Below are positions 1 to 45,897 of a stretch of DNA of 45,897 nt, one piece after another (position 1 is the first letter of the stretch; every line of letters starts with the position of its first letter). The DNA comes from a virus. The translations under genes and the position numbers were made by a program. Under the pieces are notes generated by a model, which ran no database searches, was not told where the DNA came from, and saw only the letters and a program-made list of their open reading frames with translations. The DNA is taken from positions 1 to 45,897 of IMG/VR virus record IMGVR_UViG_3300042303_000215. One strand, given 5' to 3'.

Positions 1-596
1 GCTTCCCGATGCAGATGGGAGGCCAGCTCGGCATCAGTGGGCCGAGGGCCGAATAGCGGGGTGGTGCGGGTGGGGAGGGATGGGGCGGTAGCAAGGCTGA
101 AGGGGTAGGGCTTGCCCTGCTTGCGGCAGCGGTGAGCCGCAACGGTGCATCTGCCGCTGCAATACATGATTCCAGGCTTCGAGGACTTGAAGGATGCGCC
201 GCAGTAAACGCAGGTGCTGGTGTGTTTCAGGGATGCGACGGGGCGCGGCTTGAGCTTCTGCGGTGCGGCGACAGCATCCAGAAACCAGCCATCCATCCAC
301 ACGGCGAAAGCTGGTGAGATCCAGCGGGCGAGATCAACGGCAAGGCGTGGATGAATCCAGGTGCCCCGGAGATGGTTGGGTCCGGTGGTCGTGGAGATCA
401 CCAGCTGATCGGCCGCCACGCTGGTGGCGTCGGCCAGTGCGGTGATGTAGTCGGTGGTGCGGCTGAGGCGCTGATAGTCGCCCCAGAGCCGGCCATTCGC
501 CTGGCACATGGCCGTGGCGTCTACGTAGCCGTCGGAATCGCGGCGGCTGATCGGTGCGTCGTTCCATGTGCGGACGACGATGCCGGTGGTCTTCAT
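1..596 (-). CDS. KilA-N domain protein with C-terminal zinc-finger-like tail (partial, runs off left edge)
   Basis: The reading frame opens at the ATG complementary to 594-596 and is still open at base 1, so about 198 residues are visible and the C-terminus is missing. Residues ~23-108 match the KilA-N DNA-binding fold: DGYVDATAMCQANG, a WGDY segment, a GTWIHPRLAVDLARWISP stretch and a final WMDGWFLDAV. Residues 129-150 hold C129-x2-C132 and C146-x3-C150, a probable zinc site resembling CxxCG...yCSxxC fingers. KilA-N proteins of large DNA phages are DNA-binding regulators; the exact role here is inferred. Its Shine-Dalgarno is poor. Upstream lie a plausible sigma-70 promoter, two palindromic operators and a copy of the repeated CTGCAG promoter, so the gene looks tightly controlled. 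Confidence 0.82.
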   Translation of the reverse strand, partial: MKTTGIVVRTWNDAPISRRDSDGYVDATAMCQANGRLWGDYQRLSRTTDYITALADATSVAADQLVISTTTGPNHLRGTWIHPRLAVDLARWISPAFAVWMDGWFLDAVAAPQKLKPRPVASLKHTSTCVYCGASFKSSKPGIMYCSGRCTVAAHRCRKQGKPYPFSLATAPSLPTRTTPLFGPRPTDAELASHLHRE

Positions 597-642
597 GGTG
601 AATCTTGACTAGTGAGCTGCCCGCATCGCTGCGGACATCCAC

Positions 643-673
643 AGCATAAGCACATCACACCGCTGCACGTCAA
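643..673 (-). promoter_or_regulatory. Candidate sigma-70 promoter for the KilA-N gene
   Basis: On the minus strand TTGACG (668-673) is followed after 19 bp by TATGCT (643-648), about 45 bp before the KilA-N start codon. The spacer is longer than the optimal 17 bp, so this is a moderate candidate. The operator palindromes at 684-737 lie directly upstream of its -35 element. Confidence 0.4.
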
Positions 674-683
674 GCGCCGGGAG

Positions 684-737
684 CGATATGGGATTTCCCA
701 TAACGGGATGGGCAGGTCTATGGGATTTCCCGTTGAC
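684..737. promoter_or_regulatory. Two tandem palindromic operators
   Basis: Operator 1 (684-705) contains the perfect palindrome TATGGGA-TT-TCCCATA; extended to 10-bp half-sites it matches at 9 of 10 positions. Operator 2 (716-737) repeats TATGGGATTTCCC and its half-sites match at 8 of 10. The centres are 32 bp apart, about three helical turns, which would put two bound dimers on the same face. They lie between two candidate minus-strand promoters of the KilA-N gene. The binding protein is not identified; KilA-N itself or another phage regulator are candidates. Confidence 0.6.
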
Positions 738-892
738 CCACCAACAGGAAAGGGGCTGACCGAAGCCAACCCCTCCCCCTGCCAGGCCTCCGATGCGGTT
801 TCAGGCTGGGCCACTAGAAACCCAGCCACCGCGTCCATCCTTACGGGTAGGACCGACCCGGCAGGCACAGCGTAGTGCTGCCCCGTGGCCGA

Positions 893-921
893 ATCATGCC
901 GTTAAGGTTCCGGTTCTGCAG
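893..921 (-). promoter_or_regulatory. Repeated phage promoter/operator, copy 1
   Basis: On the minus strand the 16-mer CTGCAGAACCGGAACC (906-921) is followed after 7 bp by CATGAT (893-898). The same 16-mer with the same 7-bp spacing precedes TATGCT at 4080, TATGAT at 9524 and TATGGT at 16553. CTGCAG therefore occupies the -35 position, 17 bp from the -10-like hexamer. This copy points toward the KilA-N gene. Confidence 0.6.
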
Positions 922-1253
922 GGTCTGCTCGCCATGGGCAGGACCGCTTCAATCGGCAGCACCGTGAGCTTGGCGTAGGCATCAAGCGACCGCTGGCTGC
1001 AGAGGAACTTGCGGCAGGGATGAGCGTTGGCCACCAGGGCCGCGACGTGGCGAGGGCAGGCTGCCCACGCGTCTTACGGTGCCGTAATGCGGCGTAATGC
1101 CGAGATCCCTGTCCCTGACTGGCCTATTACGATATTACATCTATTACAAGAAAAAGATATTTATTAGAGAGAGAGGCCATATCGAAAGGAGCCCCTAGGG
1201 GGATCAGGGGGGGCTCTCTTAAGGGGGTATTCCGGAGCGAAATGGCGTATGAA
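922..1253. other. Gene-free region with origin-like repeats
   Basis: No credible gene is seen between the KilA-N control region and the 3' end of the primase operon. Within it, 1074-1147 holds a palindrome TTACGG-TG-CCGTAA (about 1074-1087), two GTAATG hexamers 10 bp apart (1084 and 1094), and three direct TATTAC copies (1125, 1133, 1142). An AT-rich stretch at about 1125-1168 follows, in otherwise GC-rich DNA. Repeats in both orientations next to an AT-rich tract, beside a primase/helicase gene, suggest a replication origin; this is inference from layout. Further on, GAGCCCC (1189-1195) and GGGGCTC (1210-1216) can pair as a hairpin of unknown function. Confidence 0.4.
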
Positions 1254-1288
1254 CGTAAGAAAAGCCCAAACCGACTGCGCCGCAGTCG
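1254..1288 (-). terminator. Rho-independent terminator of the primase operon
   Basis: The palindrome CGACTGC-GCC-GCAGTCG (1272-1288) gives a 7-bp stem with a 3-base loop. On the minus strand it is followed by GTTTGGGCTTTTCTT, a T-rich though interrupted tract. It lies 39 bp past the stop codon of the primase gene, the expected place for an operon-ending terminator. Confidence 0.55.
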
Positions 1289-1327
1289 ATCTGAGCATTA
1301 CGGGCCCCGAAATGCCGCCGTCAGAAC

Positions 1328-3841
1328 TTACGAAATGGCCAGGTCTTCGTCCTGGATGGGCACCAAGGTGCAGCGCTTGCTGCCAACACCAGCGAAATGG
1401 GTCGGCTTGGTGGGGGTGGCGGCCCCGGTGATCCGTCGCAGTGCTGAGCGGTGCGCGCCGCTGCTCCAGGGGGTGGCTCTCAGCAGCTGATCAAGCTGCG
1501 CGTTGCTGTTGGCGATGGCCAGCTGGCAGCAGTCGGGGTGGTCGCCATCGGGCAGCTTCTCGCCGGCCCGGAACACCTTCATGCCATAGCGGCCAAGGAT
1601 GGGCACCAGCTCAGCCCATGGGGTGCGTGCTAGGGGCTGCTGGGTGGCTACGGCGCCGACCATCTCACCGAGGGATGCATCTAGGCCGCCGCCAAACCGG
1701 ACGATCTGTTGCAGAATCGTGTCGCGGCATTTGATCTCATCAGCGTCGCTGTCGTCGGCCTGCTGGTGGTTCCAGTCCATCTGGTCGATCCACTGCTGGG
1801 CCTGCTCAAGATCAAGCTCACAACCGCCGCCGGCCTCCAGGGACCAGGCGCCAGCGAGCAGGGTGCCGTGCTGATCGCCGAAGCGCTGGCCGAACTTCCG
1901 GCCCAGGGCCTGCGCCAGCACCTTGGCATTCTTGACGATGGTGGGCAGGTTGTTGAGGGTGCGAGCGATCAGCGCGCGGCCGTTTTCGATGGTGGAGACG
2001 GAGAGGATCTCGCGCTCAAAGTCGAGCCACTCGTTTTCATCAAAGTGGCCTTTGCGGAGTGCCAGGACGCAGAACCGGTCAATGTCGGCCTTCTGGATCA
2101 GCGAGACATTGATGGAAGAGACGCAGAACATGGAGCGGATCTCGAAGGCGTTGGTTCCGCCGCCGGGGGTGCCCTTGTAGATCTTGCCGCCCTCTGAGCT
2201 GGCGATCCGCGCCAGGGCCAGGACGTTCTGGACGATCTGTTTGTCCTTGGCTTCGTTCTGCTCGAACTCATCGAAGACCACCGGGATGGCATCCGACTTG
2301 AGGGTGCCGCGCAGGCCGGCCTCTGTGGTGCCCCCGGTGGCGGACTGGAGTACACCACCCATGAGCGGGCGCATGAAGGTCTTGAGGACCGTGGTCTTGC
2401 CGGTACCGGCCCCGCCAGTGATCCAGATATGGGGGCGCCAGTTCAGGCTGCCGCAGACGGGCGCCAGGATCAGCCAGCCGAGCAGGAAATGGGCTGAGAC
2501 AGGCATTTCCCACTTGAAGCGCTCAGCGATGTGGCGCAGCTGCATGGCAGCGTCATCGCCGAGGGGCTCAGCGCCAGGGCCGTCTAGGTGCCGTGCCTGC
2601 TCGTAGAAGAAACGGGTTGGCGGTGGGTTGTGAACGGAATGGGGCTGGCGGTCAACAATGAGCCGATCGCCGAGATGAAACACGACGCGGCCATCATCAA
2701 GCCAGGCACCACGGCCGCGGATGCGGTCCGGGTCGAACACGCCAGCGGCGGCCTGATCGCGAAACAGCCTGCTGGTGGCCGCCAGCCAGTTGACGCCTTC
2801 CTTGCTGGGGTGGACCGATTCCCAGTAGGGAATCTCCGCCAGCTCAAGCAGGTTGGTGGCGGTGTGAGAGCCGCGGGTGATTTTCGTCACCTGCCCTGTG
2901 GAGCGTGGCAGGTAGAAGTAGGTGCCGCTGTCAAACCCCAGGCACACAAACGGCGCATTACGCGGCGGCTCCGGTGCGGGTGCTGCAGGCTTGGGTTCCG
3001 GCCCCGGCGGCAGCTTAATAGCTTTGCCCGATGCCTGCACGGCCTTGGCGGCCTTGGCTGGCGTCCAGCCTTCGGCGAGGGCATCAGCGAGATCCCAGCC
3101 CTGCGGAAGCGAGTCGGGCGGATTGACGACCACCACGGTGCAGCTCAGCCCGAGCAGGATGCGGGCGAGGGTGGCGGCAGCCTTGCGGCCCACGTCGTCG
3201 GCGTCAGGCCAGATGGTGACGGAGCGTCCGCGCAGGGAGCTCCAGTCGGCGTGCTGCACGTTGCTGGTGCCGCCGGGCCAGGTGACGGCCGCGTGATCGG
3301 GGAACAGCTGGGCAGCGGCATCGATAGATGGCTCACCCTCGGCGATCATCACCGGCGCATCGGCTCGGCGCCGGGCCCAGTACAGCGGCCTCGGTTTCGG
3401 CGGGGACTTCCAGGCCCAGGCGTTGCCAGTCCAGGTGAGGGGGCGAACCTTCTTGCCCTTCACTGGATCGGGGAAGCGGCAGACGATGAAATCGTCGGTG
3501 TAGGTCCAGAACCGCTCGGCGCCGGCCGTGGGCGCTGGTGGCCGTGGGCGACTGGAGGCGATCCCGAGGTGTGCCTCGACCCGGCGGCAGGCGTCCTTGA
3601 ACTCCCAGCCGGTCACCCTGGTGAGCAGGTCGATGCCAGACCCGCCACCACCTTGGTGATCCTTGCCGCCGCACTGATTGCAGAACCAGCCACCAGGGCC
3701 GTCGTCGCGGTCCCAGCGGTAGCGATCGGTGCCGCCGCAGGCGGGGCACGGCTGGTGTTTGTCGGTGAGCTGCTCAGGCGTCAGGCCGCCAAGCTCCATC
3801 AGCAGCCGAGGCCAGCTGCCGTCCGCTGCGTCGATTGCCAT
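1328..3841 (-). CDS. Phage replicative primase/helicase (zinc ribbon, Toprim-like, DUF927-type ATPase)
   Basis: 837 residues. The N-terminus has a primase zinc ribbon with C32-x2-C35 (CPACGGTDRYRWD) and C54-x2-C57. A Toprim-like segment follows at about 155-225, with VMIAEGEPSIDAA and VTIWPDADDVGRKAA. The C-terminal half is a P-loop ATPase with Walker A GGAGTGKTT near 475-483 and Walker B PVVFDEFE near 520-527, of the DUF927/phage helicase kind. Such proteins prime and unwind DNA at the phage replication fork. It is the second gene of a minus-strand operon, 3 bp behind the ribbon-helix-helix gene, and ends just before a terminator and the origin-like region, which supports a role in replication initiation. 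Confidence 0.9.
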   Translation of the reverse strand: MAIDAADGSWPRLLMELGGLTPEQLTDKHQPCPACGGTDRYRWDRDDGPGGWFCNQCGGKDHQGGGGSGIDLLTRVTGWEFKDACRRVEAHLGIASSRPRPPAPTAGAERFWTYTDDFIVCRFPDPVKGKKVRPLTWTGNAWAWKSPPKPRPLYWARRRADAPVMIAEGEPSIDAAAQLFPDHAAVTWPGGTSNVQHADWSSLRGRSVTIWPDADDVGRKAAATLARILLGLSCTVVVVNPPDSLPQGWDLADALAEGWTPAKAAKAVQASGKAIKLPPGPEPKPAAPAPEPPRNAPFVCLGFDSGTYFYLPRSTGQVTKITRGSHTATNLLELAEIPYWESVHPSKEGVNWLAATSRLFRDQAAAGVFDPDRIRGRGAWLDDGRVVFHLGDRLIVDRQPHSVHNPPPTRFFYEQARHLDGPGAEPLGDDAAMQLRHIAERFKWEMPVSAHFLLGWLILAPVCGSLNWRPHIWITGGAGTGKTTVLKTFMRPLMGGVLQSATGGTTEAGLRGTLKSDAIPVVFDEFEQNEAKDKQIVQNVLALARIASSEGGKIYKGTPGGGTNAFEIRSMFCVSSINVSLIQKADIDRFCVLALRKGHFDENEWLDFEREILSVSTIENGRALIARTLNNLPTIVKNAKVLAQALGRKFGQRFGDQHGTLLAGAWSLEAGGGCELDLEQAQQWIDQMDWNHQQADDSDADEIKCRDTILQQIVRFGGGLDASLGEMVGAVATQQPLARTPWAELVPILGRYGMKVFRAGEKLPDGDHPDCCQLAIANSNAQLDQLLRATPWSSGAHRSALRRITGAATPTKPTHFAGVGSKRCTLVPIQDEDLAIS

Positions 3842-3844
3842 GAA

Positions 3845-4024
3845 TCAGGCCGCAGGCTGGGTTTGGCCTTGACGGCGGATGTCGTCAACGATCAGGCGCC
3901 GGATGACCGCGACGCGTGTGCATCCGTAGTAGTCGGCCTGAGCGTCGAGGTGTTCGACGTGTTCCCCGGAGAGCTCGATGGTGATGCAGCGGCGACCTTC
4001 GGCGGTGGGCCAGGTGGGGGGCAT
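3845..4024 (-). CDS. Small ribbon-helix-helix DNA-binding protein
   Basis: 59 residues from the ATG at 4022-4024. Residues ~13-50 follow the ribbon-helix-helix pattern: a short strand (CITIELSGEHVEHLD) followed by two helices ending in VAVIRRLIVDDIRR. Proteins of this CopG/Arc-like class bind operators as dimers and often repress their own operon. An upstream in-frame ATG at 4048 would add 8 residues but falls inside the predicted -10 element, so the shorter form is preferred. The gene leads the primase operon. A palindrome GATGGG-ttct-CCCATC (4034-4049) overlaps the predicted -10 and start of transcription and could be its own operator (inference). Confidence 0.65.
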   Translation of the reverse strand: MPPTWPTAEGRRCITIELSGEHVEHLDAQADYYGCTRVAVIRRLIVDDIRRQGQTQPAA

Positions 4025-4033
4025 GGAGTGTTT

Positions 4034-4075
4034 GATGGGTTCTCCCATCCTAGGGGCTGCAGAACCGGAACCCAA
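4034..4075 (-). promoter_or_regulatory. Promoter and operator of the RHH-primase operon
   Basis: On the minus strand TTGGGT (4070-4075) and TAGGAT (4047-4052) are separated by 17 bp, a reasonable sigma-70 promoter. The palindrome GATGGG-ttct-CCCATC (4034-4049) overlaps the -10. The spacer of this promoter contains most of the 16-mer of the oppositely directed promoter at 4057, so a factor bound there could affect both directions. Confidence 0.45.
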
Positions 4076-4085
4076 GGGGTATGCT
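4057..4085 (+). promoter_or_regulatory. Repeated phage promoter/operator, copy 2
   Basis: CTGCAGAACCGGAACC (4057-4072) is followed after 7 bp by TATGCT (4080-4085). It would start the rightward operon that encodes the helicase and methyltransferase. The roughly 200 bases between it and the first convincing start codon (4293) show no good gene and form a long leader. Confidence 0.6.
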
Positions 4086-4292
4086 GTGAAGGCCACCACG
4101 AACTGCGCTCCCTGATGACGCCAGCCACTACCCGGACCAGGTGGTGGGTGCTGCCGGTGCTGAGAACACCGATGGCCTGGCCTCTCTCTGTCTACGGGTC
4201 CGATCCAGGACGGCCGGCGGCTCCAGCCAGTAATCAGGCACTGGGCCGGCCGCAAGCGCAGGGTGGTGGCACCCATTCACTCACTACGCGTC

Positions 4293-4691
4293 ATGGGACA
4301 AGCAAGGCTCAGGCGACAACAACTGGGATCCCTTTACGGCACGCCTGAGGGAAGCAACAAGAAGCTAAAGGCGTACATCGGAGGCGATCAGCATGAGTTG
4401 GATCAAAAAGCTCTGAAGGAGATCAATGCCGCCAAAGGCAGTGGCCAGCCGGTAATTCTTATCGGCACCGAAGGTGCTCGGTCGATTGCCTCTGCTGCTG
4501 GGTTGGTTTGGCTGCACGAAATCCCCGAAGGCGAGCCGATCCCTGAATCATTTGCATGGGACCCTGTAATTGCTGAAAAGATAGGAATCATGCCGCCGCC
4601 GGCTCATGCGTCTGGCGGCGTAGTGATTCTTGCGGCCGGATCGATCAAGGGGCTTGAAGGATTCCTTTTGGATGGTTTTGCGCAGCCATGA
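4293..4691 (+). CDS. Conserved-looking hypothetical protein
   Basis: 132 residues from ATG 4293; a GTG at 4263 would add ten poorly protein-like residues. The N-terminus is basic (MGQARLRRQQLG). The middle carries a hydrophobic strand pattern (QPVILIGTEGARSIASAAG) and the end a second one (GGVVILAAGSIKGLEGFL), suggesting a compact alpha/beta fold. There is no signal peptide, membrane segment or zinc motif. I do not recognise the family. It is the first gene of the rightward early operon, and its stop overlaps the next start as ATGA (4688-4691), so it is translated together with the following small gene and the helicase. Confidence 0.7.
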   Translation: MGQARLRRQQLGSLYGTPEGSNKKLKAYIGGDQHELDQKALKEINAAKGSGQPVILIGTEGARSIASAAGLVWLHEIPEGEPIPESFAWDPVIAEKIGIMPPPAHASGGVVILAAGSIKGLEGFLLDGFAQP

Positions 4692-4858
4692 CCACCTCCA
4701 CCCTCCTCCCCTACACCGTCGTAGCGCTGCGTGACGACCGCCCACCGCAACGCATCGGCGTGATGGCCTGGTCACGCGCTGATGCGATCCGCACTGCGCA
4801 GGAGTTGTTCCCAGCGTGGCGGGTGTCGGCCGTGCTGCTGGAGGGCCAGTGGGAATAA
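4688..4858 (+). CDS. Small hypothetical protein upstream of helicase
   Basis: 56 residues, beginning MTTSTLLPYTVVALRDD and ending LLEGQWE. It is sandwiched between an ATGA overlap with the previous gene and a 10-bp overlap with the helicase GTG start at 4849, the pattern of a translationally coupled operon. The sequence reads as a small strand-helix-strand protein with no recognised motif. Function unknown; its fixed place before the helicase hints at a partner or coupling role, which is inference. Confidence 0.65.
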   Translation: MTTSTLLPYTVVALRDDRPPQRIGVMAWSRADAIRTAQELFPAWRVSAVLLEGQWE

Positions 4859-6231
4859 CGCTTCGGCCTTACCAGCTCAAAGCCGTCGCCGAGATCCGCC
4901 AGGCGTACCAGGCCAGCCACCGCTCCGTGTTGTTTGTGCTGCCCACCGGTGGCGGTAAAACCGTCTTGTTCAGCCACATCACCCGCGAAACGGCCGCCCG
5001 CGGCAACAGGGTGTGCATCCTGGTTCATCGCGCCGAACTGCTCAGCCAGGCCAGCGCCAGCCTGGAGGCCCTGGGTGTGCCACATGGCCTGATCGCTGCG
5101 AATCGCTCGATGGACCTGAGCCGCCCGGTGCAGGTGGCATCGGTGCAGACCCTCGCTCGCAGGCTGCACCGAATCCCGCCGGAGTTCTTCAACCTGCTGG
5201 TGATCGATGAGGCCCACCACAGCAACGCCGGAACCTGGGCGAAGGTGCTGGCGCACTGCGCCAAGGCGAGGGTGCTGGGTGTGACTGCAACCCCGATCCG
5301 TTGCGATGGTCGCGGCCTGGGTGAGTGGTATAGCCACATGGTGATGGGCCCTACCCCGGCCGAACTCACCGCCGCTGGATTCCTGGCACCGGCGCGAGTG
5401 CTGGCCCCACCGATCGGATTCGACACCAGCGGTCTGCGCAAGCGGATGGGCGACTTTGATCTGAGCCAGGCGGCCACCAGCCTGCAAGCGGGCCAGGCGA
5501 TGGGTGACTGCCTGTCGCATTACCGCCGGTATCTGGACGGCCAGACAGCGATCGCGTTCTGCTGCAGCGTGGCGCACGCCGAAGCGGTGGCTCGACTGTT
5601 CGCCAGCAACGGCGTAGCTGCGGCCTCGATCGATGGAACGATGGACAGCGTCTGGCGGCAAAACCTGCTGTCTCGCCTGGCGTGTGGCGATCTGAAGGTG
5701 CTCACCAGCTGTGCCCTGATTGGCGAAGGCGTGGACGTGCCCAGCGTGGCGGGCTGCATCCTGCTGCGGCCGACCCAGAGCGTGAGCCTGCACCTGCAGA
5801 TGATCGGCCGCTGCCTCAGGCCCCAGCCGGGCAAGCAGGCGGTGATCCTCGATCACGTGGGGAACGTGGTGCGGCTGGGCCACCACCTTGAGGAACGGGA
5901 ATGGACGCTGGAGGGCACACCAAAGAAGGAGCGCGACAAGGCCCCCTCGGTCAAGGTCTGCCCCCAGTGTTTCGCCGCGATGCCATCAGCGAAACAGATC
6001 TGCCCCGACTGCGGCCATGAGTTCGCGCCGGAGCGGCGCGACCTGGTGCATGTGGAGGGTGAGCTTGTGGAAGTGCAGCGCCGTGAGGCGAAGCGTGAGC
6101 AAGCGGAAGCCACCACGCTGGAGCAGCTGATCGACGTTGGGAAACGCCGGGGGATGAAACATCCGCGAGCGTGGGCCCGGCACGTGATGGCAGCCAGGCA
6201 GGCGAAGGGGCATTGGGGGAAGGTGGCGTGA
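4849..6231 (+). CDS. SF2 DEAH-box helicase with C-terminal zinc site
   Basis: 460 residues from GTG 4849, chosen because GGAGGG lies 3 bp upstream and homology-like sequence begins at once (LRPYQLKAV). A GTG at 4816 is the alternative. Motif I PTGGGKT is at ~32-38, the DEAH box (VIDEAHH) at ~119-124, motif III VTATP at ~146-150, and a helicase C-terminal lobe with IGEGVDVPS and QMIGRCLRPQPGK follows. Near the end CPQC...CPDC (~371-390) makes a probable zinc ribbon. This is the superfamily 2 helicase type common in phage replication modules, where it remodels DNA at forks or recombination intermediates. It overlaps the methyltransferase start by GTGA. Confidence 0.9.
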   Translation: MGITLRPYQLKAVAEIRQAYQASHRSVLFVLPTGGGKTVLFSHITRETAARGNRVCILVHRAELLSQASASLEALGVPHGLIAANRSMDLSRPVQVASVQTLARRLHRIPPEFFNLLVIDEAHHSNAGTWAKVLAHCAKARVLGVTATPIRCDGRGLGEWYSHMVMGPTPAELTAAGFLAPARVLAPPIGFDTSGLRKRMGDFDLSQAATSLQAGQAMGDCLSHYRRYLDGQTAIAFCCSVAHAEAVARLFASNGVAAASIDGTMDSVWRQNLLSRLACGDLKVLTSCALIGEGVDVPSVAGCILLRPTQSVSLHLQMIGRCLRPQPGKQAVILDHVGNVVRLGHHLEEREWTLEGTPKKERDKAPSVKVCPQCFAAMPSAKQICPDCGHEFAPERRDLVHVEGELVEVQRREAKREQAEATTLEQLIDVGKRRGMKHPRAWARHVMAARQAKGHWGKVA

Positions 6232-7169
6232 CCCTCCGCATGATCGACACCTTCTCAGGCATCGGCGGCTTCTCGCTGGCCGCCCGCTGGCTCGGCGGCT
6301 ACGAGACCGTGCAGTTCGTTGAACAGGATCCCTACTGCCAGCGGATCCTTCACAAACACTGGCCCGGCGTACCGATTCACGATGACATCTGCACCTTCAA
6401 CCCAGCTCCAGGATCAGCTGACATTATTTGCGGTGGATTCCCCTGCCAAGACATCAGCACCGCAGGGAAGCAGGCCGGCATCAAAGAGGGCACCCGCTCT
6501 GGCCTCTTCTACGAACTCATGCGAGTCGTTCGCCTGGTGGGACCGCGCTACGTCGTCCTGGAGAACGTCGCAGCGATCACTTCTAACGGACTGGACGCTG
6601 TACTCGGAACGCTGGCCGAAGCAGGGTTTGATGCTGAATGGGCGTGTATTCCGGCAGCAGATGTGGGTGCCTGCCATCGGCGTGATCGGTGGTGGAGCGT
6701 TGCCTACGCCCAAAGCAGGCGACGGAGAGCGGGGCAGGGACAAGGCGAGGGCAAGGCCAGACACCAAGGGCCGGGAGTTGGCAACGGTGGTACGGGATCA
6801 GATGCTGCCAACGCCGCGCACCTGCTCAGCGATGGCATCCCGGCTGGACACGACAGGAAACACGGAGGGGGAGCGCTTCCCGAATCTAGAAACGGTGATG
6901 GCGCGGATGCTCCCCACCCCCACCACCAACGACAGCAAGAACGCCAGCCTGCCGCCATCGCAGATGGAGCGGGATGGACTAGCTGGGGCGATGCTCCGCG
7001 ACGACTCAATCCCGACTGGCGCAGCTACCTATCTCAACCCGTCCTTTGTCGAGGAGATGATGGGCTTTCCGGTCGGGTGGACCGCCTGAAAGCTCTTGGC
7101 AATGCGGTAGTGCCTCAGGTGGCGGCGATACCACTGGCCAGGGTGCTGCAGCTGGAGGGCGTGGCGTGA
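6228..7169 (+). CDS. dcm: DNA cytosine-5 methyltransferase (Dcm type)
   Basis: 313 residues from GTG 6228, which overlaps the helicase stop as GTGA. The family motifs are in order: motif I DTFSGIGGFS (7-16) for S-adenosylmethionine, motif IV with catalytic C73 in GGFPCQDIS, motif VI ENV at ~112-114, motif VIII in ACHRRDRWW, and motif X RLKALGNAVVPQVA near 290. The enzyme methylates C5 of cytosine, probably to protect phage DNA from host restriction or to mark it. The target-recognition region (~165-250) is low in complexity and rich in R, G, Q and H, and its GC3 is only about 57% by hand count. The same DNA is open in the +1 frame for 235 codons from ATG 6382; see the overlapping entry. Confidence 0.92.
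   Translation: MTLRMIDTFSGIGGFSLAARWLGGYETVQFVEQDPYCQRILHKHWPGVPIHDDICTFNPAPGSADIICGGFPCQDISTAGKQAGIKEGTRSGLFYELMRVVRLVGPRYVVLENVAAITSNGLDAVLGTLAEAGFDAEWACIPAADVGACHRRDRWWSVAYAQSRRRRAGQGQGEGKARHQGPGVGNGGTGSDAANAAHLLSDGIPAGHDRKHGGGALPESRNGDGADAPHPHHQRQQERQPAAIADGAGWTSWGDAPRRLNPDWRSYLSQPVLCRGDDGLSGRVDRLKALGNAVVPQVAAIPLARVLQLEGVA
6382..7089 (+). CDS. Overlapping +1-frame protein inside the methyltransferase gene (possible dual coding)
   Basis: 235 codons from ATG 6382 (a TTG at 6319 also fits), wholly inside the methyltransferase gene in the +1 frame. Its conserved-looking motifs mirror the methyltransferase motifs: DSPAKTS lies over FPCQDIS, SSWRTSQ over VVLENVA, WPKQGLMLNG over LAEAGFDAEW, and EEMMGFPVGW over RGDDGLSGRV. 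LPTPTTNDSKN and LNPSFVEEMMGFPVGWT are wordings I recall from predicted phage proteins. From about 6702 to the stop a hand count gives GC3 near 78% in this frame against 57% in the methyltransferase frame. It has no clear Shine-Dalgarno. It could be a real overprinted gene, the product of a frameshift, or a database-wide shadow of the enzyme. Confidence 0.45.
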   Translation: MTSAPSTQLQDQLTLFAVDSPAKTSAPQGSRPASKRAPALASSTNSCESFAWWDRATSSWRTSQRSLLTDWTLYSERWPKQGLMLNGRVFRQQMWVPAIGVIGGGALPTPKAGDGERGRDKARARPDTKGRELATVVRDQMLPTPRTCSAMASRLDTTGNTEGERFPNLETVMARMLPTPTTNDSKNASLPPSQMERDGLAGAMLRDDSIPTGAATYLNPSFVEEMMGFPVGWTA

Positions 7170-7624
7170 TCGACCCCACCTACCTCGCCACCATCCGCAG
7201 CCAGCTGCGCTGTGAGCTAGTGGTCGTGCTGGTCCAGCTGGAGCAGCTGTGCCCCGGCTGGTGGGCAGACCTGGCTGAGCTGGCTGAGCAGCTGGGAACG
7301 GACCGGGCGACGCTGAACCGGGCGCTGCAGAAGCTGGAACGCCTGGGGCTCCTGCGTCGTGAACGGATCAGCAACACCGGCGGCAACTGGATCTGGTGGG
7401 TGAAGCGGGCCGAAGGTGATCAGCCAAGGCCAGAGGACGAGCCCAGCTGGAGGCTGAGAGACACCCATCGCGGAATCATCGTGCAGCTGCCAATTAGCAA
7501 GCGCTGGGAATGGGCAGAACGGCACGATATTCCAAGGGCAACGATGCGGAGTTTCCTAAATGGCCATCACCGAACCCTCGGGAATCGTTGGCAAGTTGTT
7601 CGTAACCCATGGGAGGAAAAATGA
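7166..7624 (+). CDS. Winged-helix DNA-binding protein
   Basis: 152 residues from GTG 7166, overlapping the methyltransferase stop as GTGA. Residues ~25-75 form a winged helix-turn-helix of the MarR/replication-initiator kind: WWADLAELAEQLGTDRATLN, then LQKLERLGLLRRERI and a wing ending NWIWWV. The C-terminal half has a second helical pattern, RHDIPRATMRSFLNGHHRTLG, that may add another DNA-contacting element. It probably acts as a phage regulator or initiator; the target is not known. Its stop overlaps the next ATG (7621) as ATGA. Confidence 0.7.
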   Translation: MIDPTYLATIRSQLRCELVVVLVQLEQLCPGWWADLAELAEQLGTDRATLNRALQKLERLGLLRRERISNTGGNWIWWVKRAEGDQPRPEDEPSWRLRDTHRGIIVQLPISKRWEWAERHDIPRATMRSFLNGHHRTLGNRWQVVRNPWEEK

Positions 7625-8088
7625 ACTGTCCGATGTGCTCTAGCAGCCAGACAAAGGTCATAGAGACCAGGCAATGCCACAACGGCACAAGGCGGCAGCG
7701 CTTGCAGTGCCACGACTGCGAGCACCGCTGGACCCTGTGGCATGGTGAGCGGCCGAAGCGTGGCCGCGTTGATGGAGCTGCAGCAGTGAAGCGAATCCAG
7801 CCACGACTGACAGAGGAAGAAATCCGATTTATTCTGACTACCCAGCAGAGCGGCTATACGTTAGGGCCTGAACTAGGCCGTTCCAAGGAAGCAATCTCAG
7901 CTATCAGGCGTGGGATTACCTACAAGGATGTCTGCCCTGATTTGCCACGGTGGAATCATGGAAGCTGTAAGGCCTCATGCCTGAACTGCATCCACTGGGA
8001 TGAACGGTGCGGCATGGGGTTCCCTGATCCCGCCATCGAGGGGCTCGGGTTTGCGGCGGATTGCTCCGTGTATCAGGCAGCGGGGTGA
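7621..8088 (+). CDS. NrdR-like zinc ribbon and HTH protein
   Basis: 155 residues from ATG 7621, preceded by a strong GGGAGG; an ATG at 7609 lies upstream of that site. The N-terminus copies the zinc ribbon of the nucleotide-reductase repressor NrdR: C3-x2-C6, VIETR, a basic RRQR stretch, and C30-x2-C33 followed by HRW. The NrdR ATP-cone is absent. Instead residues ~60-100 look like a helix-turn-helix (LTEEEIRFILTTQQSGYTLG then SKEAISAIRRG). The tail is cysteine-rich (CKASCLNCIHW...CGMGF...CSVY), probably a second metal site. A DNA-binding regulator is likely; the resemblance to NrdR covers only the ribbon. Confidence 0.72.
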   Translation: MNCPMCSSSQTKVIETRQCHNGTRRQRLQCHDCEHRWTLWHGERPKRGRVDGAAAVKRIQPRLTEEEIRFILTTQQSGYTLGPELGRSKEAISAIRRGITYKDVCPDLPRWNHGSCKASCLNCIHWDERCGMGFPDPAIEGLGFAADCSVYQAAG

Positions 8089-8124
8089 TGGGTCCATTGA
8101 CTGCCTGAACCAGCACCCCCGGCC

Positions 8125-8523
8125 ATGAGCGAGCACGAGATCCAGCAGCGCATTCTCGTGAGCTGTGGTTCCGGTTCTGCCAGGCTGTGGCGCAACAACG
8201 TCGGCACCGGCTGGGCTGGGCCCGCCACCAAGGTCACGCCCGGCAACATCCGCGCGGTGGCAGCAGCGATCCGGCCTGGTGATGTGGTGGTGCGCCAGGG
8301 CCGCCCCCTCCATGCGGGTCTGTGCGTCGGATCGTCCGATCTGATCGGCTACCGGCAGGTGGGTGGCCTGGCGCAGTTCGTGGCGCTGGAGGTGAAATCA
8401 GCTACCGGTAGGGCGTCGGTGGAACAGCAGCGGTTCATCGACCACATCTGCAGCGCTGGGGGCTGCGGGGCCGTGGTGCGCAGCGTGGAGGATGCAGATT
8501 CGGTTCTCCGGACCGGTACCTAG
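8125..8523 (+). CDS. VRR-NUC domain endonuclease
   Basis: 132 residues, essentially one PD-(D/E)xK nuclease domain of the VRR-NUC class. Visible active-site elements are the N-terminal helix SEHEIQQRIL with E3/E5, GSSD with D72, the E89-V-K91 motif, and Q101/Q102 on the helix after it, ending in GCGAVVRS. Stand-alone phage VRR-NUC proteins are thought to act as structure-specific or Holliday-junction nucleases in replication and recombination, which fits its place before recT and ssb. The coding sequence contains an exact 14-base copy of the phage regulatory repeat at 8167-8180. Confidence 0.88.
   Translation: MSEHEIQQRILVSCGSGSARLWRNNVGTGWAGPATKVTPGNIRAVAAAIRPGDVVVRQGRPLHAGLCVGSSDLIGYRQVGGLAQFVALEVKSATGRASVEQQRFIDHICSAGGCGAVVRSVEDADSVLRTGT
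8167..8180 (-). repeat. Intragenic 14-base copy of the phage regulatory repeat
   Basis: GGTTCCGGTTCTGC, the reverse complement of GCAGAACCGGAACC, lies inside the VRR-NUC gene near its 5' end. It matches 14 of the 16 bases shared by the four intergenic sites but has no -10-like hexamer at the 7-bp position. It may be a binding site that is not a promoter, comparable in idea to mycobacteriophage stoperators, or chance conservation. Confidence 0.45.
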
Positions 8524-8527
8524 AAAA

Positions 8528-8544
8528 GGAACCGCTAAGGTTCC
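8528..8544. promoter_or_regulatory. Inverted repeat GGAACC-N5-GGTTCC before the 8548 gene
   Basis: GGAACC (8528-8533) and GGTTCC (8539-8544) form a perfect inverted repeat that ends 3 bp before the ATG at 8548. GGAACC is the last hexamer of the 16-mer repeat. Read on the minus strand the site is CCGGAACC plus TTAGCGG, close to the 16561 copy (TAAGCGG). It would overlap the ribosome-binding region of the 8548 gene, so bound protein could block translation start or transcription there. Confidence 0.45.
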
Positions 8545-8547
8545 GGC

Positions 8548-9288
8548 ATGAAACAAGAGCATTCTCAGATCCGCATAGAGCGCGGCGGCCAGCGCCTTGC
8601 CGCTGCCGTTCGCTACTGGCTGGCCCACAGCCTCAGCCAGGACAAGCTCTGCTCCATCGTCCACTGGGCCTACGGCGAAACCTCCGGGTTCGACGGCGGT
8701 ACCTTCTCCCGCCTGTCGAACGGCAATCAGCAGCGCGGCCCTGGGATCCGGCACCTCGATGCGCTGGCGGAGGCGAACCGCGCCATCTGGACCTGGCAAA
8801 CCCAAGGCGAAGCTGCCGCCATCAAAGAGTTCGGGCTCCATTCCAACCACGGTGTACGGCCGGAGTGGCTCAACGCCACCATCTGGCTGCCAAAACCTGA
8901 CGACGCCACCCAGCCGCTCGACCTCGGCGATCTGGTCAACGTGTTGGTGGGTCGCCTTGAGCTGCCCTATGTGGCGCCGCGGCTGCAGGCTCGTGAGGCG
9001 AAGGTCGCCGGTGAACGCCTCCTGGAGCTGCTGAACGAGCTAGCGCAGGAGCGGGGCTGGAAACCGCTTGAGGCTGTGCAGAAATACCTAGCCGCCTACC
9101 CAGGTGGTACGCGAGTGCGTGTGGCACGGCTGAAGGGCGTGCTCACCGGCGAGTCCTACACCCAGCCAGAGCTGGAGCTGGAGATGGCGGCGCTGGCGGA
9201 GATGATCCGCCAGGTGCGTGGCATCGAGCGGTTTACCCCAGCTGATCTGCAGGCTGAACTGTTGTCTGATCGCCGCCTGAGGTCCTGA
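8548..9288 (+). CDS. Conserved hypothetical protein, possible DNA-binding
   Basis: 246 residues. The first ~75 residues hold the most conserved-looking part (CSIVHWAYGETSGFDGGTF, then LSNGNQQRGPGIRHLDAL), which I recall from hypothetical proteins of picocyanobacteria and their phages. The rest is mostly helical with charged heptads (ELLNELAQERGWKPLEAVQKY). No catalytic motif is recognised. An inverted repeat of the phage half-site GGAACC lies directly before its start codon, as expected for an autoregulated DNA-binding protein, so it is a candidate for the factor that recognises the repeated sites. That role is inference. Confidence 0.75.
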   Translation: MKQEHSQIRIERGGQRLAAAVRYWLAHSLSQDKLCSIVHWAYGETSGFDGGTFSRLSNGNQQRGPGIRHLDALAEANRAIWTWQTQGEAAAIKEFGLHSNHGVRPEWLNATIWLPKPDDATQPLDLGDLVNVLVGRLELPYVAPRLQAREAKVAGERLLELLNELAQERGWKPLEAVQKYLAAYPGGTRVRVARLKGVLTGESYTQPELELEMAALAEMIRQVRGIERFTPADLQAELLSDRRLRS

Positions 9289-9415
9289 TCACCCGGTAGG
9301 CCAGCTCGCCGGCCACGTGAACGTCTAGCGGCTGGAACTCGTCGTCCGGCACATGGCAGAGCATCCGCCAGAGCTGATCAGCATCGGCAGCGGTGGCGCA
9401 GTGGGCCTGAATCAT
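9233..9415 (-). CDS. Possible small antisense-oriented protein
   Basis: 60 residues, MIQAHCATAADADQLWRM to the stop at 9233, overlapping the 3' end of the 8548 gene by 56 bases tail-to-tail. The middle (HVPDDEFQPLDVHVAGELAY) reads like protein, but there is no Shine-Dalgarno and no family is recognised. It would be the only gene divergent from recT, sharing the operator at 9443-9467. It may equally be a chance open frame. Confidence 0.3.
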   Translation of the reverse strand: MIQAHCATAADADQLWRMLCHVPDDEFQPLDVHVAGELAYRVIRTSGGDQTTVQPADQLG

Positions 9416-9442
9416 GGGAGCCGTGGGGGGGAAAGGGCAACC

Positions 9443-9467
9443 GTTTTAGTACAGACGTACCAAAAAC
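9443..9467. promoter_or_regulatory. Palindromic operator upstream of recT
   Basis: GTTTTAGTAC (9443-9452), AGAC, then GTACCAAAAAC (9457-9467) form an inverted repeat matching at 8 of the first 10 positions outward from the centre. It is AT-rich in GC-rich surroundings and lies 34 bp upstream of the CTGCAG promoter at 9501. It differs in sequence from the TATGGGA operators near 690, so a different regulator is implied. Confidence 0.45.
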
Positions 9468-9500
9468 CGACTGTGCGTGCTGCAGTCTGATGCACCATAG

Positions 9501-9529
9501 CTGCAGAACCGGAACCCTCGGGGTATGAT
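9501..9529 (+). promoter_or_regulatory. Repeated phage promoter/operator, copy 3
   Basis: CTGCAGAACCGGAACC (9501-9516) is followed after 7 bp by TATGAT (9524-9529), the best -10 match of the four copies. Transcription would begin near 9536, giving a leader of under 20 bases before the recT-like start at 9553. Confidence 0.62.
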
Positions 9530-9552
9530 TCGGGTATCAGCAGCCCATTCCT

Positions 9553-10386
9553 ATGGCACCGCCCACCAGCGCTGCGCTGGCCACTACCACACCTCCAGGC
9601 CTCAGCCTGCAGGTCCAGTCCGTTGACGACCTCGCCCGCCTGGCCCGAGTGTTCGCCGCGTCTGGCCTGTTCGGCCGCGCCGGCAACCAAGAGACCCAGA
9701 TCGCCGAGTGCGCCATCCGATTGATGGCTGGCATGGAGGCGGGGTTCTCGCCGTTCGCCAGCGCCACCGGCGTTCACATCATCAACGGCCGCCCCGCGTT
9801 CTCCAGCAACCTGCTGGCCCAGGCTGTGCGCCGGCATCCGGTGTACGACTACCGGGTGCTGGAGAAGTCCGGCACCACCTGCCGCATCCGATTCCTGGCC
9901 CATGGCGAGGTGCTGGGCGAGGAGACGTTCACCATCGAGATGGCTGAGCGTGCCGGTCTGTTGAAGAACCCGACCTGGAAGTCGTACCCCGAGGCCATGC
10001 TGTTCTCGCGGGCGCTCACCGCCGGGATGCGCACCCATTGCCCTGACGCCCTTGGAGGGCACACGGCCTACACCCCCGACGAGATCGGCGGGGAGGTGGT
10101 GCCCGTCACCGTGGCAGAGGAACCTGTCGAGCCGCAGGCTGATCCGCTCCAGCAGGCTCAGCAGGTCTGCAACGCTGCTGGCCTCACCGCCGATGGCGTG
10201 ATCGCGTTCTGCCTGCTGGTCAGCAACGGGAAGATCGCCGCCCTGGCTGATCTCCCCCAGCAGACCCTCGACCGGATCATCCGCCAAGGGATCTCCGCCG
10301 AAACGGTCGCGAAGTGCAACGGCTCCGAGGGCGACCCCGAGCCTGCCGACGACCCCGACGACCTGCCCGCCGCCTGGTCCGTGTGA
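9553..10386 (+). CDS. recT: RecT-like single-strand annealing recombinase
   Basis: 277 residues. The core follows the phage RecT pattern: an early helix IAECAIRLMAGMEAGFSPFA, then VHIINGRPAFSSNLLAQAV, EMAERAGLLKNPTWKSYPEA, LFSRALTAGMRTHCPD, and the closing YTPDEIGGEVV. These proteins bind single-stranded DNA and anneal complementary strands during phage replication-coupled recombination. The C-terminal ~80 residues are a separate helical tail (DPLQQAQQVCNAAG onward) ending in an acidic, proline-rich segment. It is followed by ssb, the usual pairing. No classical RecE/exonuclease partner is seen; the VRR-NUC at 8125 is the nearest nuclease. Confidence 0.83.
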   Translation: MAPPTSAALATTTPPGLSLQVQSVDDLARLARVFAASGLFGRAGNQETQIAECAIRLMAGMEAGFSPFASATGVHIINGRPAFSSNLLAQAVRRHPVYDYRVLEKSGTTCRIRFLAHGEVLGEETFTIEMAERAGLLKNPTWKSYPEAMLFSRALTAGMRTHCPDALGGHTAYTPDEIGGEVVPVTVAEEPVEPQADPLQQAQQVCNAAGLTADGVIAFCLLVSNGKIAALADLPQQTLDRIIRQGISAETVAKCNGSEGDPEPADDPDDLPAAWSV

Positions 10387-10401
10387 CTTGGTGGGCTAAG
10401 A

Positions 10402-10411
10402 AACCGGAACC
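10402..10411 (+). repeat. Degenerate regulatory repeat before ssb
   Basis: AACCGGAACC, the inner part of the 16-mer, lies 16 bp upstream of the ssb start codon. CTGCAG is degenerate (CTAAGA) and there is no -10-like hexamer at the expected spacing. It may serve as an operator only, between recT and ssb. Confidence 0.4.
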
Positions 10412-10427
10412 TTAACCCTCACTCTCC

Positions 10428-10877
10428 ATGAATGAACTTCTGACGCAGCTGATCCAGTGCAACCAGTGGCGGTTCATCGGCCGTCTCGGCGCTGATCCCG
10501 AACTGCGCTCTTTCCAATCCGGCGCCAGCGTGGCCAATGCGCGGCTGCTGGTGAACAAGCCCGGCCAGAAACGGGACGACGGGCAGAAGCCGTTCAGCTT
10601 CAAGCTGGAGCTCTGGAACGACAAGGCCCAGCGGTTCGTTGATGAAGCTCGCAAGGGCGATCTGATCGACGTTGAAGGCCGCGTCAAGACCGAGAGCTGG
10701 GACGACAAGACCACCGGCGAGAAGCGGCACAGCCTGGTGGTGATGGTTGAAGCGTGGGACGTGGTGGCCAAGCCACACCAGAGCCAGCAGCAGACCGCCA
10801 CACCAGCGCCCGCCAAGACCGAACCGGACTGGTTCAGTAGCGCGGCTGGTGATGACAACGACGACGTCCCGTTCTGA
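10428..10877 (+). CDS. ssb: Single-stranded DNA-binding protein
   Basis: 149 residues with an OB-fold of the bacterial SSB type: NQWRFIGRLGADPELRSF, a second strand region (VANARLLVNKPG), FSFKLELWNDKAQ and LIDVEGRVKTESWDD. A flexible Q/P-rich linker (~115-135) leads to the acidic tip DDNDDVPF, the docking peptide by which SSB recruits helicases, nucleases and recombination proteins. It coats single-stranded DNA at the phage fork and works with the RecT-like protein just upstream. It ends 2 bp before the next gene start. Confidence 0.93.
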   Translation: MNELLTQLIQCNQWRFIGRLGADPELRSFQSGASVANARLLVNKPGQKRDDGQKPFSFKLELWNDKAQRFVDEARKGDLIDVEGRVKTESWDDKTTGEKRHSLVVMVEAWDVVAKPHQSQQQTATPAPAKTEPDWFSSAAGDDNDDVPF

Positions 10878-10879
10878 TC

Positions 10880-11155
10880 ATGGCAACTGAACTCACCAGC
10901 CTGCGGCAGCAACTCAACGCGATCATCGAAAGCGCTGCCAAGCAGATCGAAGAGCGCGAGCAAGCGATTGCTGTTGCATCAGAACAGCTCAGCCAGGACC
11001 AGGCGGTCCAGGCCGCATGGCAGCAAGGTGCTGCAGCGATGCAAGGGCGTGTCACAGCACTCATAGACCACATGCGTGCTGAGCTGTATCGCTCCGGCAC
11101 GAATGCTATGTGCTTGGACACTCTCCGGCGTCAGGTGCTGGAGGTGGAGGGATGA
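10880..11155 (+). CDS. Small coiled-coil hypothetical protein
   Basis: 91 residues, almost wholly helical, with long glutamine/alanine/glutamate heptads (QQLNAIIESAAKQIEEREQ, then SEQLSQDQAVQAAWQQG). It starts 2 bp after ssb and is surely in the same operon. No family is recognised. A coiled-coil adaptor or an SSB/RecT accessory is possible from position alone. Its stop overlaps the next ATG as ATGA (11152-11155). Confidence 0.7.
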   Translation: MATELTSLRQQLNAIIESAAKQIEEREQAIAVASEQLSQDQAVQAAWQQGAAAMQGRVTALIDHMRAELYRSGTNAMCLDTLRRQVLEVEG

Positions 11156-11262
11156 GAACAGCACTGATTTCAGCGCTGCTTGTAACCGCCACGTTCAGCG
11201 GCTGGTTGTATTCCGTGCATGTCGATCACTGTTCACCAATTAACTGGGAGGTATGCAGGTGA
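11152..11262 (+). CDS. Small secreted or membrane peptide
   Basis: 36 residues, MRTALISALLVTATFSGWLY followed by a short polar tail with two cysteines. The N-terminus is a hydrophobic signal-anchor. It sits in an unbroken chain of overlapping starts and stops: ATGA with the previous gene and a 10-base overlap with the next. That context is the main evidence that it is real. Function unknown. Confidence 0.5.
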   Translation: MRTALISALLVTATFSGWLYSVHVDHCSPINWEVCR

Positions 11263-11456
11263 TTTTTCCACCGTTGCCTGAACAGAGCTGCGTCAGTTGC
11301 CGGTACTTCCGGCCATCGCCAGCGTTTGATCCGTCTACCTGGCCTGATGGGTGCTGCCACCGCAACCCACCACAGCTCGGTGCGCGTGGTGGGCAATGGC
11401 CACAGGTTGATGCTGCTAATTGGTGCGGCGAATGGTGCGGCCGGGAGGTGGCGTGA
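11253..11456 (+). CDS. Small cysteine-rich zinc-binding-like protein
   Basis: 67 residues with a strong GGGAGG just before ATG 11253. The pattern CVSCRYF, GCCHRNPPQLG, WPQVDAANWCGEW is that of a small phage/bacterial family with CxxCRFF and WCGEF ends, probably a structural zinc knuckle. Function is not known. It overlaps the previous peptide by 10 bases and shares one base with the next start (11456). Confidence 0.75.
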   Translation: MQVIFPPLPEQSCVSCRYFRPSPAFDPSTWPDGCCHRNPPQLGARGGQWPQVDAANWCGEWCGREVA

Positions 11457-11593
11457 TGGACCCCGACATCTATCCCACCCCATCCGAGGTGGCGGCAACA
11501 ACCCTCGACCAAGACCCCGACGACGACGAGCGGCTCGACTGGGACAACCACCCCAGCCTGAGCCCAGCCGAACGTAACCCCAGCCTGCGATGA
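11456..11593 (+). CDS. Small acidic hypothetical protein
   Basis: 45 residues, MDPDIYPTPSEVAATT through an Asp-rich centre (DQDPDDDERLDWDNHP) to SPAERNPSLR. It is very acidic and probably disordered, a composition seen among DNA-mimic and adaptor peptides, but no such role can be claimed here. It starts on the last base of the previous stop (TGATG) and its stop overlaps the next ATG (11590), so it belongs to the coupled chain. Confidence 0.55.
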   Translation: MDPDIYPTPSEVAATTLDQDPDDDERLDWDNHPSLSPAERNPSLR

Positions 11594-11736
11594 GCCGCCT
11601 AGCAGCCCTGATCCTGGTGCTGTGGGCGCTGGTAGGTGTGGGCGAACAGATCAAACCAATTCCCGAGAGCAACCATGAGCGAACAGCACAAAGCAACGCC
11701 CGAGGAGTGGGCCACAATCGAAGAGTTGGGCCGTGA
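11590..11736 (+). CDS. Possible small membrane peptide
   Basis: 48 residues, MSRLAALILVLWALVGVGEQ then a polar tail. The first ~18 residues are a signal peptide or single membrane helix. The start overlaps the previous stop as ATGA, but the 3' 62 bases overlap the better supported gene at 11675 in another frame, so the polar tail may be chance reading. Confidence 0.4.
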   Translation: MSRLAALILVLWALVGVGEQIKPIPESNHERTAQSNARGVGHNRRVGP

Positions 11737-12133
11737 CAACTTCTACGCTCCGAGCTGCATTCTCGAACTCCGGGCCAGGGTCGAGGCGCTTGAGGCCACG
11801 CAGCATGCGCACGTTGACCTGTCTGGCGTACCCGAGAGCGAACGACAGCAGATGCTGGATTCGTTGCGCACGCCGGCCAGGATTGAGCTGCTGCCATTGG
11901 AGCAAGATCGCCCCCAAGTCGTTACTCCAGATGCCCCCGCCAGCTCGCTGGTGGAGCGGGTGGCTGAGGTGTTCCTGACCGGCACATTCAACGCTGACGA
12001 CCCGGTTGGGGCCCGCGCCGCGATCCGCGAGGTGGCGGCGTGGTTGGTCGAGAAGTATTCAGATACCGACGAGTGCCTCGAGTCTCTGATCGGCGTTGTT
12101 GTTGGCGAGCTCCAAGCGGAGACCGAGGAATGA
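11675..12133 (+). CDS. Hypothetical protein of a picocyanobacterial phage family
   Basis: 152 residues from ATG 11675. The opening (ATPEEWATIEE, then PSCILELRARVEALEA) and the segment SSLVERVAEVF...ARAAIREVAAWL match wording I recall from Synechococcus/Cyanobium hypothetical proteins, which is the best host clue in the window. The N-terminal part is probably a short coiled coil and the C-terminus a helical domain. Function unknown. Its stop overlaps the next start as ATGA (12130). Confidence 0.8.
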   Translation: MSEQHKATPEEWATIEELGRDNFYAPSCILELRARVEALEATQHAHVDLSGVPESERQQMLDSLRTPARIELLPLEQDRPQVVTPDAPASSLVERVAEVFLTGTFNADDPVGARAAIREVAAWLVEKYSDTDECLESLIGVVVGELQAETEE

Positions 12134-12312
12134 AAATGCACGTTGTTATGAAGGAGCGTCAAAGCGCGATTATGCGTTTCCCAGGGCTGCCGCATGAGAT
12201 CTATGCAACGAAAAAGGAAGCGTGGGATAGGGCTGAAGAGTTGAACCGCAAGTCAACTACTAACCATTACTGGGTTGAGCCCGCACGTTTTGTCAAACAC
12301 ACACACAAATGA
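12130..12312 (+). CDS. Small basic hypothetical protein
   Basis: 60 residues from ATG 12130, with a second ATG at 12136. MKMHVVMKERQSAIMRFPG is followed by a charged helix (YATKKEAWDRAEELNRKS) and a basic end (ARFVKHTHK). The strand-helix-strand outline resembles small DUF-type proteins, but no family is recognised. It is coupled on both sides by ATGA overlaps. Its base composition is more AT-rich than its neighbours, hinting at a separate origin. Confidence 0.65.
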   Translation: MKMHVVMKERQSAIMRFPGLPHEIYATKKEAWDRAEELNRKSTTNHYWVEPARFVKHTHK

Positions 12313-12653
12313 GGAAAACTTCTGTGACTAATTCAAATGCTAAACTCTCCCCACCACCGGAAATGGTCAAGCAGTTGTACAAATGCGCAACGGCAGCTGG
12401 GCTGGACTACCTACAAGAGATTGCTGACCGCTCCGCCCAATGGGGCGCTGATCAAGAACTGGAGGCGTGCTGTGAGTTGCTGGAGCAGAAAGGGTGGGAT
12501 CCAACCTGGATTCCTGTGCTCCGCGCCGCCCGACGCCCCAAGCCGCCGAGCTTGAAGGAGCAGGCGCTTGCTGAAATTGACGCTCTGGAAAGCATGGGCG
12601 TTTGCAACTCCGGTACCATCCGCCGCGCAATCGAGTCTCTGCCCAATGACTGA
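12309..12653 (+). CDS. Hypothetical protein of a picocyanobacterial phage family
   Basis: 114 residues. The centre AAQWGADQELEACCELLEQ-like stretch (here SAQWGADQELEACCELLE) and LRAARRPKPPSLKEQALAEI are wordings I recall from cyanobacterial hypothetical proteins, where they occur with various N-terminal parts. It is mostly helical and shows no catalytic motif. The start overlaps the previous stop as ATGA and the end overlaps the next gene by 8 bases. Confidence 0.78.
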   Translation: MRKTSVTNSNAKLSPPPEMVKQLYKCATAAGLDYLQEIADRSAQWGADQELEACCELLEQKGWDPTWIPVLRAARRPKPPSLKEQALAEIDALESMGVCNSGTIRRAIESLPND

Positions 12654-12891
12654 CCCCACTCTCTCCCCCGCCGCGCAGGCGGTGCTGGATGCCACATATC
12701 GAGAAATGGACTACGCCCCGCGTCGCCACGTTCAGTGGGCCGCCGCCGCCGCCCTTCGCGCTGCTGCGGATCAGGTGGTGCCGGAAGGAGGCGTCTTTCT
12801 CTCAACTGCCAGCGCCGCCAGAATCCGCGCCCAATTCCTCGCCATCGCCGCCGAGCTGGCTGGCACCCCCACTACCCCCGCTGAATCATGA
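12646..12891 (+). CDS. Small helical hypothetical protein
   Basis: 81 residues from ATG 12646, which overlaps the previous gene; an upstream in-frame ATG at 12568 lies deep inside that gene and is rejected. The sequence is alanine-rich and helical (LSPAAQAVLDATYREMD, then WAAAAALRAAADQVV). It resembles the variable small proteins that accompany the neighbouring families in picocyanobacterial phages. Function unknown. Its stop overlaps the next ATG as ATGA. Confidence 0.7.
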   Translation: MTDPTLSPAAQAVLDATYREMDYAPRRHVQWAAAAALRAAADQVVPEGGVFLSTASAARIRAQFLAIAAELAGTPTTPAES

Positions 12892-13436
12892 CCACCCCCA
12901 CCGACTGGCGTGCGCTGTGCGCTGATCTAACCGACGCACTTGATACCTGGCTCATGGCTCACCACCACGGCGGCGTTCCACCACAAGATGGCGTAGACGC
13001 CAAGCTAGTTCTTCGCGCCCGCACCGCCCTGGCCCAGCCCGAGCCGCAGGGGCCGCAGCAGGAGGCCGCCCGCAGAGTTCTTGAGTATTTAGAGCTGCGC
13101 AAGACTTCAAAGGATCTAGATCCAGAGGTGATTGGCCAGGCGTGCCGTGGATCAGAGTTCCCCTATGTACGGAAGCTGACCGTCAGCGACCTAGAAGCCC
13201 TCGCCCGCTGGGGCCGCCCCGCCGTCGAGCCGGTGCCCGCCGCTGAGCGGCCTTGGGAGCGGGAAGGGTGGTGTGATGCGCATGGAAGGTGCTGGTGGGG
13301 CAGGCCATCGGAGGAACTGTGTAACTCCGATTGGTTCCTGGCAACCCGCTCAGAAGTGGAAGAGTTTTGCGAAGACTGTCTTCCTACCGTTTCGCTCCCC
13401 CACTGGGCGCTGCCGGTGCCGGAGCGGGAACCATGA
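12888..13436 (+). CDS. Hypothetical protein with conserved WCDxxGRCWW motif
   Basis: 182 residues. The N-terminus TDWRALCADLTDAL and the C-terminus, with EGWCDAHGRCWWG, a DWFLAT stretch and LPHWALPVPE, match a modular family I recall from picocyanobacteria and their phages, in which the middle varies. The middle here (RVLEYLELRKTSKDLDPEV) is helical. A fold that binds a small ligand or metal is possible from the C/H/W pattern, but no function is established. It closes the small-gene block and overlaps the deaminase-like gene by ATGA. Confidence 0.75.
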   Translation: MTTPTDWRALCADLTDALDTWLMAHHHGGVPPQDGVDAKLVLRARTALAQPEPQGPQQEAARRVLEYLELRKTSKDLDPEVIGQACRGSEFPYVRKLTVSDLEALARWGRPAVEPVPAAERPWEREGWCDAHGRCWWGRPSEELCNSDWFLATRSEVEEFCEDCLPTVSLPHWALPVPEREP

Positions 13437-13945
13437 GCCCGTTGCCCGATTGGCAGATCACCAGCCTGTGCCAGGCGGGCATGGTGGCGCCGTTCCTGCC
13501 GGAGCTCGTCAACCCCGCCAGCCTGGATGTGAGGCTCGGTGACGCGCTGCTCATTGAATCAGCCGAATCCCCTCAGCTGGTGCCCTACCCCCTCGGGCGC
13601 CACACCGCAGAAAATCCGTACTGGCTGGTGCCGGGGCAGTTCGTGCTAGGGCATACGCTGGAATACGTGCGGGTGCCGAACCACCTCTCGGTTTGGCTCT
13701 CCCTGAAATCCAGCCGTGCGCGTGAGGCGATCGACCACCTGCTGGCGGGCTGGATCGATCCGGGGTTCCATGGGGTGATCACGCTGGAGCTGGTGAACAG
13801 CCGCCAGCTCCACAGGGTGCCGATCTGGCCGGGGATGAGGATCGGCCAGCTGACGTTCCTGGAGATGGCTGCAGAGCCGCGGCGAGGGTATGCGGAAACT
13901 GGGCGGTACCACCTGTCGGAAACGGTGGAGCCGAGCCGGGGGTAG
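13433..13945 (+). CDS. dcd: dCTP deaminase/dUTPase-family nucleotide enzyme
   Basis: 170 residues from ATG 13433. Family features are NPASLDVRLGDALL (27-40), the SSRAR loop (93-97), and GWIDPGFHGVITLELVN (106-122) with E119 at the place of the catalytic glutamate, then PGMRIGQLTF. Family members deaminate dCTP to dUTP or hydrolyse dUTP, shaping the dNTP pool for phage DNA synthesis. The presence of the glutamate and the SSRAR loop points to deaminase activity, though bifunctional forms exist. It is the last gene of the rightward early chain. Confidence 0.87.
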   Translation: MSPLPDWQITSLCQAGMVAPFLPELVNPASLDVRLGDALLIESAESPQLVPYPLGRHTAENPYWLVPGQFVLGHTLEYVRVPNHLSVWLSLKSSRAREAIDHLLAGWIDPGFHGVITLELVNSRQLHRVPIWPGMRIGQLTFLEMAAEPRRGYAETGRYHLSETVEPSRG

Positions 13946-13952
13946 GGCGCCC

Positions 13953-13970
13953 CTGATCCGCTAGGATCGG
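13953..13970. promoter_or_regulatory. Short inverted repeat before the membrane-HTH gene
   Basis: GATCC-GCTA-GGATC lies about 55 bp before ATG 14023. It overlaps a TAGGAT hexamer that could act as a -10 element on the plus strand, but no convincing -35 element is seen. It could be an operator or a weak hairpin. Confidence 0.3.
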
Positions 13971-14022
13971 TGGGTCATCAGCAGGCCGAGTGCGCCGCTG
14001 GTGTTCCACCGCATTTCCCATC

Positions 14023-14211
14023 ATGTCGACCACTTGCCTCGCGGCATGGGCTGTCGCCCTGCTGCTGCTTCCCGTTGTGGTGCTGCTCTGGGCCACGGAG
14101 ACCCGCCAGCAACGCGCCCGCCGCTGGCGCAGGGACGGCCTCACGCAGCAGGCCATAGCCGACCGCCTTGGCTGCAGCCGGAGCACCGTACGGCGGCTCT
14201 TGGCGGCCTGA
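14023..14211 (+). CDS. Membrane-anchored helix-turn-helix peptide
   Basis: 62 residues from ATG 14023. A single membrane helix (about 5-24, LAAWAVALLLLPVVVLLWAT) is followed by a basic linker (RQQRARRWRR) and a resolvase/homeodomain-like HTH at 38-61 (GLTQQAIADRLGCSRSTVRR). I recall similar membrane-plus-HTH peptides from picocyanobacteria; no function is known to me. The topology would put the HTH on the cytoplasmic side. It lies just before the attP-like site and the integrase. No clear Shine-Dalgarno is visible, and an upstream in-frame ATG at 13990 adds an unconvincing extension. Confidence 0.65.
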   Translation: MSTTCLAAWAVALLLLPVVVLLWATETRQQRARRWRRDGLTQQAIADRLGCSRSTVRRLLAA

Positions 14212-14220
14212 CCACTGGGC

Positions 14221-14268
14221 GTAGTGCATAAGGACACTTACGCTTGCTGTAGATTTCTTATGCACTAC
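14221..14268. other. attP: Probable attP site of the serine integrase
   Basis: GTAGTGCATAAG (14221-14232) and CTTATGCACTAC (14257-14268) form a perfect 12-bp inverted repeat flanking 24 bp, 48 bp in all. It ends 14 bp before the integrase start. Large serine integrases use attP sites of about 50 bp with symmetrical arms, usually beside the int gene, so size, symmetry and place all fit. The central bases 14244-14245 are TT, a non-palindromic dinucleotide as such enzymes require. The same DNA may also hold the int promoter. Confidence 0.65.
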
Positions 14269-14282
14269 ACGTCGGAAAGACC

Positions 14283-15557
14283 GTGAAGATCGGCTACGCA
14301 CGGGTTTCCACCGACAAGGCCGAGCAGGACATCAGCATTGACGCCCAGGTGCAGCAGCTTGCGGCGGCCGGCTGTGACCGGGTGATCCGTGAGCGTGGCA
14401 CCGCCTTTCGCGAGGACGCCCGCCGCCCTGGCTGGGAGGAGCTGCAGGCGTTGGTGGCCTCCGGCAAGGTCCGCGAAGTGGTGGCGATCAGCCAGAGCCG
14501 CCTGAGCCGACGCGGCGAGGAGTTGCCGTTTCTGCGAATGTGCGCACGGCGCGGCGTTGCGGTTCGCTTCCTAGACGGCACGCCCGCCGATCTCACTGAC
14601 CCAGCCGGCCGTTTGCTGACCGGCGTGCTCTCCACCGTGAATGAGGTGGACAGCATGATCAAGTCGATCAACGTGAAGAACGGAATCCGCCGACGCAAAG
14701 CGGAAGGCCACTACGCCTGCGGGCGTGTTCCGTTTGGCTACATCTACGACGGTTCGCAGGTGGTGCCACACCCAAACGAGTTCAACCAAGCGCGAGAACT
14801 ATGGGATCAACTGGCGGCCAATGAATACATGCTGGGCCGCACGATTCGCCAGCACCGTCTGGAATGGAGCATCCCAGGGCTAGGCAAGTGGATCAATAAT
14901 CCGATCTTGCGCGGCGTGGTGAATGGTGAAGCAGGAAAGGTAACGGCGCTCATTACTTGGGACGAATGGCACCGTGCTCGACGACTGCTGGATCAGCGCA
15001 AAGCGGTAAAGGTGCGCAGCCGGGCCATGCCCCGCATGTTTACCGGCCTGATGAAGTGTGGATCCTGCGGTAAGCGGATGCACTACATTTTCCGAGCCAA
15101 GAAATCTCGCCTGCGCTGCAGCAACAGCATCTGCAACTGGTACGGGCGCGGTTTAGCGGAATGGAAGGTGCGCGACCATGTGATTAATGCCCTGCGGCAA
15201 GGTGCTGACCTATTGGGCCAGGTTGCTGCAGCCGCGGCCGCACCTGCAGTGAACGCCGAGACTGAGCAACGCCAGCAGCAGCTAGATCAGCTACGGGCAT
15301 TGCAGGACCAGGGGGTGGCGGGACTGGGGGAGTCGATCGAGCGGCTAGAGGCAATGCTGACAGTTGCCCCGCCTGCGTCAGGGCCTGACTGGCGCGGGCT
15401 GGCTGAGGTGTTCATGCGATCGGGCGCCCTTGAAGCCGCCACCGATGAAGAACTCCGGGTGCTCGCGCTGGAGTATGTCGCGGAGATTGTCTACGTCGGG
15501 GATCCCGGTCGTGTCGAAATCCGGGTTCGCCAAGGCCCGAGCTGCGATACGGCGTAA
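14283..15557 (+). CDS. int: Large serine integrase
   Basis: 424 residues from GTG 14283 with GGAAAG just upstream. The N-terminal resolvase domain (1-~145) has GYARVSTDKAEQD with nucleophile S9, and SQSRLSRRGEELPF. The recombinase domain follows (GRVPFGYIYDG onward), with a zinc ribbon C259-x2-C262 (CGSCGKRMHY) and two later cysteines near 280-285. A coiled-coil segment at ~320-360 (TEQRQQQLDQLRALQDQG) would mediate synapsis. It integrates the phage by recombining attP with a host attB without host factors. No excisionase/recombination directionality factor is recognised; one of the small genes nearby may serve. Confidence 0.93.
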   Translation: MKIGYARVSTDKAEQDISIDAQVQQLAAAGCDRVIRERGTAFREDARRPGWEELQALVASGKVREVVAISQSRLSRRGEELPFLRMCARRGVAVRFLDGTPADLTDPAGRLLTGVLSTVNEVDSMIKSINVKNGIRRRKAEGHYACGRVPFGYIYDGSQVVPHPNEFNQARELWDQLAANEYMLGRTIRQHRLEWSIPGLGKWINNPILRGVVNGEAGKVTALITWDEWHRARRLLDQRKAVKVRSRAMPRMFTGLMKCGSCGKRMHYIFRAKKSRLRCSNSICNWYGRGLAEWKVRDHVINALRQGADLLGQVAAAAAAPAVNAETEQRQQQLDQLRALQDQGVAGLGESIERLEAMLTVAPPASGPDWRGLAEVFMRSGALEAATDEELRVLALEYVAEIVYVGDPGRVEIRVRQGPSCDTA

Positions 15558-15607
15558 CGCTTCACGCCCGGTCATTGCGGGATCCTTTGAAAAACGGTGC
15601 AGATCAT

Positions 15608-15967
15608 TCACACAAGCTCCTTACCGGTCATGGATGGCAGCGACCAACCCCGCGCGTCGGGGCATTGGGTGGCGTTCTCCAGGTCGGCGGCGATAGCGCG
15701 GCACTGCTTGGCCAGGTCGACTGCCAGCTGTCGATCCAGCGGTGAGCAGTCATCCCAGGCGTTATCACCCACCGCGCGTGCGGTCACCTGCGCGGCATCG
15801 ATCAGGCCCACCAGCAGCGGCAGCAGCGGCTGATTGCGGGCGCCCACGTCGGGCAGCCGAATCAGGCTGTCCACGTGCTTGGGCAGCGCCTGGCGGGCGG
15901 CCTGGAGGATCAGGTCGGAGAGTGCGCCGTCGCACTCCAGAGCAGGGCTGAGGTTCTGGTTTTGCAT
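15608..15967 (-). CDS. Hypothetical protein downstream of Gp157
   Basis: 119 residues, MQNQNLSPALECDGALSDL to the C-terminal MTGKELV. It is largely helical (DRQLAVDLAKQCRAIAADLEN) with no recognised motif. It begins 9 bp after the Gp157 stop and must share its transcript from the promoter at 16576-16548. It ends tail-to-tail with the integrase, 50 bp away. A nuclease-inhibition or recombination accessory role is possible by association only. Confidence 0.65.
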   Translation of the reverse strand: MQNQNLSPALECDGALSDLILQAARQALPKHVDSLIRLPDVGARNQPLLPLLVGLIDAAQVTARAVGDNAWDDCSPLDRQLAVDLAKQCRAIAADLENATQCPDARGWSLPSMTGKELV

Positions 15968-15976
15968 GGTTGAGGA

Positions 15977-16525
15977 TCAGGCGATTTTCCAGCTACGGCG
16001 CTCGACCAGCTCACAGCCTTTGATCTGAGCGCCTAGGGCCAGGGCAGCCTTGATGGCGGTTTTGTCGGCGGTGCAGGTGGTCTTCACCCGCTGGAACTGA
16101 TCCGGCAGATCAGTCGGTGCAATATCTGCATCCAGCTCAACGCTGGTCACCTTCCGGCTGGTGAGCGTGTGCTCAGGCAGCTCCCATTTCGTGCGGTCGG
16201 GATCCACCCGCCCCAGCGCTGTCACCAGCCGATCCTGCAGGGCATCAGCCTGCTGCTCAGCAGCGGCGGCCAGATCCTTCAGCCGCTGGGCGTGGGCCGC
16301 ACGGGTGATCGCTTGAGCGCGGAGGTGATCAATCACCCAGCACCAGGCATCAGCCTTGGCCTCAACAGCCTTGCGGTTGTCGGATTCAGCGCTGATCAGC
16401 GATTCGAGGGTGGCCGTGGCCTCGGCTACGGCGGCGGGATCGTCAGAGAACAGGTCAGCAGCGGCGGCGTCGATCTGCTGCTGCAGGCGCAGCGCGTCGC
16501 CGGTGAGCTCAAACAGGGATGCCAT
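15977..16525 (-). CDS. Siphovirus Gp157-family protein
   Basis: 182 residues from ATG 16525, preceded by GAGAGGGG; an in-frame upstream GTG is less likely. The layout is that of the Gp157 family: ASLFELTGDALRLQQQID at the start, a long coiled-coil helix (EAKADAWCWVIDHLRAQA, then RLKDLAAAAEQQADALQ), and a C-terminal beta part with RKVTSVELDADI, QRVKTTCTADKTAIK and ALALGAQIKGCELVE. Gp157 was described in a Streptococcus phage in relation to phage resistance and is often near recombination genes; its mechanism is unclear. The promoter of the repeated type lies only ~23 bp upstream. Confidence 0.85.
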   Translation of the reverse strand: MASLFELTGDALRLQQQIDAAAADLFSDDPAAVAEATATLESLISAESDNRKAVEAKADAWCWVIDHLRAQAITRAAHAQRLKDLAAAAEQQADALQDRLVTALGRVDPDRTKWELPEHTLTSRKVTSVELDADIAPTDLPDQFQRVKTTCTADKTAIKAALALGAQIKGCELVERRSWKIA

Positions 16526-16547
16526 GGCCCCTCTCGAATACCCGCCA

Positions 16548-16576
16548 ACCATACCGCTTAGGTTCCGGTTCTGCAG
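16548..16576 (-). promoter_or_regulatory. Repeated phage promoter/operator, copy 4
   Basis: On the minus strand CTGCAGAACCGGAACC (16561-16576) is followed after 7 bp by TATGGT (16548-16553), giving a short leader to the Gp157 start at 16525. The site lies between Gp157 and the divergent sigma-factor gene (start 16609). On the plus strand TACGCT (16578-16583) follows the repeat at once, so a divergent promoter may share it. Confidence 0.62.
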
Positions 16577-16608
16577 CTACGCTAGCGAGGATCCAGAGGT
16601 GCAGCTTC

Positions 16609-17568
16609 GTGGCGGCCAGCAGCCAGACATGGTGGCTCGATTCAATCGGCCGCATCCCGCTGCTGACACCAGCCGAAGAAATCCAGCTGGGCACTGCGAT
16701 CCAGCGGTGGCGGCAGCACCCCGAACCTGTCCCGCCAGGCCTGCGGCGGCGTGGGATGCGCGCCCGTGACCGCTTCGTGCAGGCGAACCTACGACTGGCG
16801 GTGTCGTATGTCAGCAAGCGCTGCAACCGACTGGCGCGGATCCACGGCTCAGAGGATCTGATCCAGGCAGCCAATATGGGCCTGATCACCGCTGCGGAGC
16901 GGTTCGATCCAGCGCGTGGGTACAGGTTCAGCACCTATGCGTACTGGTGGATTCGTCAGGCGGTCAACCGCTGGGTTGATCAGCACGGGCGATCGATCAG
17001 TATTCCCGGCAGCCACAGCCAGCACCTGGGGCGCATCGGGCCCATCACGCGGCGGCTTGAGTCTGAGCTAGGCCGCAGTCCCACGCGGCAGGAGATCGCC
17101 GATGCCCTCGGTACCAGCGTTGCGGTACTGGAGCAGGTGCTGGAGAACGGCAGGCCCGTGGGCTCGCTGGATCAGGTGGTGTCCGATGACGGCCTGGAAC
17201 TCAGCAGCCTGGTGGCCACCTACGACCGCTCACCAGAGGAAGAGGAAGAGCAGCGCGAACGGTGGCGGCAGGCGGAGCAGCTGCGCGGCCTGATCGCCAG
17301 GCTGCCGGCTGCGGATCAGCGGCTGCTGTCGCTGGCCTGGGGCCTCGACGGCGTGGAGGTTCCCCGGCCTGAGCTGGCCCAGCAGGAGGGGCTGAGCACG
17401 CGGGCCCTGGAGAGCCGACTGCTACGGCTGCAGCAGCAGCTGGCATCGCAGAGCGTGCAGTTGGTGCTGGTGGCGGTGTGCCGGATCGCGCCATCACCCA
17501 GGGTGCGGCAGAAGCGCAGGCGGCGCGACAGTGGTGTGCTGCAGCTGGTGCTGGAGTCAGTCTGCTGA
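16609..17568 (+). CDS. Phage-encoded sigma-70 family factor
   Basis: 319 residues from GTG 16609, preceded by AGAGG. Region 1.2 is WWLDSIGRIPLLTPAEE; region 2 has RDRFVQANLRLAVSYV, GSEDLIQAANMGLITAAERF and GYRFSTYAYWWIRQAVNRW; region 3 includes ITRRLESELGRSPTRQEIAD and ENGRPVGSLDQ; region 4 has LPAADQRLLSLAWGLDG and GLSTRALESRLLRLQ. It resembles cyanobacterial group 2 sigma factors. Region 4.2 is short and followed by a basic tail (RQKRRRRDSG), so recognition of the -35 element may be altered. It may redirect host RNA polymerase to phage promoters such as the CTGCAG-N17-TATGnT set (inference). Confidence 0.9.
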   Translation: MAASSQTWWLDSIGRIPLLTPAEEIQLGTAIQRWRQHPEPVPPGLRRRGMRARDRFVQANLRLAVSYVSKRCNRLARIHGSEDLIQAANMGLITAAERFDPARGYRFSTYAYWWIRQAVNRWVDQHGRSISIPGSHSQHLGRIGPITRRLESELGRSPTRQEIADALGTSVAVLEQVLENGRPVGSLDQVVSDDGLELSSLVATYDRSPEEEEEQRERWRQAEQLRGLIARLPAADQRLLSLAWGLDGVEVPRPELAQQEGLSTRALESRLLRLQQQLASQSVQLVLVAVCRIAPSPRVRQKRRRRDSGVLQLVLESVC

Positions 17569-17892
17569 GCGGCGCCCCAGTACGGCCCGCGCCCACCGTC
17601 GCAGCCACCCAACCGGCTGCTCGCGCTCTGTCTGCAGCAGCTCCCGCGCCCACCGGTGATGCTCGGCTGTCGGCTCACCCAGCGGCGGCGCATCCTTCAT
17701 CGCCAGCTCGACCATCAGATTCGCGGCTGCTTTGTGCAGCTGCAGGATCAGGTGCTCTTGCTGATGCCCCCGCTGGATCAGTTCATCCGCCAACTGCGCC
17801 AGCTCGTCGCGGCTCATCCATGCCGCCTGCTGCCGGTCGTGGGCCATCATCGCCTGCCTCGACAGGCTGAGGTTGAGATTCAGGCCCAGCAT
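17557..17892 (-). CDS. Helical hypothetical protein at the end of the late operon
   Basis: 111 residues from ATG 17892, or about 86 from the internal MSRDELAQLADELIQRG, which I think is the conserved part. That segment, with the following GHQQEHLILQLHKAAANLMV, is strongly helical and would form a coiled coil. The tail WLRRWARAVLGRR is basic and amphipathic. It ends 12 bases inside the 3' end of the sigma gene on the other strand. It is on the late strand downstream of the HNH gene. Function unknown. Confidence 0.65.
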   Translation of the reverse strand: MLGLNLNLSLSRQAMMAHDRQQAAWMSRDELAQLADELIQRGHQQEHLILQLHKAAANLMVELAMKDAPPLGEPTAEHHRWARELLQTEREQPVGWLRRWARAVLGRRSAD

Positions 17893-18070
17893 GTCCGCTC
17901 AACAGTTGGCTCAGTCTGCGCAGCTCCCCTACATCACCGTCGGGCAGGACATGCGCGGCTCTGTCTGCTGGCTGGTGGTAGCGCAGGATCAGATCGTGGA
18001 ATGTCTATCCGGTAGCCGGGCTGTAGCAGTGCTTGAAGCGCTGCTGCGCTCAAAGGGCTTCAAGCCATAG
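17891..18070 (+). CDS. Small hypothetical protein
   Basis: 59 residues, MSAQQLAQSAQLPYITVGQD then GSVCWLVVAQDQIVECLSG and a helical end. The strand-strand-helix pattern looks like protein. The start codon overlaps the start of the 17892 minus-strand gene by two bases (CATG), and the 3' end overlaps the HNH gene by 11 bases on the other strand, which is unusual. No ribosome-binding site stands out, so this is moderate. Confidence 0.45.
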   Translation: MSAQQLAQSAQLPYITVGQDMRGSVCWLVVAQDQIVECLSGSRAVAVLEALLRSKGFKP

Positions 18071-18374
18071 GGCCGTCGATCCAGCCGTCGATCCTGGCCG
18101 CGCGGTCGGGGCAGTGCCAGGGCTGAGCAGCGAACCACTCCCGCCAGTCGGTCGAGGACTTTGCCCCGTTGCAGCGCCGGCAGGCCGGCACCAGATTCTC
18201 GGCCACGGTCAGGCCGCCACGGGAGCGCGGCAGCACGTGGTCGAGGGTGTCAGCCGGAGCGGTGCAGTACGCGCAGGCGTGATTCCAAGCGGCGAAAATC
18301 CTGGCGCGGAATCTGGATTTGGTCGCCCGCTTGGGCAGGAGTTCGGTGCCATCAATCTGATGGTCGAAGCTCAT
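18060..18374 (-). CDS. HNH endonuclease
   Basis: 104 residues with the HNH fold: C34-x2-C37 (CAYCTAPADT), the DH pair D45-H46, RSRGG, N60 in AENLVPAC, and C65-x2-C68 with N69. The cysteines bind a structural zinc and the histidine activates water with a catalytic metal. HNH enzymes often assist terminase in packaging, but those usually sit beside terS; this one is at the far end of the late operon, directly after the endolysin (stop and start adjacent). A packaging, homing or host-DNA cleavage role cannot be told apart. Confidence 0.88.
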   Translation of the reverse strand: MSFDHQIDGTELLPKRATKSRFRARIFAAWNHACAYCTAPADTLDHVLPRSRGGLTVAENLVPACRRCNGAKSSTDWREWFAAQPWHCPDRAARIDGWIDGPMA

Positions 18375-19439
18375 TCAGTAGACCCACCGCACACGGGGCC
18401 GGCCCTTGCGAATCCCCAGATGCACAAATCCCTTCGGCGCGCCGTACCCCAGCGAGTGCGGCCAGGTCTTGTCGCACCAGTCCTGCACCGCTTGCACTGA
18501 GGCGCCTTGGATGTAGAAATCCACCGCACCCACGCCCGGCGCGTCGTAGAGGTGCTCTGAGCCGGAAGCGCCACCAACCGAACGGTTCACCGCTGGTGGG
18601 CGATACCCCGAGGTGATCACCACCGGCTTGCCGCCAAAGTTGCGCCGCACCCGCTCCAGGAATGCCGCCAGCTCAGCAGCGGTGTCCACCTGGTGCTGGT
18701 GATCGAAGCGTCGTACCTCCTGATCGAGCGCGAACTCGCCCAGCCGGATGTGCGGGGTCAGCAGGGCCGTGAATGGGCTGGAGGGGGTGACGCGGCCAGG
18801 GGTTCGCTGCTGCGGCTGCTGCCCCACGAACAGCGCCACCTCGGCAGCGCGGCGACGGGTGAGGCCTGGGAGCTCCACATCGCCGGCCTTGTTCCACCGG
18901 GGCAGCTCCTGCCTGGCCACGGTGTTCGGGTCATCACCCGCCAGCAGCCGGCGCCGCAGGGTGGAATCCTGCATCGCCCCGATGCCCACGTTGTAAACCC
19001 AGCTCACCAGCGCGGCCTGTTGTTCCGGGCGAAGCGTGGCGGCCATCGGGATGGCGCGGATGATGGCGCCATGGAACCGTTGCGCGTCAGCGATGAGTTG
19101 CCAATCCGCCTGGGCCTGAGTGATGACCTGGCCCTCGCGCACCGCCTTTCCATCGATCGCAGTGCTGCCCCATCCAATGGTCCAGATACCAGCAGGGCAG
19201 CGGTAGGCGGTGAGGTGGCAGCCCTCGAACTTCTTGATGATCTTGAGCGCCGGCGCCAGCCAGGCGTCAGGTGGTGCAGCCGCTGGGCTCCCCTGTGCCC
19301 GCCAGAGCTCTGTGAACCCCTGCCGCTGCGCATCGCTCAGCGACTGATCCAGCGCGCTCAGTGCCGCCAGCTGGTGCGGTGTGATCGTGCCGGTCCGGGC
19401 GATGTGCTCTGCGGCAGAGCGGATGCTGGCGTAAGTCAT
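18375..19439 (-). CDS. Two-domain endolysin: GH24 lysozyme plus M15 peptidase
   Basis: 354 residues from ATG 19439. After ~60 residues comes a T4-type lysozyme domain with E72 in KKFEGCHL, C81 and T87; the spacing equals the E11-D20-T26 triad of T4 lysozyme, with Cys at the Asp position as in P1 Lyz. The C-terminal domain (~230-354) is an M15-type peptidase with GSEHLYDAPGVGAVDFYI and the final histidine H340 in FVHLG as zinc ligands. It cuts both glycan strands and peptide stems of peptidoglycan. No N-terminal signal-anchor is seen, so a holin must release it. The start overlaps the upstream gene as ATGA. Confidence 0.9.
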   Translation of the reverse strand: MTYASIRSAAEHIARTGTITPHQLAALSALDQSLSDAQRQGFTELWRAQGSPAAAPPDAWLAPALKIIKKFEGCHLTAYRCPAGIWTIGWGSTAIDGKAVREGQVITQAQADWQLIADAQRFHGAIIRAIPMAATLRPEQQAALVSWVYNVGIGAMQDSTLRRRLLAGDDPNTVARQELPRWNKAGDVELPGLTRRRAAEVALFVGQQPQQRTPGRVTPSSPFTALLTPHIRLGEFALDQEVRRFDHQHQVDTAAELAAFLERVRRNFGGKPVVITSGYRPPAVNRSVGGASGSEHLYDAPGVGAVDFYIQGASVQAVQDWCDKTWPHSLGYGAPKGFVHLGIRKGRPRVRWVY

Positions 19440-19714
19440 CGCCGCCCCCCGAGCAGTCCGCCGGGCTTCTCGTCTTCCTTCCTGAGCGCTGGATTCAGGG
19501 TGTTGAACCCGACGTTGAACCCGCCACGGCCAGCAATGCCCACGCCCATCAACGGCAGCGCCGTGAAGTAGCAACGGTCGATCGCATCAGGCCCGCGCGC
19601 AGCAATGCGGCAGTCGATCAGGTAGATGCTGCCCACCAGGATCGCGGCTGAGCACGCGCCAGAGACGACCTGCGCACCGCCGCCGATGGCTGAGAGAACG
19701 GTGGTGAGTTTCAT
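19436..19714 (-). CDS. Small membrane protein, holin candidate
   Basis: 92 residues, MKLTTVLSAIGGGAQVVSG then a hydrophobic span (SAAILVGSIYLI) and a second, weaker one (ALPLMGVGIAG), ending in a basic GGLLGGRR tail. Two membrane segments, small size and a place immediately before the endolysin suggest a holin, but no holin family is recognised. It overlaps the endolysin start by ATGA and the upstream stop by TGATG. Confidence 0.65.
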   Translation of the reverse strand: MKLTTVLSAIGGGAQVVSGACSAAILVGSIYLIDCRIAARGPDAIDRCYFTALPLMGVGIAGRGGFNVGFNTLNPALRKEDEKPGGLLGGRR

Positions 19715-19977
19715 CAGTTCAGCTCCAGGCGGATTGTGCGGCGGTCCAGATCCGTGACCTTCTTCTCCAGCTCCTGAAACCGGAGGCTGAACGCGTTCTG
19801 ATTCGCCAGGATCTGCGTCATCTGCGTTTCCAGCTGTTGCAATCGGTTCGGCAGCTGGATCAGCAGCCAACCCATGCCCCCAGCGGTGCCGATTACTGCA
19901 GCGGCGAGAACGGTGCCAGCGGTGGCTTCGAGAACCTGCACCCGGCTGAAGCGGGGCTGGGGGTTGGTCGGGGCCAC
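19714..19977 (-). CDS. Membrane-anchored coiled-coil lysis protein
   Basis: 87 residues. One membrane helix (about 20-42, TVLAAAVIGTAGGMGWLLI) is followed by a coiled coil to the end (LPNRLQQLETQMTQILANQ, then FQELEKKVTDLDRRTIRLE). This topology resembles inner-membrane spanins and, with the order reversed, XhlA-type holin partners. Its place as the first gene of the lysis cassette supports a lysis role; which of these it is remains open. Confidence 0.65.
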   Translation of the reverse strand: MAPTNPQPRFSRVQVLEATAGTVLAAAVIGTAGGMGWLLIQLPNRLQQLETQMTQILANQNAFSLRFQELEKKVTDLDRRTIRLELN

Positions 19978-20018
19978 TGATTTAGATCTGCTGCCACAGT
20001 CTGCGGACCGGATCTAAT

Positions 20019-20402
20019 TCACCCGCCGGGCAGGGTGTAAACGTCGGTCAGATTCCCCGCCGCCAATGCCGCCTGCAGCTCGCCAAGGTGGGTGGCGGTG
20101 AAGGTGCCAGTCGAGAGGATCGCGGCCATGCTGGCTTGAATTGCGGGCTGGTTAGGCCGACCTGATTTCGCATCGCCCAGCAGCGCAATCAGCTCTGTTG
20201 CCTGCACCGTCATCGGCAAGCTGGTGAGTGCCTGCTCACGGATCGCGGCATACACACCGGAGCCCGCCAGTGCTTCCCAGAACGCCCAGTAATCAGGCGC
20301 AGGGGGTGGGGTGGGGACGCTCTGCAGCTCAGCGATTTCTTCGGCGGTCAGCTCAATGACCTGCTGCTCGCCGGTTTGGACGTTGACTTCAATCCGGTTC
20401 AT
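20019..20402 (-). CDS. Tail-fibre-associated hypothetical protein
   Basis: 127 residues beginning MNRIEVNVQTGEQQVIELTA, a start typical of small proteins found directly after phage tail fibres, followed by EEIAELQSVPTPPPAP and a helical body (YWAFWEALAGSGVYAAIRE). Such proteins may assist fibre assembly or form a tip; the exact role is unknown. It begins 2 bp after the fibre stop codon. Confidence 0.7.
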   Translation of the reverse strand: MNRIEVNVQTGEQQVIELTAEEIAELQSVPTPPPAPDYWAFWEALAGSGVYAAIREQALTSLPMTVQATELIALLGDAKSGRPNQPAIQASMAAILSTGTFTATHLGELQAALAAGNLTDVYTLPGG

Positions 20403-20404
20403 GA

Positions 20405-21481
20405 TTAGCCCTCGTACAGAATGTTGACGGTGCCGGCGTTAAAGGTGTCAGTGCCGTTGACGGTGGTTATGCGGACGCGATCGAGAGCGGCGGACAGCTC
20501 TTTGCGTCCACCACCGAACAGTGGAATACTTGTGACTCCGTCAACAGTGCTCATCGAATGAGACGATACCCATTTATTACCCGATATGTTTGCAATGGTC
20601 ATAATGCCATCACGCAGATAACCTGCGCCACCGGCAAAAAGACCAAAACCAGAACTGAAACCACCAGACGAGGAGCCAGCTGGAAGTACATAGCCACTGG
20701 TACTTAGATAACCTGTTGTTTCAACTCCCCCTGAGTCGCCTAACTGCACTTGGACAAAAGAAGTTCCGTTTGTTGAAACCTGATCAAACATTACCGTAAT
20801 TCGCTTCACCCAGGTGGGGATACTGGTGAAATCGATTGCCGTGCCGCTGGTGGTCGCAACAGCAGTGGCACCAGTGATCGCCGCACCCTGCGCCAACAGC
20901 GTCGCCCACCCCAGTACGTTGCTCCCGTTGGTGGTGAGCCCCTGCCCTGCGGTGCCATCTGTCGCCGGCAGCGACCACACCCGGTTTGTTGTGACCGTTG
21001 CCGGGGCCTGCAGGCCGACGTAGTGGCTGGAATCTGAATCCCAGAACCGCACATCGTCCTGGGCTGCCAGGTTGAGCCCGTTGCCGTCAAACCAGGCAGT
21101 CAGCGCCCCGGCAATCGCCACGCCCAGTTCGTTGAGCGCTTTGGAATACAGGCCCGTGTTGGAATCTCCAGCCACCGCCATCCCTGGCGCTGCTGCCGTG
21201 CCTGCCGCCACCAGCAGTGGCCCGGTCATCGTGCCGCCCGCACGGCTCAGCAGGCCCAGGCCTACATCAGCGAGGGAGCCCAGAACAGTCCAGGCCGAAT
21301 TAGAAGCATTCCTGATCTTCAGCTGCCCCGCCGTTGTATCCGCCCACAGCTGATAGGCATACGTCGGGTTGGGTTCATTCGCGCCGCTGTTCTGACTGAC
21401 AATCGCGGCAAGTGCGTTGTTCAGGTCAGCGCGGAATCCAGCGCCAGACTGATTAGCGACGCTGTAGTCGTGTTGTGCCAT
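20405..21481 (-). CDS. Tail fibre protein
   Basis: 358 residues. The N-terminus (MAQHDYSVANQSGAGFRADL, then YAYQLWADTTAGQLKIRN) is a conserved fibre-attachment module I recall in phages of cyanobacteria and other bacteria. Collagen-free repeats rich in G, A and T follow, and the C-terminal ~160 residues (from WVKRITVMFDQVSTNG) form a beta-rich domain that probably binds the receptor. DNA for that last part is visibly more AT-rich than its surroundings (about 20440-20800), a common sign of exchange of host-range domains. It joins the J gene by TGATG. Confidence 0.87.
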   Translation of the reverse strand: MAQHDYSVANQSGAGFRADLNNALAAIVSQNSGANEPNPTYAYQLWADTTAGQLKIRNASNSAWTVLGSLADVGLGLLSRAGGTMTGPLLVAAGTAAAPGMAVAGDSNTGLYSKALNELGVAIAGALTAWFDGNGLNLAAQDDVRFWDSDSSHYVGLQAPATVTTNRVWSLPATDGTAGQGLTTNGSNVLGWATLLAQGAAITGATAVATTSGTAIDFTSIPTWVKRITVMFDQVSTNGTSFVQVQLGDSGGVETTGYLSTSGYVLPAGSSSGGFSSGFGLFAGGAGYLRDGIMTIANISGNKWVSSHSMSTVDGVTSIPLFGGGRKELSAALDRVRITTVNGTDTFNAGTVNILYEG

Positions 21482-24400
21482 CAGATAACCTCCAAGCCGT
21501 AGCCCGTTGCTACATAGGTAAAGGTTCGGCTGATCATGGCAGCAGCGCTATTGTAGAAAGTGATCTGGAAACCAGTTCGTGACTGGTCGCTGATCACATA
21601 GTAGTCACCACTGCTCATGTTGTACGCCGTGATCCCTACCGCTGGCGCTTGGTAGAACGGCGATGCATAAGTCACAGTGCAGGTAGCCGCACCGCTGGTG
21701 ATCGAGCCCGTTGATTCGGTACGTTGCTGCAGCTCCAGCTCCGCTCCAAGCTCGTCAATGATGATGTTCTGGTCTTCCGAGCGACTGGTGGCTACAGCCT
21801 TGAACTGAAATGCCCGCCCACGATGCAAGGCATTCACGAACTCTCGCCAATCGCTCCAGACCGGCGAACTGCCAGGGTTATCATTGGTTGAGCGCACATA
21901 CAGTGCTGCGTTTACTTGATCCAAGGTGTCGCCCTCGATTGTGTTCCAGCTGTCGATCTGATCGGTCAGGTCATCCCATGAGTTACCTGGCTCATAGGGC
22001 GATGTCCTGAAATATCGCCGCATGTTTAGGTCATACACTCCGCCTAGATCAAACGTGCTGCCAAACTCATACTCACCAGTTCCAGCAATGCTACCCACGG
22101 CGTCAACTGTGCCGAGGCCATCCCAGTTGCCGTCAGGCGCAAACTCATCAACGGCTTGGCCGATAGTGAGAATCAGCCCGTCTCGCTCTAGGCTATAGGC
22201 CATATTGACCGAGTTCCCAGAGAACGGCGGCGATTCCTGATCCTCTCGGTAACTTTGCACCAGCAACCTGGGCTGTGGTGTTGGTAGGTCAACGCTTGCT
22301 GTAGCAGCAATAGCAGAGCGATTTCCTGAATCATCTTCAAACTTCAGTAAATACGTACCTTCCAGCAGCGGCACCTGTTTCTGTGTCTGGCTACCAGCAG
22401 CAGCGGCCACGATTTCCTGGCTTTCGCTCCAGGTTGCGCCACTAAGTAGTACAGAGTGCCGAATCAGTACCTTGCCGCCAAGTACCACATCCAGTTCAGT
22501 GCTGCGATCCCAGCTGATGATTGCACTAGCGCCATCGACGGGGATCAGCGACAGGCCTGTCACGCTGGCCGGTGGTGCGGTCTTGCCGAACGCCTGCACG
22601 GTTACCTTGGCGGGCTCGATGGACTGCCGCAGCGCCGCGTTGAGGCTATAGACCTGCACCTCGTAGACGCCGGCCGTGGTGTCGAGGATCTCGTAGTCGG
22701 GCCGGGCTTGCGTGCTGGTCGTCCAGTTGCCGTCCTGAGGGCGCCAGCGCACCCGATACTCATTGACGCCAACCACAGGCTGCCAGCTGATGATCAGCTT
22801 TGCAGCCGCACGGCCACTCAGTTCATAGAGCGTTTCGGTGGCCTGCAGATTGGTCGGCGCCGCCGGGATGATGTTCAGGTCTGTGATGTCACGCTGCGCC
22901 AGCGGACGATCGCGCTCGATGTAGTCGTACTTGCTGGCGTTATACGCCAGAGCACTGATTGCGTACTTTGCGCCTTCTTGCTCTGTGACGCTCAGCACCC
23001 GCCAGGTTGAGGTTTGAATGTTCGAGGTCTGGTAGACCCAGACGCTGTTCGGATTGGGCGCTGCAGTGAGCGGCGTGGCCAAGGGCACCACGTTGCCGCT
23101 GATGCTGGCGACGCCACGGCTCTCGACTGTGCCGTTGGGCAGGATCACCGAGAGGGTGGCGGCTGCACCCGCTACTAGCCCACTGGCATCATCGACCGTG
23201 ACTGCGTTGGTGGTGGCTGCCGTGATCCGCCCGCCGCGTCGTGAGCCAGCTTTTACCGGGTCGCTGATCTCGATGATCTGCCCAGGCCGCACCACCACGC
23301 CCGCGTCGATCGAGGCGGAGAAGGTAACCACCTCGCTTTCGTACTGCTCGGAGTAGAGCAGCCACTCGCCGATGCGATTGGCCTGGCCACGGGATGTACA
23401 GGCGAAGGCGGAAATCTCGCGGGTGACGACTCCGTATTTGGCGATGGCGGCCTGGTCCTCCACCACCTCGAAGGCCATGTCCCGCAGGGTGGTGTCGTAG
23501 TAGCTGACCACCGCCACGGTGGGGCGGATCTTGCGACTGCTGGAGCTGTAGCTGAAGCCCTCCTCGGAGACGTTGGCCAGCGTGAACAGGTAGGCCGAGT
23601 CGCCGGGCCTGTCCTGGCTGGCCGTCAGGCTGCCGGTGCTCCAGTACGGCATGGCCCGGAACACCGAGCACATGTCGTTGATCAGCTTGTAGGCCTCCTC
23701 TGCCGTCTGCATGTTGACGTTGCAGGAGAAGCGGGGCTCGGTGCCCCCGAAGCCATCAGGGACCAGCTGGGAGCAGTATTGGGACGCTGAAAAAAATGCC
23801 CACTTGTCCAGCTGCGCCGCCTTGACGTGATCGCCGAACCCGTAGCGGGTCGAGGTGAGCAGATCCCACAGGATCCAGGAAGGATCACTACACCACTGGG
23901 CCGCGCCGAAACTGCCGTTCCAGATACCCGAGTAAATCAGCCGGCCATTGCTCTGATCCACCGTCGCGTTCGACGGGATGCGCACCTTGATGCCCCGGAT
24001 CAGGTAGGCGCGGGAGGGGATCGAGTTGAACTGCTCGGCATCCACCCGCAACGCCACGAGAGCACTGTTGGGGTATCTGAGTTTTGCCCAGACGATCTCG
24101 GTGTAGCTGGACCAGCTGAAGGCATTCAGCAGCTTGGCGCTGCTGCTGTCGGGCGTGATTCGCACCACCCGGATACTTGCTGGCCTTGTGGCCGCCAGGT
24201 TCAGCATGTAGTCACGCTGATAGGTATCGCCGGTGCGGCCGCTGATTGTGTCGTCTACTACGGTGCTGTAACTGCCACCGCCGTAGGAGACTTGAATCTG
24301 TAGGCGCACGCTGGTGCCCTCGATGTCGCCCTTGTCGTTGAACAGCTGCAGCTGGGGGATCGTGATCGTGACTCGCGCAGCGTCTACAGCGGGATCGGTA

Positions 24401-24756
24401 ATGGTGCGAGTGATCGGTGTGCCCTGCTGCACTTGCACGCCCACCGGCTGCTCGTTCTCGACTGCGTTAGAGCCGGGAATGTATGCCTGGCTTTGCGTGC
24501 CGTTACGGGTGACGATCTGGAAGTTTTTGAAGTTGTAAGACCCGTCGGCATTTTGGACAGGAGTATTGTTTAGGAAAATCGACTGCAGACCATTTTTCAG
24601 CCCCTCGATTTCGCCTTCGCTAATCAAGTCCAGCACGGAGGCATATTGCGTGCTGTTGAGGTTGTCCGCAGCCTCAGTTGGCGTGCGCTGTGCGCCACCC
24701 CCGCCGCCGCCCTTGCCACTGCCGCCGCCGCCAGCTGCTCCAATAATGCGCGTCAT
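21481..24756 (-). CDS. J: Tail tip host-specificity protein J
   Basis: 1091 residues, close to lambda gpJ in length. The N-terminus has the glycine run of many J proteins, then TQYASVLDLISEGEIEGL and a QSIFLNNTPV segment typical of the family. The body includes the hub/tail-tip region (WDLLTSTRYGFGDHV) and at ~640-830 fibronectin type III repeats (PTNLQATETLYELSG, PASVTGLSLIPVDGA). J forms the tail tip and contacts the receptor. It starts 3 bp after the gpI-like gene. Confidence 0.93.
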   Translation of the reverse strand: MTRIIGAAGGGGSGKGGGGGGAQRTPTEAADNLNSTQYASVLDLISEGEIEGLKNGLQSIFLNNTPVQNADGSYNFKNFQIVTRNGTQSQAYIPGSNAVENEQPVGVQVQQGTPITRTITDPAVDAARVTITIPQLQLFNDKGDIEGTSVRLQIQVSYGGGSYSTVVDDTISGRTGDTYQRDYMLNLAATRPASIRVVRITPDSSSAKLLNAFSWSSYTEIVWAKLRYPNSALVALRVDAEQFNSIPSRAYLIRGIKVRIPSNATVDQSNGRLIYSGIWNGSFGAAQWCSDPSWILWDLLTSTRYGFGDHVKAAQLDKWAFFSASQYCSQLVPDGFGGTEPRFSCNVNMQTAEEAYKLINDMCSVFRAMPYWSTGSLTASQDRPGDSAYLFTLANVSEEGFSYSSSSRKIRPTVAVVSYYDTTLRDMAFEVVEDQAAIAKYGVVTREISAFACTSRGQANRIGEWLLYSEQYESEVVTFSASIDAGVVVRPGQIIEISDPVKAGSRRGGRITAATTNAVTVDDASGLVAGAAATLSVILPNGTVESRGVASISGNVVPLATPLTAAPNPNSVWVYQTSNIQTSTWRVLSVTEQEGAKYAISALAYNASKYDYIERDRPLAQRDITDLNIIPAAPTNLQATETLYELSGRAAAKLIISWQPVVGVNEYRVRWRPQDGNWTTSTQARPDYEILDTTAGVYEVQVYSLNAALRQSIEPAKVTVQAFGKTAPPASVTGLSLIPVDGASAIISWDRSTELDVVLGGKVLIRHSVLLSGATWSESQEIVAAAAGSQTQKQVPLLEGTYLLKFEDDSGNRSAIAATASVDLPTPQPRLLVQSYREDQESPPFSGNSVNMAYSLERDGLILTIGQAVDEFAPDGNWDGLGTVDAVGSIAGTGEYEFGSTFDLGGVYDLNMRRYFRTSPYEPGNSWDDLTDQIDSWNTIEGDTLDQVNAALYVRSTNDNPGSSPVWSDWREFVNALHRGRAFQFKAVATSRSEDQNIIIDELGAELELQQRTESTGSITSGAATCTVTYASPFYQAPAVGITAYNMSSGDYYVISDQSRTGFQITFYNSAAAMISRTFTYVATGYGLEVI

Positions 24757-24759
24757 GGA

Positions 24760-25416
24760 TCAGCCCTGCTTGAAGAACGCACCGAGAAGTTGCTCGTTGG
24801 TCAGTGTGCCGCCGGGTGACGAACTGCCGTTGTCTGTCACCTGCACCGTATCGATACCAGCGGAAATCACCACAGATCCCACGACGGTTTCGCCGTAGAC
24901 GACAGGGACCGGCACACCCTGCCGTGAGGTATTTTGAACGCCAGAGAATGAGTAGGACTTGCGCGGATCAGCGTCGGTGTCTTTGCCTAGCGCTGATGGG
25001 TTGACTTGTGGTACAGGCGTCAGCAGCTGTGCTACGCCGCCGAGTACCAGGCTTGAGCCAACGCCGACAATCAGTCCGTATGCCGTTGGTCCAGCCCAAG
25101 CCTGAAAGCCTGGGATAAAGATTGCAGCAGCCAGAAGTGCCACACCGGCCACAATCCGCCCTACTGCACCAGCACCAGCCACCACCGGAATGATCTTGAT
25201 CTGCTGCTGACCGGCTGGATCGTGCAGTTCATCCTCCGCCAGTTCATACGTTCCCACACTCACCCGGTAGTGCTGGTCCGCCATGTGCTTCTCCAGCTGC
25301 GGGAAGTTGGCCAGCAGAAACCGCACGGCCTCAGCCGCACTTGCTACCTCTGCGCGGAATACCCGCTTGCCGAGAAACTTGGCCAGCCGCCCATAAACCC
25401 GGATCTCGCGCAACAT
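24760..25416 (-). CDS. I: Tail assembly protein I
   Basis: 218 residues. The N-terminus (MLREIRVYGRLAKFLGKRVF, then AAEAVRFLLANFPQLEKHM) matches lambda gpI, followed by a glycine/alanine-rich hydrophobic stretch (about 75-130) and a C-terminal domain with SYSFSGVQNTSRQGVPVPV. gpI takes part in tail-tip initiator assembly and is not kept in the virion of lambda. It sits in the canonical K-I-J order. Confidence 0.9.
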   Translation of the reverse strand: MLREIRVYGRLAKFLGKRVFRAEVASAAEAVRFLLANFPQLEKHMADQHYRVSVGTYELAEDELHDPAGQQQIKIIPVVAGAGAVGRIVAGVALLAAAIFIPGFQAWAGPTAYGLIVGVGSSLVLGGVAQLLTPVPQVNPSALGKDTDADPRKSYSFSGVQNTSRQGVPVPVVYGETVVGSVVISAGIDTVQVTDNGSSSPGGTLTNEQLLGAFFKQG

Positions 25417-25433
25417 GATCCAGCCTTGCCTTG

Positions 25434-26153
25434 CTACAGGCTACGGAACTCAGGATGGCGCAATCTGCGGCCAGTACATTTCTGGAGCCATTCGCCGTAC
25501 AGATCGCGGCTGCTTAGGCGTCCTCGAATGTGATGCAGCACCAGCTGATCGCCGATGTAGACCCCAACGTGGTTCAGGCCAGGGCCGCTGATGGCCATCA
25601 GCAAGGCATCACCCGGCTGCAGTTCTTCGTCAGCGCCAAGCTCGCGAAATCCAGCATCACGCCAGCAGCGATCAAACAGCGGATCCGCCTCAAAGGCTTG
25701 CGGTGTTGGTGGGCGTTCCCAGTCCGGCAGGGCCAGGCCGTGTTCGGCGTACCAGTCGCGCGTCAGTGCCCAGCAATCGGTAACACCCCACGTCCACTGG
25801 CGGCCGATCAGTGGCGCCTTATATCCCGAGGGGCTGCAGCCGCCCCACGCGCCCGTCTGCGGGCTGACAGTGTGCCAGGGCAGACCGCTGCGCTCGCACC
25901 CCACCAGGTCGGCCTCGCTGGGCTCTGGTGGCGTGATCGGGTGGCTGTGAACCACCGCCACGACCTCGCCTGCATCTTCGGCTGCTGCGTAGTCGGCGGG
26001 ATCGAGAATGAACTGCTCGAAAGGGTTGCTGGCCAGATTGCGGCAGGGCCAGTACCGCTCGCGACCCTTAAACACCACCACCAGGCCGCAGGATTCGGCA
26101 GGGACTGACGCGCGGGCGTGCTCAAGGGCTGCTGCTTGCGTGGCGTCGTTCAT
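25434..26153 (-). CDS. K: Tail tip protein K: JAMM peptidase plus NlpC/P60
   Basis: 239 residues from ATG 26153, overlapping the L stop as ATGA. The N-terminal JAB/MPN domain has E20 and H69-x-H71-x10-D82 ([14 protein letters not shown]), a complete zinc site. The C-terminal NlpC/P60 domain has C127 ([10 protein letters not shown]), H195 (NHVGVYIGD) and a third residue near H207-H208. In lambda K both activities are needed for tail-tip assembly, and the NlpC/P60 part may also cut peptidoglycan during entry. Confidence 0.92.
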
Positions 26154-27340
26154 GCGTAGAAGGTGCCCACACCAGGGAAGGAGCCAAAGGGCAGCTCTGC
26201 GTCGGCGCCAAAGCGCAGCTCGCAGCTGTTCAGCCGCTTGCCGCATTCATCACCGCTGGCCTTGATGTCATTAGCAAACTGAGGTGATACCTGCCAGGTG
26301 TTAAAAGCTGTGTTTCGTGCTGCTAGCGCTGTGTTGTAGCTCGATAGAGCGGTGTCGTAAGTTGCCAGTGTAGAGTTGTAGTTAGCTTGAGCTGTAGCAA
26401 CCTGCGAGTTATCGAAGACCCACCGCTGGATTGCGTATGAGTAAACAATGTTATTACCTCCGGCTCTCAGAGGGCCCAGTCGATATTCACTGCCTAGCGT
26501 GACATTGACGCCATTCCACTTAATGATCTCGCCACCGCCAAAGGTAGAGTATTGAATCAGGTTGTTGCTGTCATATCGAGTTTCCGCCAGCACCCACTGC
26601 CCCTGCGCGATGTTGAGCGCGTTCGTGGCTGCATTCAGGTTGTTTCTGGCGGTGGTCAGCGTCGCCGTTGCCGTCGTCAGCGTGGCTTCGGCGCTGTAGA
26701 AAGCCATTGCCTGCGCGGACAGGGTGACGCTAGGCAGCGGCCTGTCGTTGGCATCAGCAATCGGCTTACCGCTGTAGCCGCACTCTGCTGAGCGGTAGGT
26801 CCACTGACAGATCGAGCTGATGCACTGCCGCTTGGGGGCGCGCACGCCGGCCAGATCAAACGCTGCAGCCAGCTCGAACTCCACCACGTCGCGGGTCTCG
26901 ACCACCTTCCGATCGACGTAGTAGATCTCGCGCGGGAACTCGGCCGTGGGGTCTGGCGTGCCGTACGGGTTCACGCCGCCGGGGAAGTTGGCGCCGTCGA
27001 TGTAGCGGGCGAGTGTGCGAACGCGCGTCACCTTGGCGCCCTCCAGGCCTTCCGGCAGGCTGTCCAGCAGCGCCGTAATGGTGCCCATGATGTTGCTGCA
27101 GCGGATCTTTGGCCGCGGCAGCTGGCCGTTGCCGCTGTACTCGAAGCCATCGGCCTCGACCGGGAAGCGCAGATAGCTCTGTCCAGCCCAGACCAGCTGG
27201 CCGTTGTTGTTCAGACTGCTGCCAGCGTGGAATCGATAGGTTTCCGCCACGCCATGCTGAGCCGCGTTCAGCTCCAGCTCGAACAGCTCAATAATTGCAC
27301 TGGGCGCTGCGGATTGAAGGTCAGAAACCGGAATAGCCAT
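26150..27340 (-). CDS. L: Minor tail protein L with a large insertion
   Basis: 396 residues against 232 in lambda gpL. The family core is present: IELFELELN at the start, [20 protein letters not shown], and a cysteine cluster. C~172 and C~177 with a third in SAECGYSG are separated from the last two ([10 protein letters not shown], ~363-370) by an insertion of about 150 residues that looks like a helical hairpin or coiled coil ([20 protein letters not shown], then [19 protein letters not shown]). In lambda the cysteines bind an iron-sulphur cluster. The DNA of the insertion is AT-richer than its flanks. It shares one base with gene M. Confidence 0.85.
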
Positions 27341-28038
27341 CAGGGCTCAAATACACGCCGGAATGTTGCCTCGATGTTGTTGTTGTTAAACCTTCTGTAC
27401 TCTATGGACCACTCCGAACACACATAGCGGCCTGTTACACCGCTGCGTGGGTCGGTCCACTGAAACGCTTGCACGCCCCGCGCACCACGCAGATAGTTGC
27501 GGATCAGTGTTCGCTCGGCGTTGCTGCGGTTGCGAAACTGCAGCCGCCAGGATTCAGACTGCGCCTGCAGCCCAAAGGTGAACCGCTGCCGGTAACCCTC
27601 ACCAAAGGCCATGGTCTTTGCCTGGCCTTCGTAGGTCAGGTCAGCGGTGAAATCAGGCACAAACGAAAACGCCGTCGTGGGCGCTGCTGGCGTGGTCAGG
27701 TTCGGCCCGCCCGCGACGTACTGCAGCTCGAATGATGCGCGGATGGAGCTGAAGTTGCAGCTCTCCAGTGCTGTGGTCCAATCCGCGCACACGAACGACG
27801 CAGTCTCGCCAAATGGCGTGGTCCAGGTGAATGGCACTGCCCCGCGTCGGGCCTCCAGGTAGCTGAAAATTCCATTCCTGGTGGTGGCGGTCAGGGCTGA
27901 GAAGGACAGGTCCCACTTGTCCTCTTGGGCGTTGATGCCGAAGGTGGCCCGTTGCTCAGCCGAGAGCGCCGCCATGCGGTTCACCCGTGGTGCACTGCTC
28001 TCGGTGCAGGGGAAATCAGGGGTGAATGTGAATGTCAC
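27340..28038 (-). CDS. M: Minor tail protein M, apparently duplicated domain
   Basis: 232 residues, about twice lambda gpM (109). The two halves resemble each other: TFTPDFPCTESSAPRVNRM...FTWTTPFGETASFVCADW and SFVPDFTADLTYEGQAK...FQWTDPRSGVTGRYVCSEW, each ending in a strand with ASFELQY or ATFRRVF. gpM lies between tail tube and tip. A tandem copy could replace a dimer interface by one chain. The start overlaps the tape-measure stop by ATGA. Confidence 0.85.
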   Translation of the reverse strand: MTFTFTPDFPCTESSAPRVNRMAALSAEQRATFGINAQEDKWDLSFSALTATTRNGIFSYLEARRGAVPFTWTTPFGETASFVCADWTTALESCNFSSIRASFELQYVAGGPNLTTPAAPTTAFSFVPDFTADLTYEGQAKTMAFGEGYRQRFTFGLQAQSESWRLQFRNRSNAERTLIRNYLRGARGVQAFQWTDPRSGVTGRYVCSEWSIEYRRFNNNNIEATFRRVFEP

Positions 28039-31000
28039 GCCAGGATGCCTCCAGGGCGTTTGTGGTGCAGCAGCCGGGCATCCACTACGGCAGCCAGATC
28101 ACGCGCCAGCGCATTGCCCGCACCAGGGTCGCCGCTGGCCTTCGTGCCGCTGGCATCCACGTTGATCACCACATTGGTGGTGGCTCCGGAATTGCCACCC
28201 TGCAGCGCCACGGGGATCCGACGGCCATCGGGCAGTGGCACATAGGCCTCATTCATTGACCCCTCGCCAAACAGGGCCAGCTGGGGGCTGTTGGCGATGC
28301 CGCCTCGCGCGTAGGTCTTGAGCGGCAGCGGACCGGACGGGGACATGATGCCGCCGGTGGCGAAGTTGGAGTATCTCTGCATATCCGCAATGTTCAGACC
28401 GCCGCCGGCGCCGCCGCCAGGCACGGGCAGCAAGCTGCCAATCACGCCGCGAATTGCGCTGATCGCTTGCTCTACCACCAGGATTTGCACCAGCTGTTTG
28501 GCGATGTCTTGCAATACTCCAGACGCAATTTCCCGCAGGCTGTTCCCCCAGTTATCCGTGCCCTCGATGAGCACATTCATCGCAGAACTGAGCCCGCCGC
28601 CGATCGTGCCCGCCACGCCATCAGCCAGTTGCTTGTTGCGCTCGTAGGAGGCCTGCAGCCGCTCCAGCTGCTGCTGCTCAGCGGTCAGGCCGTCGATGAT
28701 TCCTGGCTGCGCAGCAAGGCGTGCCTGCACCGTGGCCAGCTGGCCTTCGAGCAGCCGCCTGTTTTCGGCGGTGAGGCCGGTGATGTTGAGCTGGTCCTCG
28801 ATCTCTTTTTTACGCTCGCTCAGTCGAGCGGACTCAATTTCCGCCATGCGCTCCAGGTCCACCCGCTGCTTGGCGATTTCCGGTGACAGGCCTGAGCGCT
28901 GCAGCTCCACCATCCGCTGGAAATCCGCCAGCTGCTCCTTGGCGCTGGCTTTCTGTTGGTCCAGATCACCAGTGATCCTGCTGATGAAGCTGTTTCCGCC
29001 AATCAGCTCGCCAAAATTCGCCCCCGTCTGCGCGGCGGTGTTCTGCCCCAGTGCTGCCATCAGATCGCGCCGGGCGCCTTCGATGCGGTCCATCCCAGGC
29101 GCGGGGCCTGTGGCGATCGCAGCCGATGCCCGTGCCGGTGCCCCCGACGGTCGCGCGGCAGACCCTGCCTGGAGGTGCAGGAGCCGCATCCGGCCTTGCG
29201 GGGTGTCGATCTCCACCGCATACCCGCCAGCACCGGTGAAGCCCAGATCGCGCAGCAAACTGGCGCCGCCCTTGAGGCTGATGCCGCTGCCGCTGGGGGT
29301 GCCGAAATCGATCCCCTTGTGGAAGCTACGGCCGAACAGACTGCGGGGTCCGTAGCCGCTGGTCACGCCGAACGATGACGGGTTGCGGCCGTTCACCGAC
29401 AGATATCGATCGGCATCGGCGGCGCTGATTCGGCGGCCATCAGACCACCGTGCGTCCAGGTGTGGGCCCGTGCTCTGGCCGGTGTTCCCCGTCCGGGCGA
29501 TCACGCCGCCGGCCATGGCGGCGCCGCGTTGCATGTTCTCCGCCATCTTCTCGGAGGCATCCACCAGGATGTCCCGGATCCCCTCGGCCACGCTGACCTT
29601 GTAGTCCTCAACGGCGCGCTCGATCTCCACCTTCCGATCGGTGGCCCGTTCCTCGATCTGAAGCTGTCGTTCTGTGAACCGTTGCCGTTCTTCGTTGATC
29701 AGCCGGCGCTCATCAATGCCGGCAGTGCTCAGCCCCGCTGCGCTCAGCTGTTGCCGGCGCGTCTCCAGCTCTGCATCACGTCGCTGATTCTCGATCTGCC
29801 GCCGGGCCTCTGCGGTGCTGCGCTCCAGGTCCAGCCGTTGGCGGGCTAGGTCTTTCTCCAGCTCGCCAGCGCGCTTGATCGACTGCTCACGGAACTCAGC
29901 CAGGCGGCGTTCGCTGTCGAGGCGAATCTTGGCCAGGTCGTTTTCGCTGTCCTTGGCTTCCTTGGCTGATTTCTTGCCCTCCTCGGCAGCGGCCCTGGCT
30001 CGGGCGGCATTGCGCTCCCCTGCGGCAGCATCGCGGGCTTGTTGTTGGGTGGGGCTTACCGCGTCGGGCGATGTGGTTCGCTGCTGTTGGAACTGCTGGA
30101 ACAGCTGTTCCTCGCGCTGCCTGAAGAACTGCTGCCGGCCTCCGAAATCAAGCAGCCCGAACGGCCTGGCGTTGGTGTCGCGCTCAGCCTGCTGCCGGGC
30201 GCGCAGCCGGTCCTGAATTGCCTGCTGCGCGCCTTGGCTGCCCGTCATGGCGCCGAAGGTCTGGTTTGCCGCCTCCAGCGCCGCAGTAACACCACGGATC
30301 GCAGCAACAGTGCTAGGGCCAAACACCCTGGCGACCGTGAGGCCGAAATTCTGGGTGGCCACCTGCAGATCCTTGACCGCCTGCGCGGAGGTGTTGAACT
30401 GCTCCTGCAGCTGGCCCAGCTTCTCGCCCCGGAGCTTCGCCAGCGCGCGGATCACGATGTCGGTTGTGATCTTGCCTTGCTCGCCGAGTTTCTTCAGCTC
30501 GCCGACGGTCACGCCCATTTCCTTGGCGATGGCCTGGCCCACGGCCGGGGCTTGCTCGCGAATCGAGCGCAGTTCATCGCCCTGCAATACACCAGCGCCG
30601 AGCGCCTGCTTCAGCTGCTGTAGTGCAAACGAGCTTTCTTGCGCTGTCGCCCCACTGGCCCGAGCTGCAGCAGTGAAACCGACAAACGCATCCTCGACTT
30701 CCTGCAGCGTGATCCCGGTAGGCCGGAGCGCTGCGTAGAGCTTGCTGAATCCATCCGACGCCTCAACCTGCGAAATCCGCAGCGTTGCCGCAATCCGCGC
30801 TGCCGACGCCTGCGCTTGGTTGTACTCGCCGAACTGATCCGTTAGGGCCTTCAGTCGGACTTGTGCGGTTTCGGCTTCGACCCCGACGCGGCTGGCGAGT
30901 GCTGCAGCGCCACCAATCGCCGCCACACCAGCGCCAGCCACAATGCCACCAGCGCCACCCGAGAACGCCAGCCCGCCAGCCAGTGCCCCTACAGCGCCTT

Positions 31001-33215
31001 GGAGCCCTCCACCAGTGGCCAGGGTGCCCAGTGCGCCACCGATTGCCTCGCGGCCGATACTGGCCCGTTCGGCCTTCTCCTGTGTGCCCGTCAGCTTGAT
31101 GAGCTGCTGGTCCAGCCGTTGCACTTGTGCCGTCGCCTTGGCGTAGGCCGGCGCTGCTGGGTTCACCGCGTTCTGGAGGGCCTGCCATGCCGACCGCTGG
31201 CGCTGCAGGCTGTTGATGCTGCCGTTGCTGGCCTTGGTGACGCGATCAATCGTCAGGAACAGCTCTGCCAGCGCGCCGCGAGTGCGCTGGGTGGCCTGGG
31301 CCTGCTGCTGCATGGCCTGCGCCGACCGGCTTGCCATCGCGGCACCGATGTCGTCGCGGGTGCCGGCAGTCTCAAAGTTTTGCAGTCTGGTACGGGCACC
31401 ACCACCAAGCCCAGCGGCATTGACGGTGCCCGCGAAGCTGGAACCACCAGCCGCAGGCAGCGCAAGCACGCGAGACGGCGCAAAGGCTTCGGCTGCACGA
31501 CGGCGGAGGTCTTCCTGCTCGGCGGCGACCATGGCCTGACGGCGACGATCAGTGGCGGACCGCTGCACCTGATTGATTCGCTCAGCAAAATTGAGCTCCT
31601 CGCGCGCGGCGTTGACTTTTTCCCGACCGGCCTGAACCTGGCGCTGCAGCGCATCAGCGACAGCATTTTGCCGTTGCCGCGCAGTCTCAATCAGCCCGTT
31701 TTTCTCGGCCTGGATCTTGGCGATCTCCCGCTCGGCACTCACCACGGCGTTGGCCGCCCGCCGCGCTTCCGCCGAATCTGCTGGCACCTCCCCCAGTCGC
31801 TGCAGGTTTTGATCTCGCAACTGCTGCTGAGCCTCTAGCCGGGCATTCGGCACCTTGTCGTAGATGCGCACCAGGTTTTGCAGCACCTTCTGTGCTTCAT
31901 CCGAAATCCCCCGGAATGAGCGCTCTAGATCCGCTTGCGCTTCATCCGCTTGACGGCTGAGCACCTGATACACGCCAGCAATCGCCAGCGATGCCACGCC
32001 AGCCGCTGCGGACGCTTCGGGGCCGATCGCGCTGATTGCTGTGCCGATCGCCTCGAACGGCGCAGACAGCGCAGCCAGCTTGGCCTGAGCACTGCTGAGC
32101 GATGCCGACCATTGCGCAACACCAGCAGCTGCAGCGGCTGCGGGATCAGCCAGTAGCCCGCCCAGTGGCTTCAGCACACCGGGCAACGCAGCCGCCTTCG
32201 CTGCAATCGCATCCAGGGTTCCGGCGATCGCCTGCGCACCGCCTGCGATTCCGCCCAGGCCTGATGCAACCCCAGCGCCAGCAGCACCAGCCACGCCGGT
32301 AGCTGCCAACCCTTCGCCGGTCAGCACCACCCGGCCCGCCATCGAGTTGGCCAGGTCGCGGCGCAGTTGCACGATGCTTTGAACAGCGCCCCCCACTCCG
32401 CTGGCGACATTGCCGGGGGTGATATTCAGCCCCTTACTCAGGTCCAGCCCAGCGGCCTTCTGGCGCAGGCTGTCGATCTCTCGGCCCAGTGTCTGGTACC
32501 CCTCTCCAGCAGTGGCCAAGGCGCCTTTCAGCTTGGCCATATGGCTCTGCTGCTGATTGGTCGTCTCCTGAGACACCTTGGCCAGCATCTTCAAGCCGCG
32601 AATGCCTGGCTCTGTTGCGGCGGTGGTGGCCTCCTTTGTGATTTCTTGCAGCCGTTTGATGTCTCGGCCTAGCTCCTGATAAGCCGCACCACCTAGTGCG
32701 GCCTGGCTACGCAAGTTCTTCAGTTCGTTGCCGAGCTGCTGAAGCGACCGCTCGCTGATACTGCTTGCCGCTGCCAGCTCAAGCTGTTTCTGGCGCGACC
32801 GCATGATGTCCGCATCGGTCGCCTTCAGCGACACCTGCAGCTCTCGAATGTTGTTGGAGGCGCTGACAGCTGAGCCGCTCAGACCGTCGAAAACGCCGAC
32901 TGACTGGCCGCGCAACTTCTGAACCGCGCCGCCCAGCATTGCGGTATCACCACCCATGCGCCGCATCTCGGCGGCACTGGCGCGAGTGCTGGATTGCAGG
33001 TTCTGCAGCGCTACTGCCTGAGCTTTAACCGTGGCAGCGGTCTTGCTCGCTTCCTGCGAAACCCGGTTCGACTCGTTTGCGGTCTGCTGCAGGCCGCTTC
33101 CCGCATTCTTTGATGCGCCTTCGACGTTCTGGAGACTATCTGTGAGCGCCTTGAACTCGTTGAGGCCTGAAACCTTGGCAACAATTCGGAGCGCCGTATC
33201 CATGTTAAGCGCCAT
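28035..33215 (-). CDS. H: Tail tape measure protein with M23-like peptidase domain
   Basis: 1726 residues, by far the longest gene, in the H position. It is mostly coiled coil, with hydrophobic segments (ALAGGLAFSGGAGGIVAGAG) and the TMP motif region (EASDGFSKLYAALRPTGITL, QEVEDAFVGFTAAARASGA). At ~1250-1350 lies an M23-type peptidase-like part (YGPRSLFGRSFHKGIDFGTP and a later RLLHLQ), likely to cut peptidoglycan at entry. Its length sets tail length; about 1726 residues would give a tail near 250 nm if the usual ~0.15 nm per residue holds. Start ATG 33215 has GAGGG upstream and overlaps the GT frame by 11 bases. Confidence 0.95.
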   Translation of the reverse strand: MALNMDTALRIVAKVSGLNEFKALTDSLQNVEGASKNAGSGLQQTANESNRVSQEASKTAATVKAQAVALQNLQSSTRASAAEMRRMGGDTAMLGGAVQKLRGQSVGVFDGLSGSAVSASNNIRELQVSLKATDADIMRSRQKQLELAAASSISERSLQQLGNELKNLRSQAALGGAAYQELGRDIKRLQEITKEATTAATEPGIRGLKMLAKVSQETTNQQQSHMAKLKGALATAGEGYQTLGREIDSLRQKAAGLDLSKGLNITPGNVASGVGGAVQSIVQLRRDLANSMAGRVVLTGEGLAATGVAGAAGAGVASGLGGIAGGAQAIAGTLDAIAAKAAALPGVLKPLGGLLADPAAAAAAGVAQWSASLSSAQAKLAALSAPFEAIGTAISAIGPEASAAAGVASLAIAGVYQVLSRQADEAQADLERSFRGISDEAQKVLQNLVRIYDKVPNARLEAQQQLRDQNLQRLGEVPADSAEARRAANAVVSAEREIAKIQAEKNGLIETARQRQNAVADALQRQVQAGREKVNAAREELNFAERINQVQRSATDRRRQAMVAAEQEDLRRRAAEAFAPSRVLALPAAGGSSFAGTVNAAGLGGGARTRLQNFETAGTRDDIGAAMASRSAQAMQQQAQATQRTRGALAELFLTIDRVTKASNGSINSLQRQRSAWQALQNAVNPAAPAYAKATAQVQRLDQQLIKLTGTQEKAERASIGREAIGGALGTLATGGGLQGAVGALAGGLAFSGGAGGIVAGAGVAAIGGAAALASRVGVEAETAQVRLKALTDQFGEYNQAQASAARIAATLRISQVEASDGFSKLYAALRPTGITLQEVEDAFVGFTAAARASGATAQESSFALQQLKQALGAGVLQGDELRSIREQAPAVGQAIAKEMGVTVGELKKLGEQGKITTDIVIRALAKLRGEKLGQLQEQFNTSAQAVKDLQVATQNFGLTVARVFGPSTVAAIRGVTAALEAANQTFGAMTGSQGAQQAIQDRLRARQQAERDTNARPFGLLDFGGRQQFFRQREEQLFQQFQQQRTTSPDAVSPTQQQARDAAAGERNAARARAAAEEGKKSAKEAKDSENDLAKIRLDSERRLAEFREQSIKRAGELEKDLARQRLDLERSTAEARRQIENQRRDAELETRRQQLSAAGLSTAGIDERRLINEERQRFTERQLQIEERATDRKVEIERAVEDYKVSVAEGIRDILVDASEKMAENMQRGAAMAGGVIARTGNTGQSTGPHLDARWSDGRRISAADADRYLSVNGRNPSSFGVTSGYGPRSLFGRSFHKGIDFGTPSGSGISLKGGASLLRDLGFTGAGGYAVEIDTPQGRMRLLHLQAGSAARPSGAPARASAAIATGPAPGMDRIEGARRDLMAALGQNTAAQTGANFGELIGGNSFISRITGDLDQQKASAKEQLADFQRMVELQRSGLSPEIAKQRVDLERMAEIESARLSERKKEIEDQLNITGLTAENRRLLEGQLATVQARLAAQPGIIDGLTAEQQQLERLQASYERNKQLADGVAGTIGGGLSSAMNVLIEGTDNWGNSLREIASGVLQDIAKQLVQILVVEQAISAIRGVIGSLLPVPGGGAGGGLNIADMQRYSNFATGGIMSPSGPLPLKTYARGGIANSPQLALFGEGSMNEAYVPLPDGRRIPVALQGGNSGATTNVVINVDASGTKASGDPGAGNALARDLAAVVDARLLHHKRPGGILA

Positions 33216-33540
33216 TGTTTGCCCTCAGTTCCAGCACGGTCGCTTCCATTACTCGGAGGTCCTCCAGCATTTCGCGGCCGTTGTCCACAGCGTAAAGATC
33301 AAACATTTTTCCGGGGCCCAGAAGGACGTTGTAATCCAGCCCCGAGATGCCGTCCATTGTGGTGCGCCATTGCGTTCCAAGGCGCAGCCACATCAACACG
33401 GTCTCCCAGTTCTCCGGGAACACCTCAAACTCAGTAGGGGCCTGCTCAGGAAGCTGCAGCCCGAGGGCGACCGCATCGCTCTGGGCCTGGTCGTCGTTAC
33501 CGGTGCCAGCCCAGAAGCGTGCGGCCTCTCTCAGTTTTTT
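33205..33540 (-). CDS. GT: Tail assembly chaperone T part, reached by -1 frameshift (GT)
   Basis: This frame has no good start of its own. It is open from the slippery site at 33534-33540 to the TAA at 33205 and, read from there, begins KKLREAARFWAGTG and continues FPENWETVLMWLRLG to LELRANNGA, 111 residues. In lambda-like phages a small share of ribosomes shift by -1 at the end of G and make the G-T fusion that coats the tape measure during tail assembly. Position before the tape measure and the heptamer A-AAA-AAC directly before the G stop fit that model exactly. An internal ATG at 33423 could start a short form, but the fusion is more likely. Confidence 0.85.
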   Translation of the reverse strand, partial: KKLREAARFWAGTGNDDQAQSDAVALGLQLPEQAPTEFEVFPENWETVLMWLRLGTQWRTTMDGISGLDYNVLLGPGKMFDLYAVDNGREMLEDLRVMEATVLELRANNGA

Positions 33541-33890
33541 CTTTTCGCTTTGCCGAGGCTGTCAAACCACGCATTCACGATCGCGGCAGCTACCAGCGGG
33601 ACCAGCAGCAGTTTGTCGCGGGTCTTCTCGCTGTAGGGAATTTCTACCCCCTTGTCATCGGTGATGCCAGCCCAGCCCACCAGGATCTCTTTGCAGAGGC
33701 TGTCGTCGTCGATGTCGCCTGTGGTGATCAGGTCGTGGATTTCACGGATCCGATCCTGCGGCAGTCGCTTAAATTGCGCGTCGAAAATCTGCTTGTCAAA
33801 CCGGCCGCCGTCAATCGGGAACTGAACAGGGACAGGCCAGTTGTAGGACGGGCTCTGAGACAGAACAAAAGCCATGGGGGGATTCACCAA
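33531..33890 (-). CDS. G: Tail assembly chaperone G
   Basis: 119 residues from GTG 33890 (AGGGG ~8 bases upstream), or 114 from ATG 33875, which has no good ribosome site. The body PIDGGRFDKQIFDAQFKRLP, IREIHDLITTGDIDD and LLLVPLVAAAIVNAWFDSLG is helical, as in G-type chaperones. It is the frequent product; the rare product is the GT fusion made at the heptamer at its last codons. G and GT bind the tape measure and recruit tail-tube subunits, and are not in the virion. Confidence 0.85.
   Translation of the reverse strand: MVNPPMAFVLSQSPSYNWPVPVQFPIDGGRFDKQIFDAQFKRLPQDRIREIHDLITTGDIDDDSLCKEILVGWAGITDDKGVEIPYSEKTRDKLLLVPLVAAAIVNAWFDSLGKAKRKN
33534..33540 (-). promoter_or_regulatory. Programmed -1 frameshift slippery heptamer
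   Basis: On the minus strand the codons AGA-AAA-AAC-TGA close the G frame, so the heptamer A-AAA-AAC lies in the correct X-XXY-YYZ phase, directly before the stop codon. Slipping by one base lets both tRNAs re-pair and continues as AAA-AAA-CTG-AGA into the T frame. Confidence 0.85.
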
Positions 33891-33900
33891 CGGTGCCCCT

Positions 33901-33939
33901 ACAAAGTAAAGAGCGCCTGCAGCAGTGCCGCAAGCGCTC
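33901..33939 (-). terminator. Intrinsic terminator between tail tube and chaperone genes
   Basis: On the minus strand GAGCGC (33934-33939) pairs with GCGCTC (33911-33916), with some further inner pairing, and is followed by TTTACTTTGT. It lies 26 bases after the stop codon of the tail-tube gene. A leaky terminator here would raise tail-tube over downstream gene expression. Confidence 0.55.
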
Positions 33940-33964
33940 GTATTGCCTCCCCAGGCTCTTCAGC

Positions 33965-35128
33965 CTATGCGTAGACCAGACGGAGTTCGTCGTTGCCGGT
34001 TGCAGAGGGAACCAGCGTGATGGGTACCCGCAGCATCTGGGTTCCGTTCAGGTCTTCATAGGCAGGAGCGCCGATCTTCACACGGTTGGAGTACAGACCC
34101 ACGATGTTGTTGGCGGCCGTGCCATGCAGGAACGACAGCTCACCCAGCAGGCTGTCGTTCAGCGCAGCAGTGAAGAAGTCCATCTGCGCCATCGTTGGTG
34201 CCTCGATCAGCACGTTGCCGGTGATGGCCCGATCAACAATGCTGACCTCCCTGCCACAGCCGATCCGCTCGCTGTAGTCGATCGTGTTGCCAATGTCCAG
34301 CGACACGCTCTGCAGGCAGCCGGAATAGCCCAGCAGCCGGAAGCCGCCAGAGTTGCCCTGCCTGAAAATGTTGGGCGTGGCCTGGTTGCCGTAGCTGGCT
34401 GTAGGCGGGATCACATCAGCCGGAGCCGAATAGAGCCCCGTCATCGTGAAGTTCAGCAGCGGCAGGCCGCCCACCTCAGCATTCAGCGAGAACGTGCCGC
34501 GGTTGCCCGGCGAGCGATGCACCACCGAGTCGATGTAGGTGTAGATCGTGACGCTGCCATACGCCCCAGACACCGGCGTGTAGGCGGTCTGCACGTCGAT
34601 GGAATAGACGCTGGTGGCCGAGGGTGTCACGGCGCCGCCCAGGGGCAGCAGGGTGGCCACCTTGGTGGCGCCCACGTAGTTGGTGATCAGCGCCACCGTG
34701 CCAGCGCCCACGCCGCCGGTGATGCGCAGGATCATGCCGTTGTAGGCCCCGTTGACGGCGCTTGCAGCAGCAGCCAGGGTGATGCTGTTTGCTGCGCCGG
34801 CGGTTGCAGTTCCGGTCACGACTGCCGCGGTCGTGGTGGCTGCGAATCCGCATGCCTGCAGCAGACGCCCAGGCCTCGGGGCAGCACCAACAACACCAGA
34901 GCCGGCCAGTTCAACGGCGAACTCGCAGCCGCTGCGAACGTTGGCCATGAACTGCTCACCCGCGCCGAGGTAGCCCCGCACCATCTCGCGCTGCACCGTG
35001 TCGCCCTGCATGGGCGTGGGGTTCAGGCTCTGCAGCAGGATGGCATCAGCGCCATCAGGCACAGGATCCAGACCGTACGTGGCCTCAGACTCGACAACAA
35101 TCCAGCGCTTGTTCGTTTGAAGGCCCAT
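33965..35128 (-). CDS. V: Major tail tube protein
   Basis: 387 residues. MGLQTNKRWIVVESEATYGL followed by a beta-rich body (GCEFAVELAGSGVVGAAPRP, TFSLNAEVGGLPLLNFTMTG) and a C-terminal LSFLHGTAANNIVGLYSNRV fits the tail-tube family. A middle stretch rich in A, G and T (~100-165) looks like an inserted Ig-like or loop domain, common in siphophage tube proteins. It polymerises into hexameric rings around the tape measure. A terminator-like hairpin directly after it fits the need for many copies. Confidence 0.88.
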   Translation of the reverse strand: MGLQTNKRWIVVESEATYGLDPVPDGADAILLQSLNPTPMQGDTVQREMVRGYLGAGEQFMANVRSGCEFAVELAGSGVVGAAPRPGRLLQACGFAATTTAAVVTGTATAGAANSITLAAAASAVNGAYNGMILRITGGVGAGTVALITNYVGATKVATLLPLGGAVTPSATSVYSIDVQTAYTPVSGAYGSVTIYTYIDSVVHRSPGNRGTFSLNAEVGGLPLLNFTMTGLYSAPADVIPPTASYGNQATPNIFRQGNSGGFRLLGYSGCLQSVSLDIGNTIDYSERIGCGREVSIVDRAITGNVLIEAPTMAQMDFFTAALNDSLLGELSFLHGTAANNIVGLYSNRVKIGAPAYEDLNGTQMLRVPITLVPSATGNDELRLVYA

Positions 35129-35292
35129 CAGACTTCCTCGGTTTTGGGTTTACGCTCGCCAGTGGCCATATCGAGCACGTAGTCACCGCCCAGGCCGGCA
35201 TAAGGGTCAGGCGCAGGGCACGCCACCGGTTTCGGTGCAGGGCACACCAAGGGAGCGGATTCCTCCGGTGTAGGGTCTGTGGTTCGAGCCAT
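35128..35292 (-). CDS. Small proline-rich protein before tail tube
   Basis: 54 residues from the ATG at 35290-35292. MARTTDPTPEESAPLV, two near-identical segments (VCPAPKP and ACPAPDP), then GLGGDYVLDMATGERKPK to the stop, which overlaps the tail-tube start as TGATG. The GGDYVLDxATGER ending is protein-like and recurs in small phage proteins. Function unknown; coupling to the tube gene suggests a tail assembly accessory. Confidence 0.65.
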   Translation of the reverse strand: MARTTDPTPEESAPLVCPAPKPVACPAPDPYAGLGGDYVLDMATGERKPKTEEV

Positions 35293-35328
35293 AGCGCTGG
35301 GTCGTATCCCTCAGGCTATGGACAGGCT

Positions 35329-35757
35329 TCAGACGCCCAGATCCTCAATACTGGTGCGGTACTGCACGCGGTAGGTGAGCACTTCCCACACCGCTGCAGA
35401 CTCGGCCCGCTCAAATTCTGGCGTGCGGTTCATTGGCCAGATGTCCATCACCAGGCCGCCCAGACTGCGATCCGCCATCAACAGGCTGTGGATCGACTGC
35501 ACCACTGGATCGGCAACCTGATCGGGGATTGCGCCGCGCGCGTAGACGGCGACCACCAGGGTCAGGGCGTGGTCGATCTTGCAGGTGCTGACTGGCTCAG
35601 GTGTGGCAGTGCTCGGGCCCGGCTCGATCACGACCGCCGGTGATTCGTTGCGGCTGAATGCTTCCTGCCTGGAGCGGTACACGCGACCCGTGGCGCCTGC
35701 GGTGGCGGCCAAGGTGGTGGCGACTGCGGCCAGGATCTGCTCGCGTTTGGTGGTCAT
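35329..35757 (-). CDS. Tail terminator-like protein
   Basis: 142 residues in the place of lambda gpU, just upstream of the tail-tube gene. It begins with a helix (TTKREQILAAVATTLAATAG), followed by strands (AVVIEPGPSTATPE, HALTLVVAVYARGAI), a helix VADPVVQSIHSLLM, and ends YRVQYRTSIEDLGV, the usual order of the tail-terminator fold. It would cap the finished tube and join it to the head. The start overlaps the previous stop as ATGA. Confidence 0.72.
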   Translation of the reverse strand: MTTKREQILAAVATTLAATAGATGRVYRSRQEAFSRNESPAVVIEPGPSTATPEPVSTCKIDHALTLVVAVYARGAIPDQVADPVVQSIHSLLMADRSLGGLVMDIWPMNRTPEFERAESAAVWEVLTYRVQYRTSIEDLGV

Positions 35758-36158
35758 TCCCAGGCCTCGTTCACATCAGGTGTTGCAGGATCATCGGCAA
35801 CAAACTGGCCTTGTGCGTCGCGGGCGCGGATGCGTTCGACTTCAGGCTCCGCCTGCGGCAGTAACGCCACTGCATCATCCCAAGGGATCACATCCACTTC
35901 AGCGAACAGTTCAGCAGGCAGCAGGGAAAACCCATCGGCGTAAAGCCCGCCAGGTCGTAGCTCAGTGAGCAGATCAGCGCACAGCATCCACTGGCCGTTC
36001 GTGAGCTGCACCGGAGCTGCGCGGTGGTGTGCATCGGGGCGCTGGGCCTGCGCGTCACGCAGCGCTTCGTAGGCAGCCTGGCCGAACACCAGTGCCATGG
36101 TCTTGGCCTCGGTGTAGGTAATGGTGGTCGCTTGCGGCAGTAGATCGGCGAGGGTCAT
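35754..36158 (-). CDS. Hypothetical protein of the head-tail region
   Basis: 134 residues. TEAKTMALVFGQAAYEALRD is helical, the middle has PVQLTNGQWMLCADLLTELR, and the end carries ERIRARDAQGQFVADDPATP, a phrase like the RDAQGRFVADDPATP tails of small phage structural proteins. No function is recognised. It is linked by ATGA to the adhesin-like gene before it and the terminator-like gene after it. Confidence 0.7.
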   Translation of the reverse strand: MTLADLLPQATTITYTEAKTMALVFGQAAYEALRDAQAQRPDAHHRAAPVQLTNGQWMLCADLLTELRPGGLYADGFSLLPAELFAEVDVIPWDDAVALLPQAEPEVERIRARDAQGQFVADDPATPDVNEAWE

Positions 36159-36991
36159 GGGATGGCTGCTCCGATGGCGTTGATCAGCGTCGTGACGCGG
36201 GCGTCGAGCAGGGCTAGGTTGAGGGATTCGCCGATGGAGTAGAAGGCGAGGCGGGATCTGGAATAGCGCTCGGCAACGTTGCTACCATTGTTTCTAGCGA
36301 ACACAAACGTGTTATCGGATGTTGGAGCTTGGCTGACCGTCAAGGGATTGTATGTAGTACCGCTATCACGATAAGTAAAAGAGTTGGCAAGACTTCTTGA
36401 ATAACCAAAAAAGCCAACAAGCGGAGGTTGCGGACCTAGATTCGATACAGTATTTGCGGTTGGCAGTACACCATGAGGCCCAAGGGCACCTGCTGGATAA
36501 GACCTAAAAAGCCCTTTTGCGCCTGAGTTGGCACTGCCGCTTGAAATATAGTAAGGAGCCGCGCCGGGATCTACGCTGTCAATAGCGGTAATTTGAACGC
36601 CCAAGTGGGCATTGTTCTGCGGATCAGCATTTCCCGCCCTATTACTATTTAAGTGTTTCGTACTCCCATCCCCCACCAGCCCCGTCTTCCGGTTGTAATC
36701 CCCAGCCACGAAGTTAAAATTCGTCGGCGCAGGGCCCACCAGTGGCCTCAGCGCCCCGCTCAACGTGCGAGCCCCAGCCAGGATGCAACAGGCTTTGATC
36801 GCGTTCCAGATCCCGTCAGCCTTGCAGCCCACCACAAAGGCGTTGATCGCATCCCTTACGCCAGTCTCAAGCGCTTGGCCGTCCGCCGTTTCAACAGCTG
36901 TGATGTACGCCTGTGCGTCAGGGTCATAGCCAGACGGTGCGGCCACGATGAGACTGCCCACAAAAGCTAGGTCAAACAGTCCAAGTGTCAT
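36155..36991 (-). CDS. Adhesin-like structural protein within the head-tail genes
   Basis: 278 residues. A first part (YITAVETADGQALETGVRDA, NAFVVGCKADGIWNAIKAC, ILAGARTLSGALRPLVGPAP) leads into a beta-rich, G/S/N/T-rich C-terminal domain with GLVGDGSTKHLNSNRAGN, near-end FYSIGESLNLALLDARV. I recall this two-part build from phage tail adhesin-like proteins, where the second part looks like a lectin or concanavalin-type jelly roll. The DNA for that part (about 36250-36700) is more AT-rich than its flanks. Its place between the 537-residue fibre and the tail terminator is unusual for a receptor-binding protein. Confidence 0.68.
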   Translation of the reverse strand: MTLGLFDLAFVGSLIVAAPSGYDPDAQAYITAVETADGQALETGVRDAINAFVVGCKADGIWNAIKACCILAGARTLSGALRPLVGPAPTNFNFVAGDYNRKTGLVGDGSTKHLNSNRAGNADPQNNAHLGVQITAIDSVDPGAAPYYISSGSANSGAKGLFRSYPAGALGPHGVLPTANTVSNLGPQPPLVGFFGYSRSLANSFTYRDSGTTYNPLTVSQAPTSDNTFVFARNNGSNVAERYSRSRLAFYSIGESLNLALLDARVTTLINAIGAAIP

Positions 36992-38601
36992 GGTTGCACC
37001 GAGTACGCGGCGATGCAGTCGGCATCGGTTGAGCCGAAGAATGTCAGGCTCAGCACCGCGCTCTTGTTGGCTGCTAGGCTTGTCGGCTTAGTGCTCACAA
37101 ACACCCAGTCATTCGGGAACGTGAGAGTCCTGCTGCTGGCGCCAGGGATCAGCCGGATCACCGTCCGCCGGCCATTGGCGTCGTTGCTGGTGGTGAACGT
37201 CACGTTGCCGGTGAGCGTGAGCGTCCGCACCTGGCCATCCAGCACCGCCATATCTAGATCGGTCGTGGCGCTGTAGGTCAGCGTTGAGAACCCAGTCGCG
37301 CCTTGAAGACCCGCCGTAGACGTGGAGACCAGAGGCAGGGTTGCATCCGCGCCCGTTGAGCTGCGCACCTCGCGGCTTGTAGCGTCGTAGCTCAGGTCGG
37401 TGGCAACGTTGACCTGGGCGTTAGCAGCAATCCCGTCGAGCTTGGTCTTATCTGCTGCGCTCATCGAACCGGCAGCGCTCGTTGTTGCTGCGCTAATGCC
37501 AATCTCCGGAGTCGCACCACCAGTGCTGGTGATTGGCGCTGAGCCGGTCACCCCCGTCACCGTGCCGTTTCCAGTGCCTGCACCGATCGTTGTCCGCGCT
37601 GCAGTCGCATCCGCCTGCGTCAGCAGTGACCGCCCGAACGTCGTCGTAGTCAGCGCTGCAATCGCCGTCAGATCAGAATCCAGCGGCTGATAGGTCGTCG
37701 CCGCTGTCGCCGCGCTTAGTGCCCCAGTGATCCGGCTGTCATCACCGGCCGCAACAGTTCCGACCGCTGTGCCAACGCTCAGGGTTGCAGCGCCGCCCAG
37801 GCCTAGCGTGGTGCGTTGCGCTGCGGCGTTTGCATCATCAAGCAGCGCCTTGCCTGCCGTCGTGATGTCGCCGCCCAGCTTCGCTGTGTTGACGGCGCCC
37901 GAATCAATCGTCCACGTGCTGCCTGAACCTGAAACGGTGATGTCGCCCTTGTCGCCATCGCTAATTCCGCCGCCACCCGTAGGTAGGTTCGTCAGCTGCG
38001 ATCCGTCAACCGCCGGCAGTCGCCCCGTCGTCGGATCCAGCCGCACCAGGTTGCCCGCTGCTGTGCCGTGGTCCAGCGTGGCGGCAGTGCCCAGCCCCGT
38101 GATCGTCCCGACCGCTTGCGTGCCGGTATGCGTCGAACGGTCCCGCAGCTGTGCGTCCGTCGCGTTCGCTGTGGCGCCCGTCGCGATCCCCGCCAGCTTC
38201 GTGGCAAACGTGCTTCCCGCCCACCAGGCGGCAGCAGCCTGAAACACCCGCTGCGGGGTATAGGCGCGGCGGCTGGTGGAGCTGCCGGCCTCAGCCTCAG
38301 CCTGGCTGACCGTCGCCGCGCTCCATTCCCGCGCGTCGCTCAGTGCTGCATTGCCGGGCTGGATCGCCGTAGCAGCCAGCGCACCCTGAGCAGCCGTTGC
38401 ATAGGCCGCATCGCCCTCAGCTGGCGTCAGGTACTGCGGATGCGGATCTGCAGCTGCAACGTGGGCGGATACAGCAGCGGTAGCAGCGCCTGAGGCCTCG
38501 CGCGCCTCGATCGCATCCTCCAGCTTGTCCAGGTTGCCGTCGTGCTCCTGGGCCGTCAGCGGGCTGCCCTTGATCAGTCGCCGGATCAGATTCAGGCTCA
38601 T
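36988..38601 (-). CDS. Fibre-like structural protein, possible head or neck fibre
   Basis: 537 residues. The motif DPHPQYLTPAEGDAAYATAA near 50 is a fibre-linker phrase found in many phage tail fibres. Long stretches of A, T, G repeats follow (TATTYQPLDSDLTAIAAL, SAAGSMSAADKTKLDGIAAN), the latter again a common fibre phrase, and a beta-rich end (TLTLTGNVTFTTSNDANGRR). It lies directly after the head-tail joining gene and far from the tail-tip fibres, so it may decorate the neck or capsid. It overlaps both neighbours by ATGA. Confidence 0.75.
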   Translation of the reverse strand: MSLNLIRRLIKGSPLTAQEHDGNLDKLEDAIEAREASGAATAAVSAHVAAADPHPQYLTPAEGDAAYATAAQGALAATAIQPGNAALSDAREWSAATVSQAEAEAGSSTSRRAYTPQRVFQAAAAWWAGSTFATKLAGIATGATANATDAQLRDRSTHTGTQAVGTITGLGTAATLDHGTAAGNLVRLDPTTGRLPAVDGSQLTNLPTGGGGISDGDKGDITVSGSGSTWTIDSGAVNTAKLGGDITTAGKALLDDANAAAQRTTLGLGGAATLSVGTAVGTVAAGDDSRITGALSAATAATTYQPLDSDLTAIAALTTTTFGRSLLTQADATAARTTIGAGTGNGTVTGVTGSAPITSTGGATPEIGISAATTSAAGSMSAADKTKLDGIAANAQVNVATDLSYDATSREVRSSTGADATLPLVSTSTAGLQGATGFSTLTYSATTDLDMAVLDGQVRTLTLTGNVTFTTSNDANGRRTVIRLIPGASSRTLTFPNDWVFVSTKPTSLAANKSAVLSLTFFGSTDADCIAAYSVQP

Positions 38602-38933
38602 GCAAATACTCCCTCTTCGTAGATTCCGGCTTCGAATACGGCGGCCACCGCCTCAATGAACTCCAGCAAAATGGCGCAGAAGGCCCCATCGCTTAGCTTC
38701 AACGGGCCTTCCCGCACGCGATAGGACAACCCGTCAACAGTCAAGCTGTCGCCATACGACAGCCCTCCAAACTTCACCGATTCGGCCATCAACACATGGT
38801 GGTTGTTGATGACCCGATCATTCAGCACATACTCACCGGGCATGTCGAGGATGCCGAGGCCTGAATTAGCCCCGGCCACCACTGGTAGACCGAAATCTCC
38901 CAGAAAGATGCTGAGATCCTCGACGAATGCCAT
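38598..38933 (-). CDS. Head-tail joining protein, FII-like
   Basis: 111 residues (lambda gpFII has 117). MAFVEDLSIFLGDFGLPVV opens, with MPGEYVLNDRVINNHHVLMA and a strand pair LTVDGLSYRVREGPLKLSDG. Size, order behind the small FI-position gene and the opening fit the Gifsy-2/FII head-tail joining family. It would complete the connector on filled heads so that tails can bind. It shares one base with the gene upstream. Confidence 0.78.
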   Translation of the reverse strand: MAFVEDLSIFLGDFGLPVVAGANSGLGILDMPGEYVLNDRVINNHHVLMAESVKFGGLSYGDSLTVDGLSYRVREGPLKLSDGAFCAILLEFIEAVAAVFEAGIYEEGVFA

Positions 38934-39100
38934 CAGCCCTCAGCCTCCGTCCGCTTGCGCTTCGGGGCTTCAGCAGCACCGATGACGCCAAGCGCCACCA
39001 GAACCTCGGCTTCCTCGGCGCTCAGTGTTACCTGAGAGCCTTCCTCGTATCGCTCCCCGTCATGCTCGACAGGGCCAATCAGAACTGAGAAAACAGCCAT
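38933..39100 (-). CDS. Small conserved phage protein in the FI position
   Basis: 55 residues from ATG 39100: MAVFSVLIGPVEHDGERYEE, SQVTLSAEEAEVLVALGVIG, then a basic tail KRKRTEAEG. The pattern HDGxRYxxGxxVxLSxEEAxxLxALGVI is that of a widespread family of very small phage proteins located between capsid and head-tail genes. Its function is not settled; the place matches the accessory FI gene of lambda. Its start is 2 bp past the capsid stop and its own stop overlaps the FII-like start as TGATG. Confidence 0.75.
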   Translation of the reverse strand: MAVFSVLIGPVEHDGERYEEGSQVTLSAEEAEVLVALGVIGAAEAPKRKRTEAEG

Positions 39101-39102
39101 GA

Positions 39103-40065
39103 TCAGGCGACGATGTTCTGGAAGTAGTAGCCCACATCAGAGGCCACAATCAGCTCGTTGACGCTCTCGCCAACGCGCACCCGCTGAGCACCGCGAAGGC
39201 CAACCTTCGGCTCGGGCATACTGCCTGCCACACGATTGCCCCACTCAGCCGTAAACCCGAAGGTCACAGCGTTGCCGCGAATCGTGGCGACCGGGTTCTG
39301 ATGCAGGAACGCCATGTGCTTGCCCCAGCAGCGGGACAGGCTGGCGGTCTGGCCAGGCTTGGCGGTGTTGATGAAGGCCTCTCCAACGAGGATCTCGTCA
39401 AGCTCCAGCAGATCGGCGACAGCCTGCAGGGTTGCGGGCTGGCCCTGACCGTTGACGGTGAGGGTGTTGCCGGTGGCGGAAGGGGCCAGGGCGGCGGTGA
39501 TCTTCGGGTGAACCCGCAGACGGCTCCATGCCAGGCGACCAATTACGCCGATATTGGGACGCATCAGCATTCCATCCAGCGCGTTTTGAATCGCGGTGTA
39601 GGGGTCGCTGTTGGTGAAGTCGCTCCACTGGCTGGTGCCAGACAGCGTGGCGCGGTTGGCAGCCGGGTAGGTGTTTGCGTTGAAGATCAGATCGGCAACG
39701 CGCTTCTCGCGGTCCAGGGCCACCAGCTCAGAGATACCAGTAACAGCCGTGCCGAGGGGGTCGAATCCGGCAGGGGCCGATTCCAGGTCCTCATTCGGAA
39801 CCACATCATCGAGGCCATAATCACGGACAAAGCCGGGGGTCTCAGTGCCGCCAAACTCGACTTCATTGGGCTGGCCTTTGCGGCCCACCAAGGTCTCGGG
39901 AACCGTGAACATCTGATCGCGGTTCATCTGCAGCCACTTAAATTCCCGCGAAGGAACAGGAGTGCGCGGCAGCACCTCATCGGCAATCAGTCGGCGGTTT
40001 TGATACGCCAGCGTGATCGCAGTGAGTTCCGATTGAATCGGAAACGGAAAATTCATGTTTGCCAT
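39103..40065 (-). CDS. E: Major capsid protein E (lambda type)
   Basis: 320 residues (lambda gpE has 341). Family phrases include LTAITLAYQNRRLIADEVLP, FKWLQMNRDQMFTVPETLVG, VGRKGQPNEVEFG, DYGLDDVVPNEDLESAP and LIFNANTYPAANRATLSGT with QWSDFTNSDPYTAIQNAL. The C-terminus MPEPKVGLRGAQRVRVGESV closes the fold. It forms the HK97-type shell. A later start at MNFPFP (3 codons on) is possible. Confidence 0.95.
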   Translation of the reverse strand: MANMNFPFPIQSELTAITLAYQNRRLIADEVLPRTPVPSREFKWLQMNRDQMFTVPETLVGRKGQPNEVEFGGTETPGFVRDYGLDDVVPNEDLESAPAGFDPLGTAVTGISELVALDREKRVADLIFNANTYPAANRATLSGTSQWSDFTNSDPYTAIQNALDGMLMRPNIGVIGRLAWSRLRVHPKITAALAPSATGNTLTVNGQGQPATLQAVADLLELDEILVGEAFINTAKPGQTASLSRCWGKHMAFLHQNPVATIRGNAVTFGFTAEWGNRVAGSMPEPKVGLRGAQRVRVGESVNELIVASDVGYYFQNIVA

Positions 40066-40087
40066 GGTTCAACTCTCAGAGAAGGGA

Positions 40088-40480
40088 TTAGCCCTGGAAG
40101 GAACCAGGGGTCAGAAGCACGGCGCCAAGATCGCCCACCACGCCGCTGACCATTGCAACGCCGCAGTAGCGAACGTTTGCACCAGCAGCGGCAGCAGCAG
40201 TGATCGCGCGGCCAGTGGAATCGCTCATAACCAGCTGGCCGCGAGTCACGGTGCCGCCATAGGTAACAGTCGCGATGTCGCTCAGCTGCACATCAACACG
40301 CTCGCCAGAAACGGCAGCGGTTGCGTTTGGGCTGAAATCAGAAACGCCGATCGTGAAATCAGCAGCGGCGGCCGACTGAATGACAGTCCGGTCGTCAGAA
40401 TCGAACTTCACAAAACGGGCGTGGTTGACAGTCCCGCCAGCGTTGTAAGTCTTGATTAGGCCTTGATTACGGATGCTCAT
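40088..40480 (-). CDS. Capsid decoration protein (DUF2190 type)
   Basis: 130 residues. MSIRNQGLIKTYNAGGTVNH, a strand ARFVKFDSDDRTVIQSAA, then FTIGVSDFSPNATAAVSGER and VTRGQLVMSDSTGRAITA follow the DUF2190 family of capsid cement proteins, which take the place and role of lambda gpD. They bind at the threefold positions and stabilise the expanded shell. It lies between the protease and capsid genes as expected. Confidence 0.87.
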   Translation of the reverse strand: MSIRNQGLIKTYNAGGTVNHARFVKFDSDDRTVIQSAAAADFTIGVSDFSPNATAAVSGERVDVQLSDIATVTYGGTVTRGQLVMSDSTGRAITAAAAAGANVRYCGVAMVSGVVGDLGAVLLTPGSFQG

Positions 40481-40489
40481 TGGATTACC

Positions 40490-40936
40490 TCAGGATGCGG
40501 AGAATTCCCGCCGGGCCTGAGCCACGGCGGCAGGGGTCGAAATCGTCTGGCCGTTGGCGGCGGCTTCTTTCACGATCTGGCGAGCGCGAATGGCCAGCGC
40601 CTGGGGGTCCAGCTCGGGAGCAGGCTCGGGCGCCTTGGCCTCCAGCCCTTCAGGTGCCGGGGCCTCGGGCAGGGGTGCTACGCCTTCAACGGCGCGCTGC
40701 TCGGCCTGTGTGGCTCGCAGATCACGCTCAGCGCTCACAATCGCCCGCGCGGCTTCATCGCCAGTGGTGTGACCGTCAGCAGCGAACTGCTCGATCAGAG
40801 CTTCATGGCCCGGCACCAGCTGGGCGCGAACATCATTCACGCGCTGTGTCTCAGCAGCTGCACCCTCTGCACGCAGAACAGCCGCAGCCTCGGGGTTTTC
40901 GGCTGCCCATTCGGCAGCTACTTCTTGAGGAGTCAT
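40490..40936 (-). CDS. Possible internal-start scaffold protein (Nu3-like)
   Basis: In frame with the protease, ATG 40936 begins MTPQEVAAEWAAENPEAAA, at the border between protease and scaffold parts, and would give 148 residues. Lambda makes its scaffold Nu3 from an internal start in C at the same border. The ribosome site here (GCGAG) is weak, so the call rests on analogy. Confidence 0.35.
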   Translation of the reverse strand: MTPQEVAAEWAAENPEAAAVLRAEGAAAETQRVNDVRAQLVPGHEALIEQFAADGHTTGDEAARAIVSAERDLRATQAEQRAVEGVAPLPEAPAPEGLEAKAPEPAPELDPQALAIRARQIVKEAAANGQTISTPAAVAQARREFSAS

Positions 40937-41809
40937 AAACGAACTCGCAGAGGGCAAAATGGAACGAGATTGCACCCGCTCATTGAGCAATGCAATGGTC
41001 TCACTCAATGTATGGACCCCATCCGCTAACCCTGCGTCAATCGCCTGCTGACCGATGAAAATTCGCCCGTCAGCCATATCGGCCAGCGCTTTTTCTTCGC
41101 TTACCCCGCGCTGCCTGGCCACATCCTGCACAAACTGCCCATACAGATAATCCACCTGGGACTGAATCGACTCCCGGCCGGCTTCGGTCAGCGGGCCATG
41201 CTGTGATGCGATGCGCTTGTACGCTCCGGCCACGATCTCGGTCGTCTTGATCCCGCTGGCCTCTTCCATCCGGCTGATGTCGGTGTGGGTCGCCACCACG
41301 CCGATAGAGCCCACCTGAGCGGTGGACGAATCCAGCACCACCACATCAGCAGCGCTGCCGATCCAGTACGCGGCACTGGCCATGGTGCCTTCCACCAGTG
41401 CAGCGATGGGCTTGCTTCCCCTGGCGGCCATCACCACAGACGCGGCCGACTGAGTGCCGGCCACTGTGCCGCCGGGGCTGTCAACCAGCACCACAATCGA
41501 CTGCACCTCGGGATCATCCACCGCCGCCTGCACATCACGCGCAAACAGCTCAGTAGACGTGCCGCCGCTCATGTTCGACATGAGATTCATCCGCCGCCCC
41601 AGTACGCCCCGCAGCGGGATTAGCGCCGCGCCATTGCGCACTTCGTAAGCCTGCTGCCGTTCATTGCTGAGTGATCGGCCCAGCTTGGCCTCTAGTGCTT
41701 CAAGGTCGGGCGATTCGCCGCGCACCTTCGCGTCGTAGATCGCATGGATCTGCTCCAGGCGATCTGGGAGGATCGCCCACGGAGCAGAGAGAACATCGAG
41801 AACTGTCAT
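40490..41809 (-). CDS. C: Head maturation protease (S49) with C-terminal scaffold
   Basis: 439 residues, like lambda gpC (439). The S49 protease domain has VLVDSPGGTVAGTQSA, the nucleophile S145 in GTMASAAYW and the general base K198 in GAYKRIAS; the 53-residue spacing fits the Ser-Lys dyad of the family. From ~290 to the end the protein is helical and rich in A, E and P, as in the scaffold part of lambda C/Nu3. The protease trims scaffold and portal during head maturation. Confidence 0.93.
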   Translation of the reverse strand: MTVLDVLSAPWAILPDRLEQIHAIYDAKVRGESPDLEALEAKLGRSLSNERQQAYEVRNGAALIPLRGVLGRRMNLMSNMSGGTSTELFARDVQAAVDDPEVQSIVVLVDSPGGTVAGTQSAASVVMAARGSKPIAALVEGTMASAAYWIGSAADVVVLDSSTAQVGSIGVVATHTDISRMEEASGIKTTEIVAGAYKRIASQHGPLTEAGRESIQSQVDYLYGQFVQDVARQRGVSEEKALADMADGRIFIGQQAIDAGLADGVHTLSETIALLNERVQSRSILPSASSFMTPQEVAAEWAAENPEAAAVLRAEGAAAETQRVNDVRAQLVPGHEALIEQFAADGHTTGDEAARAIVSAERDLRATQAEQRAVEGVAPLPEAPAPEGLEAKAPEPAPELDPQALAIRARQIVKEAAANGQTISTPAAVAQARREFSAS

Positions 41810-41818
41810 GTTCTCAGG

Positions 41819-43390
41819 CTATGGATCTGTTTCCTCGTCACCATCCCCATCGGTCGGACCCGGTTCAGCCATCGGCGCCTCGATGTCATCTGCGCGGCGC
41901 CGCCGCACTTCCTCGGCTCGCTGCCGGTGGTTGTCCTCCCAGTCGCTGCCGTCGTAGGCGACCGTTTCTTTCGCCAGCGTCGTCACACCCGAGCGCATCC
42001 GCACCTCAGCGGCCTCGGCTTCTTTCTTCGGATCCAGTGCGCCAGGGCCATCGCCGCTCCACTGCGCACCACACCACGCCGCACGCACAAACATATCGCC
42101 GAAGAATCCGGGCGCATCAATCAACCCAAGCGCCACAGCGTCCGCCAGCCACTCCTGGTAGATCACCTGGCAGAACTGCCGCGCAAACCGCGACCGCTCA
42201 ATCTTGAATGTCCGCCACGCATCCATCAGCGCTGCGCGGCTGGCTGAATAACTGGAGTTGAACGCCTTCTGCAGCACCTCCTTGGGGATGTTCAACCCCA
42301 TGCCCACCAGGCTCAGGAATGAATTGAAGAACGGGTCGTAATTCGGGTTTGGGCGCCCTGGCGTTGGCGCTGTGATGCTCTCACCAGGAAACAGGTTGAT
42401 CGCCTTGCCGCTGTTGATCGTGCCGTCCCACTCCGCCGCCTTCTGGATGTACGCCGCCTGATCGCCAGGATCAGTGAACACATCGCGGAACGCCTCGGCA
42501 TCCATCTGCGCAAACAACGCCAGCGCAGCACTGTTCACCGCAGCATCGACCTCAGCGTTGCTGTACCGGTCCAGCTGCTTCACCGTCGCGATGATCGGGC
42601 CCAGGTCGGGGATACCCCGCGTCTGGCCCGGCCGCAGGATCCGCGACACCTGGATCAGATTGCAACGGCCCGATGGCCCGTAGAACGGCACCTCAGTCCA
42701 TGACTGCTTGACGCCCGGCAGGATCCGCCCCGGATGATGCGCAGCGATCCACGCTGACTTCGGTTCGCCTGTCGTCTCGTCGTACTGAATCCCGTCCACC
42801 AGCGTGGCGGTGTTCATCGCGTTGTTCTCGTTGCACACCCGGTCGGCCTCGATCACCTGGAGCGCCAACCGGAACGGCCAATCACTTCGCCGTGTGTCAG
42901 CCAGCAGCACGAAGGAATCGCCGCTCACCAGCCGCCCGCGATACGCCAGATCCTGCAGGTCGTAGAAATCCTGCCGCCGGTTCGTAGAGCACCGCTTATC
43001 GCTGGCCCACACATTGAACCGCCGCTCGGTGCGGTGCTGCCATGCGCTTGCCGCCTCGGTGCTCAGCCCCAGTTCTTCGGTGTCAACCCGGCTCTGCAGC
43101 GTCAGGCCTGCGCCGATCACATAGGACGTCTTGGTTTCGATCGCACCAGTCGCAATCGGCGCTGTCCGCTCGAGATCGCGCGAAAACGCCCGCAGATCCT
43201 TCAGCTCAAACTGCGCATACCCGTCAGCATCCGCCACCATCGGCCGCCAATGCCCGAACCGGTCGCTGTTCGCCATCCTGGAGGTACCCGGTGCGCCCGT
43301 GCCAAACCCCCACGACATCATTGCTCCGGCCGGCGCCTGGCCATCCACCGCCAGTGCCGCAGCCTGGGATCGTTGACGTTTGCGGGCCAT
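41819..43390 (-). CDS. B: Portal protein B
   Basis: 523 residues (lambda gpB 533). MSWGFGTGAPGTSRMANSDR, DLRAFSRDLERTAPIATGAI, ETKTSYVIGAGLTLQSRVDT and GIPDLGPIIATVKQLDRYSN with PKEVLQKAFNSSYSASRAAL are characteristic of lambda-type portals. The tail is acidic (GPTDGDGDEETDP). Twelve copies form the ring through which DNA enters. Its start shares one base with the stop of the DUF6148-like gene. Confidence 0.95.
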   Translation of the reverse strand: MARKRQRSQAAALAVDGQAPAGAMMSWGFGTGAPGTSRMANSDRFGHWRPMVADADGYAQFELKDLRAFSRDLERTAPIATGAIETKTSYVIGAGLTLQSRVDTEELGLSTEAASAWQHRTERRFNVWASDKRCSTNRRQDFYDLQDLAYRGRLVSGDSFVLLADTRRSDWPFRLALQVIEADRVCNENNAMNTATLVDGIQYDETTGEPKSAWIAAHHPGRILPGVKQSWTEVPFYGPSGRCNLIQVSRILRPGQTRGIPDLGPIIATVKQLDRYSNAEVDAAVNSAALALFAQMDAEAFRDVFTDPGDQAAYIQKAAEWDGTINSGKAINLFPGESITAPTPGRPNPNYDPFFNSFLSLVGMGLNIPKEVLQKAFNSSYSASRAALMDAWRTFKIERSRFARQFCQVIYQEWLADAVALGLIDAPGFFGDMFVRAAWCGAQWSGDGPGALDPKKEAEAAEVRMRSGVTTLAKETVAYDGSDWEDNHRQRAEEVRRRRADDIEAPMAEPGPTDGDGDEETDP

Positions 43391-43632
43391 CAGAACCTCG
43401 GGCGCAGGGTGACGGAACGCCCCCGGCCCTGTGCGCGATTACTGAGATCCTTCACCCGCTTGTCCCACACATCAATCCCCGCCCGAATCTCTGACAGATC
43501 CGCCCGCCGCAGTCGCCGCGCCCCAGCTGTGCCGCTGCCGATCATGTATTCCTGATTTCCAAGCACAGCCAACTCTGCTGCCAGATAGTCATCCAGCCGG
43601 GCTTGTGCTGTAGCGAGATCAATACCAGCCAT
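43390..43632 (-). CDS. Small head protein (DUF6148/gpW position)
   Basis: 80 residues. MAGIDLATAQARLDDYLAAE, a short strand (QEYMIGSGTAGARRLRRADL) and a helix SEIRAGIDVWDKRVKDLSNR follow the DUF6148 pattern, small phage proteins between terminase and portal. In lambda this place holds gpW, which joins the connector; whether the fold is shared cannot be told from sequence alone. It starts 8 bp after the terminase stop. Confidence 0.8.
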   Translation of the reverse strand: MAGIDLATAQARLDDYLAAELAVLGNQEYMIGSGTAGARRLRRADLSEIRAGIDVWDKRVKDLSNRAQGRGRSVTLRPRF

Positions 43633-43640
43633 GCCGCAGT

Positions 43641-45563
43641 CTATGAACTGAACCGTTTGCTCTTCGACAGCAACCCTCCAGAGCCTGGGGCTTCAAGTTC
43701 GCGCACGAGCTGCGCTTCGAGCTGGTCCCACATCGTTGCGCGGTTGTAGCGGCGTGACACCAGCTGCAGGGCTGCGTAGGCATACCGCGTGCAGTCGCCC
43801 GCCTCATCGCGCATCCCGGTTGGGCACTCCCAGTGGTATGCAACATGGCCATCCTTCCGCTTTGGTGTCCGCTTCCACGGGAACAGCTCCGCCAGGAACT
43901 GATCTGTAGACCCCTCCCCGAAATGCAAATACCCAGGGCCGGGGATCTCATTCCGTAACCGCCCCTGCAGATGCGACACGCTGGTGTCATATCCCACCTG
44001 ATACAGCAGCAGGCCTTTCTTCTGCACCGGCTGGTTCTTGTGGTTGATGTCAACCGGCTTGCCGCGACCCACCAGCGGCAGGCCCTTGGTGCCAGCACCC
44101 TTGACCGGCACCCACACGCCACCCTGTCCGCGACACCAGCCGCGCACCTCCTGGGTGCTGGTTCCGCCATCGTCAATGGCGCCCATCGCCAGCGGGATCT
44201 GAGCACCGTCCTCCCGCCGCCACTTCGTCGCCGCGATGATGCTCAGCTGCTCCAGTGTTGCCGCCTGCTGTGGGTCGCCGTCGATCTCCCAGTGCCCCAG
44301 GTGCCAGCCTTCCTCCCCGCGGCCCCAGCCCCACACCGTCACCACCACCCGTTCGTTCGCGGTGCCGCCGCCGCCCTGCACGTCAACGCCGGCCGTGATC
44401 ATCAGCACCCCATTGGGCACCGTGCCTGCCGCGTAGCCGTTGCCCGCCTCGATGTTCTTCCGGCGCTCCGCCAGGCCGTCGCACGTCAGCTTCCCGGCGA
44501 TGCTGTCCTCCCATGGGATCCCCAGCACCGTGTTGTGGTACGTGTGCATCGGGTCCGTATCGCCCCGGCGCATCGCCTCCAGCGCTTCCTGGTACTCCGC
44601 GATCAGGTGGCGCCACACGGCCCCCGCGTGGTAGCTGTACGCCGCCCAGATGTACTGGCTCTCAACCGCCGGTTCACCCTCGGGCGTCAGCGACTGCTGT
44701 GATCGGTCCAGGCCCAGCGGGCAGGCCCATCCGCCTTGCGCATCCATCTCCCGCAGCGAGGTGTACTCAATCGCTTCCTGGCAGTTCTCACACTCAAACG
44801 TCGCCACCTTCGGCCCTTCCTTGGCCATGGCCTCCCATCGCAGCGGCTGGTAGTGCCTGCAATGCGGGCAGGGCAGATAGCGGTACTGCTGGTCACCACG
44901 CAGGAACCACTGGTGGGTCTTGTCGTTCGGGAATATCGGCGTGCCGCCGATGATCACCTTCGGGCTCCAAGATGTCTCTGTTCGCCGGATGCCCAGCTTG
45001 ATCTGGCAGCCCTCGTTGATTCGGTCGTAGGCCGACGGTTCCTCAAAGATCACCACCGGCCGTTCCTTGCGCCTGAACGACTTGCCGCTCTTGGCGTTCA
45101 CGATGTCGATCAGCGCGCCATTGGTCAGCTTCTTGAGCAGGATCGTGTTGGTCGCCGTGCCCCTTGACTTTGATTCCGACAGCAGTCCATCCAGGCAAGG
45201 GGTGTCGGCGAACAGATCACTGATGTCCTCTTTGCTGTATTCCTCGGCGTCCTTCTCGATCGGCTGCACCACCATCACCTTCGATGGCTTCCAGTGCGCG
45301 TAATACTGCACCGCTCCGATCTTCACAGACTCCGACCAGCCGACGCGCGCAGACTTCATGCACACGAAGATCGGCACCCGCCTCGACGCGAACGCATAGA
45401 ACCAGTACGCCTGGTAGGGCCGCGTGATCCACGGGCCCTTGCTTGCTGCGTTGCCGGTCACATGCCCGTAGGTGTCCGCATACTCCACACCCGTCAGGAC
45501 CGGCCGTGGCCTGAAGCACTCGGCGATGCCAGCTGCCAGCGTTGGCACGTTGCGGTCGATCAT
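43641..45563 (-). CDS. A: Terminase large subunit (lambda gpA type)
   Basis: 640 residues from ATG 45563, which overlaps the terS stop as ATGA and follows GGAGGAGG; an in-frame upstream start lies inside terS and is rejected. The ATPase has a deviant P-loop around CMKSARVGWSESV (68-80) and Walker B VVIFEEP (170-176). Zinc ligands C232-x2-C235 and C258-x2-C261 follow, then the nuclease with ITAGVDVQGGG. It cuts concatemers and pumps DNA into the prohead. The gpA family usually makes cohesive ends (cos), so a cos site is expected nearby, but none could be pinned down. Confidence 0.95.
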   Translation of the reverse strand: MIDRNVPTLAAGIAECFRPRPVLTGVEYADTYGHVTGNAASKGPWITRPYQAYWFYAFASRRVPIFVCMKSARVGWSESVKIGAVQYYAHWKPSKVMVVQPIEKDAEEYSKEDISDLFADTPCLDGLLSESKSRGTATNTILLKKLTNGALIDIVNAKSGKSFRRKERPVVIFEEPSAYDRINEGCQIKLGIRRTETSWSPKVIIGGTPIFPNDKTHQWFLRGDQQYRYLPCPHCRHYQPLRWEAMAKEGPKVATFECENCQEAIEYTSLREMDAQGGWACPLGLDRSQQSLTPEGEPAVESQYIWAAYSYHAGAVWRHLIAEYQEALEAMRRGDTDPMHTYHNTVLGIPWEDSIAGKLTCDGLAERRKNIEAGNGYAAGTVPNGVLMITAGVDVQGGGGTANERVVVTVWGWGRGEEGWHLGHWEIDGDPQQAATLEQLSIIAATKWRREDGAQIPLAMGAIDDGGTSTQEVRGWCRGQGGVWVPVKGAGTKGLPLVGRGKPVDINHKNQPVQKKGLLLYQVGYDTSVSHLQGRLRNEIPGPGYLHFGEGSTDQFLAELFPWKRTPKRKDGHVAYHWECPTGMRDEAGDCTRYAYAALQLVSRRYNRATMWDQLEAQLVRELEAPGSGGLLSKSKRFSS

Positions 45564-45897
45564 TCGCCTGCCTCCTCCTGATCCATTCGCCAATCCGCTA
45601 CGGCGGTCAGCACCTTGGCCACCAGGCGCTCAATCATTTCCTCATCCACGATCGTCAGGTGCGGGAGCTGCTGCTTGATCTGCTTCGGCAGCGCTTCGAG
45701 CTGGTTCTTCAACGTCAACGCCACCGCCATCTGCGCCTGTTCCACATCCGCTCGATACACCAGCTCACCGGTTTTCTTGCGGCGCTCTAGTTCGGCAAGC
45801 AGGCGCTTCTCGCGTTCGTGCCATGCCCGCTCGTCGTTGAAGTTCGGGACCTCGGCCGGGTCGAGGTTGGCTGGAGGCTCTGGGGGGCGGCTGGGGG
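45560..45897 (-). CDS. Terminase small subunit (partial, runs off right edge)
   Basis: The frame is open from the stop at 45560 to the end of the window, about 112 residues. A proline-rich linker (PSRPPEPPANLDPAEVPNF) is followed by a helical stretch DERAWHEREKRLLAELERRK, TGELVYRADVEQAQMAVALT, and QLPHLTIVDEEMIERLVAKV, the oligomerisation part of Nu1/DUF1441-type small terminases. The N-terminal HTH that binds cos DNA is missing, being outside the window or encoded otherwise. A GTG at 45760 is an internal codon rather than the start. Confidence 0.82.
   Translation of the reverse strand, partial: PSRPPEPPANLDPAEVPNFNDERAWHEREKRLLAELERRKKTGELVYRADVEQAQMAVALTLKNQLEALPKQIKQQLPHLTIVDEEMIERLVAKVLTAVADWRMDQEEAGE

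Follow-up and report, generated by a model that had tools for sequence, protein, structure and literature searches.

A conserved 17-bp box at early-gene promoters of phages related to S-LBS1, a putative phage-specific promoter/operator element

Introduction

Phages are known to use both dispersed operators and promoter classes of their own. In the MotA middle promoters of T4, as in promoters of phage sigma factors, a box lies at a fixed spacing upstream of a sigma-70-type -10. Among the small ribbon-helix-helix (RHH) regulators, Arc and Mnt of P22 act on one or two promoters, and the operators of Arc, Mnt and CopG are found in the -10/-35 region. Phage P1 carries 22 operators of the C1 repressor, which are asymmetric, dispersed, 17 bp long and share the consensus ATTGCTCTAATAAATTT (PMC8546580), and the repressor sites of cluster A mycobacteriophages (L5) are also dispersed and asymmetric (PMC9283540). 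In the case of S-LBS1, a freshwater Synechococcus phage, the main text of the genome paper reports an integrase, with no mention of a repressor and no shared promoter motif (PMC6157547).

The DNA analysed here (hereafter the window) comprises one entire IMG/VR record of 45,897 nucleotides, IMGVR_UViG_3300042303_000215, from a relative of S-LBS1 (about 71% identity for recT and 79% for sigma). An earlier note had described a 16-mer repeated in four intergenic regions of this DNA, placed like a promoter, and had proposed that it marks either a class of promoters specific to the phage or a dispersed, asymmetric operator of the stoperator-like kind.

Results

The box in the window

The exact 16-mer CTGCAGAACCGGAACC was confirmed at 906-921 (-), 4057-4072 (+), 9501-9516 (+) and 16561-16576 (-). 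Each copy lies exactly 7 bp upstream of a -10-like hexamer (CATGAT, TATGCT, TATGAT and TATGGT, respectively), and its CTGCAG lies 17 bp from that hexamer, as had been reported. No TTGACA-like -35 was found at 17 bp, this position being occupied by the STGCRG of the box. After the start codons were re-read from the sequence (gp157 at 16525, sigma at about 16609, RHH at 4024 and a small ORF at 4115), all four copies fall between genes, which bears out the earlier description, and the leaders from the -10 hexamers to the start codons are short. With up to 3 mismatches, the 16-mer has 9 matches in the window, versus a mean of 0.65 and a maximum of 2 in shuffled windows.

The leftmost element (893..922, - strand) consists of the box CCTGCAGAACCGGAACC (906-922), seven bases and the -10 CATGAT (893-898). 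It faces an ORF at about 847-593 and the gene at 596, which runs leftwards to the contig end and encodes a KilA-N protein (Pfam). An orthologous site, GCTGCACAACCGGAACC-N7-TAGGAT, precedes the homologue of the 593 ORF in two relatives (G021 and G024). Just upstream of the KilA-N gene, the region 687-731 also bears two exact copies of TATGGGATTTCCC spaced 32 bp apart, an arrangement of low chance expectation; these repeats are possibly operators of another regulator.

The second box, GCTGCAGAACCGGAACC (4056-4072, +), is followed by the -10 TATGCT (4080-4085) and would form the rightward promoter of the helicase operon, whose first small ORF starts at 4115. At 3 bp from this box, on the opposite strand, lies TAGGAT (ATCCTA on the + strand, 4047..4052), the predicted promoter of a divergent gene (3845..4024, -) for a small RHH protein of 59 aa; a reverse -10 is also present in relatives. 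The third box (9500-9516, +) and its -10 TATGAT (9524-9529) form the predicted promoter of recT (ATG at 9553). The fourth (16561-16577, -), with the -10 TATGGT (16548-16553), is the predicted promoter of gp157 (ATG at 16525). The opposite strand carries TACGCT directly adjoining this box (16578..16583, +, 0 bp), the predicted promoter of the sigma gene (16609..17568, +; GTG at about 16609), which in relatives reads TATGAT or TATAGT at 0-2 bp from the box. The sigma gene encodes a phage sigma-70-family factor with regions 1.2-3 and a degenerate region 4. Two of the sites are thus bidirectional and lie between divergent promoters, a point missing from the earlier note.

Two further motifs occur upstream of recT. 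The sequence AGTACAGACGTACC at 9447-9462, with similar sequences before recT in several relatives, resembles the cyanobacterial LexA box, a hint that the recT operon may be under SOS control. A TGCAG/TGCA inverted motif at 9478-9497, represented in relatives by ATGCAG-N4/5-TGCAT, is a possible operator as well.

Less complete copies had also been indicated. The copy within the VRR-NUC gene is present (8167-8182, -, with GCAGAACCGGAACC), but it has no -10, and no such intragenic copy was seen in the scan of relatives. The partial copy reported before ssb was confirmed as a degraded box GCTAAGAAACCGGAACC without -10 in the recT-ssb gap (10395..10411, +), where six relatives (G001, G003, G007, G010, G014 and G063) bear a fuller box, again without -10. 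In contrast, the one assigned to the 8548 gene belongs to a different conserved element, GGAACCGCTA(A/C)GGTTC. This element (8529-8551) ends a few bases upstream of the 8548 start codon in many relatives; an RNA hairpin that covers the start is conceivable, as is a leaderless promoter (TAAGGT/TACGGT). In the late operon, in line with the earlier claim, no site scores with the full 30-bp profile described below.

Conservation in related phages

The same element was found in more than 40 related contigs as a 17-bp box with the consensus GGTGCAGATGCGGAACC, followed by N7 and TANNNT. The exact 16-mer is the window's own version of a conserved 17-bp form that starts with GGTGC and not CTGC. Longer genomes have 3-5 boxes each, and the genes concerned are conserved, namely gp157, recT, the helicase operon and a further early unit. 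This additional unit lies near the 11636/12888 genes and has a box in many relatives, but not in the window.

A 30-bp profile, for whose training only 23 sites of gp157 and the helicase unit were used, detected 89 sites of at least 15 bits in the scanned genomes versus 0 in shuffled genomes. The recT sites were retrieved although they were outside its training set, and in relatives the regions that precede recT, gp157 and the helicase unit visibly share an element. Counted gene by gene, 41 of 47 sigma genes have the box upstream, as do 23 of 29 RHH genes, 17 of 23 recT genes and 19 of 34 gp157 genes, and the same count gave none for primase, VRR, ssb, 12888 and others. Several contigs are fragments, from which a universal co-occurrence of the RHH gene and the box cannot be proved, and the genomes compared are not independent. 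G064 and G075, which were considered as near-complete phages lacking the RHH gene, were discarded as such, their contigs appearing to stop before that region.

The strict pattern matched 82 stretches in IMG/VR, versus 4 unrelated matches in 257 Gb of GTDB genomes from bacteria and archaea, and a host regulon of this sequence was rejected on the latter count. It was also asked whether the late genes share the early promoter, and this was rejected since several relatives carry a different element before the terminase genes. In G005, G011, G039, G066 and G070, the motif GCAACC-N6/7-TANGCT-GGTTGC-ATG precedes the gene for the terminase small subunit, in a layout that resembles the early box.

Geometry of the element

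When the box alone was used as query, TANNNT occurred 7 bp downstream in 84 cases, 8 bp in 6 and 6 bp in 2, the other distances being at background. The seven-base spacer ends in GG or GC. Its penultimate G falls at -14, a feature of extended -10 promoters. The box spans about -36 to -20, its left half lies 17 +/- 1 bp from the -10, and its most conserved part includes GGAACC at -25 to -20. Its dyad symmetry is weak (p=0.024), and a 6-bp tandem repeat is stronger. On the upstream side, a reverse -10 at 0-3 bp belongs to the sigma and RHH genes. At these two loci one box serves back-to-back promoters whose -10 hexamers are about 24-27 bp apart, presumably too close for two polymerases simultaneously. 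In G078 and G080 the box is inverted and faces sigma, and it thus behaves as a movable unit.

Evidence for a phage-encoded reader

Boxes of one phage differ by 4.24 of 17 positions, versus 6.67 for the same gene in different phages, and 0 of 5000 permutations reached this within-genome likeness (p=0.0002). Clades have their own versions of the box, such as TGCATCCGCA in G017, G018 and G025, GGAAGTGAA in G019, GGTATG in S-LBS1 and CGGTTTCACA in G027 and G030. This concerted drift within genomes, together with the absence of the box from hosts, implies a trans-acting phage factor; from these comparisons we infer that a phage-encoded DNA-binding protein, drifting with its sites, reads the box.

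By position and fold, the adjacent RHH protein is the first choice, with a likelihood a little short of even. Its gene is divergent from the box or a box variant in all 20 genomes examined. The AlphaFold model has a pLDDT of 87, the N-terminal strand being unassigned in the monomer model, and the Foldseek matches include CopG, Arc, MazE and NikR (probability up to 0.99, E-values 0.1-1), so the predicted structure supports an RHH fold. Its PHROG neighbours are transcriptional repressors (weak matches). The predicted DNA-facing strand residues, [C/T/A]-T-E, are nearly constant while the boxes vary, and no clear pattern linking these residues to box type was found among relatives.

Box distances were also compared with protein distances. 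Sigma gave r=0.50 and RHH r=0.29 (partial correlations 0.42 versus 0.03), values that are suggestive only, the sites and sequences being hand-curated from about 15 non-independent genomes. For the helicase, recT and ssb proteins the correlation is about zero, although boxes adjoin the first two genes.

Alternative readings

The sigma factor, the best of these correlates even at the distant recT site (r=0.60), offers a reading of its own. Host RNA polymerase would make sigma and RHH from the outward promoters, after which the phage sigma would fire the box promoters with STGCRG as its -35 element. The left half of the box has the usual -35/-10 spacing (17 +/- 1 bp), the sigma gene adjoins a box in 41 of 47 genomes, and region 4.2 lacks the residues aligned with R584, E585 and Q589, which read the -35 in E. 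coli RpoD. Against this, sigma does not normally contact -25 to -20, so GGAACC, in the most conserved part of the box, falls outside its usual contacts. In G078 and G080 a canonical box goes with a region 4.2 that is quite different; sigma region 4 correlates with the box's right half (r=0.55), but these two phages break the match. In G046 and G047 sigma is 63-65% identical while boxes are undetectable. Of the named candidates we place sigma second, after RHH, and consider it a rather improbable reader. In a bolder form, to which we give the same low credence, a sigma with a rewritten region 4.2, alone or with a spacer-bound RHH protein, would read a new composite, co-evolving promoter class (STGCRG at -35, GGAACC at -25 to -20, G-TANNNT), the divergent host-type promoters making sigma and RHH first. 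If true, two proteins would suffice for a compact switch from early to middle genes in cyanobacterial siphoviruses.

The implied phage factor might also be another regulator, such as the HTH/zinc-ribbon protein of 7609 or an unannotated small protein. We regard this as a genuine possibility, though on balance an unlikely one. Many of these phages encode HTH proteins akin to the 7609 product, but the family hardly correlates with the box (r 0.07-0.25), on which ground the 7609 protein itself was rejected, and its candidate recognition helix varies among phages with an identical box. The product of 8548, named earlier as a possible binder, is an unlikely reader, its gene being missing from many box-bearing phages. 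In the protein of 7609-8088, an NrdR-like zinc ribbon is joined to an HTH with a Cys-rich tail. The HTH/tail part is widespread among these phages, where it is often encoded close to gp157 instead of within the helicase operon.

That the boxes are stoperator-like roadblocks to elongation, i.e. asymmetric repressor sites across transcribed DNA, could be argued from the near-copy within VRR-NUC and from the boxes that several relatives carry, without a -10, between recT and ssb. However, almost all conserved sites are at a promoter, the ssb gap is the only conserved position within operons, and the VRR copy is unseen in relatives, which makes this form very improbable and leaves the earlier stoperator suggestion without support. 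Finally, a chance or mobile repeat without regulatory function might be read from the 16 matches of the exact 16-mer in IMG/VR, all of them in unrelated contexts and without a -10; this is refuted for practical purposes, as position, spacing and -10 are kept in dozens of relatives versus 0 in shuffles.

Discussion

The occurrence at the same genes, the rigid 7-bp spacing and the TANNNT in dozens of relatives strongly support the phage-specific promoter class proposed earlier. The alternative of an asymmetric dispersed operator survives in part, its stoperator form aside: an operator role of the same box is plausible from its place amid divergent promoters and from its concerted drift within genomes. 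As a whole, we moderately favour a phage-specific early-gene promoter/operator box, with the RHH protein as the likeliest reader, which would act through occupancy of the -35/spacer region. Judged from the genes concerned, the box probably co-ordinates the DNA-replication genes of these viruses.

In the favoured model, the box would span positions -36 to -20, approximately, in a sigma-70-type promoter whose extended -10 is located exactly 7 bp downstream, and the helicase, recT, gp157 and KilA-N early replication/recombination operons would be switched together by it. At two loci it would also cover the spacer of the RHH and sigma promoters. The outward promoters would first make RHH and sigma; the box would then be occupied in the -35/spacer region, shutting RHH's own promoter and that of sigma, and the occupied boxes would jointly determine how active the promoters of helicase, recT, gp157 and KilA-N are. 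The early operons would probably be repressed, in the prophage or late in infection. Repression is taken as the default mode by analogy with P1 C1; activation is also possible, since the rigid 7-bp spacing would fit an activator or a sigma contact equally well.

Gene timing or prophage silencing in picocyanobacterial siphoviruses appears undescribed. The box, with its divergent regulator and sigma, would provide a defined regulon and two named proteins, and the box also serves as a metagenome marker for such phages. What seems new is this sequence, its host group and the divergent arrangement, none of which was found in the literature searched by titles and abstracts.

Compared with the systems described above, T4 MotA middle promoters and phage sigma promoters share the fixed distance between a box and the sigma-70-type -10 that follows it, but here the box is 17 bp long and reaches -20. 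Like Arc, Mnt and CopG, a small RHH regulator with a supported fold lies beside its presumed site; four or five promoters are concerned here, against the one or two of Arc and Mnt, the sequence similarity is weak and RHH binding is presumed. The L5 stoperators, 13-mers with more than 20 copies per genome, many in promoter-less intergenic gaps and bound by a monomeric HTH repressor, are also dispersed asymmetric sites, whereas the sites here are tied to promoters, and promoter-less transcribed ones are confined to the recT-ssb gap of some relatives. The P1 C1 operators are alike in being largely asymmetric 17-bp sites dispersed at several lytic functions and at the regulator's own promoters. 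Near-identical sites at several promoters of one phage are likewise found here, four in the window and 3-5 in longer relatives. The differences are another sequence (GGTGCAGATGCGGAACC versus ATTGCTCTAATAAATTT), 3-5 sites instead of 22, a rigid 7 bp to the -10, and a reader that is here only a candidate. By this analogy, the box would be an element that works like the P1 C1 operators but stands outside that family.
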